Source: Streptomyces sp. NRRL S-87
GTDB lineage: Bacteria > Actinomycetota > Actinomycetes > Streptomycetales > Streptomycetaceae
Length of the DNA stretch: 64,000 nucleotides
Direction of reading: 5' to 3'
Assembly (NCBI RefSeq): GCF_000719335.1
Contig: NZ_JOGB01000015.1
Coordinates: 51,937 to 115,936, forward strand
Part shown: positions 1-64,000 of the stretch, piece by piece
Position numbering within the stretch: position 1 is the stretch's first letter
Layout of the letters: each line of letters begins with the position of its first letter
Notes under the pieces: generated by a model
The model's database searches: none
Told to the model about the DNA's origin: nothing
Seen by the model: the letters and a program-made list of their open reading frames with translations, nothing else
Program-made: the position numbers and the translations under genes

Positions 1-304
1 CACGGGGGGTCAACCGCCCCCGATCGCCCGCCCCTTCGGGCCGTGGTCCACGCCGCCCGGAACGGCCACCTTTCGTAAGTCCCGGGCGCCCTTGACGCCG
101 TCCACGGCCGGAGCGCACGCTGAAGGAACGAGGTACACATCGGGCATGTCCCTTACGCCAGCGCGTCCGTGCACGCCGTCGAGCGTGCCCCGTCCGCGGC
201 AGCCGGCGCCGCTCCCGGCCCGGCCCCGATGTCGACCCCGCACCCCGAAGCCGGCCCGGCCCCGCGCGTGCGCGGGAGCCCGGCGGCGCCCGAGGGAGGC
301 CCCC
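1..304. other. Left-edge non-coding stretch
   Basis: I find no convincing gene here. Open frames on both strands have the composition of shadows and no ribosome binding site. A TTGACG hexamer at 92-97 resembles a -35 box, but nothing like a -10 box follows at 16-19 bases. The only clear signal is the GGGAGG ribosome binding site at the right end, which serves the ORF starting at 305. Confidence 0.5.
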
Positions 305-619
305 ATGTCAAGCGAGTACACGACGTTGCGCGTCCGGGTCACCACCCGGGACCCCGACACCCTGCGCGCCCTCCTGCGCGAAACCCGCCCCGACGTCGGC
401 GGCCGGGTCAGCCAGGCCGAGGACGGCAGTTGCACCTTCGACGCCTACGTCGGCCCCCAGGAGGCCGAGGCCCTCGAACGGGACGGCGTGACCGTCACGG
501 TCGTCGAGGACGCCACGGCTGTCGGCCGGGCCCGACAGGCCGAGGTCGGCGAGGGCGACCGCTTCGCCGACGAGGACGCGGTCCCGCAGGGATTCGCCCT
601 CAAGGTGGAGGACGCCTGA
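305..619 (+). CDS. Small propeptide-like protein upstream of M14 carboxypeptidase
   Basis: This encodes 104 residues with no signal peptide or membrane segment. The ATG at 305 follows a GGGAGG ribosome binding site by six bases. The sequence reads as a beta-alpha-beta fold: a strand (TTLRVRV), a helix (DTLRALLRE), a strand with a conserved-looking DGS turn, a helix (QEAEALERDG) and a strand (VTVTVVED). That pattern resembles the pro-domain fused ahead of many actinobacterial M14 carboxypeptidases. The peptidase gene follows 55 bases downstream on the same strand, so this could be a free-standing chaperone or inhibitor domain for it. The co-transcription and the fold are inference; I do not recognise the exact family. 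Confidence 0.75.
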   Translation: MSSEYTTLRVRVTTRDPDTLRALLRETRPDVGGRVSQAEDGSCTFDAYVGPQEAEALERDGVTVTVVEDATAVGRARQAEVGEGDRFADEDAVPQGFALKVEDA

Positions 620-674
620 AGACAGACCCGAAGCACACCTGAACGACACGGAGGAGACGTCCGGGAGGAACGCC

Positions 675-1754
675 ATGTCGTACCTGAACATCGTCGAGGT
701 CGAGTCCGGTGTGGCCTCCCTGGCCGCCGCCTTCCCGACGACCACCGACCTCGTCCCACTGCCCGAGCCCTCCGCCGAGGGCCGCGCCTGCAACGCCCTG
801 CGGATCGGCACCCACCGCCTCGAGCCGAAGAACGCCGTCGTCCTCACCGGCGGTCTGCACGCCCGCGAATGGGGCAGCTGCGAGATCCTCGTGAACCTCG
901 CCGCCGACCTGCTGCACGCGCACGCCGGCGGCACCGGTCTGGCGTACGGCGGCACCCACTTCACCGCCGCCCAGGTGCGCACCGTCCTCGAGGAACTCGA
1001 CGTCGTGGTCTTCCCCCTCGTCAACCCCGACGGGCGGCACCACAGCCAGAACGTGGACCCGAACTGGCGGCGCAACCGCAACCCGGCGATGTCCGGCGGG
1101 AACCCGGCCGCGATCGGCGTCGACGTCAACCGCAACTTCGACTTCCTCTTCGACTTCGAGACCGCCTTCCACCCCCTCGCACCGGTCCGCGTCTCGAACG
1201 ACCCGGCCGACCCCAACCAGGTCTACCAGGGCCCGGAACCCTTCTCGGAGCCGGAGACGCGCAACGTCCGCTGGCTGGTGCAGCACTTCGACCGCACCCG
1301 TTGGTACGTCGACGTGCACAGCTACACCCAGACCATGCTCTACGTCTGGGGCGACGACGACAGCCAGTCCGACGACCCCACCAGGAACTTCCGCAACCAC
1401 GCGTTCGACGGCAGGCGCGGGCTCAAGGACGACCTGCTCTACGCCGAGTACCTCCCGAAGGTGGACGCCGACGACTCCGCCGTGCTGGCCGAGCAGTTCT
1501 GCAGGGCGCTGGGCGGCGTACGGGGCAAGGTCTACACGCCCAAGCCCGCCTTCGACCTCTACCCGACCTGCGGCACGAGCGACGACTACACGTACGCCCG
1601 CCACATCGTGGAGGAGGGCGGGGAGCGGATCCTGGCCTTCACCGTCGAATGGGGGACGGAGTTCCAGCCGCTGTGGCCGGAGATGCAGAAGATCGTCCTC
1701 GACGTCGACGCCGGACTCGTCCAGTTCTGCCTCACCGCCCTCGGCGCCGACTGA
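675..1754 (+). CDS. M14-family zinc carboxypeptidase
   Basis: A 359-residue metallopeptidase expected to remove C-terminal residues from peptides. The zinc-site motif HAREW supplies His62 and Glu65, and His215 in VDVHSY is the third ligand. GVDVNRNFDF near residue 148 corresponds to the Asn-Arg substrate-carboxylate site, and FTVEWGTEF near residue 327 carries the candidate catalytic Glu. There is no signal peptide and no fused pro-domain, so it is predicted cytoplasmic, or it may be assisted by the small protein encoded just upstream. The start is the ATG after GGAGGAACGCC. Its 3' end overlaps the convergent MFS gene by 23 bases. Confidence 0.92.
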   Translation: MSYLNIVEVESGVASLAAAFPTTTDLVPLPEPSAEGRACNALRIGTHRLEPKNAVVLTGGLHAREWGSCEILVNLAADLLHAHAGGTGLAYGGTHFTAAQVRTVLEELDVVVFPLVNPDGRHHSQNVDPNWRRNRNPAMSGGNPAAIGVDVNRNFDFLFDFETAFHPLAPVRVSNDPADPNQVYQGPEPFSEPETRNVRWLVQHFDRTRWYVDVHSYTQTMLYVWGDDDSQSDDPTRNFRNHAFDGRRGLKDDLLYAEYLPKVDADDSAVLAEQFCRALGGVRGKVYTPKPAFDLYPTCGTSDDYTYARHIVEEGGERILAFTVEWGTEFQPLWPEMQKIVLDVDAGLVQFCLTALGAD

Positions 1755-2793
1755 CCCCGGCCCGTCCCGGAAGCAGGGCGACGGCCAGGACGCAGGTGGC
1801 GACGACGAAGCCCGCCGGGGCGGCCGCGACGGTGACGACGCCGGCCTCGTCGGCGGCCTCGGCGTTGGCCGCCAGGACGACGGCACCCGCCGTCGCCAGG
1901 CCGACGGCCCCGCCCAACTGCCGGAGCGTCTGCCGCAGGACGGACGCGTCGGCCCGCTTGTGATCGGGGACCGCGCGCATCAGCTCGGCGCTCAGGGCCG
2001 GGACCGGCAGCCCCATCCCGAATCCCGCGAGGACCATCCCGGGGACCTGCCAGGGGTACGCGCGCGAGGGCAGGGCCGCCGTCCAGAGCGCCGCGCCGAG
2101 CACGGCGGCGACCAGACCGGCCAGGACGGGCACCCGGATCGACCCGGACCGCTCCAGCAGGTGCCCCGACAGGAGGGTGCCCGTCGCCATGGCCGTCACC
2201 AGGGGCAGCAGGCAGACGCCGGTGGCCAGCACCGACAGGTGCACGACCTGCCGCAGGAACAGCGTGCCGTGCACCAGCACGATCAGCTGGGGCGCCTGCA
2301 CCATGAACGTCAGCCCGACCGCGACGGCGTACGGGCGGTTCCCCAACAGCCGCAGGTCGACGAGCGGGTGCCGGGACCGCAGGACGAGGCGCACCGCCAC
2401 GGCGAGCGTCACGACGCCCGTCGCGAGCACGGCGAAGGTCCGCGGATCGGTGGGGCCCACCTCGCCGCACGCGTACAGCGGCGCGAGTCCGCACAGCCCC
2501 GAGGCGAGGGCGAACGCCGCGGTCCCGAACCGGAACGTGCGCAGGAGGCCGTACCGGCGGGCGGCCATGCCGCCGACCGGGGCGAACGCCGCCAGTGCCA
2601 GGATGTAGACGAGCACCACCGCGTGCATCTCGAAGGCGGTGAGACCCAGGCTGCGCGCCATCGGACCGAGCGCGACCGCGACGACGGTCTGGTCCAGCAT
2701 CACCATCCCCCCGGCGCAGGCCATCGCCGCGACGACGACGCGCCTGCGGGGCGGGGGAGGTGCCTGGGGAGAGGGCGGGTGCGGACGTGACAC
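1732..2793 (-). CDS. MFS (DHA2-like) transporter with internal deletion
   Basis: 353 residues, whereas DHA2/EmrB-type drug exporters usually have about 450-500 residues and 14 membrane segments. The N-terminus (MLDQTVVAVALG, then the loop-2/3 region GGMAARRYG) and the C-terminal half (HPLVDLRLLGNRPY onward) read as normal family sequence. After LCGLAPLYA the protein jumps directly to what should be the segment-6/7 region, so about 100-130 residues appear to be missing in frame. The GTG start at 2793 sits almost on a GGGAGGGG run, so an internal start (the GTG of RRRVVV or the ATG of MACAGG) is also possible. It is probably non-functional or altered, although the reading frame is intact. Confidence 0.65.
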   Translation of the reverse strand: MSRPHPPSPQAPPPPRRRVVVAAMACAGGMVMLDQTVVAVALGPMARSLGLTAFEMHAVVLVYILALAAFAPVGGMAARRYGLLRTFRFGTAAFALASGLCGLAPLYACGEVGPTDPRTFAVLATGVVTLAVAVRLVLRSRHPLVDLRLLGNRPYAVAVGLTFMVQAPQLIVLVHGTLFLRQVVHLSVLATGVCLLPLVTAMATGTLLSGHLLERSGSIRVPVLAGLVAAVLGAALWTAALPSRAYPWQVPGMVLAGFGMGLPVPALSAELMRAVPDHKRADASVLRQTLRQLGGAVGLATAGAVVLAANAEAADEAGVVTVAAAPAGFVVATCVLAVALLPGRAGVSRRRGR

Positions 2794-2860
2794 CCCCTCC
2801 CAACGAGCCGGGCGCCCGAACGCAATGGCCCCGACCGCCCGGCGCCCGGGCGGGCGGTGG

Positions 2861-3823
2861 TCAGCCGGTCGTGACGACGAGCTTGCCGCGCACGTGCCCG
2901 GTGGTGGCGGCGGTGTGGGCCTCGGGCATCGCGCTCAGGGGGTAGGTGGTGGTCCGGGGGAGGCGGAGGGTGCCGGCGGTGACGAGCCCGGCCAGCTCGG
3001 CCATGTCCTGGTCGGTGGCCCGGTAGCCGAAGTTGACGGCACGTACGCCGCGGGCGGCGAGGGCCTCGGGATCGGCGGCGAAGACGGTGGTGGCCAGCCG
3101 GCCCCCGTCGCGGACCAGCGGGGCGATCCGCCCCATGAGGACCTCACGGTCGTCGGCGAGGTCGAGGACGGCGTCGACCCCCCGCGGGTGCGCGGCGCGG
3201 ACGGCGTCGGCGACGTCGGTGGTGCGGTGGTCGATGACCTCGGCCGCCCCGAGGGAGCGGGCGTAGTCGTGGTCCTCGCCGGCGGCGACCGCGATCACAC
3301 GGGTGCCGCGGGCGGCGGCCAGTTGGACGGCGTACGAGCCGACGCCGCCGGTGGCACCGACCACCAGCAGCGTCCCGCCCTCCGCCGGGTCCAGCCAGTC
3401 GATCAGGCGCAGGGCGGTGCCCCCGGTCATGGGCAGCGCGGCCGCGGCGACCGGGTCCAGGTCCGACGGCCGTACGCCGAGCGCGGCCGTCTCCGGCGAC
3501 GCGGTCATGTACTCGGCGTACGAGCCGTGCGGGTTGCTGGCCGGGGCCGTCGGCAGCCGCATCCCGAAGACCTCCTGCCCCACGTCGAAGGCCGCGCCGT
3601 CGCCGACGGCACTGACGCGGCCCGCGAAGTCGAAGCCGAGGGTCTGCGGGAAGGGGAACGTGACGCCGGGGGGTGCGAAGGCCCCGGCGGCCACCTTCCA
3701 GTCGATCGGGTTCACCGAGGCCGCCCGGACCTCGATCTGCACCTCGCCGGGCCCCGGTTCGGGCACCGGAAGGTCCTTGAGCTGCGGGGTCTGCCCGAAG
3801 GAGTCGATCGCGAAGGCGCGCAT
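2861..3823 (-). CDS. NADP-dependent zinc-free MDR oxidoreductase
   Basis: 320 residues of the medium-chain dehydrogenase/reductase superfamily, quinone-oxidoreductase type. The N-terminal GroES-like domain begins MRAFAIDSFGQ and the cofactor-binding Rossmann motif is VVGATGGVGSYAVQLA. The Cys cluster of the structural zinc lobe seen in true alcohol dehydrogenases is absent. The C-terminus, HVRGKLVVTTG, is typical of the family. The ATG at 3823 is preceded by AAAGGTGGAGG, which rules out longer upstream starts in the same frame. It probably reduces quinones or enones with NADPH; the substrate is unknown. Confidence 0.88.
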   Translation of the reverse strand: MRAFAIDSFGQTPQLKDLPVPEPGPGEVQIEVRAASVNPIDWKVAAGAFAPPGVTFPFPQTLGFDFAGRVSAVGDGAAFDVGQEVFGMRLPTAPASNPHGSYAEYMTASPETAALGVRPSDLDPVAAAALPMTGGTALRLIDWLDPAEGGTLLVVGATGGVGSYAVQLAAARGTRVIAVAAGEDHDYARSLGAAEVIDHRTTDVADAVRAAHPRGVDAVLDLADDREVLMGRIAPLVRDGGRLATTVFAADPEALAARGVRAVNFGYRATDQDMAELAGLVTAGTLRLPRTTTYPLSAMPEAHTAATTGHVRGKLVVTTG

Positions 3824-3897
3824 GGGTGCCTCCACCTTTCTCTGGGGTGACGGGAGGGCCGGGGACCCGGCGGCGGGGGGAAGGGGGTGGGACCTAC

Positions 3898-5523
3898 CTA
3901 CGGCGCGATCTCGAACGCCGGCGGTCGGAGGCCGGCCAGGCAGGACGTGTCCGGCGCGGTCGGGCGGTCGAAGAACGAGTTGGTGATCGTCTGCGCGCAC
4001 GTCGAGTCGGCGAAGACCACGTGGGCGACGTACGGGACGGTGACGGCGGTGGACCGGCTGAGCGTCCGGGCGACGTACGCCCCGTTGCTCGGCGCGGTCT
4101 GGGCGTCGAACCCGCCGGACAGGGCGAGGGTCGGGATGTCGCTGCGGGTCACGTCGCGGACGGAGCGCGGCAGGGCGGGGACGTCCCAGGCCCGGCAGTC
4201 GTCGTGCAGCCAGGCGAGCTGGGGGGCGTTGGCCAGCATCGAGCGGGGGAACGTGGGGAAGGCGCGCCGTCCGCCCCGGATGATGTCGGCCCGGCTCTCG
4301 TAGGGGGTCCACTGGCTGCAGAAGATGCCGTACACCAGTCCGTGGGAGGTCCTGCCGATGGCCTGGGGGCTGTACTTCCCGCCCGCGAGCTGCTCGGCGA
4401 TCCGCTGCGGGTTGCCGTGGGCCAGTTCGTCGATGGAGCGGGGCACGCCGGCCGCCACGTGGGTGGCCGAGGTGAGCCAGCCGACCAGGTTCGCCCCGTC
4501 GATCACGACCCGCACCGGTTGCGGGTGGACGGGGACCGTGACGGTGGTGGTGATCGGGTGGGCCTCCAGCTCACTGACGAGGCGCAGGAAGGTGTTTTTG
4601 AGGTCCGGGTAGCGGGTGTTGCAGGCGGGCTGCTCCTCGCAGGCCTTGAACAGGCCGTCGAAGCCTTCCCGCGCGGCCTTCCAGGTCACCGCCCCGCCGG
4701 CCAGGGACGGCGGCAGGACGCCGTCGATGCCGACCGAGCGGATGCCCTTCGGGTGCAGGCGCATGTAGTTGAGCGCCAGGTGGGTGCCGTAGGAGATGCC
4801 GAAGACGTTCCACTTCTTGAGGCCCAGCGTCCTGCGCAGGGCGTCGTAGTCGGCCGAGCTCTCGACGTCGTTGTAGGCGCTGCGGTCCGCCCCCCGGCTC
4901 TCCACGCGGTCGCGGCAGACGCGGGTCGCCTCGACGTGCAGGCGCCCGGTGGACGGCGCGTTGGAGACCAGGCCGAGGGCGCGGGCGTTGAACTCGTCGA
5001 TGTTCGGGCAGGTGAGTTCGGGGTCGGCCGAGTAGGTCCCCCGCTGGGACATGAAGACGACGTCGCGGTCGCGGTTCAGGTGGCCGGCCAGCGCCATCGG
5101 GATCTCGGAGACCGCGTCGTCGCCGGGTCCGCCGGCGAGCCACACGATCGGGTCGGGTGCCGGCGTGCCGGACTCGGCGGGCATGATCGCGACAGCGAGG
5201 GTGATCGTGCGCCCCGGGTGGCCCTCGTGGCCCTCGTGGCCCTTGGAGCCCTTGGCTCGGGAACGCTTCTCGGGGACGGTGAGCGTGCCGCAGCGGGCGC
5301 GCTCCAGGTCGGGGATCGGGTCCGCCGTGCGGGGGCAGGGGCCCGGTTCGTAGTGGGCGTCGCCCACCGTGCGGGCGACCGTGCCGATCGGGGCTCCGGA
5401 GCCGGAGTCGGCGCGCGCGGGCATCGCGGCGAGGCCGGCGACGAGGGCGCCGGCGGTGGCTCCGGCCAGCGCGGCCGGGAGCCGTCGTGCGGGGCGCCGA
5501 CGGGGCGTCGGGCGAGGGGGCAT
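3898..5523 (-). CDS. Secreted alpha/beta-hydrolase, tripeptidyl aminopeptidase-like (S33)
   Basis: 541 residues. The N-terminus has a twin basic stretch (PRRRPARR), a hydrophobic core and an AxA-type cleavage region (MPARAD), so export is likely, possibly by the Tat route. The nucleophile elbow is GISYGTHLA, the acid is in GGFDAQT, and the catalytic His is probably in YVAHVVF. Several cysteines (ACEEQPAC, IFC, DDC, STC, TSC) could form disulfides outside the cell. The ATG at 5523 lies seven bases after GGAGGA; an upstream in-frame ATG at 5574 lies inside the neighbouring gene and lacks a site. It is the second gene of a two-gene unit with its paralogue, 16 bases downstream of that gene's stop. 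Confidence 0.9.
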   Translation of the reverse strand: MPPRPTPRRRPARRLPAALAGATAGALVAGLAAMPARADSGSGAPIGTVARTVGDAHYEPGPCPRTADPIPDLERARCGTLTVPEKRSRAKGSKGHEGHEGHPGRTITLAVAIMPAESGTPAPDPIVWLAGGPGDDAVSEIPMALAGHLNRDRDVVFMSQRGTYSADPELTCPNIDEFNARALGLVSNAPSTGRLHVEATRVCRDRVESRGADRSAYNDVESSADYDALRRTLGLKKWNVFGISYGTHLALNYMRLHPKGIRSVGIDGVLPPSLAGGAVTWKAAREGFDGLFKACEEQPACNTRYPDLKNTFLRLVSELEAHPITTTVTVPVHPQPVRVVIDGANLVGWLTSATHVAAGVPRSIDELAHGNPQRIAEQLAGGKYSPQAIGRTSHGLVYGIFCSQWTPYESRADIIRGGRRAFPTFPRSMLANAPQLAWLHDDCRAWDVPALPRSVRDVTRSDIPTLALSGGFDAQTAPSNGAYVARTLSRSTAVTVPYVAHVVFADSTCAQTITNSFFDRPTAPDTSCLAGLRPPAFEIAP

Positions 5524-5539
5524 CGTGCGTCCTCCGAGG

Positions 5540-7171
5540 TCAGGGAATGATGGTGAACGGCTTGGGAACGACACCCGCCACGCAGCCGGTGTCGGGCGAG
5601 GTCGGCCGCTTCAGGAAGGAGCGCAGGACCGACGCGGCGCAGGGCTCCTGGGGCACCACCCAGTGGGTGATCCCGGGAACCACCACGGCGGTCGAGCGGG
5701 GCAGCGTACGGCCCGTGAACGGACCCCAGCTCGCGCCGGTCTTCGCGTCGAAGGTCCCGGAGACGATGAGCGTGGGCACCTTGCTGCGGGTGGCCACCCG
5801 CTGCACCGCGGTGCGGTCCGGGACGTTCCAGGCGCGGCACAGGTCGTACTCGAAGGGCAACTGCGGTGCGTGGGCCAGGACCGAGTCCGGCCAGCCGGGG
5901 AAGGCCCGGCGGCCCGCCTCGAGCACGTCGCGCTCCGTGAAGCCCGGTGCCCACTCGGCGCAGGCCACCGAGTGCGTCAGCCCGTGGGCGAACTCGCCGA
6001 TGGCGGGCGTCGCCCCGGCGGCCTGGGCCCGCGCGAGGCGCTCCGGATTGCCGCCGGCGAGTTCGTGGAGCGCCGCGGGAACGTCGGCGGACGGCACCAG
6101 CTGACCGTTGGCGACCAGCAGGTTCACCAGGGTTCCCCCGTCGAGGACGACCTTCACGGGGGTTCCGCCACCGGGCGGCGGCACGGTCAGCGTCAGCGGG
6201 TTCGCCTCCAGCCGCCGCACCTGCTCCGTGAGCGTGCGCGAGAGGTGCGGGTAGCGGGCGTTGCAGGCGGGTCGGGCCTCACATGCGGCGAAGATCGCGT
6301 TGATCCCCTCCTGGGCGCTGTCCCAGGCCCACGGCAGGCTCACGATCTGCGGCGGGACGACCGAGTCGATCGCCAGCGAGCGGATCCCCTGGGGGTGCCG
6401 GCGCAGGTAGGTGAGGCCGAGGTCGGTGCCGTAGGAGTAGCCGTAGACGTTCCACTTCCTGATGCCCAGGGCCTTGCGCAGGGCGGCGAAGTCCGCCGCG
6501 TTCTCCGTGGTGTTGTAGGAAGGGAGGTCGGCTCCCTCGGCGGTCAGGCGGTCCCGGCACTCCTTCGCCGCGCGCACCAGCCCCGCCCCGGTGGAGGGCG
6601 CGTCGTAGGGCAGGCCCACGGCGGTCGCGTTGAACCGGTCGATCTCCGGGCAGGCGAGGTTCGGCTGCGAGTGGAGGCCGCCGCGCTGGGTCATGACGAT
6701 CAGGTCGCGGTCCGCGTTGACGCCCGAGGCGATGAGGAAGGGGATGGCCCCGATCGCGTCGCCGCCCGGACCTCCCTCCATGAACACCACCGGGTCCGGG
6801 GCCGGTGAGGCCGATTCCGCGGGGATGATCGCGACGGTCAGCCGGATGGTCCGACTGCCGTGGCGGGCGCGGTTCTCCGGGACCTCGAGGAATCCGCACC
6901 GCCCGGGGATCGGATCCGGCACGTCCGGGCACGGACCGGGTACGAACCGGGCCCCGGCTCCTGACGGGGACTCGGGGGCGGGCGGCGACGCGGCGCTGGT
7001 CGGGGTCGGGGCGATCGCGCCGAGCAGCGCCAGGCCGGCCGTGGCGAGCGCCGCCGCGGTGCGCGGGCGCGCGACGCGCCGCGGTGCGCACCGGTGGCGC
7101 GCTCGCGTGGGCCCGGCGGGCCCGAACACGGACCGTCGCCTCCCTTCGGGTCCGAAGCCTTGCTCTGCCAT
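5540..7171 (-). CDS. Secreted alpha/beta-hydrolase, tripeptidyl aminopeptidase-like (S33), paralogue
   Basis: 543 residues, clearly homologous along its length to the product of the gene directly downstream. It has an arginine-rich N-terminus, a hydrophobic signal core (ALATAGLALLGAIA) and the active-site elements GYSYGTDLG (nucleophile), SGTFDAKTG (acid) and GITHWVV (His). The matching cysteine pattern (ACEARPAC, ACAEW, DLC, PCAAS, GCVAG) supports an extracytoplasmic enzyme. The start at 7171 (MAEQGFG) is chosen because upstream sequence is low-complexity and has no ribosome binding site; the GGGG before the ATG is itself weak. It likely removes tripeptides or proline-containing peptides in nutrient scavenging. 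It is the promoter-proximal gene of the pair, which looks like a tandem duplication. Confidence 0.88.
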   Translation of the reverse strand: MAEQGFGPEGRRRSVFGPAGPTRARHRCAPRRVARPRTAAALATAGLALLGAIAPTPTSAASPPAPESPSGAGARFVPGPCPDVPDPIPGRCGFLEVPENRARHGSRTIRLTVAIIPAESASPAPDPVVFMEGGPGGDAIGAIPFLIASGVNADRDLIVMTQRGGLHSQPNLACPEIDRFNATAVGLPYDAPSTGAGLVRAAKECRDRLTAEGADLPSYNTTENAADFAALRKALGIRKWNVYGYSYGTDLGLTYLRRHPQGIRSLAIDSVVPPQIVSLPWAWDSAQEGINAIFAACEARPACNARYPHLSRTLTEQVRRLEANPLTLTVPPPGGGTPVKVVLDGGTLVNLLVANGQLVPSADVPAALHELAGGNPERLARAQAAGATPAIGEFAHGLTHSVACAEWAPGFTERDVLEAGRRAFPGWPDSVLAHAPQLPFEYDLCRAWNVPDRTAVQRVATRSKVPTLIVSGTFDAKTGASWGPFTGRTLPRSTAVVVPGITHWVVPQEPCAASVLRSFLKRPTSPDTGCVAGVVPKPFTIIP

Positions 7172-7343
7172 GTGACCCCATCTCTCGGGTGCCTTCGGCC
7201 CGCCCGGCCGGGACGGCAGCGGGCGTCCGCGCCCGCCTGCCCCCGGATGGCGGGCGGACACGACCGTCAGCCTGGGGCCGCAGGGGGCCGGCCACCACTC
7301 GTGGGCGCCACACGGAGCAGGGCGCTGTCACCCCGACAGGGCG

Positions 7344-8690
7344 TCACCTCGTGCGGGCGGGTCCCGAGGTCAGCGGGGCGTGCCGGATCCCGCGGGTGGC
7401 GGTCGCCGCGGGATCCGGAAGGAGACCGGTGGTGCGGTCGGCGTCGCGGGCGGGCCACAGCAGGACCGCGGCCACGGCCGCCGCCAGGCCGATCAGCCCG
7501 AGGGCCACGACGGCGGCGAGCAGTCCGGCCCGGGCCCCCACCCAGCCGGCCAGCGGGTACGTGACCAGCCAGGCGGCGTGGGAGAGGGAGAACTGGGCCG
7601 CGAACACCGGCGTGAGCTCCGCCGGCCGCACCGAGCGCCGCACGAGCCGGCCCGTCGGGGTCAGGACCATCGAGGTGCCGGCACCGAAGGCCGCCCACGC
7701 GACCAGCAGCGCGGGCCACCGCCAGCCGCCGCCGGAGGCGGCCGTGACCGCACCGGCGGCGGCGAACACGACCGTCAGCGAGAGGGCGCCGCGCAGCATG
7801 ACCGTACGGTCGGCCACCGTCTCCAGGACCCGCGGCAGCAGCAGGGCCACCAGCATGGACCCGGCCCCGTAGGCGCCCAGGGCGAAGGCCACGTCGCCGG
7901 TGGACCGGCCGAGGTGGTCGCGGACGTAGACGACCGTGTTGACCGTGACCAGGGCGCCGGCCGCGGCCACGGCCAGGTTCAGCAGCAGCAGGGCGCGCAG
8001 CCGCGGGACGCGGAGCAGCACGCGTCCGCCCTCCGTGGCCCTGGCGTACACGCCGCGGGCCCGGGACGGCCGCGCCGCCGCGGCCGGCTCCCCGACCGGG
8101 GCGGGGGCGGGGGCGGGGGCCGGCCGGGGCAGGACGGCGGAGACGACCAGCGCGGCGGAGGCGAGGAACCCGCCCACGGTGCCGAGGAACAGCCGGTCGT
8201 AGCTCGTGAAGGCCAGCAGTGCGGCGGCCAGTGCCGGGCTGAAGAGGCTCTCCAGGTCGTAGGCGAGCCGGGACAGCGACAGCGCCCGGGTGTACTCCCG
8301 CTCCTCCGGCAGCACCTCCGGGACGACGGCCTGGAAGGTCGGGGTGAAGACCGCCGAGGCCGCCTGGAGGGCGAAGACCAGCACGTACACCTGCCAGACC
8401 TGGCCGACGAGCGGCAGCGCCAGCGCCACCGCGGCCCGGACCAGGTCGGAGCCCACCAGCAGCGCCCGGCGCGGGATCCGGGGGGCGACCGCGCCGACCA
8501 CCGGGGCGATGGCGACGTACGCCACCATCTTGATCGCCAGGGCGGTGCCCAGGACGGACCCGGACCGGGCACCGGCGAGGTCGTACGCGAGCAGGCCCAG
8601 CGCGACGGTCGCCAGCCCCGTGCCGACGAGGGCGATCACCTGGGCGGCGAACAGGTGGCGGTAGGTGCGGTCGTGCAGCACGGAGAGCAT
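7344..8690 (-). CDS. MFS transporter, divergent from ArsR regulator
   Basis: 448 residues with about 12 hydrophobic segments of major facilitator type (for example GLLAYDLAGARSGSVLG, and a central cytoplasmic loop rich in Pro-Ala around residues 200-225). It resembles multidrug exporters of the enterobactin-exporter/MFS_3 kind. The start is the ATG of MLSVLHDRTYRHLF at 8690, preceded by GAAAGGGCG. It faces the ArsR-family gene across 121 bases that contain a strong palindrome, so it is probably repressed by that regulator. The transported compound cannot be told from the sequence. Confidence 0.88.
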   Translation of the reverse strand: MLSVLHDRTYRHLFAAQVIALVGTGLATVALGLLAYDLAGARSGSVLGTALAIKMVAYVAIAPVVGAVAPRIPRRALLVGSDLVRAAVALALPLVGQVWQVYVLVFALQAASAVFTPTFQAVVPEVLPEEREYTRALSLSRLAYDLESLFSPALAAALLAFTSYDRLFLGTVGGFLASAALVVSAVLPRPAPAPAPAPVGEPAAAARPSRARGVYARATEGGRVLLRVPRLRALLLLNLAVAAAGALVTVNTVVYVRDHLGRSTGDVAFALGAYGAGSMLVALLLPRVLETVADRTVMLRGALSLTVVFAAAGAVTAASGGGWRWPALLVAWAAFGAGTSMVLTPTGRLVRRSVRPAELTPVFAAQFSLSHAAWLVTYPLAGWVGARAGLLAAVVALGLIGLAAAVAAVLLWPARDADRTTGLLPDPAATATRGIRHAPLTSGPARTR

Positions 8691-8735
8691 CGGGCGCCCT
8701 TTCGGACGGAGGAGCTGACCCCTCCATCCTAAGCT

Positions 8736-8757
8736 CATGTGCGCATCTGCGCACATG
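8736..8757. promoter_or_regulatory. Palindromic operator of the ArsR-family regulator
   Basis: CATGTGCGCA and its exact reverse complement TGCGCACATG are separated by TC, giving a 22-base inverted repeat with 10-base arms. It lies 46 bases from the MFS start and 55 bases from the regulator start, in the only intergenic space of a divergent pair. Its size and symmetry fit ArsR/SmtB-type dimer sites. Both genes are probably controlled from it. Confidence 0.7.
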
Positions 8758-8811
8758 TGTGACCCGTGGGGCTCCGGCCGGGGCCCGCCGCGGCCGACAT
8801 ACCCTGTTCGC

Positions 8812-9171
8812 ATGCCCGCGAGCGAACCGATCCCAGCAGCAGACACCGCGCACGTGCGCGCCCCGGACGACGCGCGCCTCGCCGAGGCCGCCTCGGTGTT
8901 CGCGCTGCTGTCGGACGCCACGCGGCTGCACCTCCTGTGGCTGCTCGCCCAGGGCGAGTCGGACGTCGGCTCGCTCACCGAGAAGTGCTCCGCCTCCCGG
9001 ACCGCGGTCAGCCAGCACCTGGCGAAGCTGCGCCTGGCGGGGCTGGTGGAGACCCGGCGCGACGGCCGGCACGTGTTCTACCGCCTCGGTGACGGGCACC
9101 TGCGCCGGCTGGTCGTCGAGGCGCTCAGCCACGCCGACCACCGGGTGACCGGGGAGGCCCCGCACGACTGA
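8812..9171 (+). CDS. ArsR-family winged-helix repressor
   Basis: 119 residues with the ArsR core: ALLSDATRLHLLWLL, then the recognition helix SASRTAVSQHLAKLRLAGLV, then the wing RRDGRHVFYRLGDGHL. The classical ELCVCDL metal site is not present; the equivalent helix has a single Cys (TEKCSAS). A C-terminal SHADHR could form an alpha-5 type metal or effector site. The ATG at 8812 is chosen over an in-frame ATG at 8737, which lies inside the palindromic operator. It probably represses itself and the divergent MFS exporter; the inducer is unknown. Confidence 0.88.
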   Translation: MPASEPIPAADTAHVRAPDDARLAEAASVFALLSDATRLHLLWLLAQGESDVGSLTEKCSASRTAVSQHLAKLRLAGLVETRRDGRHVFYRLGDGHLRRLVVEALSHADHRVTGEAPHD

Positions 9172-9203
9172 CCCGCCGGCCGCCCCCGCCCCCCGGCGGC
9201 CTC

Positions 9204-9266
9204 TCGACCGCCCCCGGCCGCGCCTACACCGCCCCCGGCCGCGCCTCGACCGCCCCCGGGCGCGTC
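9204..9266. repeat. Three 21-base tandem repeats
   Basis: Three consecutive near-identical copies of a 21-base unit with the core CCGCCCCCGGCCGCGCC lie at 9204-9224, 9225-9245 and 9246-9266; the third has a few changes. They fall in the non-coding gap between the ArsR gene and the gnd remnant. No function is evident. Confidence 0.7.
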
Positions 9267-9394
9267 CCGGCCGTTCCCCGATGGCCCCACCGCCGCCCGT
9301 TCCCGGGTGCCGGATCCACCGTGTGCGTGCACAGTGGGTGGAGGTGGGGTGACCGGAGCGCTGCCGTTCAGGCGGCCGGGAAGGGGAGACGGCG

Positions 9395-9598
9395 ATGGCC
9401 TCTGACGCCCCGATGCAGCTCGGCCTGGTCGGACTCGGCCGGAGGGGCGCCCCCCTCGCACCCCGTCTGATGCGGGACGGGCACCGACTGGCCGTCAACG
9501 ACGTCCCGCCCGACGCCGTCCGGGCCCTGGCGCAGGAAGCGGTGACGCCCGCCGAGTGCGGCGACCACGCCGAGAAGCAGCCCGGAACGGACCGGTGA
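9395..9598 (+). pseudogene. Remnant of 6-phosphogluconate dehydrogenase (gnd)
   Basis: A 67-residue ORF. From MQLGLVGLGRRGAPLAPRLM to about DAVRALAQEA it matches the N-terminal NADP-binding Rossmann motif of decarboxylating 6-phosphogluconate dehydrogenase, which is normally about 300 or more residues long. It then ends with CGDHAEKQPGTDR, whose GDHAEK resembles the conserved GGH-E-K tail of the same family, so an in-frame deletion of the whole middle is likely. The GGGGAG ribosome binding site and ATG at 9395 are intact, and the stop lies 11 bases before the zwf start. It may now act only as a translated leader for zwf. Confidence 0.65.
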
Positions 9599-9609
9599 GG
9601 ACGCCCGCC

Positions 9610-11094
9610 ATGGACCGCTCCGACGCGCCCTCCGCGACCGGCACGCCCCCCGCGGCCCGCCCCGACGACCACGTCGTCGTCCTGTTCGGCGCCACCGGCG
9701 ACCTGGCCCGCCGCAAGCTGCTGCCGGGCCTCTTCCACCTCGCCAAGGCCGGACTGATGCCCCGGCGCTTCCGCATCGTGGGCACCACCCCCGCGTCCGC
9801 GGCGCTGGGCGACGACGAGTTCCGCGCGCACGCGCGCCAGGCGGTGGCCGAGTTCGGGCGGACCCCGCCCGAGGGCCCCGCCTGGCAGGAGTTCGAGGCC
9901 GCGCTGTCCTTCGGCGCGGCCGACCCGGACGCGCCGGAACCACTGGTGGCGGCGGTGCGCGCGGCCGAGCAGGCCGTCGGCGGCACGCCGCGCCGGCTGT
10001 TCCACCTCGCCGTCCCGCCCGTCGCGTTCACCTCCGTCATCGACCTCCTCGGCGCCACCGGCCTCGCGCGGGACGCCCGCGTCATCGTCGAGAAGCCGTT
10101 CGGCACCGACCTGGCGTCCGCGCGTGCGCTCAACGCCACCATCCACGCCGTCTTCGACGAGTCCCGGGTGTTCCGCATCGACCACTTCCTCGGCAAGGAG
10201 GCGGTCGACAACATCCTCGCCCTGCGGTTCGCCAACGGGCTCTTCGAGCCCGTCTGGAACCGCGAGCACATCAGCCACGTGCAGATCGACGTGCCCGAGA
10301 AGATCGACATCCAGGGTCGGGCCCAGTTCTTCGAGGGCACCGGGACCTTCCGCGACATGGTCGTCACCCACCTCTTCCAACTGCTCGGGTTCGTCGCCAT
10401 GGAGCCGCCGGTCGCCCTGGAGGCGCGGGCGCTGCGCGACGAGCAGGTCAAGGTGTTCCGGAGCATGCGGCCCCTCGACCCGGCGGACGCCGTCCGGGGC
10501 CAGTACGCCGGCTACCGCGACGAGCCCGGGGTCGATCCCGCCTCCGACACCGAGACCTTCGTCGCCCTGCGCGTCGCCGTCGACAACTGGCGCTGGGCCG
10601 GGGTCCCGTTCCACCTGCGCACCGGCAAGGCCCTGGCCGAGGGCCGGCACCAGGTCACCATCGGCCTGCGCGAGCCCGTCCTGCGCATGTTCCCCCTCGA
10701 CGCACGGACCGCGGCAGGCGGCCGCGGCAACGCGCTGGTCATCGACTTCGCCGACCCGGGCAGCCTCACCACCCGCCTCCTCGTCAAGGAGCCCGGCGCC
10801 GACATGCGGCTGGCGGAAGCGGAGATGGTCTTCGGCTACGACACCTCCTTCACCTCCGAGCACTCCCTGGAGGGGTACGAGCACCTCATCCTGGAGGCCA
10901 TGCTCGGCAACCAGTCCCTCTTCACCCGCTCGGACGGCATCGAGCGGCTGTGGGAGCTGTCGGCCCCGCTGCTCGACGCGCCGCCGCCGGTCCGCCCGTA
11001 CGCCCCCGGGAGCTGGGGCCCCGACGCCATCGACGCGCTCGTGGCACCCCACCGGTGGTACCTCCCCGACCGGCACCGAGACGAAGGGCCCTGA
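9610..11094 (+). CDS. zwf: Glucose-6-phosphate dehydrogenase
   Basis: 494 residues, normal length. It oxidises glucose 6-phosphate to 6-phosphogluconolactone in the oxidative pentose phosphate pathway, producing NADPH. The dinucleotide motif [12 protein letters not shown] is near residue 24, and the substrate-binding signature [15 protein letters not shown] contains the conserved Asp-His and Lys. Other family blocks are [10 protein letters not shown] and [14 protein letters not shown]. The ATG at 9610 is preferred to an upstream in-frame ATG at 9556, which lies inside the gnd remnant. The HAD gene starts four bases after the stop, and the two further genes feed glucose phosphate toward this enzyme, so it is probably a pathway-specific zwf copy. 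Confidence 0.95.
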
Positions 11095-11098
11095 CGGC

Positions 11099-11842
11099 AT
11101 GCTGGGACTCCCGGACCACGTGACCACCTGCCTGTTCGACCTCGACGGCGTGCTCACCCGGACCGCGAAGGTCCACGCGGCCGCCTGGAAGCAGATGTTC
11201 GACGACTACCTGCGGGAGCAGGCCGGCCGCGACGGGTCGGCGTTCGTCCCGTTCGACGCGGTCCGCGACTACGACGAGTACGTGGACGGGCGCCCCCGCG
11301 AGGACGGCGTGCGCACCTTCCTCGCCTCCCGGGGCATCACGCTGCCCGAGGGGACGCGCGACGACGACGCCGCGCGGGAGACGGTCAACGGGCTGGGCAC
11401 CCGCAAGAACGCCCTGGTGCTGCGCATGATCCGGGAGGAGGGCGTGGAGGCCTACGAGGGCTCCGTGGCGTTCGTGCGCGCCGTCCGGGACGCCGGCCTG
11501 CACCGGGCCGTCGTCTCCTCCAGCGCCAACTGCCGCGACGTACTGGTCTCGGCCGGCATCGAGGACCTCTTCGAGCAGCGGGTCGACGGCGTGACCGTCG
11601 CCGAGCAGGGACTCGCCGGCAAACCCGCCCCCGACAGCTACCTGGCCGCCGCCCGCCTGTTCGGCACCGACCCCCGCCACGCCGCCGTGTTCGAGGACGC
11701 CCTGGCCGGGGTGGCCGCGGGCCGGGCGGGCGGCTTCGGCTTCGTGGTCGGCGTGGACCGGGCGGGACAGGCGGCCGCGCTGCGCGAGCACGGCGCCGAC
11801 GTCGTGGTCACCGACCTCTCCGAACTCCTGGACCGCCGATGA
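11099..11842 (+). CDS. Beta-phosphoglucomutase-like HAD hydrolase
   Basis: 247 residues of the HAD superfamily, beta-phosphoglucomutase subgroup. The nucleophile motif is LFDLDGVLT (Asp14 and Asp16), followed by a four-helix cap ([17 protein letters not shown] to about residue 90). Motif II is VSSSANC, motif III is [11 protein letters not shown], and the acidic motif IV is VFEDALAG. With the GH65 phosphorylase it overlaps (ATGA) and zwf four bases upstream, the most economical role is converting beta-glucose 1-phosphate to glucose 6-phosphate. A phosphatase role on a sugar phosphate cannot be excluded. Confidence 0.88.
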
Positions 11843-14259
11843 TCCCGCACCCGTCCTTCGCCACCGAGCCGTGGCAGCTGCGCGAGACCGAGCTCGACCT
11901 CGACGTCCTCGCGCAGAGCGAGTCCGTGTTCGCCCTGTCCAACGGCCACCTCGGCTGGCGCGGCAACCTCGACGAGGGCGAACCCCACGGCCTGCCGGGC
12001 AGCTACCTCAACGGCGTCCACGAGACGCACCCGCTGCCCTACGCCGAGGCGGGCTACGGCTATCCCGAGTCCGGCCAGACGGCCATCAACGTCACCGACG
12101 GCAAGGTCGTCCGGCTGCTCGTCGACGACCACCCGTTCGACCTGCGCTACGGCCGGCTGCACTCCCACGAGCGCGTCCTGGACTTCCGCACCGGCATCCT
12201 GAGCCGGACCGCGCAGTGGACCACGCCCTCCGGCCGCACCGTACGGCTGACCACGCAGCGGCTGGTGTCCCTGGCGCAGCGCGCCGTCGCCGCGATCGCG
12301 TACACGGTCGAGGCCGTCGACGGCCCGGCCACCGTCGCCGTGCAGTCCGAGCTGGTCGCCAACGAGCAACTGCCCACGGCCTCCGACGACCCCCGGGTGG
12401 CCGCCGTCATCGACCGCCCGCTGCGCCCCGAGGAGCACCACGCCCACGGCACCCGGCTGCGGCTGGTCCACTGCACCGGCGCGACGGGCCAGCGGGTCGC
12501 GGTGGCCGCCGACCACCTCCTGGACGGCCCCGAGGGCACCACGTACGCGGCGGAGAGCGAACCCGACGTGGCCCGCCTGACCGTCACCGCCGAGCTCGCG
12601 CCCGGGCAGCGGCTCTCGCTGGTGAAGTTCGTCAGCCACGGCTGGTCCGCCCAGCGGTCCCTGCCCGCGCTGCGCGACCAGGTGGAGGGCGCGCTCGCGG
12701 CGGCCCGCAGCACCGGCTGGGAGGGGTTGTGCGCGGCGCAGCGGACCTGCCTGGACGACTTCTGGGCCGACGCCGACGTCGAGGTGGAGGGCGACGACGA
12801 GGTCCAGCAGGCCGTCCGGTTCGCCCTCTTCCACCTCTTCCAGGCCGCGGCCCGTGCCGAGGAGCGCGCCCTCCCCGCCAAGGGGCTCACCGGCACCGGC
12901 TACGACGGCCACGCCTTCTGGGACACCGAGTCGTTCGTGCTGCCCGTCCTCACCCACACCGCGCCGCACACGGTCGGCCCGGTCCTGCGCTGGCGGCACT
13001 CCACCCTGCCCGGCGCCCTGGAGCGGGCCCGCCAACTGGGCCTGCGGGGCGCCGCGTTCCCCTGGCGCACGATCAGCGGCGCCGAGTGCTCCGCGTACTG
13101 GCCGGCCGGCACCGTCGCCTTCCACGTCAACGCCGACATCGCCGCGGCGGCCGAACGGTACGTCGCCGCCACCGGCGACCAGGAGTTCCACCGGGGCCCC
13201 GGGCTCGACCTGCTGGTGCACACCGCCCGGCTGTGGCGCTCGCTCGGCCACTTCGACTCCGGGGGCGTCTTCCACATCGACGGCGTGACCGGCCCGGACG
13301 AGTACAGCGCGGTCGCACGCGACAACCTGTACACCAACGTCATGGCCCGCAAGAACCTCCTCGCCGCGGCCGACGCGGTGGCGCGCCACCCGGAGCGGGC
13401 CGCGGAGCTCGACGCCGGTCCGGCGGAGGCCGAGGACTGGCGGCGCACGGCCGCCGCCGTCGCCGTTCCGTACAGCCCCAGGCTGCAGGTGCACGAACAG
13501 GCGGCCGGCTTCACCGACCAGGAGGTCTGGGACTTCGACGGCACCGCGGAGGAGCAGTACCCGCTGCTGCTCCACTTCCCGTACTTCGACCTCTACCGCA
13601 AGCAGGTGGTCAAGCAGGCCGACCTGGTGCTGGCCATGCTCACCTGCCCGGAGGCGTTCACCCCCGAGGAGAAGGGGCGCAACTTCGCCTACTACGAGCC
13701 GCTGACCGTCCGGGACTCCTCCCTCTCCGCCTGCTGCCAGGCGGTGCTGGCCGCCGAGACGGGGCATCTCGGGCTGGCCTGGGCGTACACGCGCGAGGCG
13801 GCGCTGATGGACCTGGACGACCTGGAGCACAACACCCGCGACGGCCTGCACATGGCCTCGCTCGCCGGCACCTGGATCGCCCTCGTCCAGGGCACGGGCG
13901 GGCTGCGCCTGCACTACGGCCTCCCGACGGGACCCGACACGGGGTCCGACAGCACCGCGGCCGACGCGGGCGCGTCCGAGGCCGACGGCGGGACGGGGAC
14001 GCCCGTGCACTGCGCCCCGCGGCTGCCGTCCGCCCTGACCCGGCTGGCCTTCACCATCCGCGTCCGCAACCGCCGGCTCCGGCTGGAGATCGACCGGACC
14101 TCGGCCCGGTACGCCCTCCTGGAGGGACCGCCGCTGCAGGTGGCCCACCACGGCGAGACCGTGTGGCTCACCACGGACGCGGTGGCCGACCTGCCCGTCC
14201 CGCCGTTGGCCGAGGCGCCCGCGCCGCGCCAGCCCAGGGGTCGTGCGCCCCGGACCTGA
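11839..14259 (+). CDS. GH65 disaccharide phosphorylase (maltose/trehalose/kojibiose type)
   Basis: 806 residues, the usual size for glycoside hydrolase family 65. An N-terminal beta-sandwich (about residues 1-270) precedes the (alpha/alpha)6 catalytic barrel. The general acid is expected to be the Glu of GVTGPDEY near residue 490, and [15 protein letters not shown] is the conserved block around the phosphate/acceptor site. Phosphorolysis of an alpha-glucosidic disaccharide would give beta-glucose 1-phosphate and glucose. The start overlaps the HAD stop as ATGA, so translation is coupled. The exact disaccharide cannot be read from the sequence; maltose and trehalose are most likely. Confidence 0.9.
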
Positions 14260-14320
14260 GGCCGCCCGCGTCCGCGTCCGGCCGGGCGCGGCGGTCCCCG
14301 GACGCGCCACCGGCACGTAT

Positions 14321-14332
14321 TACCGGCGGGTA
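14321..14332. promoter_or_regulatory. Possible operator upstream of SRPBCC gene
   Basis: TACC-GGCG-GGTA is an inverted repeat with four-base arms in a locally AT-rich patch (TATTACC...GGTAGTC) 51 bases before the SRPBCC start. A TAGCCT at 14354-14359 could be a -10 box. The arms are short, so this is only a candidate site. Confidence 0.3.
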
Positions 14333-14383
14333 GTCACCGGGGTGGCGAGGCAGTAGCCTCGGCGGGTCGAGAAGGGAAGGCCC

Positions 14384-14893
14384 ATGCCCCGTACGTTCAC
14401 GGTCTCCGACGGGATCGTCATCCACGCCCTCCCCGGTGAGGTCTACCGCCGCATCTCCGACCCCGCGCGGATGGGCGAGTGGAGCCCGGAGAACCTCGGC
14501 GCCACCGTGCACGGGGACCGCGGGGCCCGGGCCGGGTCGGTCTTCGACGGGAGGAACAAGCGCGGACCGCTGCGCTGGACCACGCGGTGCACCGTCACGG
14601 CCGCCGAACAGGACCGGCTGTTCCGGTTCCGGGTCCACGCCTTCGGCCTCCGGCAGCCGCGCATTCCGGTGGCCCTGGCCACCTGGGAGTACCGCCTGGA
14701 GGCCGTCCCCGAGGGGACCCGGGTGACCGAGACCTGGACCGACGACCGCCGCGCGTGGCCGTACCCCGTCGTGCAGGTTTTCGACCGCGTCGCGACGCGC
14801 GGGCGCACGTTCGCCGAGTTCCAGCGGTGGAACATCCGGACGACCCTCCACAACCTCAAGGCGGCGCTGGAGCGTCCCGCCGACCCGTCCTGA
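14384..14893 (+). CDS. SRPBCC (START-like) family protein
   Basis: 169 residues of the polyketide-cyclase/dehydrase SRPBCC fold: an N-terminal strand and helix (VHALPGEVYRRISDPARMGEWSP region), the central sheet containing WTTRCTVTAAE and ATWEYRLEAV, and a long C-terminal helix (RTTLHNLKAALERP). Such proteins bind hydrophobic ligands in a helix-grip cavity. The ATG follows GAAGGGAAGG. It stands alone between two oppositely oriented units, and the ligand is unknown. It is not obviously close to the two SRPBCC proteins at 32.5 and 37.5 kb, lacking their WCLMQS motif. Confidence 0.82.
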   Translation: MPRTFTVSDGIVIHALPGEVYRRISDPARMGEWSPENLGATVHGDRGARAGSVFDGRNKRGPLRWTTRCTVTAAEQDRLFRFRVHAFGLRQPRIPVALATWEYRLEAVPEGTRVTETWTDDRRAWPYPVVQVFDRVATRGRTFAEFQRWNIRTTLHNLKAALERPADPS

Positions 14894-15033
14894 CCCGGCC
14901 GGGTGAGGGCACCCTTCATCACCGGGTCGTCGTCAACACCTCCCGCCGGCCCCCGCCCTGAAGCCGGCGCTCTCGAGGGCGGCGAAGTAGTGCCACAGCG
15001 CCGGGGAGTCCGGAGGACAGCCCGGATCGCCCG

Positions 15034-16392
15034 CTACGCCGGGTCCGGAGCGTCCGCGCCGTCCGGGAGCCAGCGCAGGAGCTCCTCGCGGAACGGCAGG
15101 GTGCAGTCCAGCTGGGCCAGGACCGCGACCGCGCTGCCCACGACGCGGTTGACCAGCACGTACGAGGGCGGCAGGTTCAGACTGCGCAGCAGCGCCGTCC
15201 GGTGGGCGCCGGCGGCGTTCGCCACCTGCGCGCGCAGCCACTCCCGGCTGAAGCGGTGCCGTTCCGCGCGGGCCGGCTCGGCGATCGGCGTCAGGAACGC
15301 CCTGAGCGCGTCCTCCTCCAGCCGTGCGTCGGGCCGCAGGAAGCCCTCCTGCACGAGCACGGCTCGGGCGCCCTCCCAGTCCTCGGCCAGCGCGAGCCGC
15401 ACCAGCCGGCCCATGGCGGGCGGGAACCCGTCCGGCAGCTCCTTGACCGCGCCGAAGTCGACGGCGCCCAGCCTCCCGTCCGGCAGCAGCCGGAAGTTGC
15501 CGGGGTGCACGTCCGCGTGCAGGTAGCCGGCCCGGCTCGGCCCCGACAGCAGGAACCGTACGTACGCCAGCCCGGCGGCGTCGCGTTCGGCCGGGCTGCC
15601 GTCCCGGACCACCCGCGAGAGCGGGGTGCCGTCCAGCCACTCGGTCACCAGGACCCGCTCCGTGGCGGCCACCACGTCCGGCACCACCACCTCGCCACCG
15701 CCCCGGTAGGCCTCCGCGAAGGCCCGCTGCGCCACCGCCTCCCGTCGGTAGTCCAGCTCCTCGGCCACCCGCTCGCGCAGTTCGTCGAGCATGGGCTGGA
15801 CGTCGAGCCCCGGCGCGATGACGGAGCAGAGCTTGACGGCCCGCCCGAGACGGGCGTAGTCGCCGAGCAGGGCCTCACCCGCACCCGGGTACTGGATCTT
15901 CACGGCGACGGGCCGGCCGTCGCCCCAGATGGCCCGGTGGACCTGGCCGATCGAGGCGGCCGCCGCCGGCTCGTCCTCGAAGGACTGGAAGGCCGTGCGC
16001 CAGTCGGGGCCCAGCTCGGCGGCCAGCACCCGGTGGACCTGCTCGGCGGGCAGGGCCGGCGCGGCCTCCTGCAGCAGCGTGAGCGCCGCCCGGTACGGGC
16101 CCATCGCCTCGGCCGGCAGCGCGGCCTCGAACACCGACAGCATCTGGCCGAACTTCATGGCGCCGCCCTTGAGCTCGCCGAGCACCCGGAAGAGGTGCCG
16201 GCTCGTGCGCCGCTGGAGCTCCTCCGTCAGCAGCTCCGCCGGCTGACCGGCCAGCAGCTTGCCGGCCCGGACCGCGGACCGGCCGGCGAAGCCCAGCGGC
16301 AGCGCCGCCAGGCGCGCGCCCCGCGCCAGGGCGGACAGCGGCACCGTCCGCCCGGGACGCGGCGAACGGAGGGGAGGGGGAGGCGGGGTCAT
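15034..16392 (-). CDS. ABC1/AarF (UbiB-like) atypical kinase
   Basis: 452 residues of the ABC1/ADCK family. The diagnostic KxGQ-like motif MKFGQMLS is near residue 90, the Ala-rich loop AAAASIGQVHRA near 150, the Lys in VAVKIQYPG, and the metal and catalytic motifs HADVHPGNF and AVDFGAVKE. In other organisms these proteins act as ATPases or kinases supporting isoprenoid-lipid (quinone) synthesis. Its ATG overlaps the TGA of trpEG, so it is the last gene of the long minus-strand operon. That makes a link to the cluster product or to membrane-lipid handling plausible but unproven. Confidence 0.88.
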   Translation of the reverse strand: MTPPPPPLRSPRPGRTVPLSALARGARLAALPLGFAGRSAVRAGKLLAGQPAELLTEELQRRTSRHLFRVLGELKGGAMKFGQMLSVFEAALPAEAMGPYRAALTLLQEAAPALPAEQVHRVLAAELGPDWRTAFQSFEDEPAAAASIGQVHRAIWGDGRPVAVKIQYPGAGEALLGDYARLGRAVKLCSVIAPGLDVQPMLDELRERVAEELDYRREAVAQRAFAEAYRGGGEVVVPDVVAATERVLVTEWLDGTPLSRVVRDGSPAERDAAGLAYVRFLLSGPSRAGYLHADVHPGNFRLLPDGRLGAVDFGAVKELPDGFPPAMGRLVRLALAEDWEGARAVLVQEGFLRPDARLEEDALRAFLTPIAEPARAERHRFSREWLRAQVANAAGAHRTALLRSLNLPPSYVLVNRVVGSAVAVLAQLDCTLPFREELLRWLPDGADAPDPA

Positions 16393-18764
16393 CGGGCACT
16401 CCGGATCAGCGAAGGGTACGGGTGGTGGGCGGCGGCGGTGGCCGGGCTCCCGGCCCGGTCCGCCCCCGCCCGGTCCGCCAGGGGCAGTTCGGCCAGGGGC
16501 CGGTCCGCCAGGGGCGGGACCGCACCGGGTCGGGCCAGGGCGGCGACGGCGTTGGCGATGATCCGCTCGCCCGCCCCGCCGGCCATCGACATGAGCGACT
16601 CCGGATGGAACTGGACGGCGGCGAGGGGGAGTTCGCGGTGCTCCACGGCCATCACCACACCGTCGTCCGTGGCGGCCGTGACCCGCAGCCCGGCCGGCAC
16701 CTGCTCGGGCCGGACGTACAGCGAGTGGTAGCGGCCCACCGCCAGCCGGGACGGCAGCCCGGCGAACAGCGCCCCGGCGTCGGGCGCCACGGTGATCGTC
16801 GACGGCTTGCCGTGCACCGGCCGCTCCAGGGTGCCCAGACGCCCACCGAAGTACTCGACCAGCCCCTGCAGGCCCAGGCACACCCCGAACACCGGCAGTT
16901 CCCGCTCCCGCGCGGCGTCCAGCAGCGCGGCCATGCCGAAGTCGGCCGGGCGCCCGGGCCCGGGGGACAGCACGAGCAGGTCCGGGCGCAGCTCGTCGAG
17001 CAGGGCGGGCGGGAACCCGGCCCGGTAGGTGGTGACCTCGGCCCCGGTCCGGCGCAGGAAGTCGGCGAGCGTGTGCACGAACGAGTCCTGGTGGTCCACC
17101 AGCAGGACCCGCGCGGGCCGCCCGCGCGCGACACCGGCGGCCGCACCGTCCGCGGACCGGCCGCCCACCGCGCTGCCCGGGGACTCGTCCGCCGTGCCGT
17201 CCGCCCCGGCGCCGCCCCCTGCCCCGGCCGGCTCCAGCACCTCCAGCAGCGCCTTCGCCTTCAGCCGCGTCTCGCGCTCCTCCGCCTCCGGATCGGAGTC
17301 GTACAGCAGGGTGGCGCCGGCGCGCACGGAGGCGACGCCGTCCCGGTAGTGGACGGTGCGCAGGGTCAGCGCCGTCTCCAGGCCCCCGTCGAAGCCGATC
17401 CGGCCCACCGCGCCGCCGTACCAGCGCCGCGGGCTGCGCTCGTGGCGCTCGACGAAGGCGATCGCCGCCCGCTTCGGCGCCCCGGTGACCGTGACGGCCC
17501 ACATGTGGGAGACGAACGCGTCCAGCGCGTCACGGTCCGGCCGCAGCCGCCCCCGCACGTGGTCCACGGTGTGGATGAGGGTGGCGTACAGCTCGATGTG
17601 GCGGCGCGCCAGCACCTCCACGGTGCCGGGCAGGCAGACCCGCGCCTTGTCGTTGCGGTCCACGTCGGTGCACATCGTCAGCTCGGACTCCTCCTTGGCC
17701 GAGCCGAGCAGCTCCCGCACCCGCTGCGCGTCCTCCAGGGCGTCCGCGCCGCGGGCCACGGTCCCGCTGATCGGGCAGGACTCGACCGTCCCGGCCGCGG
17801 CGTCCACCCGTACGAACATCTCCGGGGAGGCGCCCACCAGGTGCTCTCCCTCGGCGAGGTTCATCAGCAGCCCGTACGGGGCCGGGTTGCGGGCGCGCAG
17901 CCGCCGGAAGGCCGCCACCGGCGGGGTGTCGGCCCGGCGGTGGAAGACCTGCCCGGGAACGGCCTCGAACAGGTCGCCGGCGCGGAAGCGCTCCTGCGCC
18001 CGCCGCACCAGCGCGGCGTAGGCCCCCGGTTCGTGGTCGCCCGCGGCGGGCGGGTCGGCGGGCGGGGCGGCCTCGGCCGGCGGGTTCGTACGGGGCAGGC
18101 AGTGGCTGGACCGGCCCCGGTACTCGAACTCGTAGCGGTGCAGCGTCCCCGCCCCGGTGTGCGGGTCCCGCTCCAGCACCGTGTCGGGCAGGTGCAGGAC
18201 GACCGTGCGCTCGCGCGGGTCCCGCTCCTGGTGCCGGGGCACCGGGTCGAAGTCGAGGGCCAGGTCGTAGCCGAAGGCCCCGTACAGTCCCCACACCGGA
18301 TCCTGCGGGCTGGCCAGCGCGGCCACGACCGCGCGCAGCGCCGCGAACAGCGAGGCCCGCCGGGTGCGGTCCTCCTCGGGCGCGCCGGCGGCCGGGGCGT
18401 CCCGGTCAGGATCGGGCAGGTCGGCGACCAGGTGGTGGGCGCCCTGCCGCTCGACCGGGAACAGCGGCTGCAGCGCGTCGCCGAGGGCGTCGAGCAGGAT
18501 CAGGCCGCGGTCGTTGAGGGCGGCCAGCTCCAGGCGGCCGGCGCGCAGGGTGAGTTCCAGCGGCGGGTCGGCATGGCCGAGGTCGTACGGGCGATAGCGG
18601 CCCGGCTGCTCGGTGCGGCCGGAGAGCAGCAGGCCGCGGCGGCGCCCGAGCCGCGATTCCAGGTCGGCCAGCGCCTCCTGGGCGTGGCGCGGGTCCAGAG
18701 GTTGGGAAGTGCGGGTGACGCGGAGCCCGCCGGGGGTCGGCCACGAGTGCACGGACAGGGTCAT
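16389..18764 (-). CDS. trpEG: Fused anthranilate synthase (TrpE-TrpG type)
   Basis: 791 residues. Residues about 245-505 are the chorismate-binding domain (VGASPEMFVRV, CPISGTVARGADALEDA, ELTMCTDVDRNDKARVC, AVTVTGAPKRAAI), and about 552-765 are a class I glutamine amidotransferase with Cys629 in FGVCLGLQG and the His-Glu of QFHPES. The full-length resemblance, including the N-terminal PGRY block, is to the fused anthranilate synthase described in Rhizobium. It converts chorismate and glutamine to anthranilate. No PhzD-like isochorismatase is nearby, so an aminodeoxyisochorismate (phenazine) role is less likely. AAGGA lies 11 bases before the ATG. The gene overlaps the ABC1 gene and follows a long pentanucleotide array. 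Confidence 0.92.
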   Translation of the reverse strand: MTLSVHSWPTPGGLRVTRTSQPLDPRHAQEALADLESRLGRRRGLLLSGRTEQPGRYRPYDLGHADPPLELTLRAGRLELAALNDRGLILLDALGDALQPLFPVERQGAHHLVADLPDPDRDAPAAGAPEEDRTRRASLFAALRAVVAALASPQDPVWGLYGAFGYDLALDFDPVPRHQERDPRERTVVLHLPDTVLERDPHTGAGTLHRYEFEYRGRSSHCLPRTNPPAEAAPPADPPAAGDHEPGAYAALVRRAQERFRAGDLFEAVPGQVFHRRADTPPVAAFRRLRARNPAPYGLLMNLAEGEHLVGASPEMFVRVDAAAGTVESCPISGTVARGADALEDAQRVRELLGSAKEESELTMCTDVDRNDKARVCLPGTVEVLARRHIELYATLIHTVDHVRGRLRPDRDALDAFVSHMWAVTVTGAPKRAAIAFVERHERSPRRWYGGAVGRIGFDGGLETALTLRTVHYRDGVASVRAGATLLYDSDPEAEERETRLKAKALLEVLEPAGAGGGAGADGTADESPGSAVGGRSADGAAAGVARGRPARVLLVDHQDSFVHTLADFLRRTGAEVTTYRAGFPPALLDELRPDLLVLSPGPGRPADFGMAALLDAARERELPVFGVCLGLQGLVEYFGGRLGTLERPVHGKPSTITVAPDAGALFAGLPSRLAVGRYHSLYVRPEQVPAGLRVTAATDDGVVMAVEHRELPLAAVQFHPESLMSMAGGAGERIIANAVAALARPGAVPPLADRPLAELPLADRAGADRAGSPATAAAHHPYPSLIRSAR

Positions 18765-18780
18765 GGGAGCGACGGTCCTT

Positions 18781-18900
18781 GGGAGAGAACGGAAGGGAAC
18801 GGAAGGGAAGGGAACGGAAGGGAAGGGAACGGAAGGGGAGGGAAGGGAACGGAAGGGGAGGGAAGGGAGCGGGAGGGGATGGGAGGGGAGGGGAGGAGAC
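18781..18900. repeat. Pentanucleotide (GGAAG/GGAAC) array in the trpEG leader
   Basis: About 24 consecutive five-base units, mostly GGAAG, GGAAC and, toward the right, GGGAG, kept in register over 120 bases. The plus strand is almost purely purine, so the trpEG transcript carries the pyrimidine-rich complement (CTTCC/GTTCC units). It lies between the lyase gene stop at 18932 and the trpEG start at 18764. Its regular phase is a signature of slipped-strand expansion. Confidence 0.9.
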
Positions 18901-18931
18901 CCGGGCAAGGGAAGGGAGGGCGGGACGGGCT

Positions 18932-20374
18932 TCAGCGGGCGGTCCGGCCGCGCGCGTCGTGGCGGGCCACGACGCGGTCCACGAAGAGTCCGGCGGCACC
19001 CGTGTACCGCTCGGGCCCGCACAGCGCGTGCAGCGCGGCGGCGTCGAACCGGCCCCCGGGGTCCGGCCGTCCGGCCAGCAGCTCGGCCAGTACGTCGGCC
19101 AGGTGCCGGCCGTCCGCCGCCGCCAGCGCGCTGGCGCCGCCGACGACGGCCTTGGCCTCGGCGCGCCCGAGGTCGGCCGCCAGCACCGCGGCCAGCCGCT
19201 CCGACACCACCAGGCCCCGGGTGAGACGGAGGTTGGCGGCCATCCGGTCCTCGTGCACCACGAGCCCCTCGGCCAGCTCGGCGGCCGTCCGGGCCGCGCC
19301 GCCCACCAACCGCAGGCACTCCCGCAGCGGCTGCCACTCGGCGTGCCAGGCCCCGGCCGGCCGCTCGTCGTCCACCACCGCGGTGTGCGCGAGCGTCGCC
19401 AGCATCGAGGGCACCTGGTAGGCGGCCGAGCGGACCAGGGCGGACAGTGCCGGATTGCGCTTGTGCGGCATGGCGGAGGAGGCGCCCCGGCCGGCCGCGC
19501 CGGGCTCGCTCAGCTCGCCGGTCTCGGTGCGGGCGAGCAGCTGTACGTCCGCCGCCACGGTGCCCAGTGCGGTCGCCGCCCCGCACAGCGCCGCCGCCAG
19601 CCCGAGCAGCGGCGTACGGACCGACTGCCACGGCACCAGCGGGTTCGCCAGCCCCAGCCGCGCGGCCACCAGGGCCGGCAGCCGGGCGGCGAACTCGCCG
19701 GGCGCCGGAACCTGCGGGACGCCGCCCGAGCGGGACGCCAGTGCCGCGTACTCGAGGTAGCCGGCCATCGTGCCGGCGGCCCCGCCGAGCTGCACGGGCA
19801 GCCCGTCGGCGTGCAGGTCCCGCAGCCGGTCGGCCGCGTCCATCACGCCCTGCAGCCAGCCCGCGGCCTTCAGCCCGAAGGTGGTGGGCACGGCGTGCTG
19901 GCCGAGCGTCCGGGCCGGCATCACCGTGTCGCGGTGCCGGACGGCCAGGTCGCGCAGGGCCGCGGCGGTGCGGTCCAGGTCGATCAGCAGGGGCTCCAGG
20001 GCGCGCGAGGCCACCAGCATCAGCGCGGTGTCGAGCACGTCCTGACTGGTGGAGCCCTGGTGGACGTAGTGCGCCGCGGCCGGGTCCAGCGCGGCCACGC
20101 GGTCGGCGAGCACGGCCACCAGCGCCACCACCGGATTGGCCGACTCCCGGCCGCGTCGGGCCAGTTCGGGCAGGTCGAAGTCCTCCGCCCGGGCCGCCGC
20201 GCGGATCGCCCGGCCGGCCTCGGCCGGGACGCTGCCCAGCCGCACCTGGGCCAGCGCGAGCGCGGCCTCCACGTCGAGCATCGCCTGCAGGCAGGCGGTG
20301 TCGCTCGTCGCGGCCTCGGCCGCGGTGCCCGCCCGCACGGGGGAGAGCAGCCCCGCGTCGCCGTACGCCCTCAT
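18932..20374 (-). CDS. Fumarase/aspartase-superfamily lyase, candidate nitrosuccinate lyase (CreD-like)
   Basis: 480 residues. The superfamily signature GASSAMPHKRNP lies at about residues 297-308, and HQGSTSQDVLDTALML at 105-120 matches the second conserved block, closest to PcaB-type cycloisomerases and adenylosuccinate lyases. Primary-metabolism roles are unlikely here because the gene is coupled by an ATGA overlap to a large FAD/NAD(P)-binding protein. That pairing is the known CreE/CreD arrangement, in which aspartate is oxidised to nitrosuccinate and the lyase releases nitrous acid and fumarate. The superfamily call is firm; the nitrosuccinate assignment rests on context. The start at 20374 is used because upstream codons lie within the preceding gene. 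Confidence 0.75.
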   Translation of the reverse strand: MRAYGDAGLLSPVRAGTAAEAATSDTACLQAMLDVEAALALAQVRLGSVPAEAGRAIRAAARAEDFDLPELARRGRESANPVVALVAVLADRVAALDPAAAHYVHQGSTSQDVLDTALMLVASRALEPLLIDLDRTAAALRDLAVRHRDTVMPARTLGQHAVPTTFGLKAAGWLQGVMDAADRLRDLHADGLPVQLGGAAGTMAGYLEYAALASRSGGVPQVPAPGEFAARLPALVAARLGLANPLVPWQSVRTPLLGLAAALCGAATALGTVAADVQLLARTETGELSEPGAAGRGASSAMPHKRNPALSALVRSAAYQVPSMLATLAHTAVVDDERPAGAWHAEWQPLRECLRLVGGAARTAAELAEGLVVHEDRMAANLRLTRGLVVSERLAAVLAADLGRAEAKAVVGGASALAAADGRHLADVLAELLAGRPDPGGRFDAAALHALCGPERYTGAAGLFVDRVVARHDARGRTAR

Positions 20375-22512
20375 CGGCCCCCCTGCCCACGGCCACCGGC
20401 GACCAGCGCGCACGGAACGGGCACGGGATCAGGCCCCACCGCCGGCCGCCCCGGCGCGGGAACGGTCGCGGGCCCCCGTCCCGCCACGGCTGCGGCCACC
20501 GGCCCCGGAGCGACCGCCGTGCCACCGACACCTTCCCGGTCGCTCCCGCGGCCACCCCCGCCGGCGGTACCGGCGGCGCAGACGCCGTCACCGGCCCCGG
20601 CCCGTCCCGGACCCGCCGGTGCCAGCACCGCGAGGGCGATGGCGTCGGCGTCGGCGAGCGTCACGGAGTTGACCCCGGGCCGCACCCCCGCCGCCGTGAC
20701 CCAGTGGACCCCCTCCGTCGGCACGCCGTACGCGAACCGGCGCGGATGCGTCCGCCCCGCGGCGTCCAGGACCCGGTAGGGGCGCCCGGTGACGGCCAGC
20801 CCGCCGGTCTCGTACCCCGCCCCCTGAGGGCCGGGTACCACGTACGGCCGGCACCCGCCCGCCTCGCGCAGCGAGACCAGCAGCGGATCGGTGCTCGTGC
20901 GCAGGTCCGGGGCCGGCAGCCGGGCCTCGACGAGCGCGGTGGCCCGCACCGCCGAGCCCGCCACCCGGGGCGAGGAGACGGTGAAGGCGCCGGCTGCGGC
21001 GTCGGCGGTCACCTCCATCCCCGGACCCACGACGTCCACGACGCCGGCCTCGATCAGCGCGACCAGTTCCTCGATGCGCCGCGCGGGCGGCCCGATCGAC
21101 AGGAACGCGTTCAGCGGGGTGTACCAGCGCTCCAGGTCGTCGCGGTGGGACCGGCCGGTCAGCCCGCCGTGGTCGACCAGCAGCCGGATCTCGTTGCGCA
21201 GGTCGCGCAGGGCGTCCAGGGCCGCCTTCAGCGGACCGCTCACGTTCCCCGCCGCCGCGGCCGCCACGTCGGCCCGCAGGACGCCCAGCAGCCACCGGCG
21301 GTGGGCCCCGGGGTCGTCGAAGGACCAGGCCGACGCGGGGTCGGCCAGGCGCGCCCAGTCCCAGCGGTCGGCCTCGGCGACGCCGAACCGGTCCAGCACG
21401 CGGGCCTCCTCGGCCGAGCCGTGCGGCACCGGCAGGAAGGCCCGCCGCAGGCGCGCGGCCTCGCACCCGCAGGACCGCCCGGCCAGCAGCGCCCCGTAGT
21501 AGACCGTCTCCACCTCCTTGGCGACCAGCGGCCAGACGTCGCGGCCGAAGTCGAGGCCGCCGTCCGCGGCCCGCTCCCGTAGCCGCGCCACCCGGTCGGC
21601 GGTGAGCACCAGGGGCTCGTGCCGGCCGTGCGCGCCCTTCTCGTTGCGGCCCCGGCTGTGGTACGGCAGCCCGCGCCGGGACGAGGCGTACAGCCGCGGC
21701 TCGCGCCCCGACGGCACGTACACCAGCCGGCCGAGACGGCGCTCGAACCGGCCGCCGCGCCCGACGGTCAGCAGCGCCATGTGGTCGAAGAAGTTCAGCC
21801 CGAGGCCGCGCAGGGCGACCGCCTCGCCCGGCACGATCCCGGACAGGTCCGCGTCCGCCGGATTGCCGGGGGCGACGTACGTCAGACCGTGGGCGGCGGC
21901 GAAGGCACCCAGCTCCCGCTCCCGGGCGGTGGGCCGGGCGGCGCCGTGGCCCTGCGCCAGTACCACCGCGTCCAGTCCGGTGAGCACGGTGCCGTCGTCC
22001 AGGGTGACGCGCTGGCGGCCGCCGGGCCCGTCGTCGACCGACGTCGCGGTGGCGGGGTGCACCACGATCCGCACGCGCTCCGGCGCGGTGGCGACGATCC
22101 GCCGGAACGCCCAGGTCAGGTAGTGGCCGTAGAAGGCGCGGCTGGGGTAGGAGTCCGGGGTCAGGGCCCGGGCCTCGGCCAGGACCTCCTCCTCGTAGTC
22201 CTCCAACGGACCCATCAGGACCAGGTAGTTGGCCCACTCGTACAGGCTGGGTCCGGGGGAGAGCCGGCCGGCCATCTCCACGCTCGCGTCGGTGAACACC
22301 GTCACCTGCGAGGCGATGGTGTTCATCAGCAGCAGCCGGGACTGGTCCGTGCGCCACACGGCGCCGGCACCCGGCGGGTGCGGGTCGGCCACGTGCACGG
22401 TCACACCGGTGACCGCCCCGTCCGCGGGGGCGTTCGCGCACAGCCGCTCCAGCACGGCGAGGCCCCGGGGCCCGGCTCCTACGATGCAGACCTCAAGGTG
22501 TCCGTCTCTCAC
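20371..22512 (-). CDS. FAD/NAD(P)-binding monooxygenase, candidate aspartate N-oxygenase (CreE-like)
   Basis: 713 residues. EVCIVGAGPRGLAVLERL at the N-terminus is the dinucleotide-binding motif of the FAD-NAD(P)-binding protein family that includes CreE and FzmM, flavoenzymes that oxidise the aspartate amine to a nitro group. The middle of the protein has no other recognised domain. The C-terminal ~90 residues are a Gly/Ala/Pro-rich tail of low complexity. The GTG at 22512 is chosen because GGAGAG lies four bases before it; an upstream GTG at 22554 would overlap the acyl-CoA dehydrogenase gene. It is coupled to the lyase gene, which supports a joint nitrite-forming role. It could be a different N-hydroxylase. 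Confidence 0.75.
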   Translation of the reverse strand: MRDGHLEVCIVGAGPRGLAVLERLCANAPADGAVTGVTVHVADPHPPGAGAVWRTDQSRLLLMNTIASQVTVFTDASVEMAGRLSPGPSLYEWANYLVLMGPLEDYEEEVLAEARALTPDSYPSRAFYGHYLTWAFRRIVATAPERVRIVVHPATATSVDDGPGGRQRVTLDDGTVLTGLDAVVLAQGHGAARPTARERELGAFAAAHGLTYVAPGNPADADLSGIVPGEAVALRGLGLNFFDHMALLTVGRGGRFERRLGRLVYVPSGREPRLYASSRRGLPYHSRGRNEKGAHGRHEPLVLTADRVARLRERAADGGLDFGRDVWPLVAKEVETVYYGALLAGRSCGCEAARLRRAFLPVPHGSAEEARVLDRFGVAEADRWDWARLADPASAWSFDDPGAHRRWLLGVLRADVAAAAAGNVSGPLKAALDALRDLRNEIRLLVDHGGLTGRSHRDDLERWYTPLNAFLSIGPPARRIEELVALIEAGVVDVVGPGMEVTADAAAGAFTVSSPRVAGSAVRATALVEARLPAPDLRTSTDPLLVSLREAGGCRPYVVPGPQGAGYETGGLAVTGRPYRVLDAAGRTHPRRFAYGVPTEGVHWVTAAGVRPGVNSVTLADADAIALAVLAPAGPGRAGAGDGVCAAGTAGGGGRGSDREGVGGTAVAPGPVAAAVAGRGPATVPAPGRPAVGPDPVPVPCALVAGGRGQGGR

Positions 22513-22546
22513 GTGTCTCTCCGTGTCACGGGGATCATCGGGGCGC

Positions 22547-23689
22547 TCACACACCGAGATCGCGGCCGATGATCTCTTTCATGATTTCGTTCGTGCCGCC
22601 GTAGATCGGGTGCACGCGGTTGTCCACGAAGGCCCGGGCCACCGGCGTCTCGCGCATGTAGCCGTAGCCGCCGTGCAGTTGCACGCACCGGTCCAGCACC
22701 CGGCGCTGGACGTCGGTGGCCCACCACTTCGCCTTGGCGGCGTCCACCGCGGACAGCCGGCCGGCGTTCAGCTCGCCGATCGCCCGGTCGACGTACGTAC
22801 GCGTCACGTCCAGTTCGGTGGCCATCTCGGCCAGCTCGAACCGGTTGTGCTGGAACGATCCGACGGGCCTGCCGAAGGCCGTCCGGGTGCGGCAGTACTC
22901 CAGCGTCTGCTCCAGCGCCGTCTCCGCCGCGGCCACCGCGTACGCGGCGATGCCCAGGCGTTCGCGCGGCAGGTTGTCGGACAGGTGCAGGAACGCCCGC
23001 CCGGGGGTGCCCAGGACGTTCGCCACCGGCACGCGCACCTCGTCGAAGAACAGCTCGGCGGTGTCCTGCGCCCGCATGCCGATCTTGTCGAGCTCGGGGC
23101 CGCGCGTGAAGCCCGGCATGCCGGCCTCGACCACCAGCAGGGTCAGCCCCCGCGCCCCCGAGCCGGGGCCGGTGCGCGCCACGACCAGGACCAGGTCGGC
23201 GTGGATGCCGTTGGTGATGAAGGTCTTCGAGCCGGTGAGCACGTAGGCGTCGCCGTCGAGGCGGGCACGGGTACGCACCGCCTGGAGGTCGCTGCCCGCG
23301 CCCGGCTCGGTCATGGCGATCGCGGTGACGAGGTCGCCGGAGCAGAAGCCGGGCAGCCAGCGCCGGCACTGCTCCGGGTCGGCCAGCTCCAGCAGGTAGG
23401 GGGCCACCACGTCGTTGTGCAGGGCGAAGCCCACGCCCGTGGCACCGACCCGCATCAGCTCCTCGCTGATGATGACCTGGTAGCGGAAGTCGGCCGTGCC
23501 GCCACCGCCCCACTCCACGGGGACGTCGATCCCGAGCAGGCCCAGGGCGCCGGCCTTGCGCCAGACCTCGCGGTCCACCAGCCCGGCCCGCTCCCAGGCG
23601 GCGTGGTGCGGGACGATCTCCTTCTCGACGAAGGCGCGGACCGTGGCCCGGAAGGCCCGGTGCTCGTCGTGCAGTTCGCCCTCACGCAC
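22547..23689 (-). CDS. Acyl-CoA dehydrogenase family flavoenzyme
   Basis: 380 residues, full-length family member. The FAD-contact block AMTEPGAGSDLQAVRTRA is near residue 125, CVQLHGGYGYMRETPVAR near 340, and the expected catalytic base is the Glu of YGGTNEIMKEIIGRDLGV at the C-terminus. In this cluster the substrate is probably an acyl chain or a heteroatom-bearing acyl group on one of the two carrier proteins rather than a catabolic acyl-CoA, giving an alpha,beta double bond. The GTG start overlaps the end of the thioesterase gene by eight bases. The gene ends 34 bases before the FAD protein start. Confidence 0.9.
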   Translation of the reverse strand: MREGELHDEHRAFRATVRAFVEKEIVPHHAAWERAGLVDREVWRKAGALGLLGIDVPVEWGGGGTADFRYQVIISEELMRVGATGVGFALHNDVVAPYLLELADPEQCRRWLPGFCSGDLVTAIAMTEPGAGSDLQAVRTRARLDGDAYVLTGSKTFITNGIHADLVLVVARTGPGSGARGLTLLVVEAGMPGFTRGPELDKIGMRAQDTAELFFDEVRVPVANVLGTPGRAFLHLSDNLPRERLGIAAYAVAAAETALEQTLEYCRTRTAFGRPVGSFQHNRFELAEMATELDVTRTYVDRAIGELNAGRLSAVDAAKAKWWATDVQRRVLDRCVQLHGGYGYMRETPVARAFVDNRVHPIYGGTNEIMKEIIGRDLGV

Positions 23690-24188
23690 CGGGCACCCCC
23701 TGCGGACGGTGCAGGATCTGCTCGACGCGGCCGGCGCTGCCGGTGTGGCCGTCCTGCTCGAAGGCGACCTCGACGACGGCCAGGCGGGTGGTGCAGAGCG
23801 ACAGCTCGGCGCGCACCTCGACCGGGCCGGGGCGCAGCGGAGCGTGGTACGTGACCTTCAGGTCCGAGGTGAGGAAGCGGGTGCCGTCGGGCAGGGCGGA
23901 GAGCATCACCAGCCCGGCGAAGTGGTCGACGAGGCAGGCGATCCAGCCGCCGAACACCACGTTCGGGGTGAGGGTGAGGGGCTCCTCGAAACGGGTGGAG
24001 CACGTGACGCGGCCGGCGGCGAACCCGGTGGCCGGCGGCAGGCGCAGGGTCCCGGCGGCGGCGGGGCCGGGGACCGAGCCGTCCACGAGCCCGGCGAGCA
24101 GGCGGCGGCCCTCGGTGGACAGGCCCGGGGCGGCCATGCCGCGCAGCTGCGCGGGGACGTCGGCCGCGGGGGCGGAGGGAACGGGCAT
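23682..24188 (-). CDS. Hotdog-fold thioesterase (PaaI-like)
   Basis: 168 residues. The hotdog signature PNVVFGGWIACLVDHFAGL (about residues 76-94) contains the GG-x8-D helix-cap pattern with the putative catalytic Asp, followed by the strand LKVTYHAPLRPGPVEVRAEL. It would hydrolyse acyl thioesters, either releasing a cluster intermediate from an acyl carrier protein or proofreading it. It starts at the ATG at 24188 behind GGAAGGAGG-like sequence. A 115-base gap with a strong hairpin separates it from the upstream diiron oxygenase gene, the largest gap within the run from the ligase genes to this point. Confidence 0.82.
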   Translation of the reverse strand: MPVPSAPAADVPAQLRGMAAPGLSTEGRRLLAGLVDGSVPGPAAAGTLRLPPATGFAAGRVTCSTRFEEPLTLTPNVVFGGWIACLVDHFAGLVMLSALPDGTRFLTSDLKVTYHAPLRPGPVEVRAELSLCTTRLAVVEVAFEQDGHTGSAGRVEQILHRPQGVPGA

Positions 24189-24227
24189 GGGTGTTCCTTC
24201 GGAAGGAGGTACGGGGGCGGGGGCGGA

Positions 24228-24260
24228 GGGTCCGCCGCGCGCAGCGGGCGCGGCGGACCC
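24228..24260 (-). terminator. Intra-operon hairpin (attenuator or processing site)
   Basis: GGGTCCGCCGCGC pairs perfectly with GCGCGGCGGACCC across a seven-base loop, giving a 13-base-pair all-G/C-rich stem between the diiron oxygenase and thioesterase genes. No T-run follows, so full termination is uncertain. It could reduce expression of the downstream half of the operon. Confidence 0.5.
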
Positions 24261-24303
24261 GGGACCCGTGCGGGTCCGGCGTCGGAGGCCGGCCCGGGGG
24301 CCG

Positions 24304-25422
24304 TCAGATGCCGGTCTGCAGGCCGGTCCGGCCCAGGTCGACGACCTGGGCGATGTCGGCCCGCCGCTCCTCCAGCTCGCGCCGGGTCAGCGCGTCCACG
24401 GCGGCCTTGTCGTCGAGCTCGCGCAGCGCCGCCTCGTCGACCTCGGAGAAGCCGAGGACGCCCATCTTCCGCAGGCCCTCCTGGACCCGCGGCCCGAACA
24501 TCCCGATCTCCTTCAGGCCCGGCACGATCCGCATGAAGACCAGCCGGCGGAACTCGCGCTTGGCCGGCGACCGACGGGCCGCCTTGACGGCCTCCTCCCC
24601 GTAGCCGAGGGTCTGCCAGATGTCGTCGTCCACGTACCGGTCGCGCAGCGCCCAGCAGCCCTCGACGACGAAGTCCTCCCGCTCGCGGATCTCGGCCGCG
24701 CTCAGCTGCGGGTAGAAGTCGCGCAGCACCAGCCGGCCGAAGGCCACGTGCCGGGCCTCGTCGCGGGCGACGTACGCGCTGAACGCCTTGGCGAGCGGGT
24801 CCCGGAGGCGCTCGCGGTGGACGCCGAAGGTGGCCAGCCCCATGTTCTCGATCAGGATGTGCGCGGCGAGCACCGCGAAGTCCCAGCGCGGCTCCTTCAT
24901 GGCGTGCTCGAACATCGCGCTGATCGACGGCGACAGTCCGTACCGAAGGCCGATCTTGGAGTGCAGGAAGCGGTTGAAGCCCTCGACGTGCCGGGCCTCG
25001 TCCACGATCTGGGTGGCCGCGAACAGCTTCGAGTCGAGCTCGTCGACGGCCAGCAGGATCTTGCCGCAGCCCACCAGCGCGGCCTGCTCGGCGTGCAGGA
25101 ACTGCGAGTACAGCCAGCCGCTGGTGTGCCGGCGGACCACCGCCCGGTCGGACTCCGGCAGCCGCTCCCACAGCGGGGAGCCGGCGATGGAGACGAACTC
25201 GTCCGGCAGGCCCAGCGGGTTGTCCGGATCCACCTCGTGGTCCCAGTCGAGCCGGTCCTCCATGTCCCACTGGCGCTGCTTGCCCTGCGTGTACAGGCGC
25301 AGCATGCGCTCGTTGCGCTCGTCGTAGTCCCAGGAGATGACGGCGTCCCCCTGGACGGGCACGATCCACTCGCCGGCCAGGGCGGTGAGCACCTCGGGCC
25401 TGGTGTAGTCGGTGGTGCTCAC
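24304..25422 (-). CDS. Ferritin-like diiron oxygenase
   Basis: 372 residues with a complete diiron ligand set: Glu112 (HAEQ), Glu142 and His145 (DEARHVEG), Glu192 (IENMG) and Glu222 and His225 (DEARHVAFG). This is the two-times E-ExxH pattern of R2/ferritin-like oxygenases, which include N-oxygenases such as AurF, desaturases and aryl or alkyl hydroxylases. No membrane segment is seen. GTG at 25422 overlaps the TGA of the upstream ligase gene. In context it may hydroxylate or desaturate an acyl-ACP, hydroxylate the anthranilate ring or oxidise an amine; the sequence does not decide. Confidence 0.85.
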   Translation of the reverse strand: MSTTDYTRPEVLTALAGEWIVPVQGDAVISWDYDERNERMLRLYTQGKQRQWDMEDRLDWDHEVDPDNPLGLPDEFVSIAGSPLWERLPESDRAVVRRHTSGWLYSQFLHAEQAALVGCGKILLAVDELDSKLFAATQIVDEARHVEGFNRFLHSKIGLRYGLSPSISAMFEHAMKEPRWDFAVLAAHILIENMGLATFGVHRERLRDPLAKAFSAYVARDEARHVAFGRLVLRDFYPQLSAAEIREREDFVVEGCWALRDRYVDDDIWQTLGYGEEAVKAARRSPAKREFRRLVFMRIVPGLKEIGMFGPRVQEGLRKMGVLGFSEVDEAALRELDDKAAVDALTRRELEERRADIAQVVDLGRTGLQTGI

Positions 25423-26990
25423 GCGGCGGACTCCTTCACGGGGGTCGAGGGCCCGGTGGCGCCGTCGTCGGCACCACCGGTGGTCAGGGTCAGGGCCAGC
25501 TCCCGCAGCCGGACCCGCAGGGCCTTGCCGGAGGGGTTGCGCGGGATGCTCTCCAGCGGCAGGAAGTGGCTCGGCCGCTTGTAGGCGGCCAGGCCGGCCA
25601 CGCACCGGTCGAGGAGGTCGAGCGGGTCGAAGTCGTGGCCCTCGGAGGACTGCACGAAGGCGACGGGCGTCTGTCCCCACACGGGGGACGGCAGCGGTAC
25701 GACGACCACGTCGGCGACCTGCGGGGAGCGGCGCAGCACGTGCTCGATCTCGGCGGGGTAGACGTTCTGACCGCCGCGCAGGATCAGGTCGTTGCGGCGG
25801 TCGACCACCCAGACGCGGCCGTCCGGGCCGCTGCAGCACAGGTCGCGGGTGTTGAGCCAGCCGTCGGCCAGCACCTCGCCGGACGCCTCGGGGTTCTTCC
25901 AGTACCCCTGCATCAGCCCGTCGCCGGCGAGCCGCAGCTCGCCGACCTCGCCGGGCGGGACCTCCTGCCCGTCCGGTCCGGTGATGCGGACGCGGGTGCC
26001 CAGCATGGGCGTGCCCAGGCAGACCGCTCCCGGCAGCGGTGCCGGGCCCGGTTCCTCGTCGGGGCGCAGGGTGAGGGCGGGACCGCCGCCCTCGGTGATG
26101 CCGTACACGGTCTGCAGGTCCGCGCCGAGCCGCTGCCGGGCCTCGCGGGCGAGGTCCTCGGGCATGGGCGCGGCGCCGTGCAGCAGCAGGCGCAGCCGGC
26201 CCAGGTCCGCGCCGGCCAGCCCCTTGGCGTCGAGCAGCAGCCGCACCATGGACGGGACGAGGAAGGCGTGTTCGACCCCCCAGTCCTGGAGCGCGGTCAG
26301 GCAGCCCTGCGGGGTGAAGCGGTCCATCACGCACACCGTGCCCCCCGCGGCCAGGTGGTCGAGGGCGATGACCATGCTGCCGTGGAAGAGCGGGCCCGCG
26401 TTCAGGAACACGGTGCCCGGCTCCGGGCGTACGTCGGCCAGCCAGGACAGGGCGTTGAGCTGCAGGGAGCGCTGGGTGACCACGACGCCCTTGGCGCGGC
26501 CGGTGGTGGCGGAGGTGTGCAGGATCGCGACGGGGGCACCGAGTTCCGCGCCCTCGTCCGGCCCGGGCCGGGGTGCGTCGTCCGCCGGGAGCCCCGCGAG
26601 CCCGGTGATGTCGAGGACGGGCAGCTCCCGGCCGGGCCGCCCGCCGGTCAGCCGGCCGAGCCGGTCCGCCTGGGCGGGGTCGGCCACGGCCAGCACGGGT
26701 CCGACCGACTCGATGACGTCGGCCAGTTCGCGGTCGGTCAGGGCCGGGTTGACGGGGCAGGCGACCAGGCCCGCCACACCGCAGGCCAGATAGGCCTCCA
26801 GGACCTCGACTCGGTTCCCGGAGGCGACCAGCACCCGGCTGCCGGGGCCGCCGGCAGCGCGCAGCCGGGCGGCCAGGGCCGACACCTCGCGGTGCAGCTG
26901 ACGCCAGGTCAGGTCACGGCGTACGTCGCGCAGGGCGAGGGCCTCCGGCCGGCGGGCGAGACCGCGTTCCAGCAGATGCCGAAGCCACAT
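25419..26990 (-). CDS. Acyl-CoA/acyl-ACP synthetase (ANL superfamily)
   Basis: 523 residues. The adenylating-enzyme P-loop is LHTSATTGRAKGVVVTQRS, the A5 region is TVYGITEGGG, and the C-terminal hinge and catalytic Lys lie in RRNDLILRGGQNVYPAEIEHVL and PRNPSGKALRVRL. Overall it looks like an ordinary fatty-acid or aryl-acid CoA ligase with both domains intact. It begins two bases after the stop of an acyl carrier protein gene and is coupled to the diiron oxygenase gene, so it may load that carrier protein or make a CoA ester for it. The substrate could be a fatty acid or anthranilate. Confidence 0.88.
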   Translation of the reverse strand: MWLRHLLERGLARRPEALALRDVRRDLTWRQLHREVSALAARLRAAGGPGSRVLVASGNRVEVLEAYLACGVAGLVACPVNPALTDRELADVIESVGPVLAVADPAQADRLGRLTGGRPGRELPVLDITGLAGLPADDAPRPGPDEGAELGAPVAILHTSATTGRAKGVVVTQRSLQLNALSWLADVRPEPGTVFLNAGPLFHGSMVIALDHLAAGGTVCVMDRFTPQGCLTALQDWGVEHAFLVPSMVRLLLDAKGLAGADLGRLRLLLHGAAPMPEDLAREARQRLGADLQTVYGITEGGGPALTLRPDEEPGPAPLPGAVCLGTPMLGTRVRITGPDGQEVPPGEVGELRLAGDGLMQGYWKNPEASGEVLADGWLNTRDLCCSGPDGRVWVVDRRNDLILRGGQNVYPAEIEHVLRRSPQVADVVVVPLPSPVWGQTPVAFVQSSEGHDFDPLDLLDRCVAGLAAYKRPSHFLPLESIPRNPSGKALRVRLRELALTLTTGGADDGATGPSTPVKESAA

Positions 26991-26991
26991 C

Positions 26992-27303
26992 TCAGCGTGC
27001 TCCTTCCGATGCGGGGGCGGGGGCGTGGGCGTGGGCGGGCGCGGGTGTCGGCGAGGGGACGGGTGCGGGGTGCGGGTCCGGGGCGGTGGTGCCCAGCAGG
27101 CCCGCGACGGCGCGGACGCTCGTCAGGGCGGCCAGCTCCGCGTCGTCCAGGGGTCGTCCGAGCAGGTCCTCGCAGGCCAACGCCACGCGGATGAGTTCGC
27201 CGGAGTTCACTCCGGCCCCGACGAGGTCGTCCTCGTCGGCCACCCGGTCGAGCAGGCCGGGGTGGTCCAGGTGGCGGCGCACCAGCTCGCGCGCGGTGTT
27301 CAC
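26992..27303 (-). CDS. Acyl carrier protein (first)
   Basis: 103 residues; GTG start overlapping the transglutaminase-like gene stop as GTGA. The phosphopantetheine attachment site is Ser34 in AGVNSGELI, with Asn in place of the usual Asp before it. Flanking helices LARELVRRHL-like and ALACEDLLGRPL fit a carrier-protein four-helix bundle. Residues after about 75 are a disordered Pro/Ala/His tail. It is a stand-alone carrier, presumably charged by one of the neighbouring ligases and activated by the PPTase at 36.5-37.3 kb. Confidence 0.82.
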   Translation of the reverse strand: MNTARELVRRHLDHPGLLDRVADEDDLVGAGVNSGELIRVALACEDLLGRPLDDAELAALTSVRAVAGLLGTTAPDPHPAPVPSPTPAPAHAHAPAPASEGAR

Positions 27304-28334
27304 GGGGTCCTCCGGGGGCGGGCGCTGACGCCGGCCATCGCCCAGTACGGGGCGGGCTCGCCGTCGAAGTAGACGAGGGGTTCGGCGTCGTCGGTGACGC
27401 ACGGCAGCAGCCGGTTGAACCGGCTGCCGCGGCAGGCTGCGGCGAACTCGGGCGACTCCTTGACGCCGCGCTCGTCGCCGACCGTGGCCACGAACGCGAA
27501 GACGGGGTCGAGGGACTTGGCCACGCCGTCCTCGACGACCTCGCACCAGGCGTGGTCGCTGCCGAACAGGCCCAAGAGGTACCCGCGCCGCGCCCGGGCC
27601 TCGAACCCCTCCGCGCGCAGCCGCTGCGCCAGGAGGCGGGAGGCCACGATGCAGTCGACGACCCCCAGTCGCCACGCCCGGTCGTGGTCGGCGCGCAAGA
27701 CCTCGGGCACGGTCTGGTAGACGACCTCGCGGGCGGTGAGCGGGCCGACCACGTCGTCCCACGCCGCCAGGATGCGCCGGTCGCGGACCTCGTGGCGGGC
27801 GCCGTCGAGGCGTACCTCGGCCCGGTAGCCGCCGGCCAGCAGCGGGGCGTCGAAGGCGGGCGAGAGCCCGGTCACGCCGGGGGCGGCGAAGTCCGGGACG
27901 CGGGCGGTCACGGCGGGCAGGTCGGCGCGTGCTGCCGACCCGCTGTCGCCGGCACTTCCGCTGCCGACGACGCTGCCGGCTGTGCGGGCCGGGTGGACGC
28001 CCACCTCCCACTCGCGCGGCTCGAACCAGCTGTGCCCGGACGAGCCGGCGAACCGCATCAGGAAGCGCAGTCCCAGTTCGGGGACGGTCTGGCCGGTCCC
28101 GCAGAACATGCCGACGTTCATGACGTCGTCGTAGTCGAACAGCGGGCCGAGCTCGGGGTCGTCGCGGTGCGGCAGCCCGGCCCCGGCCAGCTGCAGGACC
28201 TGCTCGGGCGTGGCCCGCAGGGCCTGGGCCGCGGTGTGCGCCGAGGTCTCGTACCGGGCGAGGTCGGCCGGCACGGTGGTGAACCGGCCCAGGGCGCGCA
28301 CCAGCGCGTCGGGAGCCGCGGTCTCCACGCTCAT
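27300..28334 (-). CDS. Transglutaminase-like cysteine enzyme
   Basis: 344 residues. The C-terminal half has the ordered triad of the transglutaminase fold: Cys228 in GVVDCIVASRLLAQRL, His261 in GSDHAWCEV and Asp276 in KSLDPVF. The N-terminal half (about residues 1-160) has no fold I recognise. In antibiotic pathways such as andrimid, transglutaminase homologues condense carrier-bound acyl groups to amides. Here the gene sits between two acyl carrier protein genes and overlaps both by four bases, so a condensation between the two carried groups is attractive but unproven. A protease-like or hydrolytic role is the alternative. Confidence 0.8.
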   Translation of the reverse strand: MSVETAAPDALVRALGRFTTVPADLARYETSAHTAAQALRATPEQVLQLAGAGLPHRDDPELGPLFDYDDVMNVGMFCGTGQTVPELGLRFLMRFAGSSGHSWFEPREWEVGVHPARTAGSVVGSGSAGDSGSAARADLPAVTARVPDFAAPGVTGLSPAFDAPLLAGGYRAEVRLDGARHEVRDRRILAAWDDVVGPLTAREVVYQTVPEVLRADHDRAWRLGVVDCIVASRLLAQRLRAEGFEARARRGYLLGLFGSDHAWCEVVEDGVAKSLDPVFAFVATVGDERGVKESPEFAAACRGSRFNRLLPCVTDDAEPLVYFDGEPAPYWAMAGVSARPRRTP

Positions 28335-28645
28335 GCGGTGTCCTCCTGGACGAGGCCGGCCACGAAAGCGGCGAGGTCGCCGACGGTGGCGGTCTCGAAG
28401 AGGAAGTCGTCGGGGATGGCGATGCCGAGCTCGTCCTCGATCTCCGTGATGGCGCGCAGGGCCTTGACGGACTCGATGCCGGGGATGGCGGCCAGCGGCT
28501 TCGCGGTGTCGATGGAGGCCGGCCGGGCGCCCGAGTGGGCGGCCAGGGCCCGTACGACGACGTCCAGGACGGTGCCGGTGCCGGTGCCGGGAGTGGCGGC
28601 GGCGGTGGGGGCGGGGGCGGGGGCCGTGGTGTCGGCGAGGGTCAT
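28331..28645 (-). CDS. Acyl carrier protein (second)
   Basis: 104 residues. An Ala/Pro/Thr-rich leader of about 24 residues precedes the carrier domain; the attachment site is Ser59 in PGIESVKALRAI, with Glu replacing the usual Asp, and the third helix is typical (ELGIAIPDDFLF). ATG overlaps the stop of the fatty acyl-AMP ligase gene and its own stop overlaps the transglutaminase-like start. The tight pairing with the fatty acyl-AMP ligase suggests that enzyme loads this carrier. Confidence 0.85.
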   Translation of the reverse strand: MTLADTTAPAPAPTAAATPGTGTGTVLDVVVRALAAHSGARPASIDTAKPLAAIPGIESVKALRAITEIEDELGIAIPDDFLFETATVGDLAAFVAGLVQEDTA

Positions 28646-30435
28646 GACGTGGTTCCTTCCAGGGTGGCGGCGGCCGTACGGGCAGCCGTGGTGGTGGGGG
28701 CGGCGGCGCGGGCGGCCGCCGCGGGACCGGTCGGCGGGGCCGCCGGCCGGGGTCTTGCGGTGCCGGCGTCGTCGGTGCCGGCCTCGGCGAGGTGGGCGCG
28801 GTAGAGGTCCGCCGCGCCGGAGCGCCTGACCTTCCCCGAGCTCGTGAAGGGCAGGGCCGAGGTGGGGACCGGGACGACGTCCACGGCGCCCAGCCCCAGG
28901 TGTTCGGCGAGACGGGCGGCGATCGCCCGCCCGACGGCGGCGGCCGCCGCGCGGTCGAGCCTCGTCTCCCACAGCACGACCATGCGTTCCTCCGCGCCCT
29001 CGTCGTCGGCCGCTCCCCAGGCGAAGGCGGCGCACTGGCGGCCCGCGCCCGGAGTGGCCTTGACGACCTCTTCGACGTCCTCGGCGTAGTAGTTGTGGCC
29101 GCGGACGACGGCCATGGCCTTGAGCCGGCCCAGGAGGTGCAGCTCGCCCTGGTGCAGGAAGCCGATGTCCCCGGTGCGCAGCCAGCCGTCCGGGGTGAAC
29201 GGCTGCGCCGCCGTGGGCAGTCCGAGGTAGCCGGCCGTCACGGGCGCGCCCGTGATCTGGACCTCGCCGGCGGTGTCCGCGGGCAGCTCCGCGCCCTCGG
29301 GCGTGCCGATCCGCACCCGGACGCCGGCCACCGGCTGCCCGCAGGAGACGACGGTGCGGGTGCCGGGACCGGGTTCCGCGGCGTAGCGCAGCCGGTCGCC
29401 GAGGCCCACGTGGGCGCGGTCGACGTCCACGCTGCGGTACGGCGAACGGGGCGCGCCCGTGGAGACCATCAGCGTGGCTTCCGCCATGCCGTAGTTGGGC
29501 TGCACCACCTGCGGCCCGAGCCCGTGGGGGGCGAAGGCGTCGCGGAAGGCGTGCAGGCTGGCGAGCCGCACCGGCTCCGATCCGTTGCCGCCGTACCGCC
29601 AGCGCGACAGGTCCAGCCCCTCCGGCACGCCCTCCCGGGCGGCCGCGGCGACGAGGTAGTCGTAGAAGAAGTTGGGCGCGGGCGTCATGGTGGCCCCGCA
29701 GGCCGCGAACTCCGACAGCCACGCCAGCGGCCGGCGCACGAAATCGCCCGGCTCCCACAGGTGGACGGAGGAGCCCCGGCGCAGCGCGTTGAGCAGGCTG
29801 AACAGGCCCATGTCGTGGAACAGCGGCAGCCACTGGCCCAGCACGTCGTCGGGCGCCCAGCCGGTGCCCGCCGCGATGACGTCCAGCCCCGCGGCCGCGT
29901 TGTCGTGGCTCACCAGGACGCCCTTGGGCGCCGACGTGCTGCCGGAGGTGTACTGGACGACCGCCGGCCGCGCGCCGCCCCCGGTCAGGCCCGGCAGCAC
30001 CGCCCGCTCGGCCGGCGGCTGCGCGATGTCGACGAACCGGACCGCCGGGACGGCCTCGGCCACGCGCGAGACGATCCGCCGGCCGACGCTGCCGTCGACC
30101 AGCATCACCTCCAGCCCGGCGTCGTCGGCGATCCGCCGGACGTGCTCGGCGTACGCGTCCGCGCCGCCGAAGGCCACCGGCAGCGCCAGCGGCACGGCCG
30201 CCGCATCCAGCCGGAACGCGGCCAGCAGACCGCGCACCCACGGCTCGCCGTTGGCCATCAACAGCCCGACACGGGTGGGCCGTACGCCGTCCAGCGCCGC
30301 CAGCACGGCGCCCGCCGTGCGCTCGGCCCGGGCCAGCAGCTGCGGGCCGGAGACCGGCTCGGTGCGCCGTCGCGGCGTGTGCAGCAGGGTGTCCTCGCGC
30401 AGGGACCGCTCCAGCAGGGTCCACAGGTGCACCAC
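28642..30435 (-). CDS. Fatty acyl-AMP ligase (FAAL type)
   Basis: 597 residues, with motifs of the fatty acyl-AMP ligase branch: VQYTSGSTSAPKGVLVSHDN (P-loop), LPLFHDMGLF, PNYGMAEATLM and the C-terminal LPFTSSGKVRRS with the catalytic Lys. Enzymes of this branch activate free fatty acids as acyl-AMP and pass them to a carrier protein instead of CoA. The last ~45 residues are an Ala/Pro/Thr-rich tail. The GTG at 30435 lies three bases after the preceding stop, with AAGGGGG as ribosome binding site. Its stop overlaps the start of the second carrier-protein gene, its likely acceptor. Confidence 0.88.
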   Translation of the reverse strand: MVHLWTLLERSLREDTLLHTPRRRTEPVSGPQLLARAERTAGAVLAALDGVRPTRVGLLMANGEPWVRGLLAAFRLDAAAVPLALPVAFGGADAYAEHVRRIADDAGLEVMLVDGSVGRRIVSRVAEAVPAVRFVDIAQPPAERAVLPGLTGGGARPAVVQYTSGSTSAPKGVLVSHDNAAAGLDVIAAGTGWAPDDVLGQWLPLFHDMGLFSLLNALRRGSSVHLWEPGDFVRRPLAWLSEFAACGATMTPAPNFFYDYLVAAAAREGVPEGLDLSRWRYGGNGSEPVRLASLHAFRDAFAPHGLGPQVVQPNYGMAEATLMVSTGAPRSPYRSVDVDRAHVGLGDRLRYAAEPGPGTRTVVSCGQPVAGVRVRIGTPEGAELPADTAGEVQITGAPVTAGYLGLPTAAQPFTPDGWLRTGDIGFLHQGELHLLGRLKAMAVVRGHNYYAEDVEEVVKATPGAGRQCAAFAWGAADDEGAEERMVVLWETRLDRAAAAAVGRAIAARLAEHLGLGAVDVVPVPTSALPFTSSGKVRRSGAADLYRAHLAEAGTDDAGTARPRPAAPPTGPAAAARAAAPTTTAARTAAATLEGTTS

Positions 30436-30438
30436 GGC

Positions 30439-32079
30439 TCAGGCCCCCTTCAGGGCGGTCACGGTCGCGGTCGCGGTCGCGGCCTGGACCGGGACCGGGA
30501 CCGGGCGGCCCGCGCCGACGCGCCGGGCGAGCCGCTCGCGCAGCACCGAGCGGCGCACCTTGTACGAGCCGGTGACCGGCACCGCCTCCCAGTCCCAGAA
30601 CCGCACCTCCACCTCGGGGAGCCCGGCCTCCGCCGCCGCCGCGTGGAAGCGCCCGGCGTCCGGAGCGGAGCCCGGCCGGGGGCAGGCGACCGCCAGCAGC
30701 GCGCCGTCCCCGGACTGGATGAGCACCAGTTCCACCAGCTCGGGCAGCGCCTCCAGCAGGTGGTCCTCCTTCTCCAGGAGGCTGCCCACGCCGTCGACGT
30801 GGTCGACGACCCGGTCGAGCAGTTCCAGGGAGCCGTCGGGCAGGATCCGGCCGATGTCGCCCATGGGCCACCAGGCGTCGTCCGCCGGCATGGGACCGCC
30901 GCCGACGTAGCCGCGCATGCGGCCCATCGACCGGGTCTCGATCCGGCCGGCGGTGCCCACCGGCAGTGCGCCGCCGGTCTCGTCGACGACCCGCATCTCG
31001 AAGCCGCCGCCGGCGTGGCCGACGTTGCGCGGGGAGTAGTCCGCGGACTCCTCGCGGGTGACGATCCGCAGGCAGATCGGACCCGTCTCGGTCTGCCCGT
31101 ACGCCTGGAAGTAGTGGGCGCCGGGCCGCTCGGAGGCGGCCAGCAGGGACCTGACCGTGCGCGGGTGCATGGCGTCGAAGGTGCTGATGAACCGTTCCAC
31201 CGGGGCCAGCGGCCGGTCCGGGTCCTCGGCCAGCGGCTCCCACTGGATGTACATGTTGGGGTGGGTCTCCAGCGACGTCGGGCGGTGCTCCAGCAGCAGG
31301 CGCTTGACGTTGGCGGGGTCCGGATCGGCGATGGCCAGCGACGGCATCCCGATCTCCAGGGAGGCGAGCGTGCCGGCGCAGGTGCGGGCGTGCACGAAGG
31401 ACAGGTGCTTCGCGTTCAGGTCCGTCAGGGAGTACTGGTCCCGGAATATCATGATCATCGGGGCGACCATCCCGAACAGCGAACGCGTCGAGTGCGCACA
31501 CATCTTGGGCGCACCCGTGGTGCCGGACGAATGGGTGATGACGAACCACTCGTCCTCGTCGCGCGGCTCGGCCGTGTGCGCGGAACGCTCCAGGGCCGGA
31601 ACCACCCAGGAGTGCTCGCTCTCCCCGAGCGAGAGCACCCGGCGGGTCAGCTGCCCGAGCGCGTGGCGGGCCGCGCCGAGCCGGTCGAGCCCGGTCCCGT
31701 CGACCAGCAGGTACGGCCGCTCCAGCCGGGCCAGGCACTCGAGCAGCTCGCCCGGCTCCATGGCCGAGGACAGCAGGGCCGGCAGGGCGCCGATCCGGCC
31801 GAGCGCGCACATCACGCCCTCGACCTCGATGTGGTTGCGCTGCACGACGGCGACCACGTCGCCGCGGCGGATCCCGGCCGCCCAGAAGCGGTCGGCGTAG
31901 TCCTCCACCGCACGGGCGAAGTCGGCGATGGTCGCCACGGTGCCGTCGAAGGCGTTCCAGCCGCTGTCCGACAGGAAGGGCGTGTCCGGGAACTTCTCGG
32001 CCGCGATCTCGGGCAGCAGGCCCAACGGGGCCGTGGGGCGCGGCACCGCGTCGAGCTGGAGGGCGGAGACATCAGGCAT
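30439..32079 (-). CDS. Divergent AMP-forming ligase, candidate diazotase or aryl-acid ligase
   Basis: 546 residues of the ANL superfamily. The P-loop is THSSGTTGAPKMCAHSTRS and the A5 motif QAYGQTETGP. The C-terminal end is VPVTGSYKVRRSVL, where Tyr replaces the Gly normally preceding the catalytic Lys. It is the first gene of the long operon, starting from the ATG at 32079 behind AGAGGATT. Cremeomycin and related nitrite-dependent pathways use an ANL-family enzyme (CreM type) for ATP-dependent diazotisation of aryl amines, and this divergent ligase is the best candidate for such a step here. It could equally activate anthranilate or another acid. Confidence 0.78.
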   Translation of the reverse strand: MPDVSALQLDAVPRPTAPLGLLPEIAAEKFPDTPFLSDSGWNAFDGTVATIADFARAVEDYADRFWAAGIRRGDVVAVVQRNHIEVEGVMCALGRIGALPALLSSAMEPGELLECLARLERPYLLVDGTGLDRLGAARHALGQLTRRVLSLGESEHSWVVPALERSAHTAEPRDEDEWFVITHSSGTTGAPKMCAHSTRSLFGMVAPMIMIFRDQYSLTDLNAKHLSFVHARTCAGTLASLEIGMPSLAIADPDPANVKRLLLEHRPTSLETHPNMYIQWEPLAEDPDRPLAPVERFISTFDAMHPRTVRSLLAASERPGAHYFQAYGQTETGPICLRIVTREESADYSPRNVGHAGGGFEMRVVDETGGALPVGTAGRIETRSMGRMRGYVGGGPMPADDAWWPMGDIGRILPDGSLELLDRVVDHVDGVGSLLEKEDHLLEALPELVELVLIQSGDGALLAVACPRPGSAPDAGRFHAAAAEAGLPEVEVRFWDWEAVPVTGSYKVRRSVLRERLARRVGAGRPVPVPVQAATATATVTALKGA

Positions 32080-32523
32080 GCGGAATCCTCTGGTGAACCT
32101 GGAGACGGGGAAGGTCGGCGGCTGCGGCGCGCTGCGGCCCGCTCCCGGCGGCGCGGTCCGCGCCCCGGTCGGCAGCCGGGCGGTGTGTGGGCCCGGGCCT
32201 GCTCGCTCCGACACCAGACAAGAGCCGCGCCGCCCCCGGTCGTACTCCATCGAATGTCGGGAAAGTTTCCGGAGCCATGGATTCCGGCCCGGGGCGGTGG
32301 ACGCGGGCGGCCCCGCGCGTCCCCTCCGCCCTCCGCGTCCCCCAGGGAGTACGGGCGCCCGTCCGCCCCTCTGTGAGGTGACACCCCCCGTGACGGAAGA
32401 GAGACCAGCGATGGCCGCGCCGCCTCCGACAGCCCCCCGCACCCCCTGTTACCGGCACCGCCCCGACCGGACCCGGACCGGCTCGCGCGCCGCGGTCGCG
32501 GGCCGGGCGGCCCGCGCGAGCCG
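32080..32523. promoter_or_regulatory. Divergent promoter region of the biosynthetic operon
   Basis: 444 bases without a convincing gene, between the first gene of the long minus-strand operon and the plus-strand SRPBCC-MMPL pair. The most distinctive part is a less GC-rich patch at about 32240-32285 containing the palindrome GGAAA-G-TTTCC at 32260-32270. Both promoters should lie here, but I cannot place -35 and -10 boxes with confidence. Short open frames in this stretch lack ribosome binding sites. Confidence 0.5.
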
Positions 32524-33069
32524 GTGGTGAGCTCCGCACACGAGCCCGAGCTCGATCCCGTCCGCCGCATGCGCGTGATGGCGGCCGCGCTGCCGCTGCA
32601 CTGCCATGCCGAGGCCTTCCTCGAGGCCCCGTTCGTCGACGTCTGGGCCGTGGCCGGCGACCCGGAGGGCGGGCTGCCCCGCCTCCTTCCCGGCCTGCGC
32701 CGACTCGTGCTCGTCGACGGCCCCGGTCCGCACCAGCGCGCCCGCGCCCACGGTCCGTGGGGCCGCGTCGTCGAGGCGGACGTCCTGCGCCAGCCGGGCT
32801 GGTGCCTGATGCAGAGCGAGCGCACCTTCCTCGGCCTGGCCGCCGTACCGCAGGACCACGGCACCCGGTTCGGCTTCTTCGCCGGCCCCCGGACCGCCCG
32901 GAACGCGGCGGCCGGGCACGTCCTGGAGCGGTACGGGGACCTCTACGCCCGCCGCGTCGTCGCCCGGCTCCGGGCGAGCGTGGCCGACGGCCGCACCGGG
33001 CGGCCGCCGGGCCCCGCGGGACCCGATCGGAGATCCGACGGAACCTTCCGCCACCCGCCCGGCTCCTGA
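32524..33069 (+). CDS. SRPBCC-like protein flanking the cluster (first paralogue)
   Basis: 181 residues. It shares the order LDPxRRxxVxAAA, then WAVAxDxE and then PGWCLMQSxxT with the protein encoded at 37471-37959, so the two are paralogues. The pattern fits the SRPBCC/cyclase-dehydrase fold, though I do not recognise a named family. The start is one of two tandem GTG codons (32524 or 32527); the alignment to the paralogue shows that the later ATG at 32569 is too short. It lies 66 bases upstream of the MMPL exporter gene on the same strand and faces the biosynthetic operon, which suggests a ligand-binding or cyclase-like role for the cluster product. Confidence 0.75.
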   Translation: MVSSAHEPELDPVRRMRVMAAALPLHCHAEAFLEAPFVDVWAVAGDPEGGLPRLLPGLRRLVLVDGPGPHQRARAHGPWGRVVEADVLRQPGWCLMQSERTFLGLAAVPQDHGTRFGFFAGPRTARNAAAGHVLERYGDLYARRVVARLRASVADGRTGRPPGPAGPDRRSDGTFRHPPGS

Positions 33070-33135
33070 CCTCCCGGACGGGGCACCGCGAGCCCCCCTT
33101 CCCCTGCAACCCACCACACACGCACCGGAGAAACC

Positions 33136-35433
33136 GTGAAGAACAGGCGCAGCCTCGCCGAGGCGGCCGGACGCTGGAGCGCGAGCCACCGCTGGGCGGC
33201 CGTACTGCTCTGGCTGACCTTCGTCGTCGCCGCCACCGTCACCGGGTCAGCCGTGGGCACCGCCGCCCCGACCCCGGCCGAACTGACCAACGGCGAGGCC
33301 CGAAGGGCCGAGGAGATCCTGGAGCGGGCGGGCTTCGAACTCCCCGCCCACGAAGTGGTCCTCCTCCAGTCCGAGTCCACCACCGTCGACGACCCGGGCT
33401 TCCGGGCGGCGGTGACCGACACCGTCCGCGCCCTGCGGGACAGCGGCAGGACGCAGAACATCGTCTCCCCGCTCGACCCCGCCGGCCGCCCGGCCGTCTC
33501 CGCCGACCGCCGTTCCGCCCTCGTGCAGTTCGACATGCGCTCGGCCACCGTCACCGCCAAGGAAGAGGTGCAGCCGGTCCTCGACGCGGTCGACCGCATC
33601 GGCAGGGCCCACCCGGGCCTGCGCGTCGAGCAGTTCGGCGAGGCCTCCTTCCAGCACGGCTACGACACCAAGCTCCACGAGGACTACACCGAGGCCGAGA
33701 ACCTCTCGTTCCCCGTCACCCTGGTCATCCTGCTCCTGGCCTTCGGCGCCTTCGTCGCGGCGCTGCTGCCCGTCGTCCTCGCCCTCACCGCCGTCGTCGC
33801 GGCCGGCGGCCTGCTCGCCCTGACCAGCCAGATCGCCCACGTCGACCAGAACGGCACGTCGGTGATGTCGCTCATCGGCATCGCCGTCGGCGTCGACTAC
33901 TCCCTCTTCTACATCCGCCGCTTCCGCGAGGAGCGCGCCCGCGGCCAGGAGGCCCAGGCCGCCGTAGCCGCCGCGGCCGCCACCTCCGGGCACTCCGTCG
34001 TCGTCTCCGGCCTGACCGTCATCGTCTCCCTCGCCGGCCTGTTCCTGTCCGGCAACGGCATCTTCGTCGGCATGGCCGGCGCCACCATCGTCGTCGTCGC
34101 CACCGCGGTCCTCGGCTCCGTCACCGTCCTGCCCGCGCTGCTCTCCCTGCTGGGCGACCGCGTGAACACCGGCCGCCTGCCCCGCCTCCGCCGCCGTACG
34201 AAGAGCCAGGACCCTGCGCCGGGCGCGGGCACCACGGGACCGGCCGCCCCCGCGTCCCCGCGCACCGGCCGCGGCTGGAACGCCCTCCTGCGCGGCGTCC
34301 TCAAGCGCCCGCTGGTCGCCGTCGCCGTGTTCGGCGGCCTGCTGACCGCCCTGCTGCTGCCCGCCTTCTCCCTGCACACCGGCGAGCCGGGCGTCAGCGA
34401 CCTGCCGACCCGGGCGCTCCCGGCGCTGGGCACGTACGAGCGCATCCAGCACGCGTTCCCCGGCTCGGCCACCCCCGCCAAGGTCGTCGTCCACAGCACC
34501 GACCTCGGCGGCCCCGAGACCCGCGCGGCCCTGGACCGCTTCCGTACCGCCGCCGAGAACACCCCCGGCCTGCACGGCCCGGTGACCTTCCGCACCGGCG
34601 GCGACGGGACGGTCGCCATCGTCACCGTCGGCCTGGCCGGGACCGGCACCGACGAGGCCTCCGTACGCGCCCTGGGCACCCTGCGCGCCACGGTCGTACC
34701 CGCCACCTTCGGCGCCGTCCGGGGGGCCGACGTGGCCGTCGGCGGCACCACCGCCGCCTCCGTCGACAGCGGCGAGCACCTCTCCGACGCCACCGGCCGG
34801 GTCGCCGGCTTCGTCCTGGTGTTCACCTTCCTCGTGATGCTCTTCTCCTTCCGCTCGCCCGCCATCGCGGCCGTGACGCTCGTCCTCAACCTGCTCTCGG
34901 TCGGGGCCGCCTACGGCGTGGTCGTGCTGGTCTTCCAGCACGGCTGGGGCGAGGGCCTGCTGGACTTCACCAGCACCGGGGCCATCGCCTCCTGGGTGCC
35001 GCTGTTCCTGTTCGTCTTCCTCTTCGGCCTGTCGATGGACTACCACGTGTTCGTCGTCAGCCGGATCCGCGAGGGCCACGACCGGGGCCTGTCGACCGAC
35101 CGCGCCATCGAGGAGGGCGTCACCGGGACCGCCGGTGCCGTCACCGGCGCCGCCGTGGTGATGGTCGCCGTCGCGGCCGTCTTCGGCACCCTGCCGCAGC
35201 TGTCCATGAAGGAGTCCGGCGTCGGCATGTCCGTGGCGGTCCTCCTCGACGCCACCGTCATCCGCGTCGTGCTGCTGCCCGCGGCCCTCAAGCTCCTCGG
35301 CGACCGGATCTGGCGCACCCCGCGCCTCCTCCGCAGGACCCCGGCTCCGCACCCCGCGGGCCCGGCGACCGCCGCCGCCGATGCCGAGCGGTCCGCCCAC
35401 GACGACCGACGGCCCGTCACCACGGGCGCGTAG
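33136..35433 (+). CDS. MMPL-family (RND) exporter
   Basis: 765 residues with two repeats of one N-terminal membrane segment, a periplasm-facing domain and a bundle of about five further segments. The conserved GIAVGVDYSLFYIRRFREE (near residue 255) and FGLSMDYHVFVVSRIREG (near 635) hold the proton-relay Asp-Tyr pairs of the MMPL group. GTG at 33136 follows GGAG by six bases. MMPL proteins export lipids and lipid-like specialised metabolites; its place beside the acyl-carrier cluster suggests it exports the product. A perfect terminator hairpin follows. Confidence 0.92.
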   Translation: MKNRRSLAEAAGRWSASHRWAAVLLWLTFVVAATVTGSAVGTAAPTPAELTNGEARRAEEILERAGFELPAHEVVLLQSESTTVDDPGFRAAVTDTVRALRDSGRTQNIVSPLDPAGRPAVSADRRSALVQFDMRSATVTAKEEVQPVLDAVDRIGRAHPGLRVEQFGEASFQHGYDTKLHEDYTEAENLSFPVTLVILLLAFGAFVAALLPVVLALTAVVAAGGLLALTSQIAHVDQNGTSVMSLIGIAVGVDYSLFYIRRFREERARGQEAQAAVAAAAATSGHSVVVSGLTVIVSLAGLFLSGNGIFVGMAGATIVVVATAVLGSVTVLPALLSLLGDRVNTGRLPRLRRRTKSQDPAPGAGTTGPAAPASPRTGRGWNALLRGVLKRPLVAVAVFGGLLTALLLPAFSLHTGEPGVSDLPTRALPALGTYERIQHAFPGSATPAKVVVHSTDLGGPETRAALDRFRTAAENTPGLHGPVTFRTGGDGTVAIVTVGLAGTGTDEASVRALGTLRATVVPATFGAVRGADVAVGGTTAASVDSGEHLSDATGRVAGFVLVFTFLVMLFSFRSPAIAAVTLVLNLLSVGAAYGVVVLVFQHGWGEGLLDFTSTGAIASWVPLFLFVFLFGLSMDYHVFVVSRIREGHDRGLSTDRAIEEGVTGTAGAVTGAAVVMVAVAAVFGTLPQLSMKESGVGMSVAVLLDATVIRVVLLPAALKLLGDRIWRTPRLLRRTPAPHPAGPATAAADAERSAHDDRRPVTTGA

Positions 35434-35454
35434 CGCCACCTGCACCGAACGAGC

Positions 35455-35485
35455 AGGCCGCCGGACCCGAGGGGTCCGGCGGCCT
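35455..35485 (+). terminator. Terminator after MMPL exporter gene
   Basis: AGGCCGCCGGACCC and GGGTCCGGCGGCCT form a perfect 14-base-pair stem with a three-base loop (GAG), 21 bases after the exporter stop codon. There is no T-run, as is usual in this GC range. Confidence 0.8.
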
Positions 35486-35688
35486 CGTGCGGTGCGCCGC
35501 GACAGGCCGAGAGCCCCCGGCACGTGCGGCGACCACATCGGGGTCCGGCATGCGAAGGGGTTCCGACGGTGAGACGCTGAGAGGTGGCGGGCCGCGAGAG
35601 GGGGGTGGCCTGGCACGTGACGTGCCGAGGCACCGGAGCGCCGATCCCGTACGCCGGCCGACCTCACTCTTCCTGGTGGTGATTGTCG

Positions 35689-36399
35689 ATGCCTCGACTT
35701 GCCTTCTGTGCGCGCGTCTGCCTGGTCGCCGCCCTGGCCGTCATGTCGCCCCTCGCGGTTTCCGCGCAGGGGGAGGAGCAGCGGAACGCCAAGGTCCCGG
35801 GCAACACGACCGTCGACTACGACCTCTCCGGCTACCTCCAGATCAGAGCGGCCCCCGGCAGAGCCAACAAGATCACGATCCACGGGGGCACCCCGTTCGG
35901 AAGCGTCAAGGTCTACGACGACGGAGACGTGGTGTCGGGTCCGCAGGGGGACGAGCTCAACCTGAACAGCACGGGTATCTGGAGAATCAACGTCGAAGCC
36001 GGAGACGGCGACGACGTCGTCTCCAACCTCACCGACCTGAAGATGGTCGTCCACGGCGGCCCCGGAAACGACGTCCTCAACGGCAACTCCGGTTCCGACA
36101 CGTTCTACGGCGAGGCCGGTGACGACCGGATCGACGGTGGAGACGGCCCCGACTGGGCCTACGGCGGACCCGGGAACGACACCATCGAAGGCGACTACGG
36201 GAACGACAGGTTGTACGGGAACACCGGCGATCCGGCGGCGCCGGACGGAGACGACGCCATTCGCGGCCAGGAGGGTGACGACACCATGTACGGAGAGGCC
36301 GGGAACGACTCGCTCGACGGAGGTCCGGAATTCGACACGGCGTACGGCGACTCCGGAGTCGATGCGTGCCCGAACAGTGAAGTCAAGGTGGACTGCTGA
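35689..36399 (+). CDS. Secreted RTX-type calcium-binding repeat protein
   Basis: 236 residues. A signal peptide (LAFCARVCLVAALAVMSPLAVSA) is followed by a beta-rich domain of about 90 residues and then roughly ten nonapeptide repeats of the GGxGxDxux type (GGPGNDVLNG, GEAGDDRIDG, GGPGNDTIEG, GQEGDDTMYG), which bind calcium in a parallel beta-roll. The protein ends with a Cys-containing segment (DACPNSEVKVDC). The start ATG at 35689 gives the cleanest signal peptide. The base composition is visibly lower in GC than the surroundings. It has its own terminators and no obvious functional link to the cluster. Confidence 0.85.
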   Translation: MPRLAFCARVCLVAALAVMSPLAVSAQGEEQRNAKVPGNTTVDYDLSGYLQIRAAPGRANKITIHGGTPFGSVKVYDDGDVVSGPQGDELNLNSTGIWRINVEAGDGDDVVSNLTDLKMVVHGGPGNDVLNGNSGSDTFYGEAGDDRIDGGDGPDWAYGGPGNDTIEGDYGNDRLYGNTGDPAAPDGDDAIRGQEGDDTMYGEAGNDSLDGGPEFDTAYGDSGVDACPNSEVKVDC

Positions 36400-36406
36400 A
36401 CCCGAC

Positions 36407-36500
36407 GCGAAGACCTCCGTGCGGCGCGGTCCTGGAAACCCGCCCCATCGGAGGTCTTCGCCGTGCTCAAGACGTTCCGGTGACGACCACGCGCGTGGTC
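36407..36500. terminator. Bidirectional terminator between RTX and PPTase genes
   Basis: GCGAAGACCTCCG (36407-36419) pairs exactly with CGGAGGTCTTCGC (36449-36461), with a smaller GC hairpin inside the loop. A second palindrome, GACCACGC-GCGTGGTC at 36485-36500, overlaps the stop codon of the convergent PPTase gene. Together they can stop transcription from both sides. Confidence 0.7.
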
Positions 36501-37260
36501 AGTCCACCTGGTCCCGCCCGTCCGGTCCGTCCCGCCCGTCCGGCCCCTCCAGCCCGTCCCGCCCGCCCAGCACGGCCCACGCGAGCATCCCGCCGGGGAC
36601 CGGACGGCACGTCACCAGTGCCTCGGGACCGGGCCCGGCGGCCGGGCCGGCGGTGAAACCGCCCGCGCGCGGGCGCAGCCGCACGGCGCGCAGACCCGGC
36701 AGTTCCGCGCCGAGCAGCGGGCTCAGCGCCTTGAACGCCGCCTCCTTCGCCGCGTAGAGCTCCAGCATCCGCCGCTGCGCCGCCGCCGAGGCGCTCACGA
36801 GATCCCGTTCGGCCGGGCCCAGCACCAGATGGGCGGCGGCCGGGGGCGGCCCGCCGAACTCCAGGTCCACGCCCAGCCCGGCCACTTCGGCGGTCCGCGC
36901 GACCACCGCCACCGCCACCCCCCGGGAGTGGCTCACCGAGCCCGTCACGCCCGCCGGGAACTTCGGCCGGGGTCCCTCCCGCAGCACCGGCCCCGCCGCG
37001 ATGCCCGCGTCGCGCAGCGCCCGGCGCAGGGCGCACCTGCCGACGAGGAAGTCCGCGCGCCGCGCGGGCGGCATCTGCGCGGCCAGCGCCAGCTCCGCCT
37101 CGTGCACCGCCGGCGGCGGGCCCTCGTGCACGGACGCGATGCCGAAACCCACGCCCCGCAGTCGCGGCCGTACGCGGTGCAGGTGCCGCGGCAGCGTCTG
37201 TACGGGCACCCAGTCACGCGCCGGGGCCGGCCTGCGGCCCGCCACGCTCTTCACCGTCAC
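36499..37260 (-). CDS. 4'-Phosphopantetheinyl transferase
   Basis: 253 residues of the EntD/Sfp superfamily. Signature blocks are GSVSHSRG (about residue 111), GLGVDLEF with the metal-binding Asp and Glu (about 130) and LELYAAKEAAFKAL (about 165). It transfers phosphopantetheine from CoA to the carrier-protein serine, so it can activate the two acyl carrier proteins of the cluster. GTG at 37260 follows AAGGAGAG by about six bases. It is divergent from the second SRPBCC-like gene. It could also serve other pathways in the cell. Confidence 0.92.
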   Translation of the reverse strand: MTVKSVAGRRPAPARDWVPVQTLPRHLHRVRPRLRGVGFGIASVHEGPPPAVHEAELALAAQMPPARRADFLVGRCALRRALRDAGIAAGPVLREGPRPKFPAGVTGSVSHSRGVAVAVVARTAEVAGLGVDLEFGGPPPAAAHLVLGPAERDLVSASAAAQRRMLELYAAKEAAFKALSPLLGAELPGLRAVRLRPRAGGFTAGPAAGPGPEALVTCRPVPGGMLAWAVLGGRDGLEGPDGRDGPDGRDQVD

Positions 37261-37383
37261 AGGTACTCTCCTTCGGGTCCTCGGAGCACTCGCCCGTCCA
37301 CCGCGGGAGAGTCCACTGAGGAAGAGGACCGGGCGCCGCGGAGTACTCCCGCCACGTGCCGGGTCCCGTCCTTGAGACGGCCG

Positions 37384-37412
37384 TTCACCTGCTCACCTCC
37401 GGGTGTGACAAT
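37384..37412 (+). promoter_or_regulatory. Candidate promoter of the second SRPBCC-like gene
   Basis: TTCACC and GACAAT are separated by 17 bases, and the presumed start point lies about 50 bases before the ATG at 37471. A perfect palindrome, GGAGTACTCC (37340-37349), lies just upstream in the same divergent gap and could be an operator. The call rests on motif resemblance only. Confidence 0.35.
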
Positions 37413-37470
37413 GGCGCCGGGGCGCTCCCCGACGAGGAGCGCGACCTTCCGGTACGGAGGAGCAGACGAC

Positions 37471-37959
37471 ATGAGCGATCTCGGCGCGGCCGCCTGGCCC
37501 CAGGCGGATCTGGACCCTTTGCGGCGTCTGAAGGTCATCGCCGCCGCCGTCCGGGCGCCCATGTACGCGGAACGGCACTACGACGTCCCGCCGGAGCGCC
37601 TGTGGGCGGTGGCCGCCGACCTGGAGAACGAACTCCCGCACATCATCCCGGCGTTGAAGTCCTTCACCCTGCTCGGCGCGGAGGGGGAGCGGCTGACGGC
37701 CCGCGCGGTCGGCCGACTGGGCCTGCCGGAGGCCTTCGACGTCGTCCTGCGTCCCGGGTGGTGCCTGATGCAGAGCCGGACGCTCATGGGGGCGATGGCC
37801 GCGGTGCCCCACGACGGCGGCACGACCTTCGCCTTCGCCTCCGGGCTGCGCAGGCCGGGCGGCGCGCTGCTGAAGCGGCTGGGCCTGTTCGGGACCGAGG
37901 CCCGCGGCCATGCCCTCCTCGACCGCCTCCAGGAACGCATCGACGCCCGCTCCCAGTAG
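37471..37959 (+). CDS. SRPBCC-like protein flanking the cluster (second paralogue)
   Basis: 162 residues, with ATG at 37471 behind GGAGGAG. It shares LDPLRRLKVIAAAV, LWAVAADLENELPHIIPAL and PGWCLMQSRTLMGAMAAVPHDGGT with the protein encoded at 32524-33069. The C-terminal helix (HALLDRLQERIDA) completes an SRPBCC-like layout. Divergent from the PPTase gene, it marks the right edge of the biosynthetic region. Ligand and reaction are unknown. The sequence after its stop is a fragment of an unrelated oxidoreductase, so the locus has been rearranged. Confidence 0.78.
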   Translation: MSDLGAAAWPQADLDPLRRLKVIAAAVRAPMYAERHYDVPPERLWAVAADLENELPHIIPALKSFTLLGAEGERLTARAVGRLGLPEAFDVVLRPGWCLMQSRTLMGAMAAVPHDGGTTFAFASGLRRPGGALLKRLGLFGTEARGHALLDRLQERIDARSQ

Positions 37960-38073
37960 GTGTCCGAGGCCGCCCGGGCCCACAGCGATCTGGAGGCCCG
38001 GCGTACCACCGGCAAGCTGCTCGTCATACCCGGTGCGGCCGCTACCGGACGCCGCGAGGAGACGCAGGGCTGA
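37960..38073 (+). pseudogene. C-terminal fragment of an MDR oxidoreductase
   Basis: Translation directly after the preceding stop gives 37 residues beginning VSEAARAHSDLEARRTTGK, then LLVIPG. EAAxAHxxLExRRTTGKLLLxP is the characteristic C-terminal end of NADPH quinone oxidoreductase-type MDR proteins. The rest of the gene is missing, so this is a leftover of a deleted gene. The GTG at its left end is probably not a real start. Confidence 0.65.
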
Positions 38074-38087
38074 TCGCGGGTGACGAC

Positions 38088-38151
38088 GTCGGGATCTCGG
38101 CGACATGAGAGGTCGAGGGCACGGCCGACCGTCATCGCCGAGATCCCCGAC
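38088..38151. terminator. Terminator between convergent genes
   Basis: GTCGGGATCTCGGCGA (38088-38103) pairs with TCGCCGAGATCCCCGAC (38135-38151) with one unpaired base and a loop of 31 bases. It lies between the oxidoreductase fragment and the stop codon of the convergent MMPL gene, and can act on both strands. Confidence 0.65.
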
Positions 38152-38155
38152 GGCG

Positions 38156-40402
38156 TCAGGCACTCAGCAGGCGTCCCCGGTCGGCATCGACTCCGCCGAC
38201 CGGGCCGCGGGGAAGCATCCGGTCCAGCCACTTCGGCAGCCACCAGTTGGTCCGGCCGAGGAGCGTCATGGTCGCCGGTACGAGCACCATGCGCACGACC
38301 GTGGCGTCGATGAAGATCGCGGTGGCCAGGCCGAGCCCGAACATCTTGGTGGAGGGGTCCTCGGCGACGGCGAACGACAGGAAGACCGCCACCATGATGA
38401 GGGCGGCCGAGGTGATGATCCGGGCGGTGCCCGAGACGCCCTCGACGACCGCCGTGCCGTTGTCGCCGGTGCGCAGGTACTCCTCGCGTACGCGGGAGAG
38501 GAGGAACACCTCGTAGTCCATCGACAGGCCGAACAGGATGGCGAAGAGGAACATCGGGATGAACGACACGATCGGAACCGTCGCTTCCAGCCCGATGAGC
38601 GCGCCTCCCCAGCCCCACTGGAAGACCGCGACCATGATGCCGTAGGCCGCGCCGATGCTCAGCAGATTCAGCAGCACCGCCTTGAGCGGTACGAGTACCG
38701 AGCGGAAGACCAGCATCAGCAGCAGGAACGACATCGCCAGCACGGCGGCGACGAGCCCCGGCAGGCGTTGGCTGGTGCGTCGGCCCACGTCGGACAGACT
38801 CGCGGCGGCGCCGCCGACGTGGGCCCGGGCCGGGCCGTGCCCGACCGCGGTGGGCAGCACGCGGGTGCGCAGCCGGGCGATGGTGTCGGCCGTGGCCTTG
38901 TCCTGAGGACCGGTGGTCGGGAACACCACGAGGGTCGCGATGCCGGTGGCCCGGTCGATGTGCGCCGGCGCGACGGACGCGATGCCCGGGTCCGCCGCGA
39001 CCGCTGCGACGAGCCGGTCCAGCACTGCCGGGTCACCGGCGGGGTCCGCGGCGACGACGAGGGGACCGTTGGTGCCCGGACCGAACCCCTCGGCGACGAG
39101 GTCGTAGGCGCGGCGCTCGGTACGGCTGCGGGGCAGTGAGCCGTCGTCGGGCAGGCCGACGCGCAGGCCGAGCACGGGCAGCGTCGCGGTGAGCAGCAGT
39201 CCCGCCGCGCCGATCGCGTACAGCACCGGGTGCCGGCTGACGTGCCCGATCCAGCGCCGCCAACCGCGGGCGGGAGCGGCGCCCGCCACCCTGTCCCGCT
39301 GCCGTACGAGTCGGCCCGGCTTCCCGCTCTGCAGAGCCCGGCCGATCCGGCCGGGCCGGGCCAGGCGGAGGCCGGCGGCGCCGAGGAAGGCCGGCAGAAG
39401 CGTCACCGACGCGACCACCATGGTCAGAACGACGATCGAGACGGCGAGCCCGCCCACCGTCATGAACGGCACGTTCGCGACCGCCAGGCCGAGGATCGAT
39501 ACGACGACGACGCCGCCGGCGAAGACCACGGGCCTCCCCGCCGTGGCCACCGCCCGCCCCGCCGCCTCGTGGGGATCGAGCCCGCGCGCGAGGTACTCCC
39601 GGTGCCTGGCGAGCACGAACAGCGCGTAGTCGATGCCCACTCCGAGCCCGACCATGCTGCCCAGGACGGGGGCGAAGGTCGGGACGTCCGTCACCCCCGC
39701 CAGTACCGTCATCGTGGCAACTCCGATGGTCAGCCCGAAGACCGCCATGCCGATCGGCAGCGCGGCGGCGACGAGCGAACCGAACGCCAGGAACAGGATC
39801 GCGGCCGCGGCGAGGAGGCCGATCAGCTCGCTCGCGCCGCCGTCGGGGTCGGAGAAGGCGTAGAAGAGGTTCCCGCCCATCTCGATGCGCAGGGGCAGCT
39901 CGGCGCGCAGCCGGCCACCGAGATCGACGAGGGCGTCGAGGTCTTCGGCCGACAGCCGGCTCTGGTCGGGATACTGCACCCGGACGACCGCGATCCGCCC
40001 GTCGGCCGAGACGAGGCCGCCGCGCACGGCGGTGTCCCCGCGTGCGTCGAGTGCCCCCGCCGGGTCGCTCGTGCCGAGCACGTGCGGCAGCCGCTTCACC
40101 TCGGTCTGCAGACGCGTGAGAGCGGTGCGCGCGCTGCCGCGGTCGAAGAACGTCGCACCGTCGTCGAGGGGGGTCACGACCACGTGGGCGGTCATCCCCT
40201 CCTGGCCGGGCCCGGCCCGCTCGATCAGTTGCGCGGCCCGTTCGGAGTCCAGTCCCGGAGCGGTCATCGAGTCCGCGGTCCGCCCGCCGACGGCGATCGC
40301 GGCGAGGACGGCGAGCGTGGCGGCGGTCAGCCATGCCGCGATCACCCGCCAGGGATGGCGGGCGGCGCTTGCGCCCAGGCGCAACAGGGCTTTCGAGAGC
40401 AT
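38156..40402 (-). CDS. MMPL-family (RND) exporter, second
   Basis: 748 residues with the duplicated MMPL layout; GVGIDYALFVLARHREYLARG near residue 255 and FGLSMDYEVFLLSRVREEYL near 630 hold the Asp-Tyr relay residues. The start is the ATG at 40402 seven bases after TTGGAGGA, which excludes a long in-frame N-terminal extension. It is divergent from a two-component pair, its probable regulator. Because it lies outside the cluster terminators and is oriented away from it, a general lipid or drug export role is as likely as a role in cluster-product export. Confidence 0.92.
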   Translation of the reverse strand: MLSKALLRLGASAARHPWRVIAAWLTAATLAVLAAIAVGGRTADSMTAPGLDSERAAQLIERAGPGQEGMTAHVVVTPLDDGATFFDRGSARTALTRLQTEVKRLPHVLGTSDPAGALDARGDTAVRGGLVSADGRIAVVRVQYPDQSRLSAEDLDALVDLGGRLRAELPLRIEMGGNLFYAFSDPDGGASELIGLLAAAAILFLAFGSLVAAALPIGMAVFGLTIGVATMTVLAGVTDVPTFAPVLGSMVGLGVGIDYALFVLARHREYLARGLDPHEAAGRAVATAGRPVVFAGGVVVVSILGLAVANVPFMTVGGLAVSIVVLTMVVASVTLLPAFLGAAGLRLARPGRIGRALQSGKPGRLVRQRDRVAGAAPARGWRRWIGHVSRHPVLYAIGAAGLLLTATLPVLGLRVGLPDDGSLPRSRTERRAYDLVAEGFGPGTNGPLVVAADPAGDPAVLDRLVAAVAADPGIASVAPAHIDRATGIATLVVFPTTGPQDKATADTIARLRTRVLPTAVGHGPARAHVGGAAASLSDVGRRTSQRLPGLVAAVLAMSFLLLMLVFRSVLVPLKAVLLNLLSIGAAYGIMVAVFQWGWGGALIGLEATVPIVSFIPMFLFAILFGLSMDYEVFLLSRVREEYLRTGDNGTAVVEGVSGTARIITSAALIMVAVFLSFAVAEDPSTKMFGLGLATAIFIDATVVRMVLVPATMTLLGRTNWWLPKWLDRMLPRGPVGGVDADRGRLLSA

Positions 40403-40575
40403 CGGGTCCTCCAACCACCTCGTCGGCCGTCTTGTACGGCCGCCGATGCCGAGGCTCGTCGCCACGGCGCTCCGCGGCATCGGCCCGCGGGCCGCGGATC
40501 CGTCGGCCCCAGGGCGGAGTGACGACCCGTCCTTTCGGCCGATGCGCGGCACGCCGCGGTCCCTAAGGTGAGAAC

Positions 40576-41748
40576 GTGCTGCGAAACGACCTGAAGACCC
40601 TGTGGACCGAACCCCGGCCGCCCGACGCGCCCGCCCGGCTGCGGCGGGACTGGGCGCTGCTCGCCGCGGGCCTTGCCGGTGTGGCGCTGGAGGCCACCCT
40701 GCGCGAGAACGTCGTGTGGCGGCCGGTGGCGGTGGCGCTCGCCGTATGGCTGTGGCTGCTGCCCCTGTGGCGCCGGACCCGCCCGCTGGCGATGGTGGCG
40801 CTGGGGTTCGGCTCGGTGGTCCTGCCTCCGTTGGCCTCGCTCGTCGCCGCACCGCGCGAGCCGGTCGGCCTGTACACCGGCGCGGTCGTGCTCGTGCTGG
40901 TGTACGCGCTGCCCCGGTGGGGATCGGGACGCGAGATCGTGCTGGGCGGCGCGGTGATCCTCGCGGCGGGCGCGCTGTGTGTCGTCACGGACGGGACCCC
41001 GGTCGTCGAAAAGGTCGTGGGCTTCGTCTTCCTGCTGCTGCCCGGCGTGGTCGGGGCTGCCGTGCGGTTCCGGGTGACCGCTCGCGAGCGGCAGTTGGAG
41101 CAGCTGCGCTCCCGCGAGCGCGAGCAGCTCGCCCGGGAACTTCACGACACGGTGGCCCACCACGTGTCGGCCATGGTGATCATCGCCCAGGCGGGCCGGG
41201 TGCTCGCGGGCACCGACCCGTCCGCCGCCGTCGAGGCGCTGGAGGGTGTCGAGGAGGAAGGGGCGCGCACGCTGGAGGAAATGCGCGCCATGGTCGCCGC
41301 GCTGCGCGACCGCGGGGTCGGCGCCGAGCTGGCGCCCCCGGCCGGAGTCGCGGATCTGGAGCGCCTGGTGCGCACCCCGGGCGGTCGCCTCAGGGTCGAC
41401 CTGGGGCTCGACGGCGAACTGGACGCGCTGCCCCCGGCCGTGGACGCCGCCGTCTACCGGATCGTGCAGGAGTCGGTGACCAACGCGCTGCGCCATGCGG
41501 TCGACGCGAGCGAGCTCGTCGTCCGGGTCGCCGCGGAACGGCACACGGTACGGGTGAGCGTGCGCGACAACGGCCGGCGCACCGGCCGGGGTCGTGACGG
41601 ATACGGACTCACCGGACTGCGCGAGCGCGCGACCCTGCTCGGCGGCACACTACGGGCCGGCCCGGGTACCGAGCGGGGCTGGCACGTCGAAGCCGAACTG
41701 CCGAGAGCGAGGAGCGAGAGCGGTGTCCATTCGCGTCCTCGTCGCTGA
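40576..41748 (+). CDS. Sensor histidine kinase (NarL-type, HisKA_3)
   Basis: 390 residues. About four membrane segments in the first 160 residues precede the dimerisation motif ARELHDTVAHHVSAM, whose first His is the phosphorylated residue, and the ATPase N-box VQESVTNALRHA; the G-box region is YGLTGLRERATLLGG. GTG at 40576 follows TAAGGTGAG. It overlaps the response-regulator gene by 26 bases. Divergent from the second MMPL gene, it probably senses a membrane or cell-envelope signal that controls the exporter. Confidence 0.93.
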   Translation: MLRNDLKTLWTEPRPPDAPARLRRDWALLAAGLAGVALEATLRENVVWRPVAVALAVWLWLLPLWRRTRPLAMVALGFGSVVLPPLASLVAAPREPVGLYTGAVVLVLVYALPRWGSGREIVLGGAVILAAGALCVVTDGTPVVEKVVGFVFLLLPGVVGAAVRFRVTARERQLEQLRSREREQLARELHDTVAHHVSAMVIIAQAGRVLAGTDPSAAVEALEGVEEEGARTLEEMRAMVAALRDRGVGAELAPPAGVADLERLVRTPGGRLRVDLGLDGELDALPPAVDAAVYRIVQESVTNALRHAVDASELVVRVAAERHTVRVSVRDNGRRTGRGRDGYGLTGLRERATLLGGTLRAGPGTERGWHVEAELPRARSESGVHSRPRR

Positions 41749-42385
41749 CGACCAGACGATCATCCGCACCGGGTTGCGGATCATGCTGAACGCCCAGCCC
41801 GGCATCGAGGTGGTCGGCGAGGCCGCCGACGGGCGGGAAGCGGTACGGCTGGCCCGCGAACTACGTCCCGACGTCTGCCTCTTCGACATCCGCACGCCCG
41901 TGCTCGACGGGCTCGAGGCCACCCGGCTGGTCGCCGGCCCGGGCGTCGCCGACCCGCTGGCCGTGGTCGTCATCACCACGTTCGACCTCGACGAGTACGT
42001 CTACGGCTCACTGCGCGCCGGCGCCCGCGGATTCCTCCTCAAGGACACGGGACCGGACCTTCTGGCGCAGGCCGTACGGTCGGCGTCCGACGGTGAGGCG
42101 CTCATCGCGCCCAGCGTCACCGTCCGTCTGCTCCAGGCATTCGCGGACCTGCCCACCGGCCGGCCCGCGGCCCAGCCGGTCTCCCCCCTCACCGCCCGCG
42201 AGGAGCAGGTGCTCCTCGCCGTCGCTCGGGGGCTGACCAACACCGAGATCGCCGATGCACTGCACATCAGCCTCAGCACGGTGAAGACGCATCTGGCCAG
42301 CCTGATGGCCAAACTCGGCGCCCGCAACCGGGTCGAGATCGCGATGTGGGCCTACGAAACGCGCCGTGTCCTCCCCGGAACCTGA
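41723..42385 (+). CDS. LuxR/NarL-family response regulator
   Basis: 220 residues. The receiver domain has the acidic pair in VLVADDQ, the phosphorylation Asp in VCLFDIRTPVLDG and the Lys in FLLKDTG. The C-terminal helix-turn-helix (SPLTAREEQVLLAVARGLTNTEIADALHISLSTVKTHLASL) is of the LuxR type. The GTG at 41723 behind AGGAGCGAGAG lies within the end of the kinase gene, so the two are translationally coupled. Confidence 0.95.
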   Translation: MSIRVLVADDQTIIRTGLRIMLNAQPGIEVVGEAADGREAVRLARELRPDVCLFDIRTPVLDGLEATRLVAGPGVADPLAVVVITTFDLDEYVYGSLRAGARGFLLKDTGPDLLAQAVRSASDGEALIAPSVTVRLLQAFADLPTGRPAAQPVSPLTAREEQVLLAVARGLTNTEIADALHISLSTVKTHLASLMAKLGARNRVEIAMWAYETRRVLPGT

Positions 42386-42629
42386 GCCGGGTGCCGGGCC
42401 ATGTCCCGTAAGCGCGCCCCAGGGCTGCCCGGCGGATCAGCGTACGGGTGAAGGACGAAGCGCCCCGGGCAGATGTCGCGGAAACCCGGGGTGGCGGGGG
42501 CATGCTGAGGTGTCGACGGCCGCATGACGCGCCCCGGTCACCCCCGGCCGCCGACCCACGGCCCCCGACCGCCACCGCAGACCGCCGCCCGTCGTACGAC
42601 GCCCGCCCGCCGGGAAGCTACGGAGACCC

Positions 42630-43883
42630 ATGTCCGCGCCCCCCGCCCCCGAAGCCACGGCCGCCACCCTGCTGCGCCGCCCGCAGATCTGGGTGGTCCC
42701 CACCGTCCTGACGGGACTGCTCGCCCTTCTGGTGTCCCTGCTCTACATGGGCGGCATCGTCAACCCCAACGGGGAGCTCCACGACCTGCCCATCGCCCTC
42801 GTCGACGACGACACCGGCCCGCCGGACCTGGGCGGGAGGATCACCGCTGCCATCGCCGCCGACTCCGCGGGCGGCAAGGCCGACTGGCGGGTGATGACCC
42901 GCGCCGAGGCCGAGGACCAGCTGGACTCCGGGAAGGTCTACGGGGCACTGGTGGTCCCGGCCGGCTTCTCGGACGCCGTCGCGGCGCTCACGACGTCCGG
43001 CGCCACCCACCGGCCGACGATGCTCGTGCTCACCAATCCCGGCAAGGGCAGCCTCGGGTCCTCCCTGGCCAGCCAGATCAGCACCAAGGCGGCCCGCACC
43101 GCGTCGCTCTCCGTCGGCCGCCAGCTGACGCAGACGGGCGCCGCCGCCCGGGCCACCCCCACGACCAAGGTGCTGCTCGCGGACCCGGTCGACGTGGTCA
43201 CCCGGGTCGGGCACCCCATCGGCGGCCACAGCGGTCTGGGCCTCTCGGCCTTCTACTACACCCTGCTGCTGGTCCTGGCCGGGTTCATGGGCGGCAACGT
43301 CATCAGCAACGGCGTGGACACCGCCCTCGGTTACGCCGACAATGAGATCGGCCCCTGGCACACCCGGCGGCCCACCGTACCGATCAGCCGCACCCAGACC
43401 CTGCTGCTCAAGATGGTGATGACGGCGGGCATCACGGTGGTGAGCGCCGCACTCGTGATGCTGGCCTGCATCACGATCCTGGGCATGGACGTCTCCCACG
43501 TGCCGCTGCTGGGCATCTACTCCTACTGCGCGGCCCTCGCGGTCGGCCTGGGCGTCCAGGCCATCAACGCCGCCTTCGGCGGGATCGGCCAGCTGGTGTC
43601 CATGTTCGTCTTCATCGTGCTCGGCCTCCCGTCGTCGGGCGCCACCATCCCCCTCCAGGCGGTCCCCGCGTTCTACCGGTTCCTGTCCTACTTCGAACCG
43701 ATGCGCCAGCTCAGCGACGGCGTCCGCGCGATCCTCTACTTCGACGCCCGCGGCGACGCCGGTCTCACCCGCTCGTGGATCATGATCGGGGTCGGCACCG
43801 TGCTCGCGCTGCTGTTCGGCTTCGGCATGACGACCTACTACGACCGCACGGGCCACAAGCGGCTCACGCCCCAGCCCGCCTGA
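42630..43883 (+). CDS. ABC-2/YhgE-Pip-like membrane protein
   Basis: 417 residues. One membrane segment near the N-terminus (WVVPTVLTGLLALLVSLLYM) is followed by an extracytoplasmic domain of about 190 residues (LPIALVDDDTG, GALVVPAGFSDAVAAL, VLTNPGKGSLGSSLA) and then about five segments at the C-terminus. This layout fits the YhgE/Pip and DUF3533 membrane proteins and the permease part of ABC-2 exporters. No ATPase gene is adjacent. ATG at 42630 follows ACGGAGACC. The C-terminal codons run into an 18-base tandem repeat and a strong terminator. Function unknown; it may take part in export or cell-envelope traffic. Confidence 0.8.
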   Translation: MSAPPAPEATAATLLRRPQIWVVPTVLTGLLALLVSLLYMGGIVNPNGELHDLPIALVDDDTGPPDLGGRITAAIAADSAGGKADWRVMTRAEAEDQLDSGKVYGALVVPAGFSDAVAALTTSGATHRPTMLVLTNPGKGSLGSSLASQISTKAARTASLSVGRQLTQTGAAARATPTTKVLLADPVDVVTRVGHPIGGHSGLGLSAFYYTLLLVLAGFMGGNVISNGVDTALGYADNEIGPWHTRRPTVPISRTQTLLLKMVMTAGITVVSAALVMLACITILGMDVSHVPLLGIYSYCAALAVGLGVQAINAAFGGIGQLVSMFVFIVLGLPSSGATIPLQAVPAFYRFLSYFEPMRQLSDGVRAILYFDARGDAGLTRSWIMIGVGTVLALLFGFGMTTYYDRTGHKRLTPQPA

Positions 43884-43957
43884 ACCCCCCAGCCCGCCTG
43901 AACCCACCGGCCCGCCTGAACCCACCGGCCCCCGGGCACCCGCCCGGGGGCCGGTGG
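43874..43957 (+). terminator. 18-base repeats and terminator after the membrane protein gene
   Basis: Three copies of GCCCGCCTGAACCC at 43874, 43892 and 43910 (period 18), the first spanning the stop codon, lead into a perfect hairpin: CCACCGGCCCCCGGGC (43922-43937) and GCCCGGGGGCCGGTGG (43942-43957) with a four-base loop. The hairpin can also serve the convergent sigma factor gene, which ends at 43968. Confidence 0.8.
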
Positions 43958-43967
43958 CGGCCCAACG

Positions 43968-44495
43968 TCAGGCCCAGGCCTTGCGGAACGCCTCGCGCGC
44001 GCGGAAGAGCCGTGACCGCACCGTGCCCACCGGGATCCGCAGGGCTTCGGAGACCTCCTGCTCGTCCAGCCCCTCGACGTGCCGCATCGCGAGCACGAGC
44101 CGGTGCTCGGGAGTCAGGCGACCGAGCACGTCCTCGATGTCGGCGGACAGTTCCACGTCCACGCCCTCCGCCGCGCGGTCGGCGATCTCGGCCACCACCA
44201 CGCGGCTGCGGCGCTTGGCGTACCGCAGCGCCTCCCGGGCGGCTATCGCCCGCGCCCAACCGAACAGCGCCTCCGGCGACTTGAGCTGGCCGATGTTACG
44301 GAAGATCGCGATCAGCGCCTCCTGTGCCGCGTCGGGACCGTCCTCCAGGGCGATCGGTCCGCAGACGCGCGCCACCCGCGGCGTCAGTACGCTCAACAAC
44401 TCGTCCATGGCCAGCGCGTCCCCCCGCTGTGCCCCCCGCACGAGCTCCGCCACCCGTTCCGGCTCCTCCGCCGTCCCGTTCGCAGTGCCTGCCAT
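43968..44495 (-). CDS. ECF-type sigma factor
   Basis: 175 residues with sigma regions 2 (MDELLSVLTPRVARVCGP to AREALRYAKRR) and 4 (LGRLTPEHRLVLAMRHVEGLDEQEVSEALRIPVGTVRSRLFRAREAFRKAW) and no C-terminal extension. It directs RNA polymerase to a stress or envelope regulon. The start is the ATG at 44495 (MAGTANG); a longer frame upstream has no ribosome binding site. No anti-sigma gene is evident beside it; the next minus-strand gene upstream encodes an unrelated-looking secreted protein. Confidence 0.9.
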   Translation of the reverse strand: MAGTANGTAEEPERVAELVRGAQRGDALAMDELLSVLTPRVARVCGPIALEDGPDAAQEALIAIFRNIGQLKSPEALFGWARAIAAREALRYAKRRSRVVVAEIADRAAEGVDVELSADIEDVLGRLTPEHRLVLAMRHVEGLDEQEVSEALRIPVGTVRSRLFRAREAFRKAWA

Positions 44496-44676
44496 TCCTG
44501 TGCCCCCATTGCCGCCCGGCGGTCGGGCCCTGCAACAGGCCCCGCCCGACGGCACTTTCCATCATCGAACCGACAGATCCCTTGCTTGCGCTCGCACGAT
44601 CCGCAGGTAACACATGAGCCCCCTGTTCTGTGCCGGCGTCCGACCCCGCGCCGCGCCGTGGCGGCGGGGTGCGGCA

Positions 44677-45081
44677 TCAGGTGCGCCAGACGCAGAGCCA
44701 GGAGCGTTCCGGGGGACGGGGCCAGGGCGGGACGTGCACGGGCGGGTCCGCTCCGACGACGACGGCCTCCCCGTGCACCGGGGCGAGCCGCGACACCTCG
44801 AACAGGTCCCGGCCCACCGGCTCGGGCCCGCCCGCGGAGCCGTGGGCGCACGCGGACAGGCGCACACCGGGTGGTCGTTTTGCAGCCGCCCGCTCCACGG
44901 ACACGGTGTACTCCGCCGCCGCGGCGGTGGCCGTCCCGGCCGTCAGGTGCGCCCCGGCCACCCGGTCCGGCGCGGCGGTGCACGGCGGGACCAGGACGCC
45001 GCCCAGCAGCAGGACGCACACCAACACGACCGCCCTCCAAGAGGCGTGCGCCGGCGCGGCCCGTCTGATCATGCGCGCCAT
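44677..45081 (-). CDS. Hypothetical secreted or membrane-anchored small protein
   Basis: 134 residues. The N-terminus reads as a signal sequence: basic residues (MIRRAAPAHASWR), a long hydrophobic stretch (AVVLVCVLLLGGVLVPP) and a Cys shortly after that could be a lipoprotein-like site, though the lipobox is poor. The rest has no recognisable domain. No clear ribosome binding site precedes either possible ATG (45081 or 45072), so the gene call is moderate. It lies upstream of the ECF sigma gene on the same strand, about 180 bases away. Confidence 0.5.
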   Translation of the reverse strand: MARMIRRAAPAHASWRAVVLVCVLLLGGVLVPPCTAAPDRVAGAHLTAGTATAAAAEYTVSVERAAAKRPPGVRLSACAHGSAGGPEPVGRDLFEVSRLAPVHGEAVVVGADPPVHVPPWPRPPERSWLCVWRT

Positions 45082-45263
45082 GCTAGGGGACAGATGATCG
45101 TTTCCGGCCGGTAAGTTCCCATGTACCCAGGAGTAGTCCCATATGCCGTCTGACCTGCCTCAATTCGTGCGATCGACCGGCAACCGCGAGGACTCGGCTC
45201 CTCGCCCCCTGCCCGGCAGTGGGTCCTCGACGGCGCACCCGCGGAACGCGGGCCCTGGTGCTC

Positions 45264-46052
45264 CTACTTGTAGATCTCGAGGGCCGTGGCTGCCCGGCAC
45301 AAGGCGTCGACGTCCTGGAGGAAGTACAGCATCGCGGTCACGCCGCCCGCTTCGGCCCCGGTCGACTTCCAGGGGTTCCGGCCCTGGACCAGGAGCCGTT
45401 CGCAGGCGTGCTGGGCCTCTGCGGCCACCGCCTCGGGCCAGTCCTGGCCGTGCAGGGTGGGGCGTACCTCCGTGTTGAGGACCGTCCACCGGACCCGGAT
45501 CCGGCTGCGCCACTCACTCACGGCGGCCCGCTCTTCGGTGTGGTGGAGCGCGCCGAGGCTGGGGCGCGGATCTCCGGACGGGCTGGGCAGGAGGCGGTCG
45601 AACGCGGCGAGGAAGTCGTGCACGGCCTCGGACCGGGCGGGGTCGTCGGCGCGCTTGAGGCGGAGGTCGGCGAGCTGCGCCTGGAGAGCCGCCACCCTGG
45701 TGGTCAGGTCGGCGAGGTCGGAGGCCTCGAAGCCGGAGAGCAGGGACTGCTGGAAGGCGGTGGCCTCCTCGCCGGCCCGCTGCCGGGCCTGCTCGGCCTG
45801 GCGGACTTCGTCCTGCGCGCTGGTGAGTCTGTTGAGCAGGAGCAGGGCGACGGGGATCCCGAAGCACGCGCCGGTCAGGCCGGAGTAGACGTTGAGGAGG
45901 TAGTCGTGTCCCGTCCACCCGTCGGTGGCGTCCAGGCGCAGGCCGACGAAGAACAGGACGGTGCCGAGGGGGAGGAGCAGGACGCTGAGGCGCCTGATCT
46001 GCTTCGGGGTCTCGGCCCAGAAGCGGGCTATCGCGGTGTTCGGTCGGTGCAC
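45264..46052 (-). CDS. Hypothetical membrane protein with coiled-coil region
   Basis: 262 residues. Two membrane segments (LSVLLLPLGTVLFFVGL and YSGLTGACFGIPVALLLL) in the first 75 residues are followed by a long Gln/Ala/Glu-rich helix (TSAQDEVRQAEQARQRAGEEA to about residue 135) likely to form a coiled coil, and a soluble C-terminal domain of about 120 residues ending ALEIYK. GTG at 46052 is behind a good GGGGGAG site. I do not recognise the family; the arrangement resembles small membrane-anchored signalling or scaffold proteins. Confidence 0.75.
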   Translation of the reverse strand: MHRPNTAIARFWAETPKQIRRLSVLLLPLGTVLFFVGLRLDATDGWTGHDYLLNVYSGLTGACFGIPVALLLLNRLTSAQDEVRQAEQARQRAGEEATAFQQSLLSGFEASDLADLTTRVAALQAQLADLRLKRADDPARSEAVHDFLAAFDRLLPSPSGDPRPSLGALHHTEERAAVSEWRSRIRVRWTVLNTEVRPTLHGQDWPEAVAAEAQHACERLLVQGRNPWKSTGAEAGGVTAMLYFLQDVDALCRAATALEIYK

Positions 46053-46218
46053 GTGCTCCCCCTGGTCGTGTGCGTGAGGGGACGGTAGCGCACTCCTCTC
46101 GACAAGATCGCCGGCAATTGGACGGCCGGTCGGGCGCCCGGCTCACGGGTGGGGGAAGGACACCTCCGGCTTCGCGGTGACGCAGTCCCTTTCCTCCCGG
46201 TTCGGCTAGAGTTCCGGG

Positions 46219-47529
46219 GTGGCTGACGGTGGATCCCGGGGCAGCTGGCCGTGGCGGTTCGCCGTGGCCACGGTGGTCGTGGGGGTGCTGGCTGGCCTCG
46301 CCGGGACCGGCCTGGCACTGCTGCTGCACACCGTGCAGCACCTCGCCTACGGCTACACGGAGGGCTCGTTCCTGTCCGGCGTCGTGGCCGCCGCACCGGC
46401 CCGCAGGGTAGCGGCCATGGCGGTGGGCGGGATCGTGGCGGGCACGGGCTGGTGGGCCCTCTACCGCTTCGGGCGGCCGCTGGTCGGCGTGGAGGAGGCG
46501 GTGGCCGCGCGCCGCCCGCGCATGCCCGCGCTCTCCACCACGTGGCACGCCCTCCTGCAGATCGTGACCGTCGGCCTCGGCTCGCCGCTCGGCCGCGAGA
46601 CGGCCCCGCGCCAGCTGGCCGCGCTCTTCGCCACCGCGGTCTGCCGCCATCCGGGCCTGACGGCCGGCCAGCGCCGCGTGCTGGTGGCCTCCGCCGCGGG
46701 TGGCGGCCTGGCCGCCGTGTACGACGTCCCCCTGGGCGGGACCGTCTTCACCCTGGAAGTCCTGCTGGGCACCTGGGCGGTCGGCGCCCTCGTCCCGGCT
46801 GCGGCCGTCGCCGCCCTGGCGACGGTGATCTCGTGGATGGCACTGCCCGACGAGCCCGCCTTCCACCTGACCCGCCTGACCGTGGGCGCCTCGCTCGTCG
46901 TCTGGTCCGCCGTCGCGGGCCCGCTCATCGGCCTCTGCGCGCACCTGTTCGCCAGGGCCTGCGCCCGCGCGGGACGCCGCGCGCCGCGGGACCGCATGCT
47001 GCTGCTGACCGCCCCGGCCGCGTTCGTCCTCGTCGGTCTGCTGAGCGTCCCGTACCCCCAACTCCTGGGCAACGGCAAGGGACCGGCCGAGGTCGCGTTC
47101 GCCACCCAGCCGGCCCTGGGCCTGACCGCCGTGCTCCTGGCCCTCCGCACGCTCGTCGTGCTCCTGACCCTCCGCGCGGGGGCCCGAGGGGGCCTGCTCA
47201 CCCCCTCGGTGGCCAACGGCGCACTCCTCGGCGTCCTGGCGGGAGGCGCCTGGGCCCTGGTGTGGCCGGGTACGACCCTCGCGGCCCACGCGGTCGTCGG
47301 CGGCGCAGCCTTCCTCGCCGCCGCCGAGCGCATCCCCCTCACGGCCGTGGTCCTGATGCTGGAGTTCACCGACGCGCCGCGGACCCTGGTCGTACCGATG
47401 CTGTTCGCGACCGTGGGAGCCGTGGCCGTCGAACGGCTGTGCGCGGCCCGCCCCGCGCGGGCGCACCGCCGCGACCGCCCCCCGCCCGGCGGAACCCCGG
47501 CGCCGCAGCCCCCACCGCCGGCCCGCTGA
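46219..47529 (+). CDS. ClC-family chloride channel or antiporter
   Basis: 436 residues with about ten hydrophobic segments. The ClC selectivity block appears as GLGSPLGRETAPRQ, where Thr-Ala replaces the usual Gly-Pro region of GREGPxVQ, and the second block is GGLLTPSVANGALLG. The C-terminus is a Pro/Arg-rich tail without CBS domains. The GTG at 46219 has no clear ribosome binding site but lies seven bases after TAGAGT, a -10-like hexamer, so the transcript may be leaderless. It moves chloride or another anion across the membrane; transport mode unknown. Confidence 0.85.
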   Translation: MADGGSRGSWPWRFAVATVVVGVLAGLAGTGLALLLHTVQHLAYGYTEGSFLSGVVAAAPARRVAAMAVGGIVAGTGWWALYRFGRPLVGVEEAVAARRPRMPALSTTWHALLQIVTVGLGSPLGRETAPRQLAALFATAVCRHPGLTAGQRRVLVASAAGGGLAAVYDVPLGGTVFTLEVLLGTWAVGALVPAAAVAALATVISWMALPDEPAFHLTRLTVGASLVVWSAVAGPLIGLCAHLFARACARAGRRAPRDRMLLLTAPAAFVLVGLLSVPYPQLLGNGKGPAEVAFATQPALGLTAVLLALRTLVVLLTLRAGARGGLLTPSVANGALLGVLAGGAWALVWPGTTLAAHAVVGGAAFLAAAERIPLTAVVLMLEFTDAPRTLVVPMLFATVGAVAVERLCAARPARAHRRDRPPPGGTPAPQPPPPAR

Positions 47530-47617
47530 GCGGTCCGGTCGGCCCGCATCCCGGTGCGCGCGGCCCTCACGGCAGCGGCCGCCTCCCCGCGGACCGGTGT
47601 CGTCCGGCGCGCGGTCC

Positions 47618-48175
47618 TCACCGCGGCGGGCAGCCCCCCGCCGGTCCGCCGTGGGGCCGCCCGCCCGGCCCCCGCAGCCCGCGCAGTGCGTCCAGGGCCA
47701 GCCGGGCGGTCTCCTCGGGAGTGCCGTCGACCGGAACGACGACCCCCCGCTCGTCCGACCCGAGCGGTTCCAGGGCGGCGAACTGGGAGTCCAGCAGCTC
47801 GACCGGCATGAAGTGCCCGGTGCGCGCGGCCATGCGGCGGCCGATCAGGTCCCGGTCGCCGGCCAGGTGCACGAAGACCGCGTCGGGCGCGGCCGCGCGC
47901 AGCCGGTCGCGGTACGCGCGCTTCAGGGCCGAGGCCGACACCACGCCGCCGCGGTCGCCACGTTCCCGTGCCCACGCGCCCACGGCGTCCAGCCACGGCC
48001 GGCGGTCGGCGTCGTCCAGCGGTGTGCCGGCGGCCATCTTCGCCACGTTCCGCGGCGGGTGGAAGTCGTCCCCGTCGGCGTAGCGGACGTGCAGAGCGGC
48101 GGCCAGGAGACGACCGACGGTGGTCTTGCCGGTGCCCGACACACCCATCACGACGACGACCGGTTGGGGTTCCAT
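47618..48175 (-). CDS. Gluconokinase
   Basis: 185 residues of the thermoresistant gluconokinase (GntK) type. The P-loop is VVVMGVSGTGKTTVG at the N-terminus, then the substrate-region block ADGDDFHPPRNVAKMAAGTPLDDADRRPWL, and VVSASALKRAYRDRLR and RTGHFMPVELLDSQFAALEPL, all typical. It phosphorylates gluconate to 6-phosphogluconate. The ATG at 48175 has a G-rich run directly upstream; a GTG six codons earlier is possible. No gluconate transporter gene is adjacent. Confidence 0.93.
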   Translation of the reverse strand: MEPQPVVVVMGVSGTGKTTVGRLLAAALHVRYADGDDFHPPRNVAKMAAGTPLDDADRRPWLDAVGAWARERGDRGGVVSASALKRAYRDRLRAAAPDAVFVHLAGDRDLIGRRMAARTGHFMPVELLDSQFAALEPLGSDERGVVVPVDGTPEETARLALDALRGLRGPGGRPHGGPAGGCPPR

Positions 48176-48253
48176 GCCCCCACCCAACCGCACCGCGGAC
48201 CGGGACGGGGCGTGGATGGGTCGACGGGGCCGGGGTAGACGCGGGATGTCGGC

Positions 48254-48724
48254 GTGTCAGGACTCGGGCGGGTGAGGACGTTGGAACTGCGCGCGGTGGG
48301 CTGGGCCCATTCGTTCCCGGTGACGAAGGGGGTGCGCGCGGCCCGCGCATGGACCGCCGAGCACCTGTCCGCGCTGGCGTGGACCCGCGACGCCCCGGAC
48401 ACGGTGCACTCCGTGCTGCTCGCCGTCTCCGAACTGGTGACCAATGCACACGTGCACGCCGCGAGCACGGCCCATCTGGTCCTCACCTGGGACGGCGGCT
48501 GCCTGCACGTGAGCGTCGCGGACACCGACCCGCACCACCCGCCGCGCCCGGAGCCGGCCGCGGCGGGGGCGACGTCCGGGCGGGGCCTGGGGATCGTCGA
48601 CGTCCTCGCCGACGCCGTGGACGTCCACCCCTGCGCACGGGGCAAGGCGATCACCGCCTGCTTCCGACCGCCCGGCGTCGCCGACCGGCCCGGCGTCGCC
48701 GACCGGCCCGACGGCGCTCCGTGA
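48254..48724 (+). CDS. RsbW-like ATP-binding (HATPase_c) regulator
   Basis: About 156 residues. The single-domain GHKL ATPase has the N-box LLAVSELVTNAHVHA, the G1 box VADTDPHHP and the G2-like GRGLGIVDVLAD. Such stand-alone proteins act as anti-sigma factor kinases or relatives and are numerous in Streptomyces. The GTG at 48254 and a GTG at 48272 (with AGGA upstream) are both possible starts. The C-terminus ends in two copies of GVADRP. No partner anti-anti-sigma gene is adjacent. Confidence 0.82.
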   Translation: MSGLGRVRTLELRAVGWAHSFPVTKGVRAARAWTAEHLSALAWTRDAPDTVHSVLLAVSELVTNAHVHAASTAHLVLTWDGGCLHVSVADTDPHHPPRPEPAAAGATSGRGLGIVDVLADAVDVHPCARGKAITACFRPPGVADRPGVADRPDGAP

Positions 48725-48879
48725 CACCGCGCACCGGCCCGGGCCGTCCCCCGGCCGGTGCGTGCCCGCGGCCCCGGGCCGGCCCCACGGCCGCCCCCGC
48801 CGGTGCCGGGCGGGAGTCCGCCCGGACGTGCGCGGTCCGCCGGCCGCAGGGCCGTCACCTCCCGCGGTGCGGCGGGTGG

Positions 48880-50202
48880 TTACCGGCGGGACGCGGGAAC
48901 GAGGCGGACGAGGGCGTGCAGGAGGGCGTCGACGCCGTCGTGGGCCGGACCGTCCGTCACGTCGGTGAGCAGCCGGGCCAGGACGCCCAGGAGCCTGGGC
49001 GAGGCCATCACACGGGGATGCAGCACGGGCCGGAAGCCGTACCGGGAGAAGACGAGGTCGCCGACCAGGCTGCCCAGCCGGTAGTAGCGCGCCCAGCGGC
49101 GCCGGATCTCCGCCGGGTAGTGGAGCAACGCGTGCTCCCGCCGCGGCCCCGCGGGCCGGGCCAGGGCCAGGGCGATGGTCTCCGCGGCCACCTCCCCGGC
49201 CTCCAGCGCCTGCGCGATGCCCTCGCCGCTCCACGGACTGACCATGCCGGCCGCGTCCCCGACCAGGAGCAGACCGCGACGGTACTGGGGCCGCCGGTTG
49301 AGCCCCATCGGCAGCGGAGCGCTGCGCAGCGGTGAGTCCGCGTTCTCCTCCCGCAGGCCCCAGTGGGCGGGCACCCGGGTCAGCCAGTGGTCCAGGGCCG
49401 CCCGCAGGTCCACCGGACGGCTGTGCCGGTGCTGCGGCAGCGCACCCAGACCGACGTTGACGCGCCCGTCCCCGAGGGGGAACACCCAGCCGTAGCCGGG
49501 CAGGTCCAGGCCGGTGCCCGGGCAGCGCAGATCGGCCCAGAGCTCCAGGTACGGGTCGTTCGTCCGGGCCTCGCTGCGGTAGTAGCGCCGGGCCGCCGCG
49601 GCGACCGGCCGGCGGGCGTCGCGTTCCAGGCCCAGCGCCAGCGCCGTCCGCGCCGAGGCGCCGTCCGCCGCGACCACGAGCGGCGCCCGGTAGCGGACCG
49701 GTTCCTTCGCGGGCCCGCGGGAGGCGGTCACGCCGACGACGTACCCCGCCCGGTCGGTCAGCGGGGCCGTCACCTTGACCCCCGTGCGCAGCCGCGCACC
49801 CGCGGCGGCGGCGAGATCGGCCAGCAGTGCGTCGAAGTCGTGCCGGGTGCGGGTGAGTCCGAAGTCCGGGAGCCTGCCCAGCCGGGGCCAGTCCAACTCC
49901 ACCTGGCGCCCCTCGCACACCCAGCGCATCCCCTTGTTGCGCATCCACCCCGGGCCGTTGATGTCGACCCCCATGCGCACCAGCTGGTACACGCTCCGCG
50001 GTGTCAGCCCGTCGCCGCACACCTTCTCCCGGGGGAAGCCGCCCTTCTCCAGCAGCAGCACGTCCACCCCGGCCCGCGCCAGGTGCACCGCCGCGGCGGA
50101 CCCCGCCGGCCCCGCCCCGACCACGATGACCTGAGCCTCTTCATCGGCTGCGGCTTCCGGCTCCGAGGAGCCGCCACCGGCCTTGTCACGTTCGGTGATC
50201 AC
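48880..50202 (-). CDS. Geranylgeranyl-reductase family FAD oxidoreductase
   Basis: 440 residues. The FAD motif VIVVGAGPAGSAAAVHLARAG lies near residue 25, the family signature FPREKVCGDGLTPRSV near 57, and the second FAD block GLLLVGDAAGMVSPWSGEGIAQALEAG near 310. The family saturates isoprenoid chains of quinones or lipids. GTG at 50202 gives the shortest sensible N-terminus; the long upstream frame is a shadow of the promoter region. It is divergent from the DUF4132 unit. Confidence 0.88.
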   Translation of the reverse strand: MITERDKAGGGSSEPEAAADEEAQVIVVGAGPAGSAAAVHLARAGVDVLLLEKGGFPREKVCGDGLTPRSVYQLVRMGVDINGPGWMRNKGMRWVCEGRQVELDWPRLGRLPDFGLTRTRHDFDALLADLAAAAGARLRTGVKVTAPLTDRAGYVVGVTASRGPAKEPVRYRAPLVVAADGASARTALALGLERDARRPVAAAARRYYRSEARTNDPYLELWADLRCPGTGLDLPGYGWVFPLGDGRVNVGLGALPQHRHSRPVDLRAALDHWLTRVPAHWGLREENADSPLRSAPLPMGLNRRPQYRRGLLLVGDAAGMVSPWSGEGIAQALEAGEVAAETIALALARPAGPRREHALLHYPAEIRRRWARYYRLGSLVGDLVFSRYGFRPVLHPRVMASPRLLGVLARLLTDVTDGPAHDGVDALLHALVRLVPASRR

Positions 50203-50389
50203 GTCACCACTATGGCCCTCGCCGGGCGGCCCGGCCGTGCGGCAGCGCCGACGGCTCCGGCTGTTCTCGTGCCGGCGCGGGCCGGAACGGCCTCCCACCC
50301 ACGTCGACGGGCCGGAGCGGTGACGGTCCGTAACGGGCCGTCGGCGGCTGGTGTCTGACCCCGGGCCAGCCGGCCCCCGGGCCGGACCG

Positions 50390-50412
50390 TTGTCAGTGGC
50401 CCCCGCTACTGT
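50390..50412 (+). promoter_or_regulatory. LexA-independent DNA-damage (PafBC/RecA-NDp type) promoter
   Basis: TTGTCAGTG, then eight bases, then TACTGT. This matches the actinobacterial consensus TTGTCRGTG-N8-TAnnnT, and the extended TTGTCAGTGGC matches the form reported for Streptomyces. The transcription start would be near 50418-50420, leaving a leader of about 80 bases before the ATG of the DUF4132 gene at 50500. Genes with this promoter are usually induced by DNA damage through the PafBC activator. Confidence 0.82.
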
Positions 50413-50499
50413 CCCGCACATACCGCAGCTCAGGGGGCAGTTGGGCCCTCTGGTTCCGGCTGCGCGGATCGCGACGGGTCGCACGAGGGGGCACCGAGG

Positions 50500-51366
50500 A
50501 TGGGCTGGCTGGCAGTGGGCGACAGGTACGAAATCGCCCTGGTGGAAGGCAAGGTGGCGGCACGCGCTGTCACCGGTCGGGCCGCCGGGCGTCCATTGAA
50601 GACGCTCCCCAAGGGCCTGCGGGAGCACCCGGAGGTGGACCGGCTGCGCCGGCTCGCCGAATGGCTGGACCGGCACGCCGCCGCCTGCGTGGCGCAGGTG
50701 GACGGCTGGATGGTCTCCTCCCTGCCCGTTCCCACCGCCCTGCTCGCCCGGGTCTGGCCCGACGAGGCCTGGCAGAACGCGCTGCGCGACGTCGTCGTGG
50801 TGGGCGCCGACCCCGACGACGCCGGCTTCCTGCGCGACGCCACGGCCGCCGGCGAGCTGCGCGTGGTCAACCTCGACGGCGAGACGGTCCGGCTGTCGGC
50901 CCCCACGGTGACCCTGCCGCATCCGGTGCTGCTCCCCGACCTGGAGGACGTACGGGAGTTCGCCGCGGAACTGGGCGTCGTCCAGCGGGTCGAGCAGATC
51001 CACCGCGCGACCTGGACCAGGCCGGCGGACCTCGCGGCCGACGCGACCGAGGTACGCGACTTCGCCGGCGGCGGCTACCCCTCGCGGTTCCGCCTCGCGG
51101 CCCGGGCCACCGGCCTCGGCTACCGGGTCTCCGGCGGGTACGCCACCTGCACGGTCAGCGACGCGGGCCGCAGGCTCGAGGCGGCCGTCTGGATCGGCGA
51201 GCCCTACTGGGACGGCGACTCCACCACCGGCGCCCTGACCTGGCAGGACGAGGAGGGCCGCGCGGTCCCGCTGGGCGAGGTCGGCCCGGTCGCCTGGTCG
51301 GAGGGGATGCGGATGGCCGCCGCGCTGTACGCCGGCCGCCGGATCGAGGAGGGCGGCGGCGCATGA
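50500..51366 (+). CDS. DUF4132-like protein of the MoxR/vWA system
   Basis: 288 residues. The block AAELGVVQRVEQIHRATW (about residues 150-167) corresponds to the conserved core of the DUF4132 domain, and the C-terminal region FRLAARATGLGYRVSGGYATC through MRMAAALYAGRR completes it. Related domains end the E. coli YehI (MolR) protein. Here it is a separate short protein, coupled by ATGA to the giant gene that follows. The promoter upstream is of the DNA-damage type. Biochemical activity is unknown. Confidence 0.75.
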   Translation: MGWLAVGDRYEIALVEGKVAARAVTGRAAGRPLKTLPKGLREHPEVDRLRRLAEWLDRHAAACVAQVDGWMVSSLPVPTALLARVWPDEAWQNALRDVVVVGADPDDAGFLRDATAAGELRVVNLDGETVRLSAPTVTLPHPVLLPDLEDVREFAAELGVVQRVEQIHRATWTRPADLAADATEVRDFAGGGYPSRFRLAARATGLGYRVSGGYATCTVSDAGRRLEAAVWIGEPYWDGDSTTGALTWQDEEGRAVPLGEVGPVAWSEGMRMAAALYAGRRIEEGGGA

Positions 51367-54300
51367 CCACCCCCACCGCGGCGCCGGCCGCGACCACCGG
51401 TCCGGCCGCGACCACCGGTCCGACCGCGCCGGCGACTTCCGCCGCGACTGCGGCGAGCGCCCCCACCGGCACCACCACCGACCTCGTCACCTCCACCGAC
51501 ACCACCCACGGGACCATGGACACGAAGACGAACGGCGACAGCGCCGCCACCGCCCAGGAGCGCGTGCGCGCGTCCGAACTGCTGCTCAAGGCCGGAGCGG
51601 TGCTGCCCGTCGGCACCCGGGACGCCGGACCCGAGGCCGTGGACCTCACGGCCCGTACCTACCGCCACCCCGGGCTCGCCGACGACCGCGTCGTGGTCCG
51701 GCTCGCCCCGGCCGAACTCGCGGCCGCCGAGGACCTCTCCGCCGGGTTCCTCGGCCTGGTGCCCGAGGGCGAGCCGGCCGTGGTCGGCATCGGCCGCCGC
51801 CAGTCCCTCGGATTCCCCGAATGGGTGCTCGTCCACCATCCCGCCGACGGCCACCACGCCCTCGCCCTCGTACCCGAGCTGGAGCGCGTGGCCCGGCAGG
51901 CCGCCACCAAGCCCAAGGCCGCCATGGAGGCCTGCCAGGAGATCGCCGGCCGGCTGGCCGCGGCCGTCCCGCACTTCCTCCCGGTCTTCCTCGAGCAGGC
52001 CGGACGCGTCTTCCTGTCGGCGGAGAACCCGACCTACGCCGCGCAGCTGTTCACCCGGGCCCGCAAGAGCGAGGCCACCCACGGCCTGACCGTGGACCAG
52101 GACCGGCTCGACGCGGTCTTCCTCGAGTTCGCGCTCGCCGGCGCCCTGCCGGTCCGCGTGCTCACCGGCTACGCCAACGACCTGGCCGCGCGCCTGACGG
52201 CCGAGGAGGCGTACGAGCGGTTCCGCCGCCTGTGCGTGCGGCGCACCGCGGGCGGCATGGCCCCCTCCGCCCAGGCGGCCGTCGCCCTGCGCCGCCTGGC
52301 CCGGGCGGCCGGCCTCGACGCCGCGGAGGCCGAACAGGACTACCTCGCCGACCTGCTGCCGCTGCCGGCCACCCTCCGGGCGGCCACCGGCTGGTGGAAG
52401 GCGCACCGCACCGCACTGGTCGCCCTGGCCCGCCGCACCCCCGCGGTGCGCGGCACCCTGCTGTCCGCCATGCCCGCGTGCGAGGGCGACAACGGCGAAC
52501 TCTCCGCCCTGTGGCTGGACATCCTCGTCGAGTCCGGCGCCACCGCCGGCCTGCTGTCACCGTCCGTTCCGGCCGAAGAGGCCGGCCCGGACGGCGCCGC
52601 CCGCTGGCTGGAGCGCTTCCACACGGCCCGGCACTCCGGGTGGGGTTCCCGCCCGACCCTGCCGCTGCTGCTCGACCTCGTCGAGCGCTGCGCCGACCGG
52701 CTGCGCGACGAACTCGCCGCGCCGGGACGCGAGGCGGGCCTGCGCATCGGCGTCCAGGACGTCGACCTGCTGGACCTGCTGCTTTCCCTGGACCTCCCGG
52801 TCGCCCCGCCGGGCCCGCAGGACGCGCTGGACCTGGACGACTGGGCGCGGGCCGAGCGGCCCCGCGACCTGCTCGGCCTGGCCGCCGACGAGCGGTTCCG
52901 GCCCGCCTTCCGGCGCGCCGCGTACGCCCTCAACGGAACCGACCAGAGCAAGACCGTCCTGCGCCGCCTGGCCGCCGCCCCGGGCGGTCGCCCGCTGCTG
53001 GCCGAGTGGGTCGCGGACGTGGCGCGCTCCTGCTCCGACACCGGCCTGCCGCTGTTCCCGCAGGCCGTCGAGCGCCTCACCTGGCTGCCCGCCGAGGCCC
53101 TGGCCCTCGCCGAGGACGAGGTCGCCGCCGCGGCCGCCACGGACCTCGGCGCCCTCGCGGGCCGCACCCTGCGCGGCGGTCTCTTCGAGGAACTCACCTG
53201 GCCCGCCTGGGAGGAGGCGCTCGCCGAACTCGCCCCCCGGCCCGACTCCCCGGAGCTCACCGTCCTGACCGCGTGGCCGCACCTGATCGTGGCCAACCGC
53301 AACCAGGTACGCGTGATCGACGCGGACTCCACCGTCCTCGTCCACGACCTGCGCATCCCCGGCAACGACCAGCGCAACGTGGGCTACCACTACGTCGACG
53401 GCGCGCTCCTGGTCTGCTGGCGCTCGTGGCAGGGCGGCGCGGACACGCAGGCCTACTGGCACACCGCCCCGGACGACGTCTTCACCCTCGACACCGGCCA
53501 GCAGGCCTGGCGCCTGACGCTCGACCAGGTCGGGCTGCCCCTGCCCGACGGCGGCCGCACCACCGGCGCGGGCGTCCTGCACCGCGGGGACACCCGGCTG
53601 CCCCAGGAGCGCCCGGTCATCACCGACGGCCGGTCGTACTGGACCTGGGACACCGAGGAGAAGCCGGCGGGCTGGCGGGAGTACGACCCGGACGGCGGCA
53701 CGCTCGGCCGGCGGTCGCTCCCCGGCTTCCTCGCCGACGCCCTCGACGGCCACCCCGAAGGCAGCATCCTGGCCGAGCGGTCGAGCTGGCTGCGCCCCGT
53801 GCCCGCCGTCCCCGACTCCGTGCTCGGGGCCCCCGCGGACGGGCTCCTCGGCTGGCGCGTCGTGCACGTACCCGAGCAGGGCTGGCGGGCGGCCGACACC
53901 GCCGGCCGCACGGTCCGGGTCCCCGAGGGCGGTGAGATGCCCGTCGCGGCGCTCGTCCTCCCCGGCGACGACCGGCCCCGCGCCCTGGCCGAGACCTGGC
54001 AGGAGTTCCGGCTCACCGACCCCGACGGCGCCGTCACCGCCCGCTCGCGCTGGCACGAGGGCTACGGCTCCCGCTCCCGCACCTCCAAGCTCCCGCCCGT
54101 GGCCCACTGGTTCTGCCTGCGCCCGCGCGACCCCGAAGGCTCCCTCGAACTGCGTGCGGTGGACGCCGAACGGGCCGGCGCGCTGTTCACCGCAGCCGTC
54201 GCGGCCTCCGGCGCCGCCGGAGAGGAGGCGACCGACCGCACCGAGGCGGTCACCGCCGCGGTCCGCGCGGCCCTGCCCGCCGTCAGCGACCCCCTCCTGG

Positions 54301-56471
54301 TCCGGGGCGTGGTCGACGTGCTCGCCTTCGCGCTCGCCCAGCGCACCGCCCTGGAGCGGATCGCCGCACGCCTGGCCGCCGGCCCGCACGGCGAGACCGA
54401 CGCACGAACCCCGGAAGGCCCCGAGGACCGGGTGCTCGACCAGGCCCTGTCGGGCCTGACCGGAAGCGTCCGCCACCGGTGGGGCGGCGGCGAGGCCGAC
54501 GCGGTCTTCCGCGCCCTGAGCGCGTTCGCCGACGCGGCCGCCGACACCGAGGCCGTGGCCGTACCCGGCCGGCTGCACTGCCAGCTGCCCGTCCTCCCGT
54601 ACTCCGTCCTGGCCTGGACCCCGCTGCTCGACCACCCCGCCGCCCTCGCCTACCGGGCGGTCGCGGCCGGCACCTCCGACGAGCACCGCGAGGCGCTGCT
54701 GGCCCTGCTGGCGCGCCTCGACGGACTGGGCCTCGCCGCCGCCACCGGCCGGTGGCGCCGGCAGCGCGTGCACCTGGCCCAGCGCCACCTGCGCCGCCCG
54801 GACGGCGGCGAGTACGGCGCGTACCACCGCAGCGTCCTGCCCCTGGGAGGCGGCGCCTTCCTCGCCACCACCGAGCACTGGCAGCAGGTCAGCGACGGGA
54901 TCGAGCTGGAGGTGCTCCGGTACGACCCCGCCGGCACCTGCACCGTGCCCGAGCCCTACACGCCGCGCGGCGACGCCCCGCTCGGCGACCCCGGCCGCCC
55001 GCTCGACTGGCTGACCCGCTTCCTGAAGGAGGCAGACGAGCGCGGCCCGGCGCCCTGGCTCCCCGAGGCGGCCGAGGAGTTCGCCCGGCTCACCGGCGTG
55101 TCCACCACCCTGGCCCGACTGGTCGTGGCCGGTCTGCCGCACGTCGACGACTACGAGCGCAGCTTCCTGCCCGCCGGGCAGCGCACCCTGCTCGGCGTCA
55201 AGGTCACCGAGGCGGCCACGGCCAAGGAGGAGCTGAAGCAGCTGACCGCCGAGGTGCGCCGCGAACTGGTCGCCGCCCTGCTGCCCACCGACCCCGCCCG
55301 GCTGTGGACGCACGGACCCGACGCCGCCGCGGCCGCCGAGGTGTGGAACCGGCGCGTCGGCCGCCGCACCCCCGTCCCCGAGTGGCTGGTCACCGAAGCG
55401 CACCGCGGCATCAGGGCCGCCTGGCCCGCCCTGCGCTCCCTCCCCGCCGTCCTCGATCCGGCCGCCTCCCCGGCGCTGGGCACCGACGTCCCGTGGGAGG
55501 TGAAGGGCGACCGGGCGCAGCCCCAGGGCCCCGAGGGCGCCGAGGCCTTCTCCGCCGACGTCCTCACCGGCGCGGTGGCCATGACCGCCTGGCTCGCCCA
55601 CCGGCTCCCGGCCGGGGACCCGGTGCGCGCCCTGCTGCCGCCGGCGCTCACCGCGATCCGGCAGCGGCTGGCCGCCCCGGAGCTCCTGCTGACCCTCTGC
55701 GGGTACGCGAACCTGCCCGCGTTCCGCAAGGCCGCGGGCGCGCCCACCCGGACGACCGAGCGCTACGAGCAGTACGGGGCGGTGGTGATGGCCACCCACG
55801 ACCAGCAGCCCATGCCGGCCCTCGTCCCCGCGCTGCTCGACTCCGCGGGCGGCGACCCGTACGTGCCGCTGCTGCGCGGCGCCGACCAGCAGCCCTTCCC
55901 GGTCGAAACGGCGCTGCGGCTCGTCTCCGGCGGCCGCTTCGCCGAGCTGCTCGCCGACCCGGGCACCCCCGCGGCCGGCCCGGCGCCGGACGGGGACGGC
56001 ACGTGGTGGCCCCAGGACCCGACCCGCTCGGTGCCCGACCTCGTCGCCGAAGCGGCCGCCGGGCACGGCCTCGGTGCGGACGCCGCGGCCCTGTACCTCA
56101 TGCTGCTGGCGATGCCCGACCCCACCGACCGCAACACCGCCCGGTGGACGGGCTGGAAGCCGGCCCGGATCCGGGCCGCCCGCGCCGAACTGGCCGACAC
56201 CGACCTCGTGGTGACGGCCCGCCGGACCCGCGCCGGGCGCAGCCTGTTCCTGCCGGGCGGATGGGCGGAGCCCGCCTCGCCGTGCCTGCCGGTGGAGGAG
56301 TGGAAGGCGCCCCTCTACGAGCTGCTCGCCGGCCGCACGGCCCCGCTCGGCGTCATCGTGCCCACCGAGCCCGTCGCCGACCTGTACCGCAGGGCGTGGC
56401 AGCGGGTCCGCGAGGGCGACGTACCGCGCTTCGGGGAGCTGACGGTGCGCCGGCGCGGGCGCCGCCGCTGA
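51363..56471 (+). CDS. Giant 1702-residue protein of the MoxR/vWA system
   Basis: 1702 residues. A disordered Thr/Ala leader (about residues 1-60) is followed by a long alpha-helical region and, around residues 640-950, a beta-rich stretch with repeated WxxxD/G motifs (LTAWPHLIVANRNQVRVIDADS, LLVCWRSWQGGADTQAYWH, WTWDTEEKPAGW) that resembles a propeller-like domain; more helices follow to a basic C-terminus. I recognise no enzyme motif. ATG overlaps the stop of the DUF4132 gene. Given the neighbours, it is probably a scaffold or target of the AAA+/vWA machinery. A terminator follows immediately. Confidence 0.8.
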   Translation: MTTPTAAPAATTGPAATTGPTAPATSAATAASAPTGTTTDLVTSTDTTHGTMDTKTNGDSAATAQERVRASELLLKAGAVLPVGTRDAGPEAVDLTARTYRHPGLADDRVVVRLAPAELAAAEDLSAGFLGLVPEGEPAVVGIGRRQSLGFPEWVLVHHPADGHHALALVPELERVARQAATKPKAAMEACQEIAGRLAAAVPHFLPVFLEQAGRVFLSAENPTYAAQLFTRARKSEATHGLTVDQDRLDAVFLEFALAGALPVRVLTGYANDLAARLTAEEAYERFRRLCVRRTAGGMAPSAQAAVALRRLARAAGLDAAEAEQDYLADLLPLPATLRAATGWWKAHRTALVALARRTPAVRGTLLSAMPACEGDNGELSALWLDILVESGATAGLLSPSVPAEEAGPDGAARWLERFHTARHSGWGSRPTLPLLLDLVERCADRLRDELAAPGREAGLRIGVQDVDLLDLLLSLDLPVAPPGPQDALDLDDWARAERPRDLLGLAADERFRPAFRRAAYALNGTDQSKTVLRRLAAAPGGRPLLAEWVADVARSCSDTGLPLFPQAVERLTWLPAEALALAEDEVAAAAATDLGALAGRTLRGGLFEELTWPAWEEALAELAPRPDSPELTVLTAWPHLIVANRNQVRVIDADSTVLVHDLRIPGNDQRNVGYHYVDGALLVCWRSWQGGADTQAYWHTAPDDVFTLDTGQQAWRLTLDQVGLPLPDGGRTTGAGVLHRGDTRLPQERPVITDGRSYWTWDTEEKPAGWREYDPDGGTLGRRSLPGFLADALDGHPEGSILAERSSWLRPVPAVPDSVLGAPADGLLGWRVVHVPEQGWRAADTAGRTVRVPEGGEMPVAALVLPGDDRPRALAETWQEFRLTDPDGAVTARSRWHEGYGSRSRTSKLPPVAHWFCLRPRDPEGSLELRAVDAERAGALFTAAVAASGAAGEEATDRTEAVTAAVRAALPAVSDPLLVRGVVDVLAFALAQRTALERIAARLAAGPHGETDARTPEGPEDRVLDQALSGLTGSVRHRWGGGEADAVFRALSAFADAAADTEAVAVPGRLHCQLPVLPYSVLAWTPLLDHPAALAYRAVAAGTSDEHREALLALLARLDGLGLAAATGRWRRQRVHLAQRHLRRPDGGEYGAYHRSVLPLGGGAFLATTEHWQQVSDGIELEVLRYDPAGTCTVPEPYTPRGDAPLGDPGRPLDWLTRFLKEADERGPAPWLPEAAEEFARLTGVSTTLARLVVAGLPHVDDYERSFLPAGQRTLLGVKVTEAATAKEELKQLTAEVRRELVAALLPTDPARLWTHGPDAAAAAEVWNRRVGRRTPVPEWLVTEAHRGIRAAWPALRSLPAVLDPAASPALGTDVPWEVKGDRAQPQGPEGAEAFSADVLTGAVAMTAWLAHRLPAGDPVRALLPPALTAIRQRLAAPELLLTLCGYANLPAFRKAAGAPTRTTERYEQYGAVVMATHDQQPMPALVPALLDSAGGDPYVPLLRGADQQPFPVETALRLVSGGRFAELLADPGTPAAGPAPDGDGTWWPQDPTRSVPDLVAEAAAGHGLGADAAALYLMLLAMPDPTDRNTARWTGWKPARIRAARAELADTDLVVTARRTRAGRSLFLPGGWAEPASPCLPVEEWKAPLYELLAGRTAPLGVIVPTEPVADLYRRAWQRVREGDVPRFGELTVRRRGRRR

Positions 56472-56477
56472 CCGGCC

Positions 56478-56507
56478 GCCGGCCCGCTCGCGACCGAGCG
56501 GGCCGGC
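56478..56507 (+). terminator. Terminator after the giant gene
   Basis: GCCGGCCCGCTCG and CGAGCGGGCCGGC form a perfect 13-base-pair stem with a four-base loop, beginning six bases after the stop codon. It separates the damage-promoter unit (DUF4132 and giant gene) from the moxR unit. Confidence 0.8.
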
Positions 56508-56536
56508 GACCCCGGGGCCGTCCCCGCCTTCACCGC

Positions 56537-56549
56537 GCTAGGGCCTAGC
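56537..56549. promoter_or_regulatory. Palindromic candidate operator of the moxR unit
   Basis: GCTAGG-G-CCTAGC is a perfect 13-base palindrome containing the rare CTAG tetranucleotide twice, in a gap of 239 bases before the moxR gene. Downstream, five CACCCG motifs occur at 56574-56627 at spacings of 9 to 15 bases. Either could be a regulator site. No -35/-10 pair is clear. Confidence 0.35.
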
Positions 56550-56710
56550 ACCCCGCAGCCGGACCGCGGTGTCCACCCGCCTGCGCCACCCGCCGCTGCG
56601 TCACCCGACCCGCACCCGCGTCACCCGCCTTGCGTCCGCTCCCTTCCGTCGTGACGACGCCCAGTCCGTCTCCCGACGACCACCCACTCGATCCACCCGA
56701 TGAGGACCCG

Positions 56711-57883
56711 ATGACCGTCACCCCGCAGCCCCCGCAGCCCGCTGCCGCACCCGCCGCCCGGCAGGTGCTCCCCGCCGAGGAGCGGTTCGCCACCGAACTC
56801 GCGTTCCTCGCGGCCCAGGACACCGGCCCCCGCCCGCCCGGCTGGGCCCTCACCCCGCGCGCCGTGGTCACGTTCGTCTGCGGCAGCGGCGGCGAGGAGC
56901 TGGCCCTGCCGCGCCGCCGCGCCGGCCTGCCCGCCAAGCTGGCCGTCAGCCCGAAGTTCGTCGGCGAGCGCGCCCTCGTGGAACGCTGCGTCGTCACCCT
57001 CGCGGGCGAGCGCGGACTGCTGCTCGTCGGGGACCCGGGCACCGCCAAGTCCCTGCTGTCCGAACTGCTGTCGGCCGCCGTCTGCGGCACCAGCGCCCTC
57101 ACCGTCCAGGGCACCGCGGGCACCACGGAGGACGCGTTCCGGTACGGCTGGAACTACGCCCTGCTGCTCGCGCAGGGACCGACCCCGCAGGCTCTGGTCG
57201 ACTCCCCGGTCCTCACCGCGATGCGCACCGGCCGCGTGGCCCGGATCGAGGAGATCACCCGCTGCCTGCCGGAAGTCCAGGACGCCCTCGTCTCCCTCCT
57301 GTCGGAGCGGCGCGTCATGGTGCCCGAACTGACCGCCACCGAGGACGCGGTGGTCAGCGCCGCCCCCGGCTTCACGGTCATCGCCACCGCCAACCTGCGC
57401 GACCGCGGCGTGTCCGAGATGTCCGCGGCCCTCAAGCGGCGCTTCAACTTCGAGACGGTGCAGCCCATCCCCGACGCGGACGCCGAGGCCGCCCTGGTCC
57501 GCCGCCAGGCGGTCGCCGCGGTGGAGCGCGCCGGGGCCGCGTTCGCGGTCGACGACGCGGTGCTGGACGCGCTGGTGACGGTCTTCCGCGACCTGCGGGG
57601 CGGCCGCTCCGCCGAGGGCTGGGACGTGGAGCGGCCCGGCACGGTGATGTCCACCGCCGAGGCGGTGCAGGTGGCGACCTCGCTCGGGGTGGCCGCCGCG
57701 TACCTCCCCGGCGGTGACGTCCTGGACCTGCTGCCGGGCCACCTGCTCGGCGTGGTCCGCAAGGACGACCCCGCCGACCACGACCGGATGCTCGGCTACT
57801 GGGACGGTCCGGTGCGCCGCCGGGCCGAGGAGGGCTCCGCCATGTGGCGCCGCCTGTGGGACCTGCGCGGGAGCCTGCGGTGA
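56711..57883 (+). CDS. MoxR-family AAA+ ATPase
   Basis: 390 residues. The P-loop is GDPGTAKS (residues 107-114), Walker B is ARIEEI (about 178-183), sensor 1 is the Asn of ATANLRDRG (Asn228) and the arginine finger lies in LKRRFNFE (about 243). The C-terminal lid includes GTVMSTAEAVQVATSLG. MoxR enzymes work with vWA proteins as chaperone-like remodellers. The ATG at 56711 follows GAGGACCC. Its stop overlaps the GTG of the DUF5682/vWA gene (GTGA), a pair conserved with yehL-yehM-yehP of E. coli. Confidence 0.93.
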   Translation: MTVTPQPPQPAAAPAARQVLPAEERFATELAFLAAQDTGPRPPGWALTPRAVVTFVCGSGGEELALPRRRAGLPAKLAVSPKFVGERALVERCVVTLAGERGLLLVGDPGTAKSLLSELLSAAVCGTSALTVQGTAGTTEDAFRYGWNYALLLAQGPTPQALVDSPVLTAMRTGRVARIEEITRCLPEVQDALVSLLSERRVMVPELTATEDAVVSAAPGFTVIATANLRDRGVSEMSAALKRRFNFETVQPIPDADAEAALVRRQAVAAVERAGAAFAVDDAVLDALVTVFRDLRGGRSAEGWDVERPGTVMSTAEAVQVATSLGVAAAYLPGGDVLDLLPGHLLGVVRKDDPADHDRMLGYWDGPVRRRAEEGSAMWRRLWDLRGSLR

Positions 57884-60800
57884 CGGACCGGACCCAGCTG
57901 ACCGCCCAGCCCCGCGACGGCGGGGGAGCGGGACCCGGCGCCGGGCCGGGCGCCGCGGTCGACGCCCTCGGCGCCTCCCGCGCGCCCTACCTGATCGGCG
58001 TACGCCACCACAGCCCGGCCCTCGCCGCGGTCACCCCCGCGCTGCTCGACGCGGCCGGCGCGCAGGTCGTGTGCGTGGAACTGCCCGTCGACTTCCAGGG
58101 ATGGCTGGAACACCTGGCAGATCCCGAGACCAGGGCGCCGGTCGCCCTGGCCGGCACCGGCCCGTCCGGCCTGCCGGCCTTCTACCCCTTCGCGGACTTC
58201 TCGCCCGAACTGGCCGCGATCCGCTGGGCGCGCGAGCACGGGGTCGAAGTGCTCTGCTGCGACCTGCCGCTCGCGGACGCGGGCTGGACCGGGCACGAGG
58301 CGGACGCGGTGGCTCCGGGACCGGGGGAGGCCCTGGACGTCGAACAGGCCGCGCAGGACGCGGCGGCCGGGGCGGACGGGGCGGACGGGGCGGACGGGCG
58401 CGCGGCGGCCGCCACGCCCCCGGTCGCCGGGCGTTCCTTCGCGGAGGCCCTCGCCGCGGCCGGTACGGGACGCGACGGCGAGGACCTGTGGGACCGTGCC
58501 GTGGAGGTGCGGGCCCCGGGCTGCACGCCCGAGGCGGTCCGCCGCGCCGCCCTCGGGGTGGGCTGGGCCCTGCGCCGGGACGCCGAGGCCGCCGGCACCG
58601 TCCCCGCGCGGGACCTGGCCCGCGAGACTCACATGCGGCGGGTGATCCGCGCCGCCTCGGCGGGCGGCCGCACCGTCGCGGCGGTCGTCGGCGCCTTCCA
58701 CGCCCCCGCCCTGGCGGCTGCGGACGACCGACGGCACGCCGAGGAGGAGCGGTCGGCGACCGCTGCCCCGTCCGAAGCGGTTGCCGGCGCCGATGCCGCT
58801 GCGGATCCCGACGTCGACGACGGTGCGGTGGGCGGGGTCGACGTCGACATCGACGCGGGCGACCGCGCGGCGGACCGGGCCGGGTCCGTACCGAGGGGCA
58901 GGACCGGCGCCGACACCCGGCCCGGCTCCGTCCGGCGTCCGGGCGGCGGAGCCGAGAGCGCCCCGACCGACCCGGCACCCGTGACGTCCCTCGTGCCCTA
59001 CTCCTTCGATCTGCTCGACTCACGCTCCGGTTACCCCGCGGGCATCCGCGACCCCCTGTGGCAGCAGGCCGTCCTGCGGGCGGCCGGCGATCCCGAGCGG
59101 ATACACGGGGCCGCCGCACGCGTCGTCACCGCGGTGTGCCGCGAACTGCGCGCCGCCGGACACACCGCCGGAACCGGGGAAGCCGCCGAGACGCTGCGGC
59201 TGGCCGGGGACCTGGCCCGGCTGCGCGGCCTGCCGGCGCCCGGGCGCGCCGAACTGGTCGAGGCCGTCACCACCGTCCTCGGACAGGGCGAGCCGCTCGG
59301 GCGCGGCCGGGCGCTGGCCCGCGCCATGGAAACCGTCCTCGTGGGCACCGACCGGGGACGGCTCTCGCCCCGCACCCCGCGATCGGGCCTCGGGCCGTCC
59401 GTGGAACGGGAACTGGCCGCCCTGCGGCTGCCCCGTCCCGAGGACCCGGCCCCGCGCGAGATCCGCCTCGAGCCGCTGCGCTCACCCACCGACGCCCGGC
59501 GCGAGGTCCTGCTGCAGCGCCTGCTCGTCTGCGGCGCCTCGTACGGCGAGCCGCTCAGGGTGGCCACCACCGGAGACGGCACGGCCCTCGGGACCAAGTG
59601 GCGGCTGTCCTGGACCCCGGCCGTGACCGCCCGCCTCGACCTCGCCGGCGTACGCGGCGTCACCGCGGCCCAGGCGGCGGACGGCACCCTGCGCGCCACC
59701 GCACGACAGGAGGCCGCCGAGGGCGGCCCGACGTGCGCGCAGATCCTGACCGGCCTGGGGGACGCCGCCCGCTGCGACCTGCCCGACCTGGTCGCCGTAC
59801 GGCTCGCGGAGGCCGCGGAGGTGCTGCCGGGCTGCGCGAGCCTGCCCGAGCTCCTCCAGGCGCTCGACCTGCTGGACGCCCTCCACCGGGGCCACCTCCC
59901 CGGTACCGGCCCCGAGGCCCGTGCCGAGGCGGCCGCGCTCGCCGCGGTGCTCCTCGAAGCGGCGGTGCGTACGCTGCCCGGCCTGGCGGGCAGCGACGAG
60001 CCGGCGGACGCCGCCGCGTTGGTGGCACTGGCCGACCGGGCCGCCGCCCACCGCCTCGGGCTGCGCCTCGACCAGGCCCTGGCGGCGCTCGCGGACACCG
60101 GCTCGCCCCTGATGCAGGGCGCCGCCCTGGCCGTACGGGTCCTGCTGCACCTGGAGCCTGCGGCCGGCCTCGGTGCCCGGGCCGCCGGCTGGATCGACAC
60201 CGCGACCGACCCCGATGGCCGCCGCCGGCTCACCCGCCGCCTGAGCGGCCTGCTCGCCGCCGCCGGGCCGCTGCTCCAGACGTCCGCGGACGCCCTGGAC
60301 CCCGTGCTGGACCGGGTCGAGGCCTTGGCCGACCGGGAGTTCCTGGACCGGCTGCCCGCCCTGCGCGGCGGGTTCGACGTACTGGCGCCCGCGGCGCGCG
60401 GCCGCCTGCTGGACGTGGTGGCCGGCCGGCTCGGCGACCGGCCGGACCTCTCCCTCGAGGCGCCGCCGGCGCTGCTCGCCCTGTGGGCGGCCGCCGACGC
60501 CGCCGGCGCTGCCGCGCTCAAGGAGCTGGCCCTGCCGGACGTACCGGGCCCGCGCACGGCGGCCGCCCGCACCCCGGAACCTACGGCGGGCGGACGGGCG
60601 GACGGTCCCACCCCTCCGTCCGATCGGCCCGGCGGTCCGGTCGACGACTCCGCGGCCCCGTCCGCCACCCTGGCCGACGGCTCCACAGGTCCGTCCGCCA
60701 CCCTGGCCGACGGCTCCCCGGACCGTGCCGCCGCGTCGGGAACCGGCGCGTTGCGGATCGGGTCGGCCGACCGGTGGCGGCTGCTGCTGGGGCGGGAGCA

Positions 60801-61878
60801 CGACCGGCTGCCCGCCGCCTCCCGGCGCCACGCCCGCGCGCTGGACGAGCTGTACGGGGCAGGGCGCGGCGAAGGCGCCGCCGACCTGGACCCGCACGGT
60901 GCACCGGGCACGGGCGGGGGACAGGAGGCCGCCTTCCCCACGGCCCGGGAGTGGGCCGCGGAACTCGAGGCGCTCTTCGGGGCCGACGTCCGGGAGGAGG
61001 TGCTGGCCGCGGCCGTCGACACGGGTCGCACCGACGTGCTGGCCGAGCTCGACCCGGCGTCCGTACGCCCGTCGGTGGACCTGCTCGCCTCGGTGCTGTC
61101 GCTGGCCGGCGGCCTGCCCGAGCACCGACTCGCCCGGCTGCGGCCGCTGGTCAGGCGCCTGGTCGAGGAGCTGACGAAGCAACTGGCCACCCGGACGCGG
61201 CCGGCGCTGTCGGGACTCACCACCCCGCGTCCGACCCTGCGGCCGGGCGGGCGCCTCGACCTCGCCCGCACCCTGAGGGCCAACCTGGCCCACACGCGCA
61301 GGCTGGCGGACGGCAGCGTACGCGTCGTACCCGAGCGGCCGGTGTTCGGCACCCGGGTGAGCCGGGAGGCCGACTGGCGGCTCATCCTGGTGGTCGACGT
61401 GTCCGGCTCCATGGAGGCGTCGGTGGTCTGGTCCGCGCTGACCGCCGCGGTGCTGGCCGGCGTACCGACGCTGTCGACCCACTTCCTCGCCTTCTCCACC
61501 AGCGTGGTGGACCTGACCGACCGCGTGGACGACCCGCTGTCGCTGCTGCTGGAGGTACGCGTCGGAGGCGGCACGCACATCGCGGCCGGCCTCGCCCACG
61601 CCCGCTCGCTGATCACCGTGCCCAGCCGGACGCTCGTCGTGGTGGTCAGCGACTTCGAGGAGGGCTACCCGGTGGGCGGGCTGCTCGGCGAGGTGCGGGC
61701 GCTCGCGTCCTCCGGGGCCCACCTGCTGGGCTGCGCCGCCCTCGACGACCGGGGCACGCCCCGCTATTCGGTCCCGATCGCCCGGCAACTCGTCGCCGCC
61801 GGGATGCCGGTGGCCGCTCTCAGCCCGCTCGCCCTCGCCCGCTGGGTGGGCGACCGACTCCGTGGAGAAGCCCGTTGA
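57880..61878 (+). CDS. DUF5682-vWA fusion protein
   Basis: 1332 residues. The N-terminal region (LIGVRHHSPALAAVTPALLDAAG, then VCVELPVDFQGW, and RHMRRVIRAASAGGR-like blocks to about residue 280) resembles DUF5682 as found in YehM. The C-terminal ~165 residues are a von Willebrand A domain whose metal site is intact: DVSGSMEAS (about 1172), the Thr of VGGGTHIAAG and the Asp of VVVSDFEEG. Two low-complexity linkers (about 300-370 and 900-950) lie between. In E. coli these are separate proteins; here they are one chain. It is coupled to moxR and, by a TTGA overlap, to the SWIM gene. Confidence 0.85.
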   Translation: MTDRTQLTAQPRDGGGAGPGAGPGAAVDALGASRAPYLIGVRHHSPALAAVTPALLDAAGAQVVCVELPVDFQGWLEHLADPETRAPVALAGTGPSGLPAFYPFADFSPELAAIRWAREHGVEVLCCDLPLADAGWTGHEADAVAPGPGEALDVEQAAQDAAAGADGADGADGRAAAATPPVAGRSFAEALAAAGTGRDGEDLWDRAVEVRAPGCTPEAVRRAALGVGWALRRDAEAAGTVPARDLARETHMRRVIRAASAGGRTVAAVVGAFHAPALAAADDRRHAEEERSATAAPSEAVAGADAAADPDVDDGAVGGVDVDIDAGDRAADRAGSVPRGRTGADTRPGSVRRPGGGAESAPTDPAPVTSLVPYSFDLLDSRSGYPAGIRDPLWQQAVLRAAGDPERIHGAAARVVTAVCRELRAAGHTAGTGEAAETLRLAGDLARLRGLPAPGRAELVEAVTTVLGQGEPLGRGRALARAMETVLVGTDRGRLSPRTPRSGLGPSVERELAALRLPRPEDPAPREIRLEPLRSPTDARREVLLQRLLVCGASYGEPLRVATTGDGTALGTKWRLSWTPAVTARLDLAGVRGVTAAQAADGTLRATARQEAAEGGPTCAQILTGLGDAARCDLPDLVAVRLAEAAEVLPGCASLPELLQALDLLDALHRGHLPGTGPEARAEAAALAAVLLEAAVRTLPGLAGSDEPADAAALVALADRAAAHRLGLRLDQALAALADTGSPLMQGAALAVRVLLHLEPAAGLGARAAGWIDTATDPDGRRRLTRRLSGLLAAAGPLLQTSADALDPVLDRVEALADREFLDRLPALRGGFDVLAPAARGRLLDVVAGRLGDRPDLSLEAPPALLALWAAADAAGAAALKELALPDVPGPRTAAARTPEPTAGGRADGPTPPSDRPGGPVDDSAAPSATLADGSTGPSATLADGSPDRAAASGTGALRIGSADRWRLLLGREHDRLPAASRRHARALDELYGAGRGEGAADLDPHGAPGTGGGQEAAFPTAREWAAELEALFGADVREEVLAAAVDTGRTDVLAELDPASVRPSVDLLASVLSLAGGLPEHRLARLRPLVRRLVEELTKQLATRTRPALSGLTTPRPTLRPGGRLDLARTLRANLAHTRRLADGSVRVVPERPVFGTRVSREADWRLILVVDVSGSMEASVVWSALTAAVLAGVPTLSTHFLAFSTSVVDLTDRVDDPLSLLLEVRVGGGTHIAAGLAHARSLITVPSRTLVVVVSDFEEGYPVGGLLGEVRALASSGAHLLGCAALDDRGTPRYSVPIARQLVAAGMPVAALSPLALARWVGDRLRGEAR

Positions 61879-63869
61879 CCCCCGACCCGAGCGTGCCCGT
61901 CACCGCCCTCCCGCCGGTCGCACCTGCCGTCCTCGCCGAGGCCGTCGAGTCCCTGACCGCCCGGCTGCGGAAGAAGCTGGACGCGGCGATCGCCGACTGC
62001 GCCGCCAACGCGGTGGCCGCCGCGGACGGTTCGGTCTCCGTCCGCTTCGGCGAGGACGCCGTGGTGACCGTCCGTCCCGGCCCGTCGGGCGTGGTCACCG
62101 CGCCGGGGGAGGCCGTGTGCGGCTGCCTGCTGGCACCGCGCTGCCTGCACCGGACCGCGGTCCTGGGTGCTGCTCCGATCGCCGACTCGGATGTCGGCTC
62201 GGGTGTGGGCTCGGACGTCGGCTCGGACGTCGGGGCGGGTGTCGACTCGGGTGTCGGCTCGGCCGCCGGGTCTGGAGGTGGCTCGGGTGACGGATCCGGC
62301 CCTGGTTCGCGTGCAGGCTCGGGTGCAGGCTCGGGTGTTGGATCTGGTGTCGGTTCTGGTGCCGGTTCGGGTGCCGGCTCGGGTGCCGGCTCGGACGTGG
62401 ACGCCGGGCTCGTCGAGGCCCGGCCCGAGCCGCTCGGCCCGGCCCAGACGGCCGCGGCCGGTGCCCTGTGGCAGGTGGCCGCGACGGCCCTGGCCGCCGG
62501 TGTGCCGGCGGCGGGCGCCGTCGTCCAGGCCGAGCTCCTGCGGGCCGCGCACACGGCCCGCGTGGCCGGCCTGCCCCGGGCCGAGGCGGCCACCCTGCGG
62601 CTGGTCCGCGGACTGCGCGCGGCCCGCGACCGCAGCTCCACCCTGCGGCTGTCGGACCTCGCCGGCGCGTTCCTGGACGTGCTGCGCATCAGCTCCACCC
62701 TGGCAACGGGCGCCGCCGCCCCGGACCTCGCGGGCCGCGGCCGCCGTGCCTACCGGCCCGGCGGCAGCCTGCGCGTGCTCGGCCTGTGCCGCGAGCCGGT
62801 GCTGTCCGCCACGGGGTACGGCGGTGTCGTCACCCACCTGCTCACCCCCGAGGGCGCCCACCTGTCCCTCGCGGACGTCAAACCGGGCGGCCTCGCCCGG
62901 GCCCGGGGCGCCGGTTCCGCGCCCGTCGCGCTCGGCGGCGCGGTGCTCGACCACGCCGGACTGGCCCGCGGGGGTCTGCTCGTCGTGGGCGCCACGGTCT
63001 CCTCGGACGGCCGACTGGGCGCCGGCCGCGGCGTGAAGGCCACACCGCTGCGCGGCGTCCCGTGGTCGGAGGGCCCGGCCGCCGCGCTGTTCGCCCGCCC
63101 GGCCGCCGAGGCCGTGGCGGACCGGTTGGCGGCCGCCGCACCCGGGGCCGGTGACGGGGGCGGGCTGCTCGGGTGCGACGTGGAGGTGGTCGGCGCCGCG
63201 GGCGAGAGCCTGCTGGTCCGCGAACTGGCGCCGGAAGGGGTGGTACGGGACGGGGCCCCGGTGCTGCGGCTGCTGCCCGCCCACCCGCACCCGGAGCTGG
63301 GCCACCTGGCCAACCTCCGGCGCCTGGCCGGCCACCCGGGCCTGCGCCTGCGGGTGCTGGGCCGGCCCGACCTGGACCGGGCGGCGACCCTGCGCCCCCT
63401 CGCGGTCGGACCCGTACCCGGTGACCCGTGCACGCTGCGGCTGCCCGAGGACCGGCTCGGCCGTGTCGACCTCGGGTACGACCGCCTCCAGGGCGACCAC
63501 TTCCCGGCCGCGGCGCCGGGCTCGGCGGCGCCGGTGGTGGTCGGGCCCGGTCCGGACCCGTTGGCGGACTCGCCGTTGTGGCGGGTACGCCGGCTGCTGG
63601 AGACCGCTGTCGCGGGCGGGCGCCGGGCGGTGGCCGAGGCGGCGCGGGGCGCGGAACCGGTCAGCCGCCCCGACGTGCTGCGCCGTGCCGGCTTCGGCAC
63701 GGCGGCCGACCTGGCCCAGGTCCTGGCCGCGGAGGCCGACCGGCGTACCCGCGACGTCTTCGGCCGCCTCACCGACTCCTCGGCCGACCCCTACGCCCGG
63801 GCCTGGCTGGCCGCCGCCGTCCACCTCTCGGCGGCCGAACGGCACCTCGTCGCTGCGTCTTGGGCGTGA
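61875..63869 (+). CDS. SWIM zinc-finger protein of the MoxR/vWA system
   Basis: 664 residues. The SWIM motif is C82-G-C84-x5-C90-L-H92, the expected CxC...CxH zinc-binding pattern. A Gly/Ser linker follows (about residues 100-176), and then a helical region of about 480 residues with no known domain. Homologous genes, such as yehQ of E. coli, accompany MoxR/vWA genes. TTG at 61875 is chosen for its GGAGAAG site at -12 to -6 and its coupling to the previous stop; GTG at 61893 is the alternative. SWIM fingers bind DNA or protein, so it may recruit the complex to its target. Confidence 0.85.
   Translation: MTPDPSVPVTALPPVAPAVLAEAVESLTARLRKKLDAAIADCAANAVAAADGSVSVRFGEDAVVTVRPGPSGVVTAPGEAVCGCLLAPRCLHRTAVLGAAPIADSDVGSGVGSDVGSDVGAGVDSGVGSAAGSGGGSGDGSGPGSRAGSGAGSGVGSGVGSGAGSGAGSGAGSDVDAGLVEARPEPLGPAQTAAAGALWQVAATALAAGVPAAGAVVQAELLRAAHTARVAGLPRAEAATLRLVRGLRAARDRSSTLRLSDLAGAFLDVLRISSTLATGAAAPDLAGRGRRAYRPGGSLRVLGLCREPVLSATGYGGVVTHLLTPEGAHLSLADVKPGGLARARGAGSAPVALGGAVLDHAGLARGGLLVVGATVSSDGRLGAGRGVKATPLRGVPWSEGPAAALFARPAAEAVADRLAAAAPGAGDGGGLLGCDVEVVGAAGESLLVRELAPEGVVRDGAPVLRLLPAHPHPELGHLANLRRLAGHPGLRLRVLGRPDLDRAATLRPLAVGPVPGDPCTLRLPEDRLGRVDLGYDRLQGDHFPAAAPGSAAPVVVGPGPDPLADSPLWRVRRLLETAVAGGRRAVAEAARGAEPVSRPDVLRRAGFGTAADLAQVLAAEADRRTRDVFGRLTDSSADPYARAWLAAAVHLSAAERHLVAASWA
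62176..62400 (+). repeat. In-frame Gly/Ser minisatellite in the SWIM gene
   Basis: Degenerate 12-base units (GGCTCGGGTGTC and variants) repeat along about 225 bases, encoding roughly 35 GS/GV/GA dipeptides. The repeat keeps reading frame, so changes in copy number would only lengthen or shorten the linker after the zinc finger. Confidence 0.85.
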
Positions 63870-63906
63870 TGTGCGCTGTCCCGTGCTGTGGGTCCCCTGG
63901 TGCGGG

Positions 63907-64000
63907 TCCCGTGGTGTGTGGGTCCCCTCGGCGCTTGACAGGGGCGGCCTGCAGGCCTCCCCCAGCTACCGCTGGGAGGTACCCCCAGCGGCAGGCCCAC
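63907..64000. repeat. Streptomyces-type intergenic repeat element at right edge
   Basis: GCCTCCCCCAGC-TACC-GCTGGGAGGT forms a short hairpin and is followed by ACCCCCAGCGG, so the CCCAGC arm occurs twice and its complement once. Sequences of this form recur between genes in many Streptomyces genomes as I remember them. It is cut by the window edge. A TTGACA at 63935-63940 has no -10 partner. Confidence 0.5.

Follow-up and report, generated by a model that had tools for sequence, protein, structure and literature searches.

A Streptomyces gene cluster predicted to combine anthranilate, nitrite and carrier-bound acyl chemistry

The 64-kb stretch of Streptomyces DNA analyzed here (the window) contains, by gene calling, 13 tightly packed genes that all lie on the minus strand and run from position 32079 to position 15034:

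30439..32079, minus strand: ligA, first gene, ANL (AMP-forming) enzyme of 546 aa and putative diazotase/N-nitrosating enzyme (PF00501, best PDB match, trees and motif)
28642..30435, minus strand: FAAL, fatty acyl-AMP ligase of 597 aa (PF00501, 162 bits)
28331..28645, minus strand: ACP1, carrier protein (PF00550, 30.1 bits)
27300..28334, minus strand: TGL, transglutaminase-superfamily protein (PF01841 in relatives, triad and predicted fold)
26992..27303, minus strand: ACP2, carrier protein (PF00550, 20.8 bits, at the cut-off)
25419..26990, minus strand: ligB, acyl/aryl-CoA-ligase-like ANL enzyme adjoining ACP2 (PF00501, 237 bits)
24304..25422, minus strand: ferritin-like diiron protein (PF11583, 60 bits; cut-off 29.6)
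23682..24188, minus strand: TE, 4HBT hotdog thioesterase (PF03061, 46.8 bits)
22547..23689, minus strand: ACAD, acyl-CoA dehydrogenase family (profile matches)
20371..22455, minus strand: CreE, flavin L-aspartate N-hydroxylase-like, start at 22455 or 22554 (PF13454, 149 bits; 8cp2, 704 bits)
18932..20374, minus strand: CreD, nitrosuccinate lyase-like (NF052556, 601.6 bits; 5xny, 436 bits)
16389..18764, minus strand: AS, fused anthranilate synthase, TrpE plus glutamine amidotransferase (TIGR01815)
15034..16392, minus strand: ABC1/UbiB-like atypical kinase (PF03109, 176 bits)

Given the gaps along the 13 genes (3, -4, -4, -4, 1, -4, 115, -8, 91, -4, 167 and -4 bases), a single operon is a fair description, with three possible internal breaks. 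The preliminary description had likewise seen one coupled operon with a 4'-phosphopantetheinyl transferase (PPTase) and an exporter nearby, and all the genes it named were found; the end it gave, position 37959, coincides with the end of another SRPBCC-like gene, which is not part of the operon. No ANL enzymes other than ligA, FAAL and ligB occur among the called genes of the 64 kb, and a profile search of the operon genes scanned found no ketosynthase. The flanking genes are as follows:

32524..33069, plus strand: small SRPBCC protein beside ligA (PF10604, 20.8 bits, below the cut-off of 27.4)
33136..35433, plus strand: MMPL exporter (PF03176, 255 bits), whose homologues lie close to the cluster in several relatives
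36499..37209, minus strand: PPTase (PF17837 and PF01648)
37471..37959, plus strand: second SRPBCC-like protein, homologous to the first, without a Pfam match and with homologues in relatives
38156..40402, minus strand: second MMPL exporter (PF03176, 264.6 bits)
43968..44495, minus strand: ECF-type sigma factor; members of its family are found next to the cluster in relatives too (comparison of their loci)

A class II DAHP synthase and a PPTase also recur beside the cluster in relatives. SRPBCC-like genes adjoin ligA relatives in L165 to L167, L169 and L170 as well.

The sole PDB match of CreE at E <= 0.001 is 8cp2 (704 bits), the L-aspartate N-hydroxylase of Streptomyces V2 (PMC10404684). The gene of CreD overlaps that of CreE by 4 bases, and its product best matches CreD 5xny in the PDB (436 bits; PcaB reaches 247 and adenylosuccinate lyase 115). 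Its best NCBIfam family is nitrosuccinate lyase NF052556, at 601.6 bits (371.5 for the PcaB type and 199.1 for purB), below an equivalog cut-off of 650 that is a threshold of the model and not a biochemical feature. PcaB and PurB were rejected as identities for the lyase, since both sets of scores stand well above them for CreD, and the CreE/CreD assignment made earlier held up by similarity scores. The pair seems to belong to the aspartate-nitrosuccinate pathway and is the predicted nitrite source. AS scores 896.8 bits on TIGR01815 (cut-off 739.15), and besides it the genome has three more chorismate-binding loci.

The TGL gene lies between the two carrier genes, in the order ACP1-TGL-ACP2. 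The carrier serine lies in G(I/M)ES in ACP1 and in GxxSGE(L/I/V) in ACP2 (13/13 loci each). FAAL, whose best NCBIfam match is fatty acyl-AMP ligase at 304 bits (below the cut-off of 600), adjoins ACP1 in all 12 of the loci L017 to L028. The TGL of the window was matched neither by Pfam nor by phmmer or profile searches against the PDB; its identity was taken from the PF01841 matches of its relatives (27 of 51 aligned members), the conserved triad Cys228-His261-Asp276 (13/13 loci) and the predicted fold. By that modeled fold and the intact Cys-His-Asp triad, TGL is assigned to the transglutaminase superfamily. AdmF of andrimid is a transglutaminase homologue that makes amides between carriers.

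In the diiron protein, the ligands E112, E142xxH145, E192 and E222xxH225 are invariant in 41 aligned sequences. Its predicted fold is of the AurF/CmlI/R2 kind, with AurF and CmlI among the closest structures and R2 and R2lox tied with AurF by Z score. AurF has an extra His ligand four residues before its last E-x-x-H; the window protein instead has V218 before E222xxH225, and the stretch reads YVxRDEARH in 12/12 loci. ACAD carries YGGT where acyl-CoA dehydrogenases usually have YEGT. That it is a dead enzyme was set aside, since the ERL glutamate, of the LCAD/IVD type, is kept in all 10 loci that have ACAD (window included).

The core order ligA-FAAL-ACP1-TGL-ACP2-ligB recurs in 12/12 public genome loci (L017 to L028), so the arrangement is more than chance. 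Genomes with identical coordinates (G279/G301, G197/G305 and G131/G307) were taken as one genome per pair and counted once. The carrier serines, the TGL triad and the tested motifs of ligA, FAAL and ligB, including the P-loop, Mg-ligand Glu and A10 Lys of ligA, are kept in 13/13 loci, window included. A divergent cluster from another genus retains ligA-TGL-carrier-ligB together with MMPL, PPTase, CreE and CreD. Small genes beside TGL in L156 to L163 were checked against carrier profiles; L157, another cluster, has the order carrier-TGL-carrier, with one carrier recognized by profile and the other by motif only, and in L159, of another cluster type, a TGL, a diiron protein and a carrier form a module accompanied by a nitronate monooxygenase. 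The earlier suggestion that a transglutaminase with two carriers may be new is therefore only partly right, given the arrangement in L157 and the precedent of AdmF.

The accessory genes are less constant. AS is present in 8/12 loci. CreE and CreD are unlinked in 5 of the 13 readable TGL clusters (L019, L021, L023, L028 and L176), the readable set being the window, L017 to L021, L023 to L028 and L176; the sequence of L022 breaks off ahead of the relevant part, that of L024 includes CreE and ends before CreD, and in the genome of L176 CreE alone was searched for. L019, L021, L023 and L176 retain anthranilate synthase. The Streptomyces lucensis assembly examined has no match to CreE or CreD, and its ligA is intact. 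Where the pair is present its position varies, either between ACAD and AS, about 17 kb apart or at the far end. The CreE/CreD pair is thus not constant within the cluster family, which counts against a simple nitrite story. The gene to which that of the ABC1 kinase is coupled is AS in the window; in a Kitasatospora locus, L090, it is CreD. In the literature searched, the cluster family has no known product. A search for a cluster joining anthranilate, transglutaminase and carriers or nitrosuccinate lyase gave no relevant description among matches of which some were represented by title and abstract start, and the main text, in the portion available, of a 2026 diazo paper (PMC13061610) contains neither "transglutaminase" nor "anthranilate".

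The family of ligA bears most directly on the chemistry. The protein has the motif FDAMHPRTVR, the Mg-ligand Glu in YGQTE and the A10 Lys. Its best PDB match is Tri17 (9bq0/8tf7, 66.9 bits), which leads FadD5 (63.5) by only 3 bits. Two trees, one with 36 other ANL enzymes and motif columns included, the other with 26 others and motif columns removed, both split ligA and the diazotases from the remaining ANL enzymes (SH-aLRT 99), with the ligA clade sister to, and separate from, the AvaA6/Tri17-type diazotases. The trees used 7 of the 13 ligA orthologues plus L156. For size, 21 of the 27 mid-scoring diazotase-type loci of L129 to L155 were dropped beforehand, as were ANL rows under 12 name prefixes (first tree) or 20 (motif-free tree), mostly NRPS-type or remote-cluster domains. 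Trees constrained to hold ligA with ligB or with FAAL survive the AU test (p 0.067 and 0.075). Profile scores from the side of ligA place the two diazotase groups among its best matches (271 and 259, the next at 258); from the side of the diazotases, ligA (238) is not the closest non-diazotase group, with xlig at 274, ligB at 245 and FadD105 at 240. A D-x-x-H at the aligned A4 position is common to ligA and the diazotases, and none of the other ANL rows shown has it at that position; a similar string occurs elsewhere in two of those rows, L097 and L101. On the AvaA6 equivalog model, which is AvaA6-specific, ligA scores 60.3 bits (cut-off 975), less than on generic FadD models, and a CreE-adjacent enzyme of the same genome scores 341, likewise under the cut-off. 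A plain copy of an AvaA6-type diazotase was rejected for ligA on its 60 bits.

The genomic company of the ligA family was examined more widely. Among 392 Streptomyces genomes, 137 have a ligA match at E <= 1e-55, with up to three candidates per genome scored. Within the matches listed, CreE lies within 20 kb at 30 of 72 ligA-family places and not at the other 42; 0.5 were expected, about 60 times fewer, under a uniform chance over 9.5 Mb that understates the clustering of such genes. The 72 places come from 49 of the 137 genomes, hand-picked mostly for few contigs with at most three candidates scored in each, and three of these genomes (G757, G722 and G965) add mirrored end copies. In each of the eight CreE-linked loci that were read, the ANL enzymes found within the 20 kb all belong to the ligA type. 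Relatives of ligA also stand beside aminobenzoate-type genes without CreE: PabAB-like in L173, AS-like in L174 and L175. L173 has, next to its ligA relative, a benzoate-CoA-ligase-type enzyme of its own. From these comparisons, ligA is a putative nitrite-dependent diazotase or N-nitrosating enzyme, akin to the CreM/AvaA6/Tri17-type diazotases. Its grouping with the diazotases, the shared D-x-x-H and the CreE linkage of its family, all drawn from sequence, go beyond the preliminary description. The nitrite-derived N-N bond proposed there gains from the kinship of ligA to diazotases and the CreE linkage of its family, but loses from the unlinked or unmatched CreE/CreD in five of 13 clusters and in S. 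lucensis.

On balance we lean towards a thio-templated cluster that joins an anthranilate unit and a fatty acyl chain and uses nitrite for an N-N bond. FAAL would load a fatty acid onto ACP1, and ligB an aryl or other acid onto ACP2. By analogy with AdmF, TGL would accept the acyl group of one carrier as a Cys-thioester before handing it to an amine on the other. Nitrite, activated by ligA with ATP, would nitrosate or diazotize the anthranilate-derived arylamine, with ACAD, the diiron protein and TE serving to tailor the product and set it free. An N-acylated anthranilate is not diazotizable; therefore anthranilate would be the acyl donor, or N-N formation would come first. As acyl donor it would give an anthranilamide that, once converted to the diazonium, would cyclize to a 1,2,3-benzotriazin-4-one; early N-N formation would lead to a hydrazide or hydrazone-type product. 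A more specific form of the proposal is tentative and short of probable: a new class of N-N lipids, for which TGL would couple carrier-bound fatty acyl and anthraniloyl groups and a second, separate nitrite-activating ANL clade (FDA[IM]HPxTV), widespread in the genus and frequently annotated as acyl-CoA or FadD ligases, would form the N-N bond, as in a lipid 1,2,3-benzotriazin-4-one or an acyl aryl-hydrazide, with lineages without CreE/CreD using nitrite from another source.

The clusters that keep AS in the absence of a linked CreE/CreD pair (L019, L021, L023 and L176), together with the unmatched S. lucensis assembly, would also suit a product that lacks an N-N bond, namely an anthraniloyl or N-acylanthranilate lipid, for which ligA would activate the anthranilate carboxylate and CreE/CreD would be a lineage accessory, its nitrite serving another reaction or a separate branch. 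The ligA relatives beside aminobenzoate-type genes without CreE point the same way, as do the ordinary ligase groups that equal or exceed ligA when scored from the diazotases' side. We nevertheless consider this somewhat unlikely, since the trees separate ligA and the diazotases from ordinary carboxylate ligases, ligA has the diazotase-type A4 motif, L173 has a separate benzoate-CoA-ligase-type enzyme, and, among the matches listed, CreE lies near ligA-family genes about 60 times as often as uniform chance would give.

The alkyl 5-hydroxyanthranilate (aha) pathway of the tasikamides, or a close variant in which a diazotized arylamine couples to its partner non-enzymatically, is unlikely here: aha is described, in the portions available of the reviews PMC11705231 and PMC11429834, as making alkyl 5-hydroxyanthranilate with CreD, CreE and CreM homologues, but the word "transglutaminase" is absent from the available text of three among the tasikamide-naming papers (PMC11705231, PMC13061610 and PMC11429834), none of which is the original report. 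A PF11583 (AurF) match above the cut-off, AurF and CmlI among the closest folds and the module with a nitronate monooxygenase in L159 would fit N-oxidation by the diiron protein of a carrier-bound amine to a hydroxylamine, to which ligA would add nitrite, giving an N-nitroso-hydroxylamine (diazeniumdiolate) or nitro lipid. That outcome appears improbable, given the tie of R2 and R2lox with AurF, the missing AurF-type His (V218) and the absence of a diiron gene from the part read of L028 and L176.

Natural products with N-N bonds are usually found one by one. Should the ligA clade prove to be a second branch of nitrite-activating ANL enzymes, many genes that now carry an acyl-CoA ligase annotation would become searchable N-N enzymes, with the caveat that under half of the ligA-family places checked are CreE-linked. 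With its two carriers, its two loading enzymes and its one transglutaminase, the cluster would also be a compact setting in which to test amide formation between free-standing carriers, and its natural relatives without CreE/CreD allow a test of the nitrite requirement.

Among known systems, andrimid biosynthesis has a transglutaminase-superfamily protein, AdmF, that works with carriers, as TGL is predicted to do; here, by contrast, the carriers are free-standing and adjoin FAAL and ligB. The spinamycin and avenalumic acid clusters share nitrite-dependent arylamine diazotization, as described in the available part of PMC11705231, but their products are of the aryl polyene type, and no ketosynthase occurs among the operon genes scanned here. 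The tasikamide aha cluster, compared by description only, shares an anthranilate-type unit and homologues of CreD, CreE and CreM, namely Aha1, Aha2 and Aha11 in the excerpts of PMC11705231 and PMC11429834. As for the penzonemycin (pzm) cluster, the relatives L166 and L169 hold a ligA-like enzyme (545 and 522 aa) next to a 180-aa SRPBCC-like gene, together with CreE, CreD and an AS-like protein, with neighbors of 207/256 or 212/261 aa, close to sizes in the pzm table as available from PMC9323291; the 256-aa neighbor in L166 is DhbA-like. In contrast to the cluster described here, that table, in the same excerpt, names no TGL, FAAL or carrier; Pzm18 is a candidate enzyme of the ligA type. The cremeomycin/fosfazinomycin-type aspartate-nitrosuccinate pathway is represented by the CreE and CreD homologues, although among the clusters of this family the pair changes place or is absent. 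The CreM/AvaA6/CmaA6/Tri17 diazotases and N-nitrosylases resemble ligA in its sister position in the trees, the D-x-x-H and the CreE linkage of its family, and differ from it in an identity of 24-27% to the rows used (CreM not among them) and in the A4 motif, which is FDAMHPRTV in ligA and GDAAHEAHI in the diazotases.

The 13-gene run lies in an 8.15-Mb genome of 255 contigs, and the G+C content of the window is 75.6%. Genes predicted for anthranilate supply, nitrite supply, and an acyl-carrier assembly line are all present, and we infer the reactions that would join the three parts. The run and three further features of the window are as follows.

15034-32079, minus strand, read from 32079: ligA and FAAL (AMP-forming [ANL] ligases), ACP1, TGL (transglutaminase-like), ACP2, ligB (a third ANL ligase), diiron protein, TE (thioesterase), ACAD (acyl-CoA dehydrogenase), CreE (L-aspartate N-hydroxylase-like), CreD (nitrosuccinate lyase-like), AS (fused anthranilate synthase), ABC1
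18765-18931: the 167-bp CreD/AS gap, taken up mostly by a coding-strand pyrimidine tract with CCCTTCC-type repeats
35689-36399, plus strand: RTX calcium-binding nonapeptide-repeat gene, between exporter and PPTase
50500-61878, plus strand: large open frames of 1702 and 1332 aa toward the right end, in which no ANL domain was found

From ligA to ABC1, the intergenic gaps are 3, -4, -4, -4, 1, -4, 115, -8, 91, -4, 167, and -4 bases. The adjoining genes on the opposite strand encode an SRPBCC protein and, after it, an MMPL exporter. Farther right, a PPTase gene is followed by a second SRPBCC-like gene, another MMPL gene, and then that of an ECF-type sigma factor.

The preliminary description had assigned nitrite formation to CreE and CreD, and similarity scores uphold this assignment over a PurB- or PcaB-type lyase and a flavoprotein from outside the CreE group. 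In the PDB, CreE matches only the L-aspartate N-hydroxylase of Streptomyces V2 at E ≤ 0.001 (704 bits; enzyme described in PMC10404684); the best match of CreD is CreD itself (436 bits, versus 247 for PcaB and 115 for adenylosuccinate lyase). A curated nitrosuccinate lyase model is the top family for CreD, at 601.6 bits, below its cut-off of 650. The diiron protein matches PF11583 above the cut-off, and its ligands are invariant in 41 sequences. Its predicted structure (pLDDT 80.9) has CmlI and AurF among the closest folds, tied with ribonucleotide reductase R2; the extra histidine ligand of AurF is missing.

ligA is not closely related to AvaA6 (60 bits on the AvaA6 model versus 121 for the best generic model). 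Its best PDB match is Tri17, with 66.9 bits versus 63.5 for FadD5 (entries 9bq0/8tf7, Tri17 according to PMC11705231). A 54-enzyme ANL tree separates ligA and the diazotases from 36 others (SH-aLRT 99), and the same split, against 26 others, is obtained (99) after dropping the motif columns and including 14 further ligA relatives. Grouping ligA with ligB or with FAAL is not formally rejected, since the AU tests give p values of 0.067 and 0.075. Profile comparison is mixed: searched from ligA, the two diazotase groups reach 271 and 259, against 258 for the group that comes next; searched from the diazotases, ligA scores 238, under xlig (274), ligB (245), and FadD105 (240). At the aligned A4 position ligA has FDAMHPRTVR and the diazotases GD[AC]xHxxHI[RK]. 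D-x-x-H is absent at this position from the other ANL rows listed, and a string of this kind occurs elsewhere in two sequences (L097 and L101).

When 84,980 species genomes were scanned with a TGL profile, 12 loci were returned (L017 to L028), all 12 with the order ligA-FAAL-ACP1-TGL-ACP2-ligB. The diiron gene is present in 11 (absent from L028), TE in 11 (the L022 sequence ends too early), and ACAD in 9 (none seen in L027 and L028; L022 again ends early). AS was found in eight, including three (L017, L018, and L020) that run past the sequence end; L022 and L024 stop short of its position, and none was seen in L027 and L028. With the window included, carrier serines, the TGL triad, and ligA motifs are intact in 13/13 clusters and the diiron ligands in 12/12. 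ABC1 accompanies the cluster: in the window its coupling partner is AS, in a Kitasatospora locus (L090) it is CreD. Recurrent neighbors in the relatives are class II DAHP synthase, PPTase, alpha/beta hydrolase, ECF-type sigma factors, and SRPBCC genes; the DAHP synthase and alpha/beta hydrolase groups have no member in the window. L156/L164, from a genus farther removed, has ligA (36%), TGL (34%), and ligB (38%) together with a carrier matching the ACP2 profile, MMPL, PPTase, CreE (66%), and CreD (59%). The Saccharothrix algeriensis locus L028 and a further TGL cluster, L176, have the TGL core and no diiron, ACAD, or CreE/CreD gene in the stretch read; they carry a FAD_binding_3 monooxygenase, an MFS transporter, and a P450, and suggest a related product with different tailoring.

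The placement of CreE and CreD is variable. The window, L017, L018, and L020 have the pair between ACAD and AS. L024 shows CreE alone ahead of the contig end; in L025, L089, and L090 CreE is at the usual site and CreD ~17 kb off on the other side; CreD is upstream in L027, and in L026 both genes lie at the far end. Both are unlinked in L019 (closest pair 228 kb distant), L021 (two other contigs carry a CreD-like match and a CreE-like one of 40%), L023, L028, and L176 (CreE 415 kb distant), leaving CreE linked in 8 of the 13 readable clusters. The Streptomyces lucensis assembly, which contains L023, has no CreE or CreD match at E ≤ 0.001, and yet its ligA retains all tested motifs. This variability is the strongest evidence against a simple nitrite pathway; on balance we lean slightly toward N-N bond formation on an anthranilate unit. 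A Saccharothrix genome (G308:C1:1031383-1032735) encodes a CreD-like lyase (56% identity) and has no CreE match at E ≤ 0.001.

The window's own genome has two more CreE/CreD pairs, L094 (G000:C24:107955-114466) and L095 (G000:C49:44067-47500). Next to the former are an AvaA6-type diazotase, scoring 341 bits, and an O-methyltransferase, apparently forming a second diazo cluster. A different conserved cluster (L158, L159, L160, L162, and L163) contains a TGL (27 to 30%), a ferritin-like diiron protein, and a carrier-like gene, followed by proteins of ~275, 330, and 285 to 300 aa and another carrier-like gene. The three proteins are, in L159, class-II tRNA-synthetase-like, a nitronate monooxygenase, and an alpha/beta hydrolase, with a PPTase next; the gene set resembles one for N-oxidizing an amino acid on a carrier.

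Relatives of ligA (E ≤ 1e-55) occur in 137 of 392 genomes of the genus and 25 of 394 of the class. Among 72 listed ligA-family places in 49 hand-chosen genomes, 30 have a CreE gene no more than 20 kb away, versus 0.5 expected (for 12 of the 30 the distance is at most 2 kb), and 42 have no CreE inside 20 kb. Twelve ligA-relative regions were read. In the eight CreE-linked regions L165 to L172 the ANL enzymes found all belong to the ligA type, which is thus the sole ANL candidate for nitrite use there. L173 and L174, without CreE linkage, have a PabAB-like or AS-like protein nearby plus an additional ligB-like enzyme, of the benzoate-CoA-ligase type in L173. ligA is thus commonly accompanied by aminobenzoate-type genes and frequently by CreE.

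A literature search with most subscription journals outside its scope found no published account of such a cluster, and is therefore weak evidence of novelty. Among known systems, the penzonemycin gene table of PMC9323291 is resembled by the CreE-linked region L166, where a zinc-dehydrogenase (quinone-reductase-like) gene occurs with SRPBCC, an AS-like protein, a 207-aa protein, and a DhbA-like dehydrogenase.
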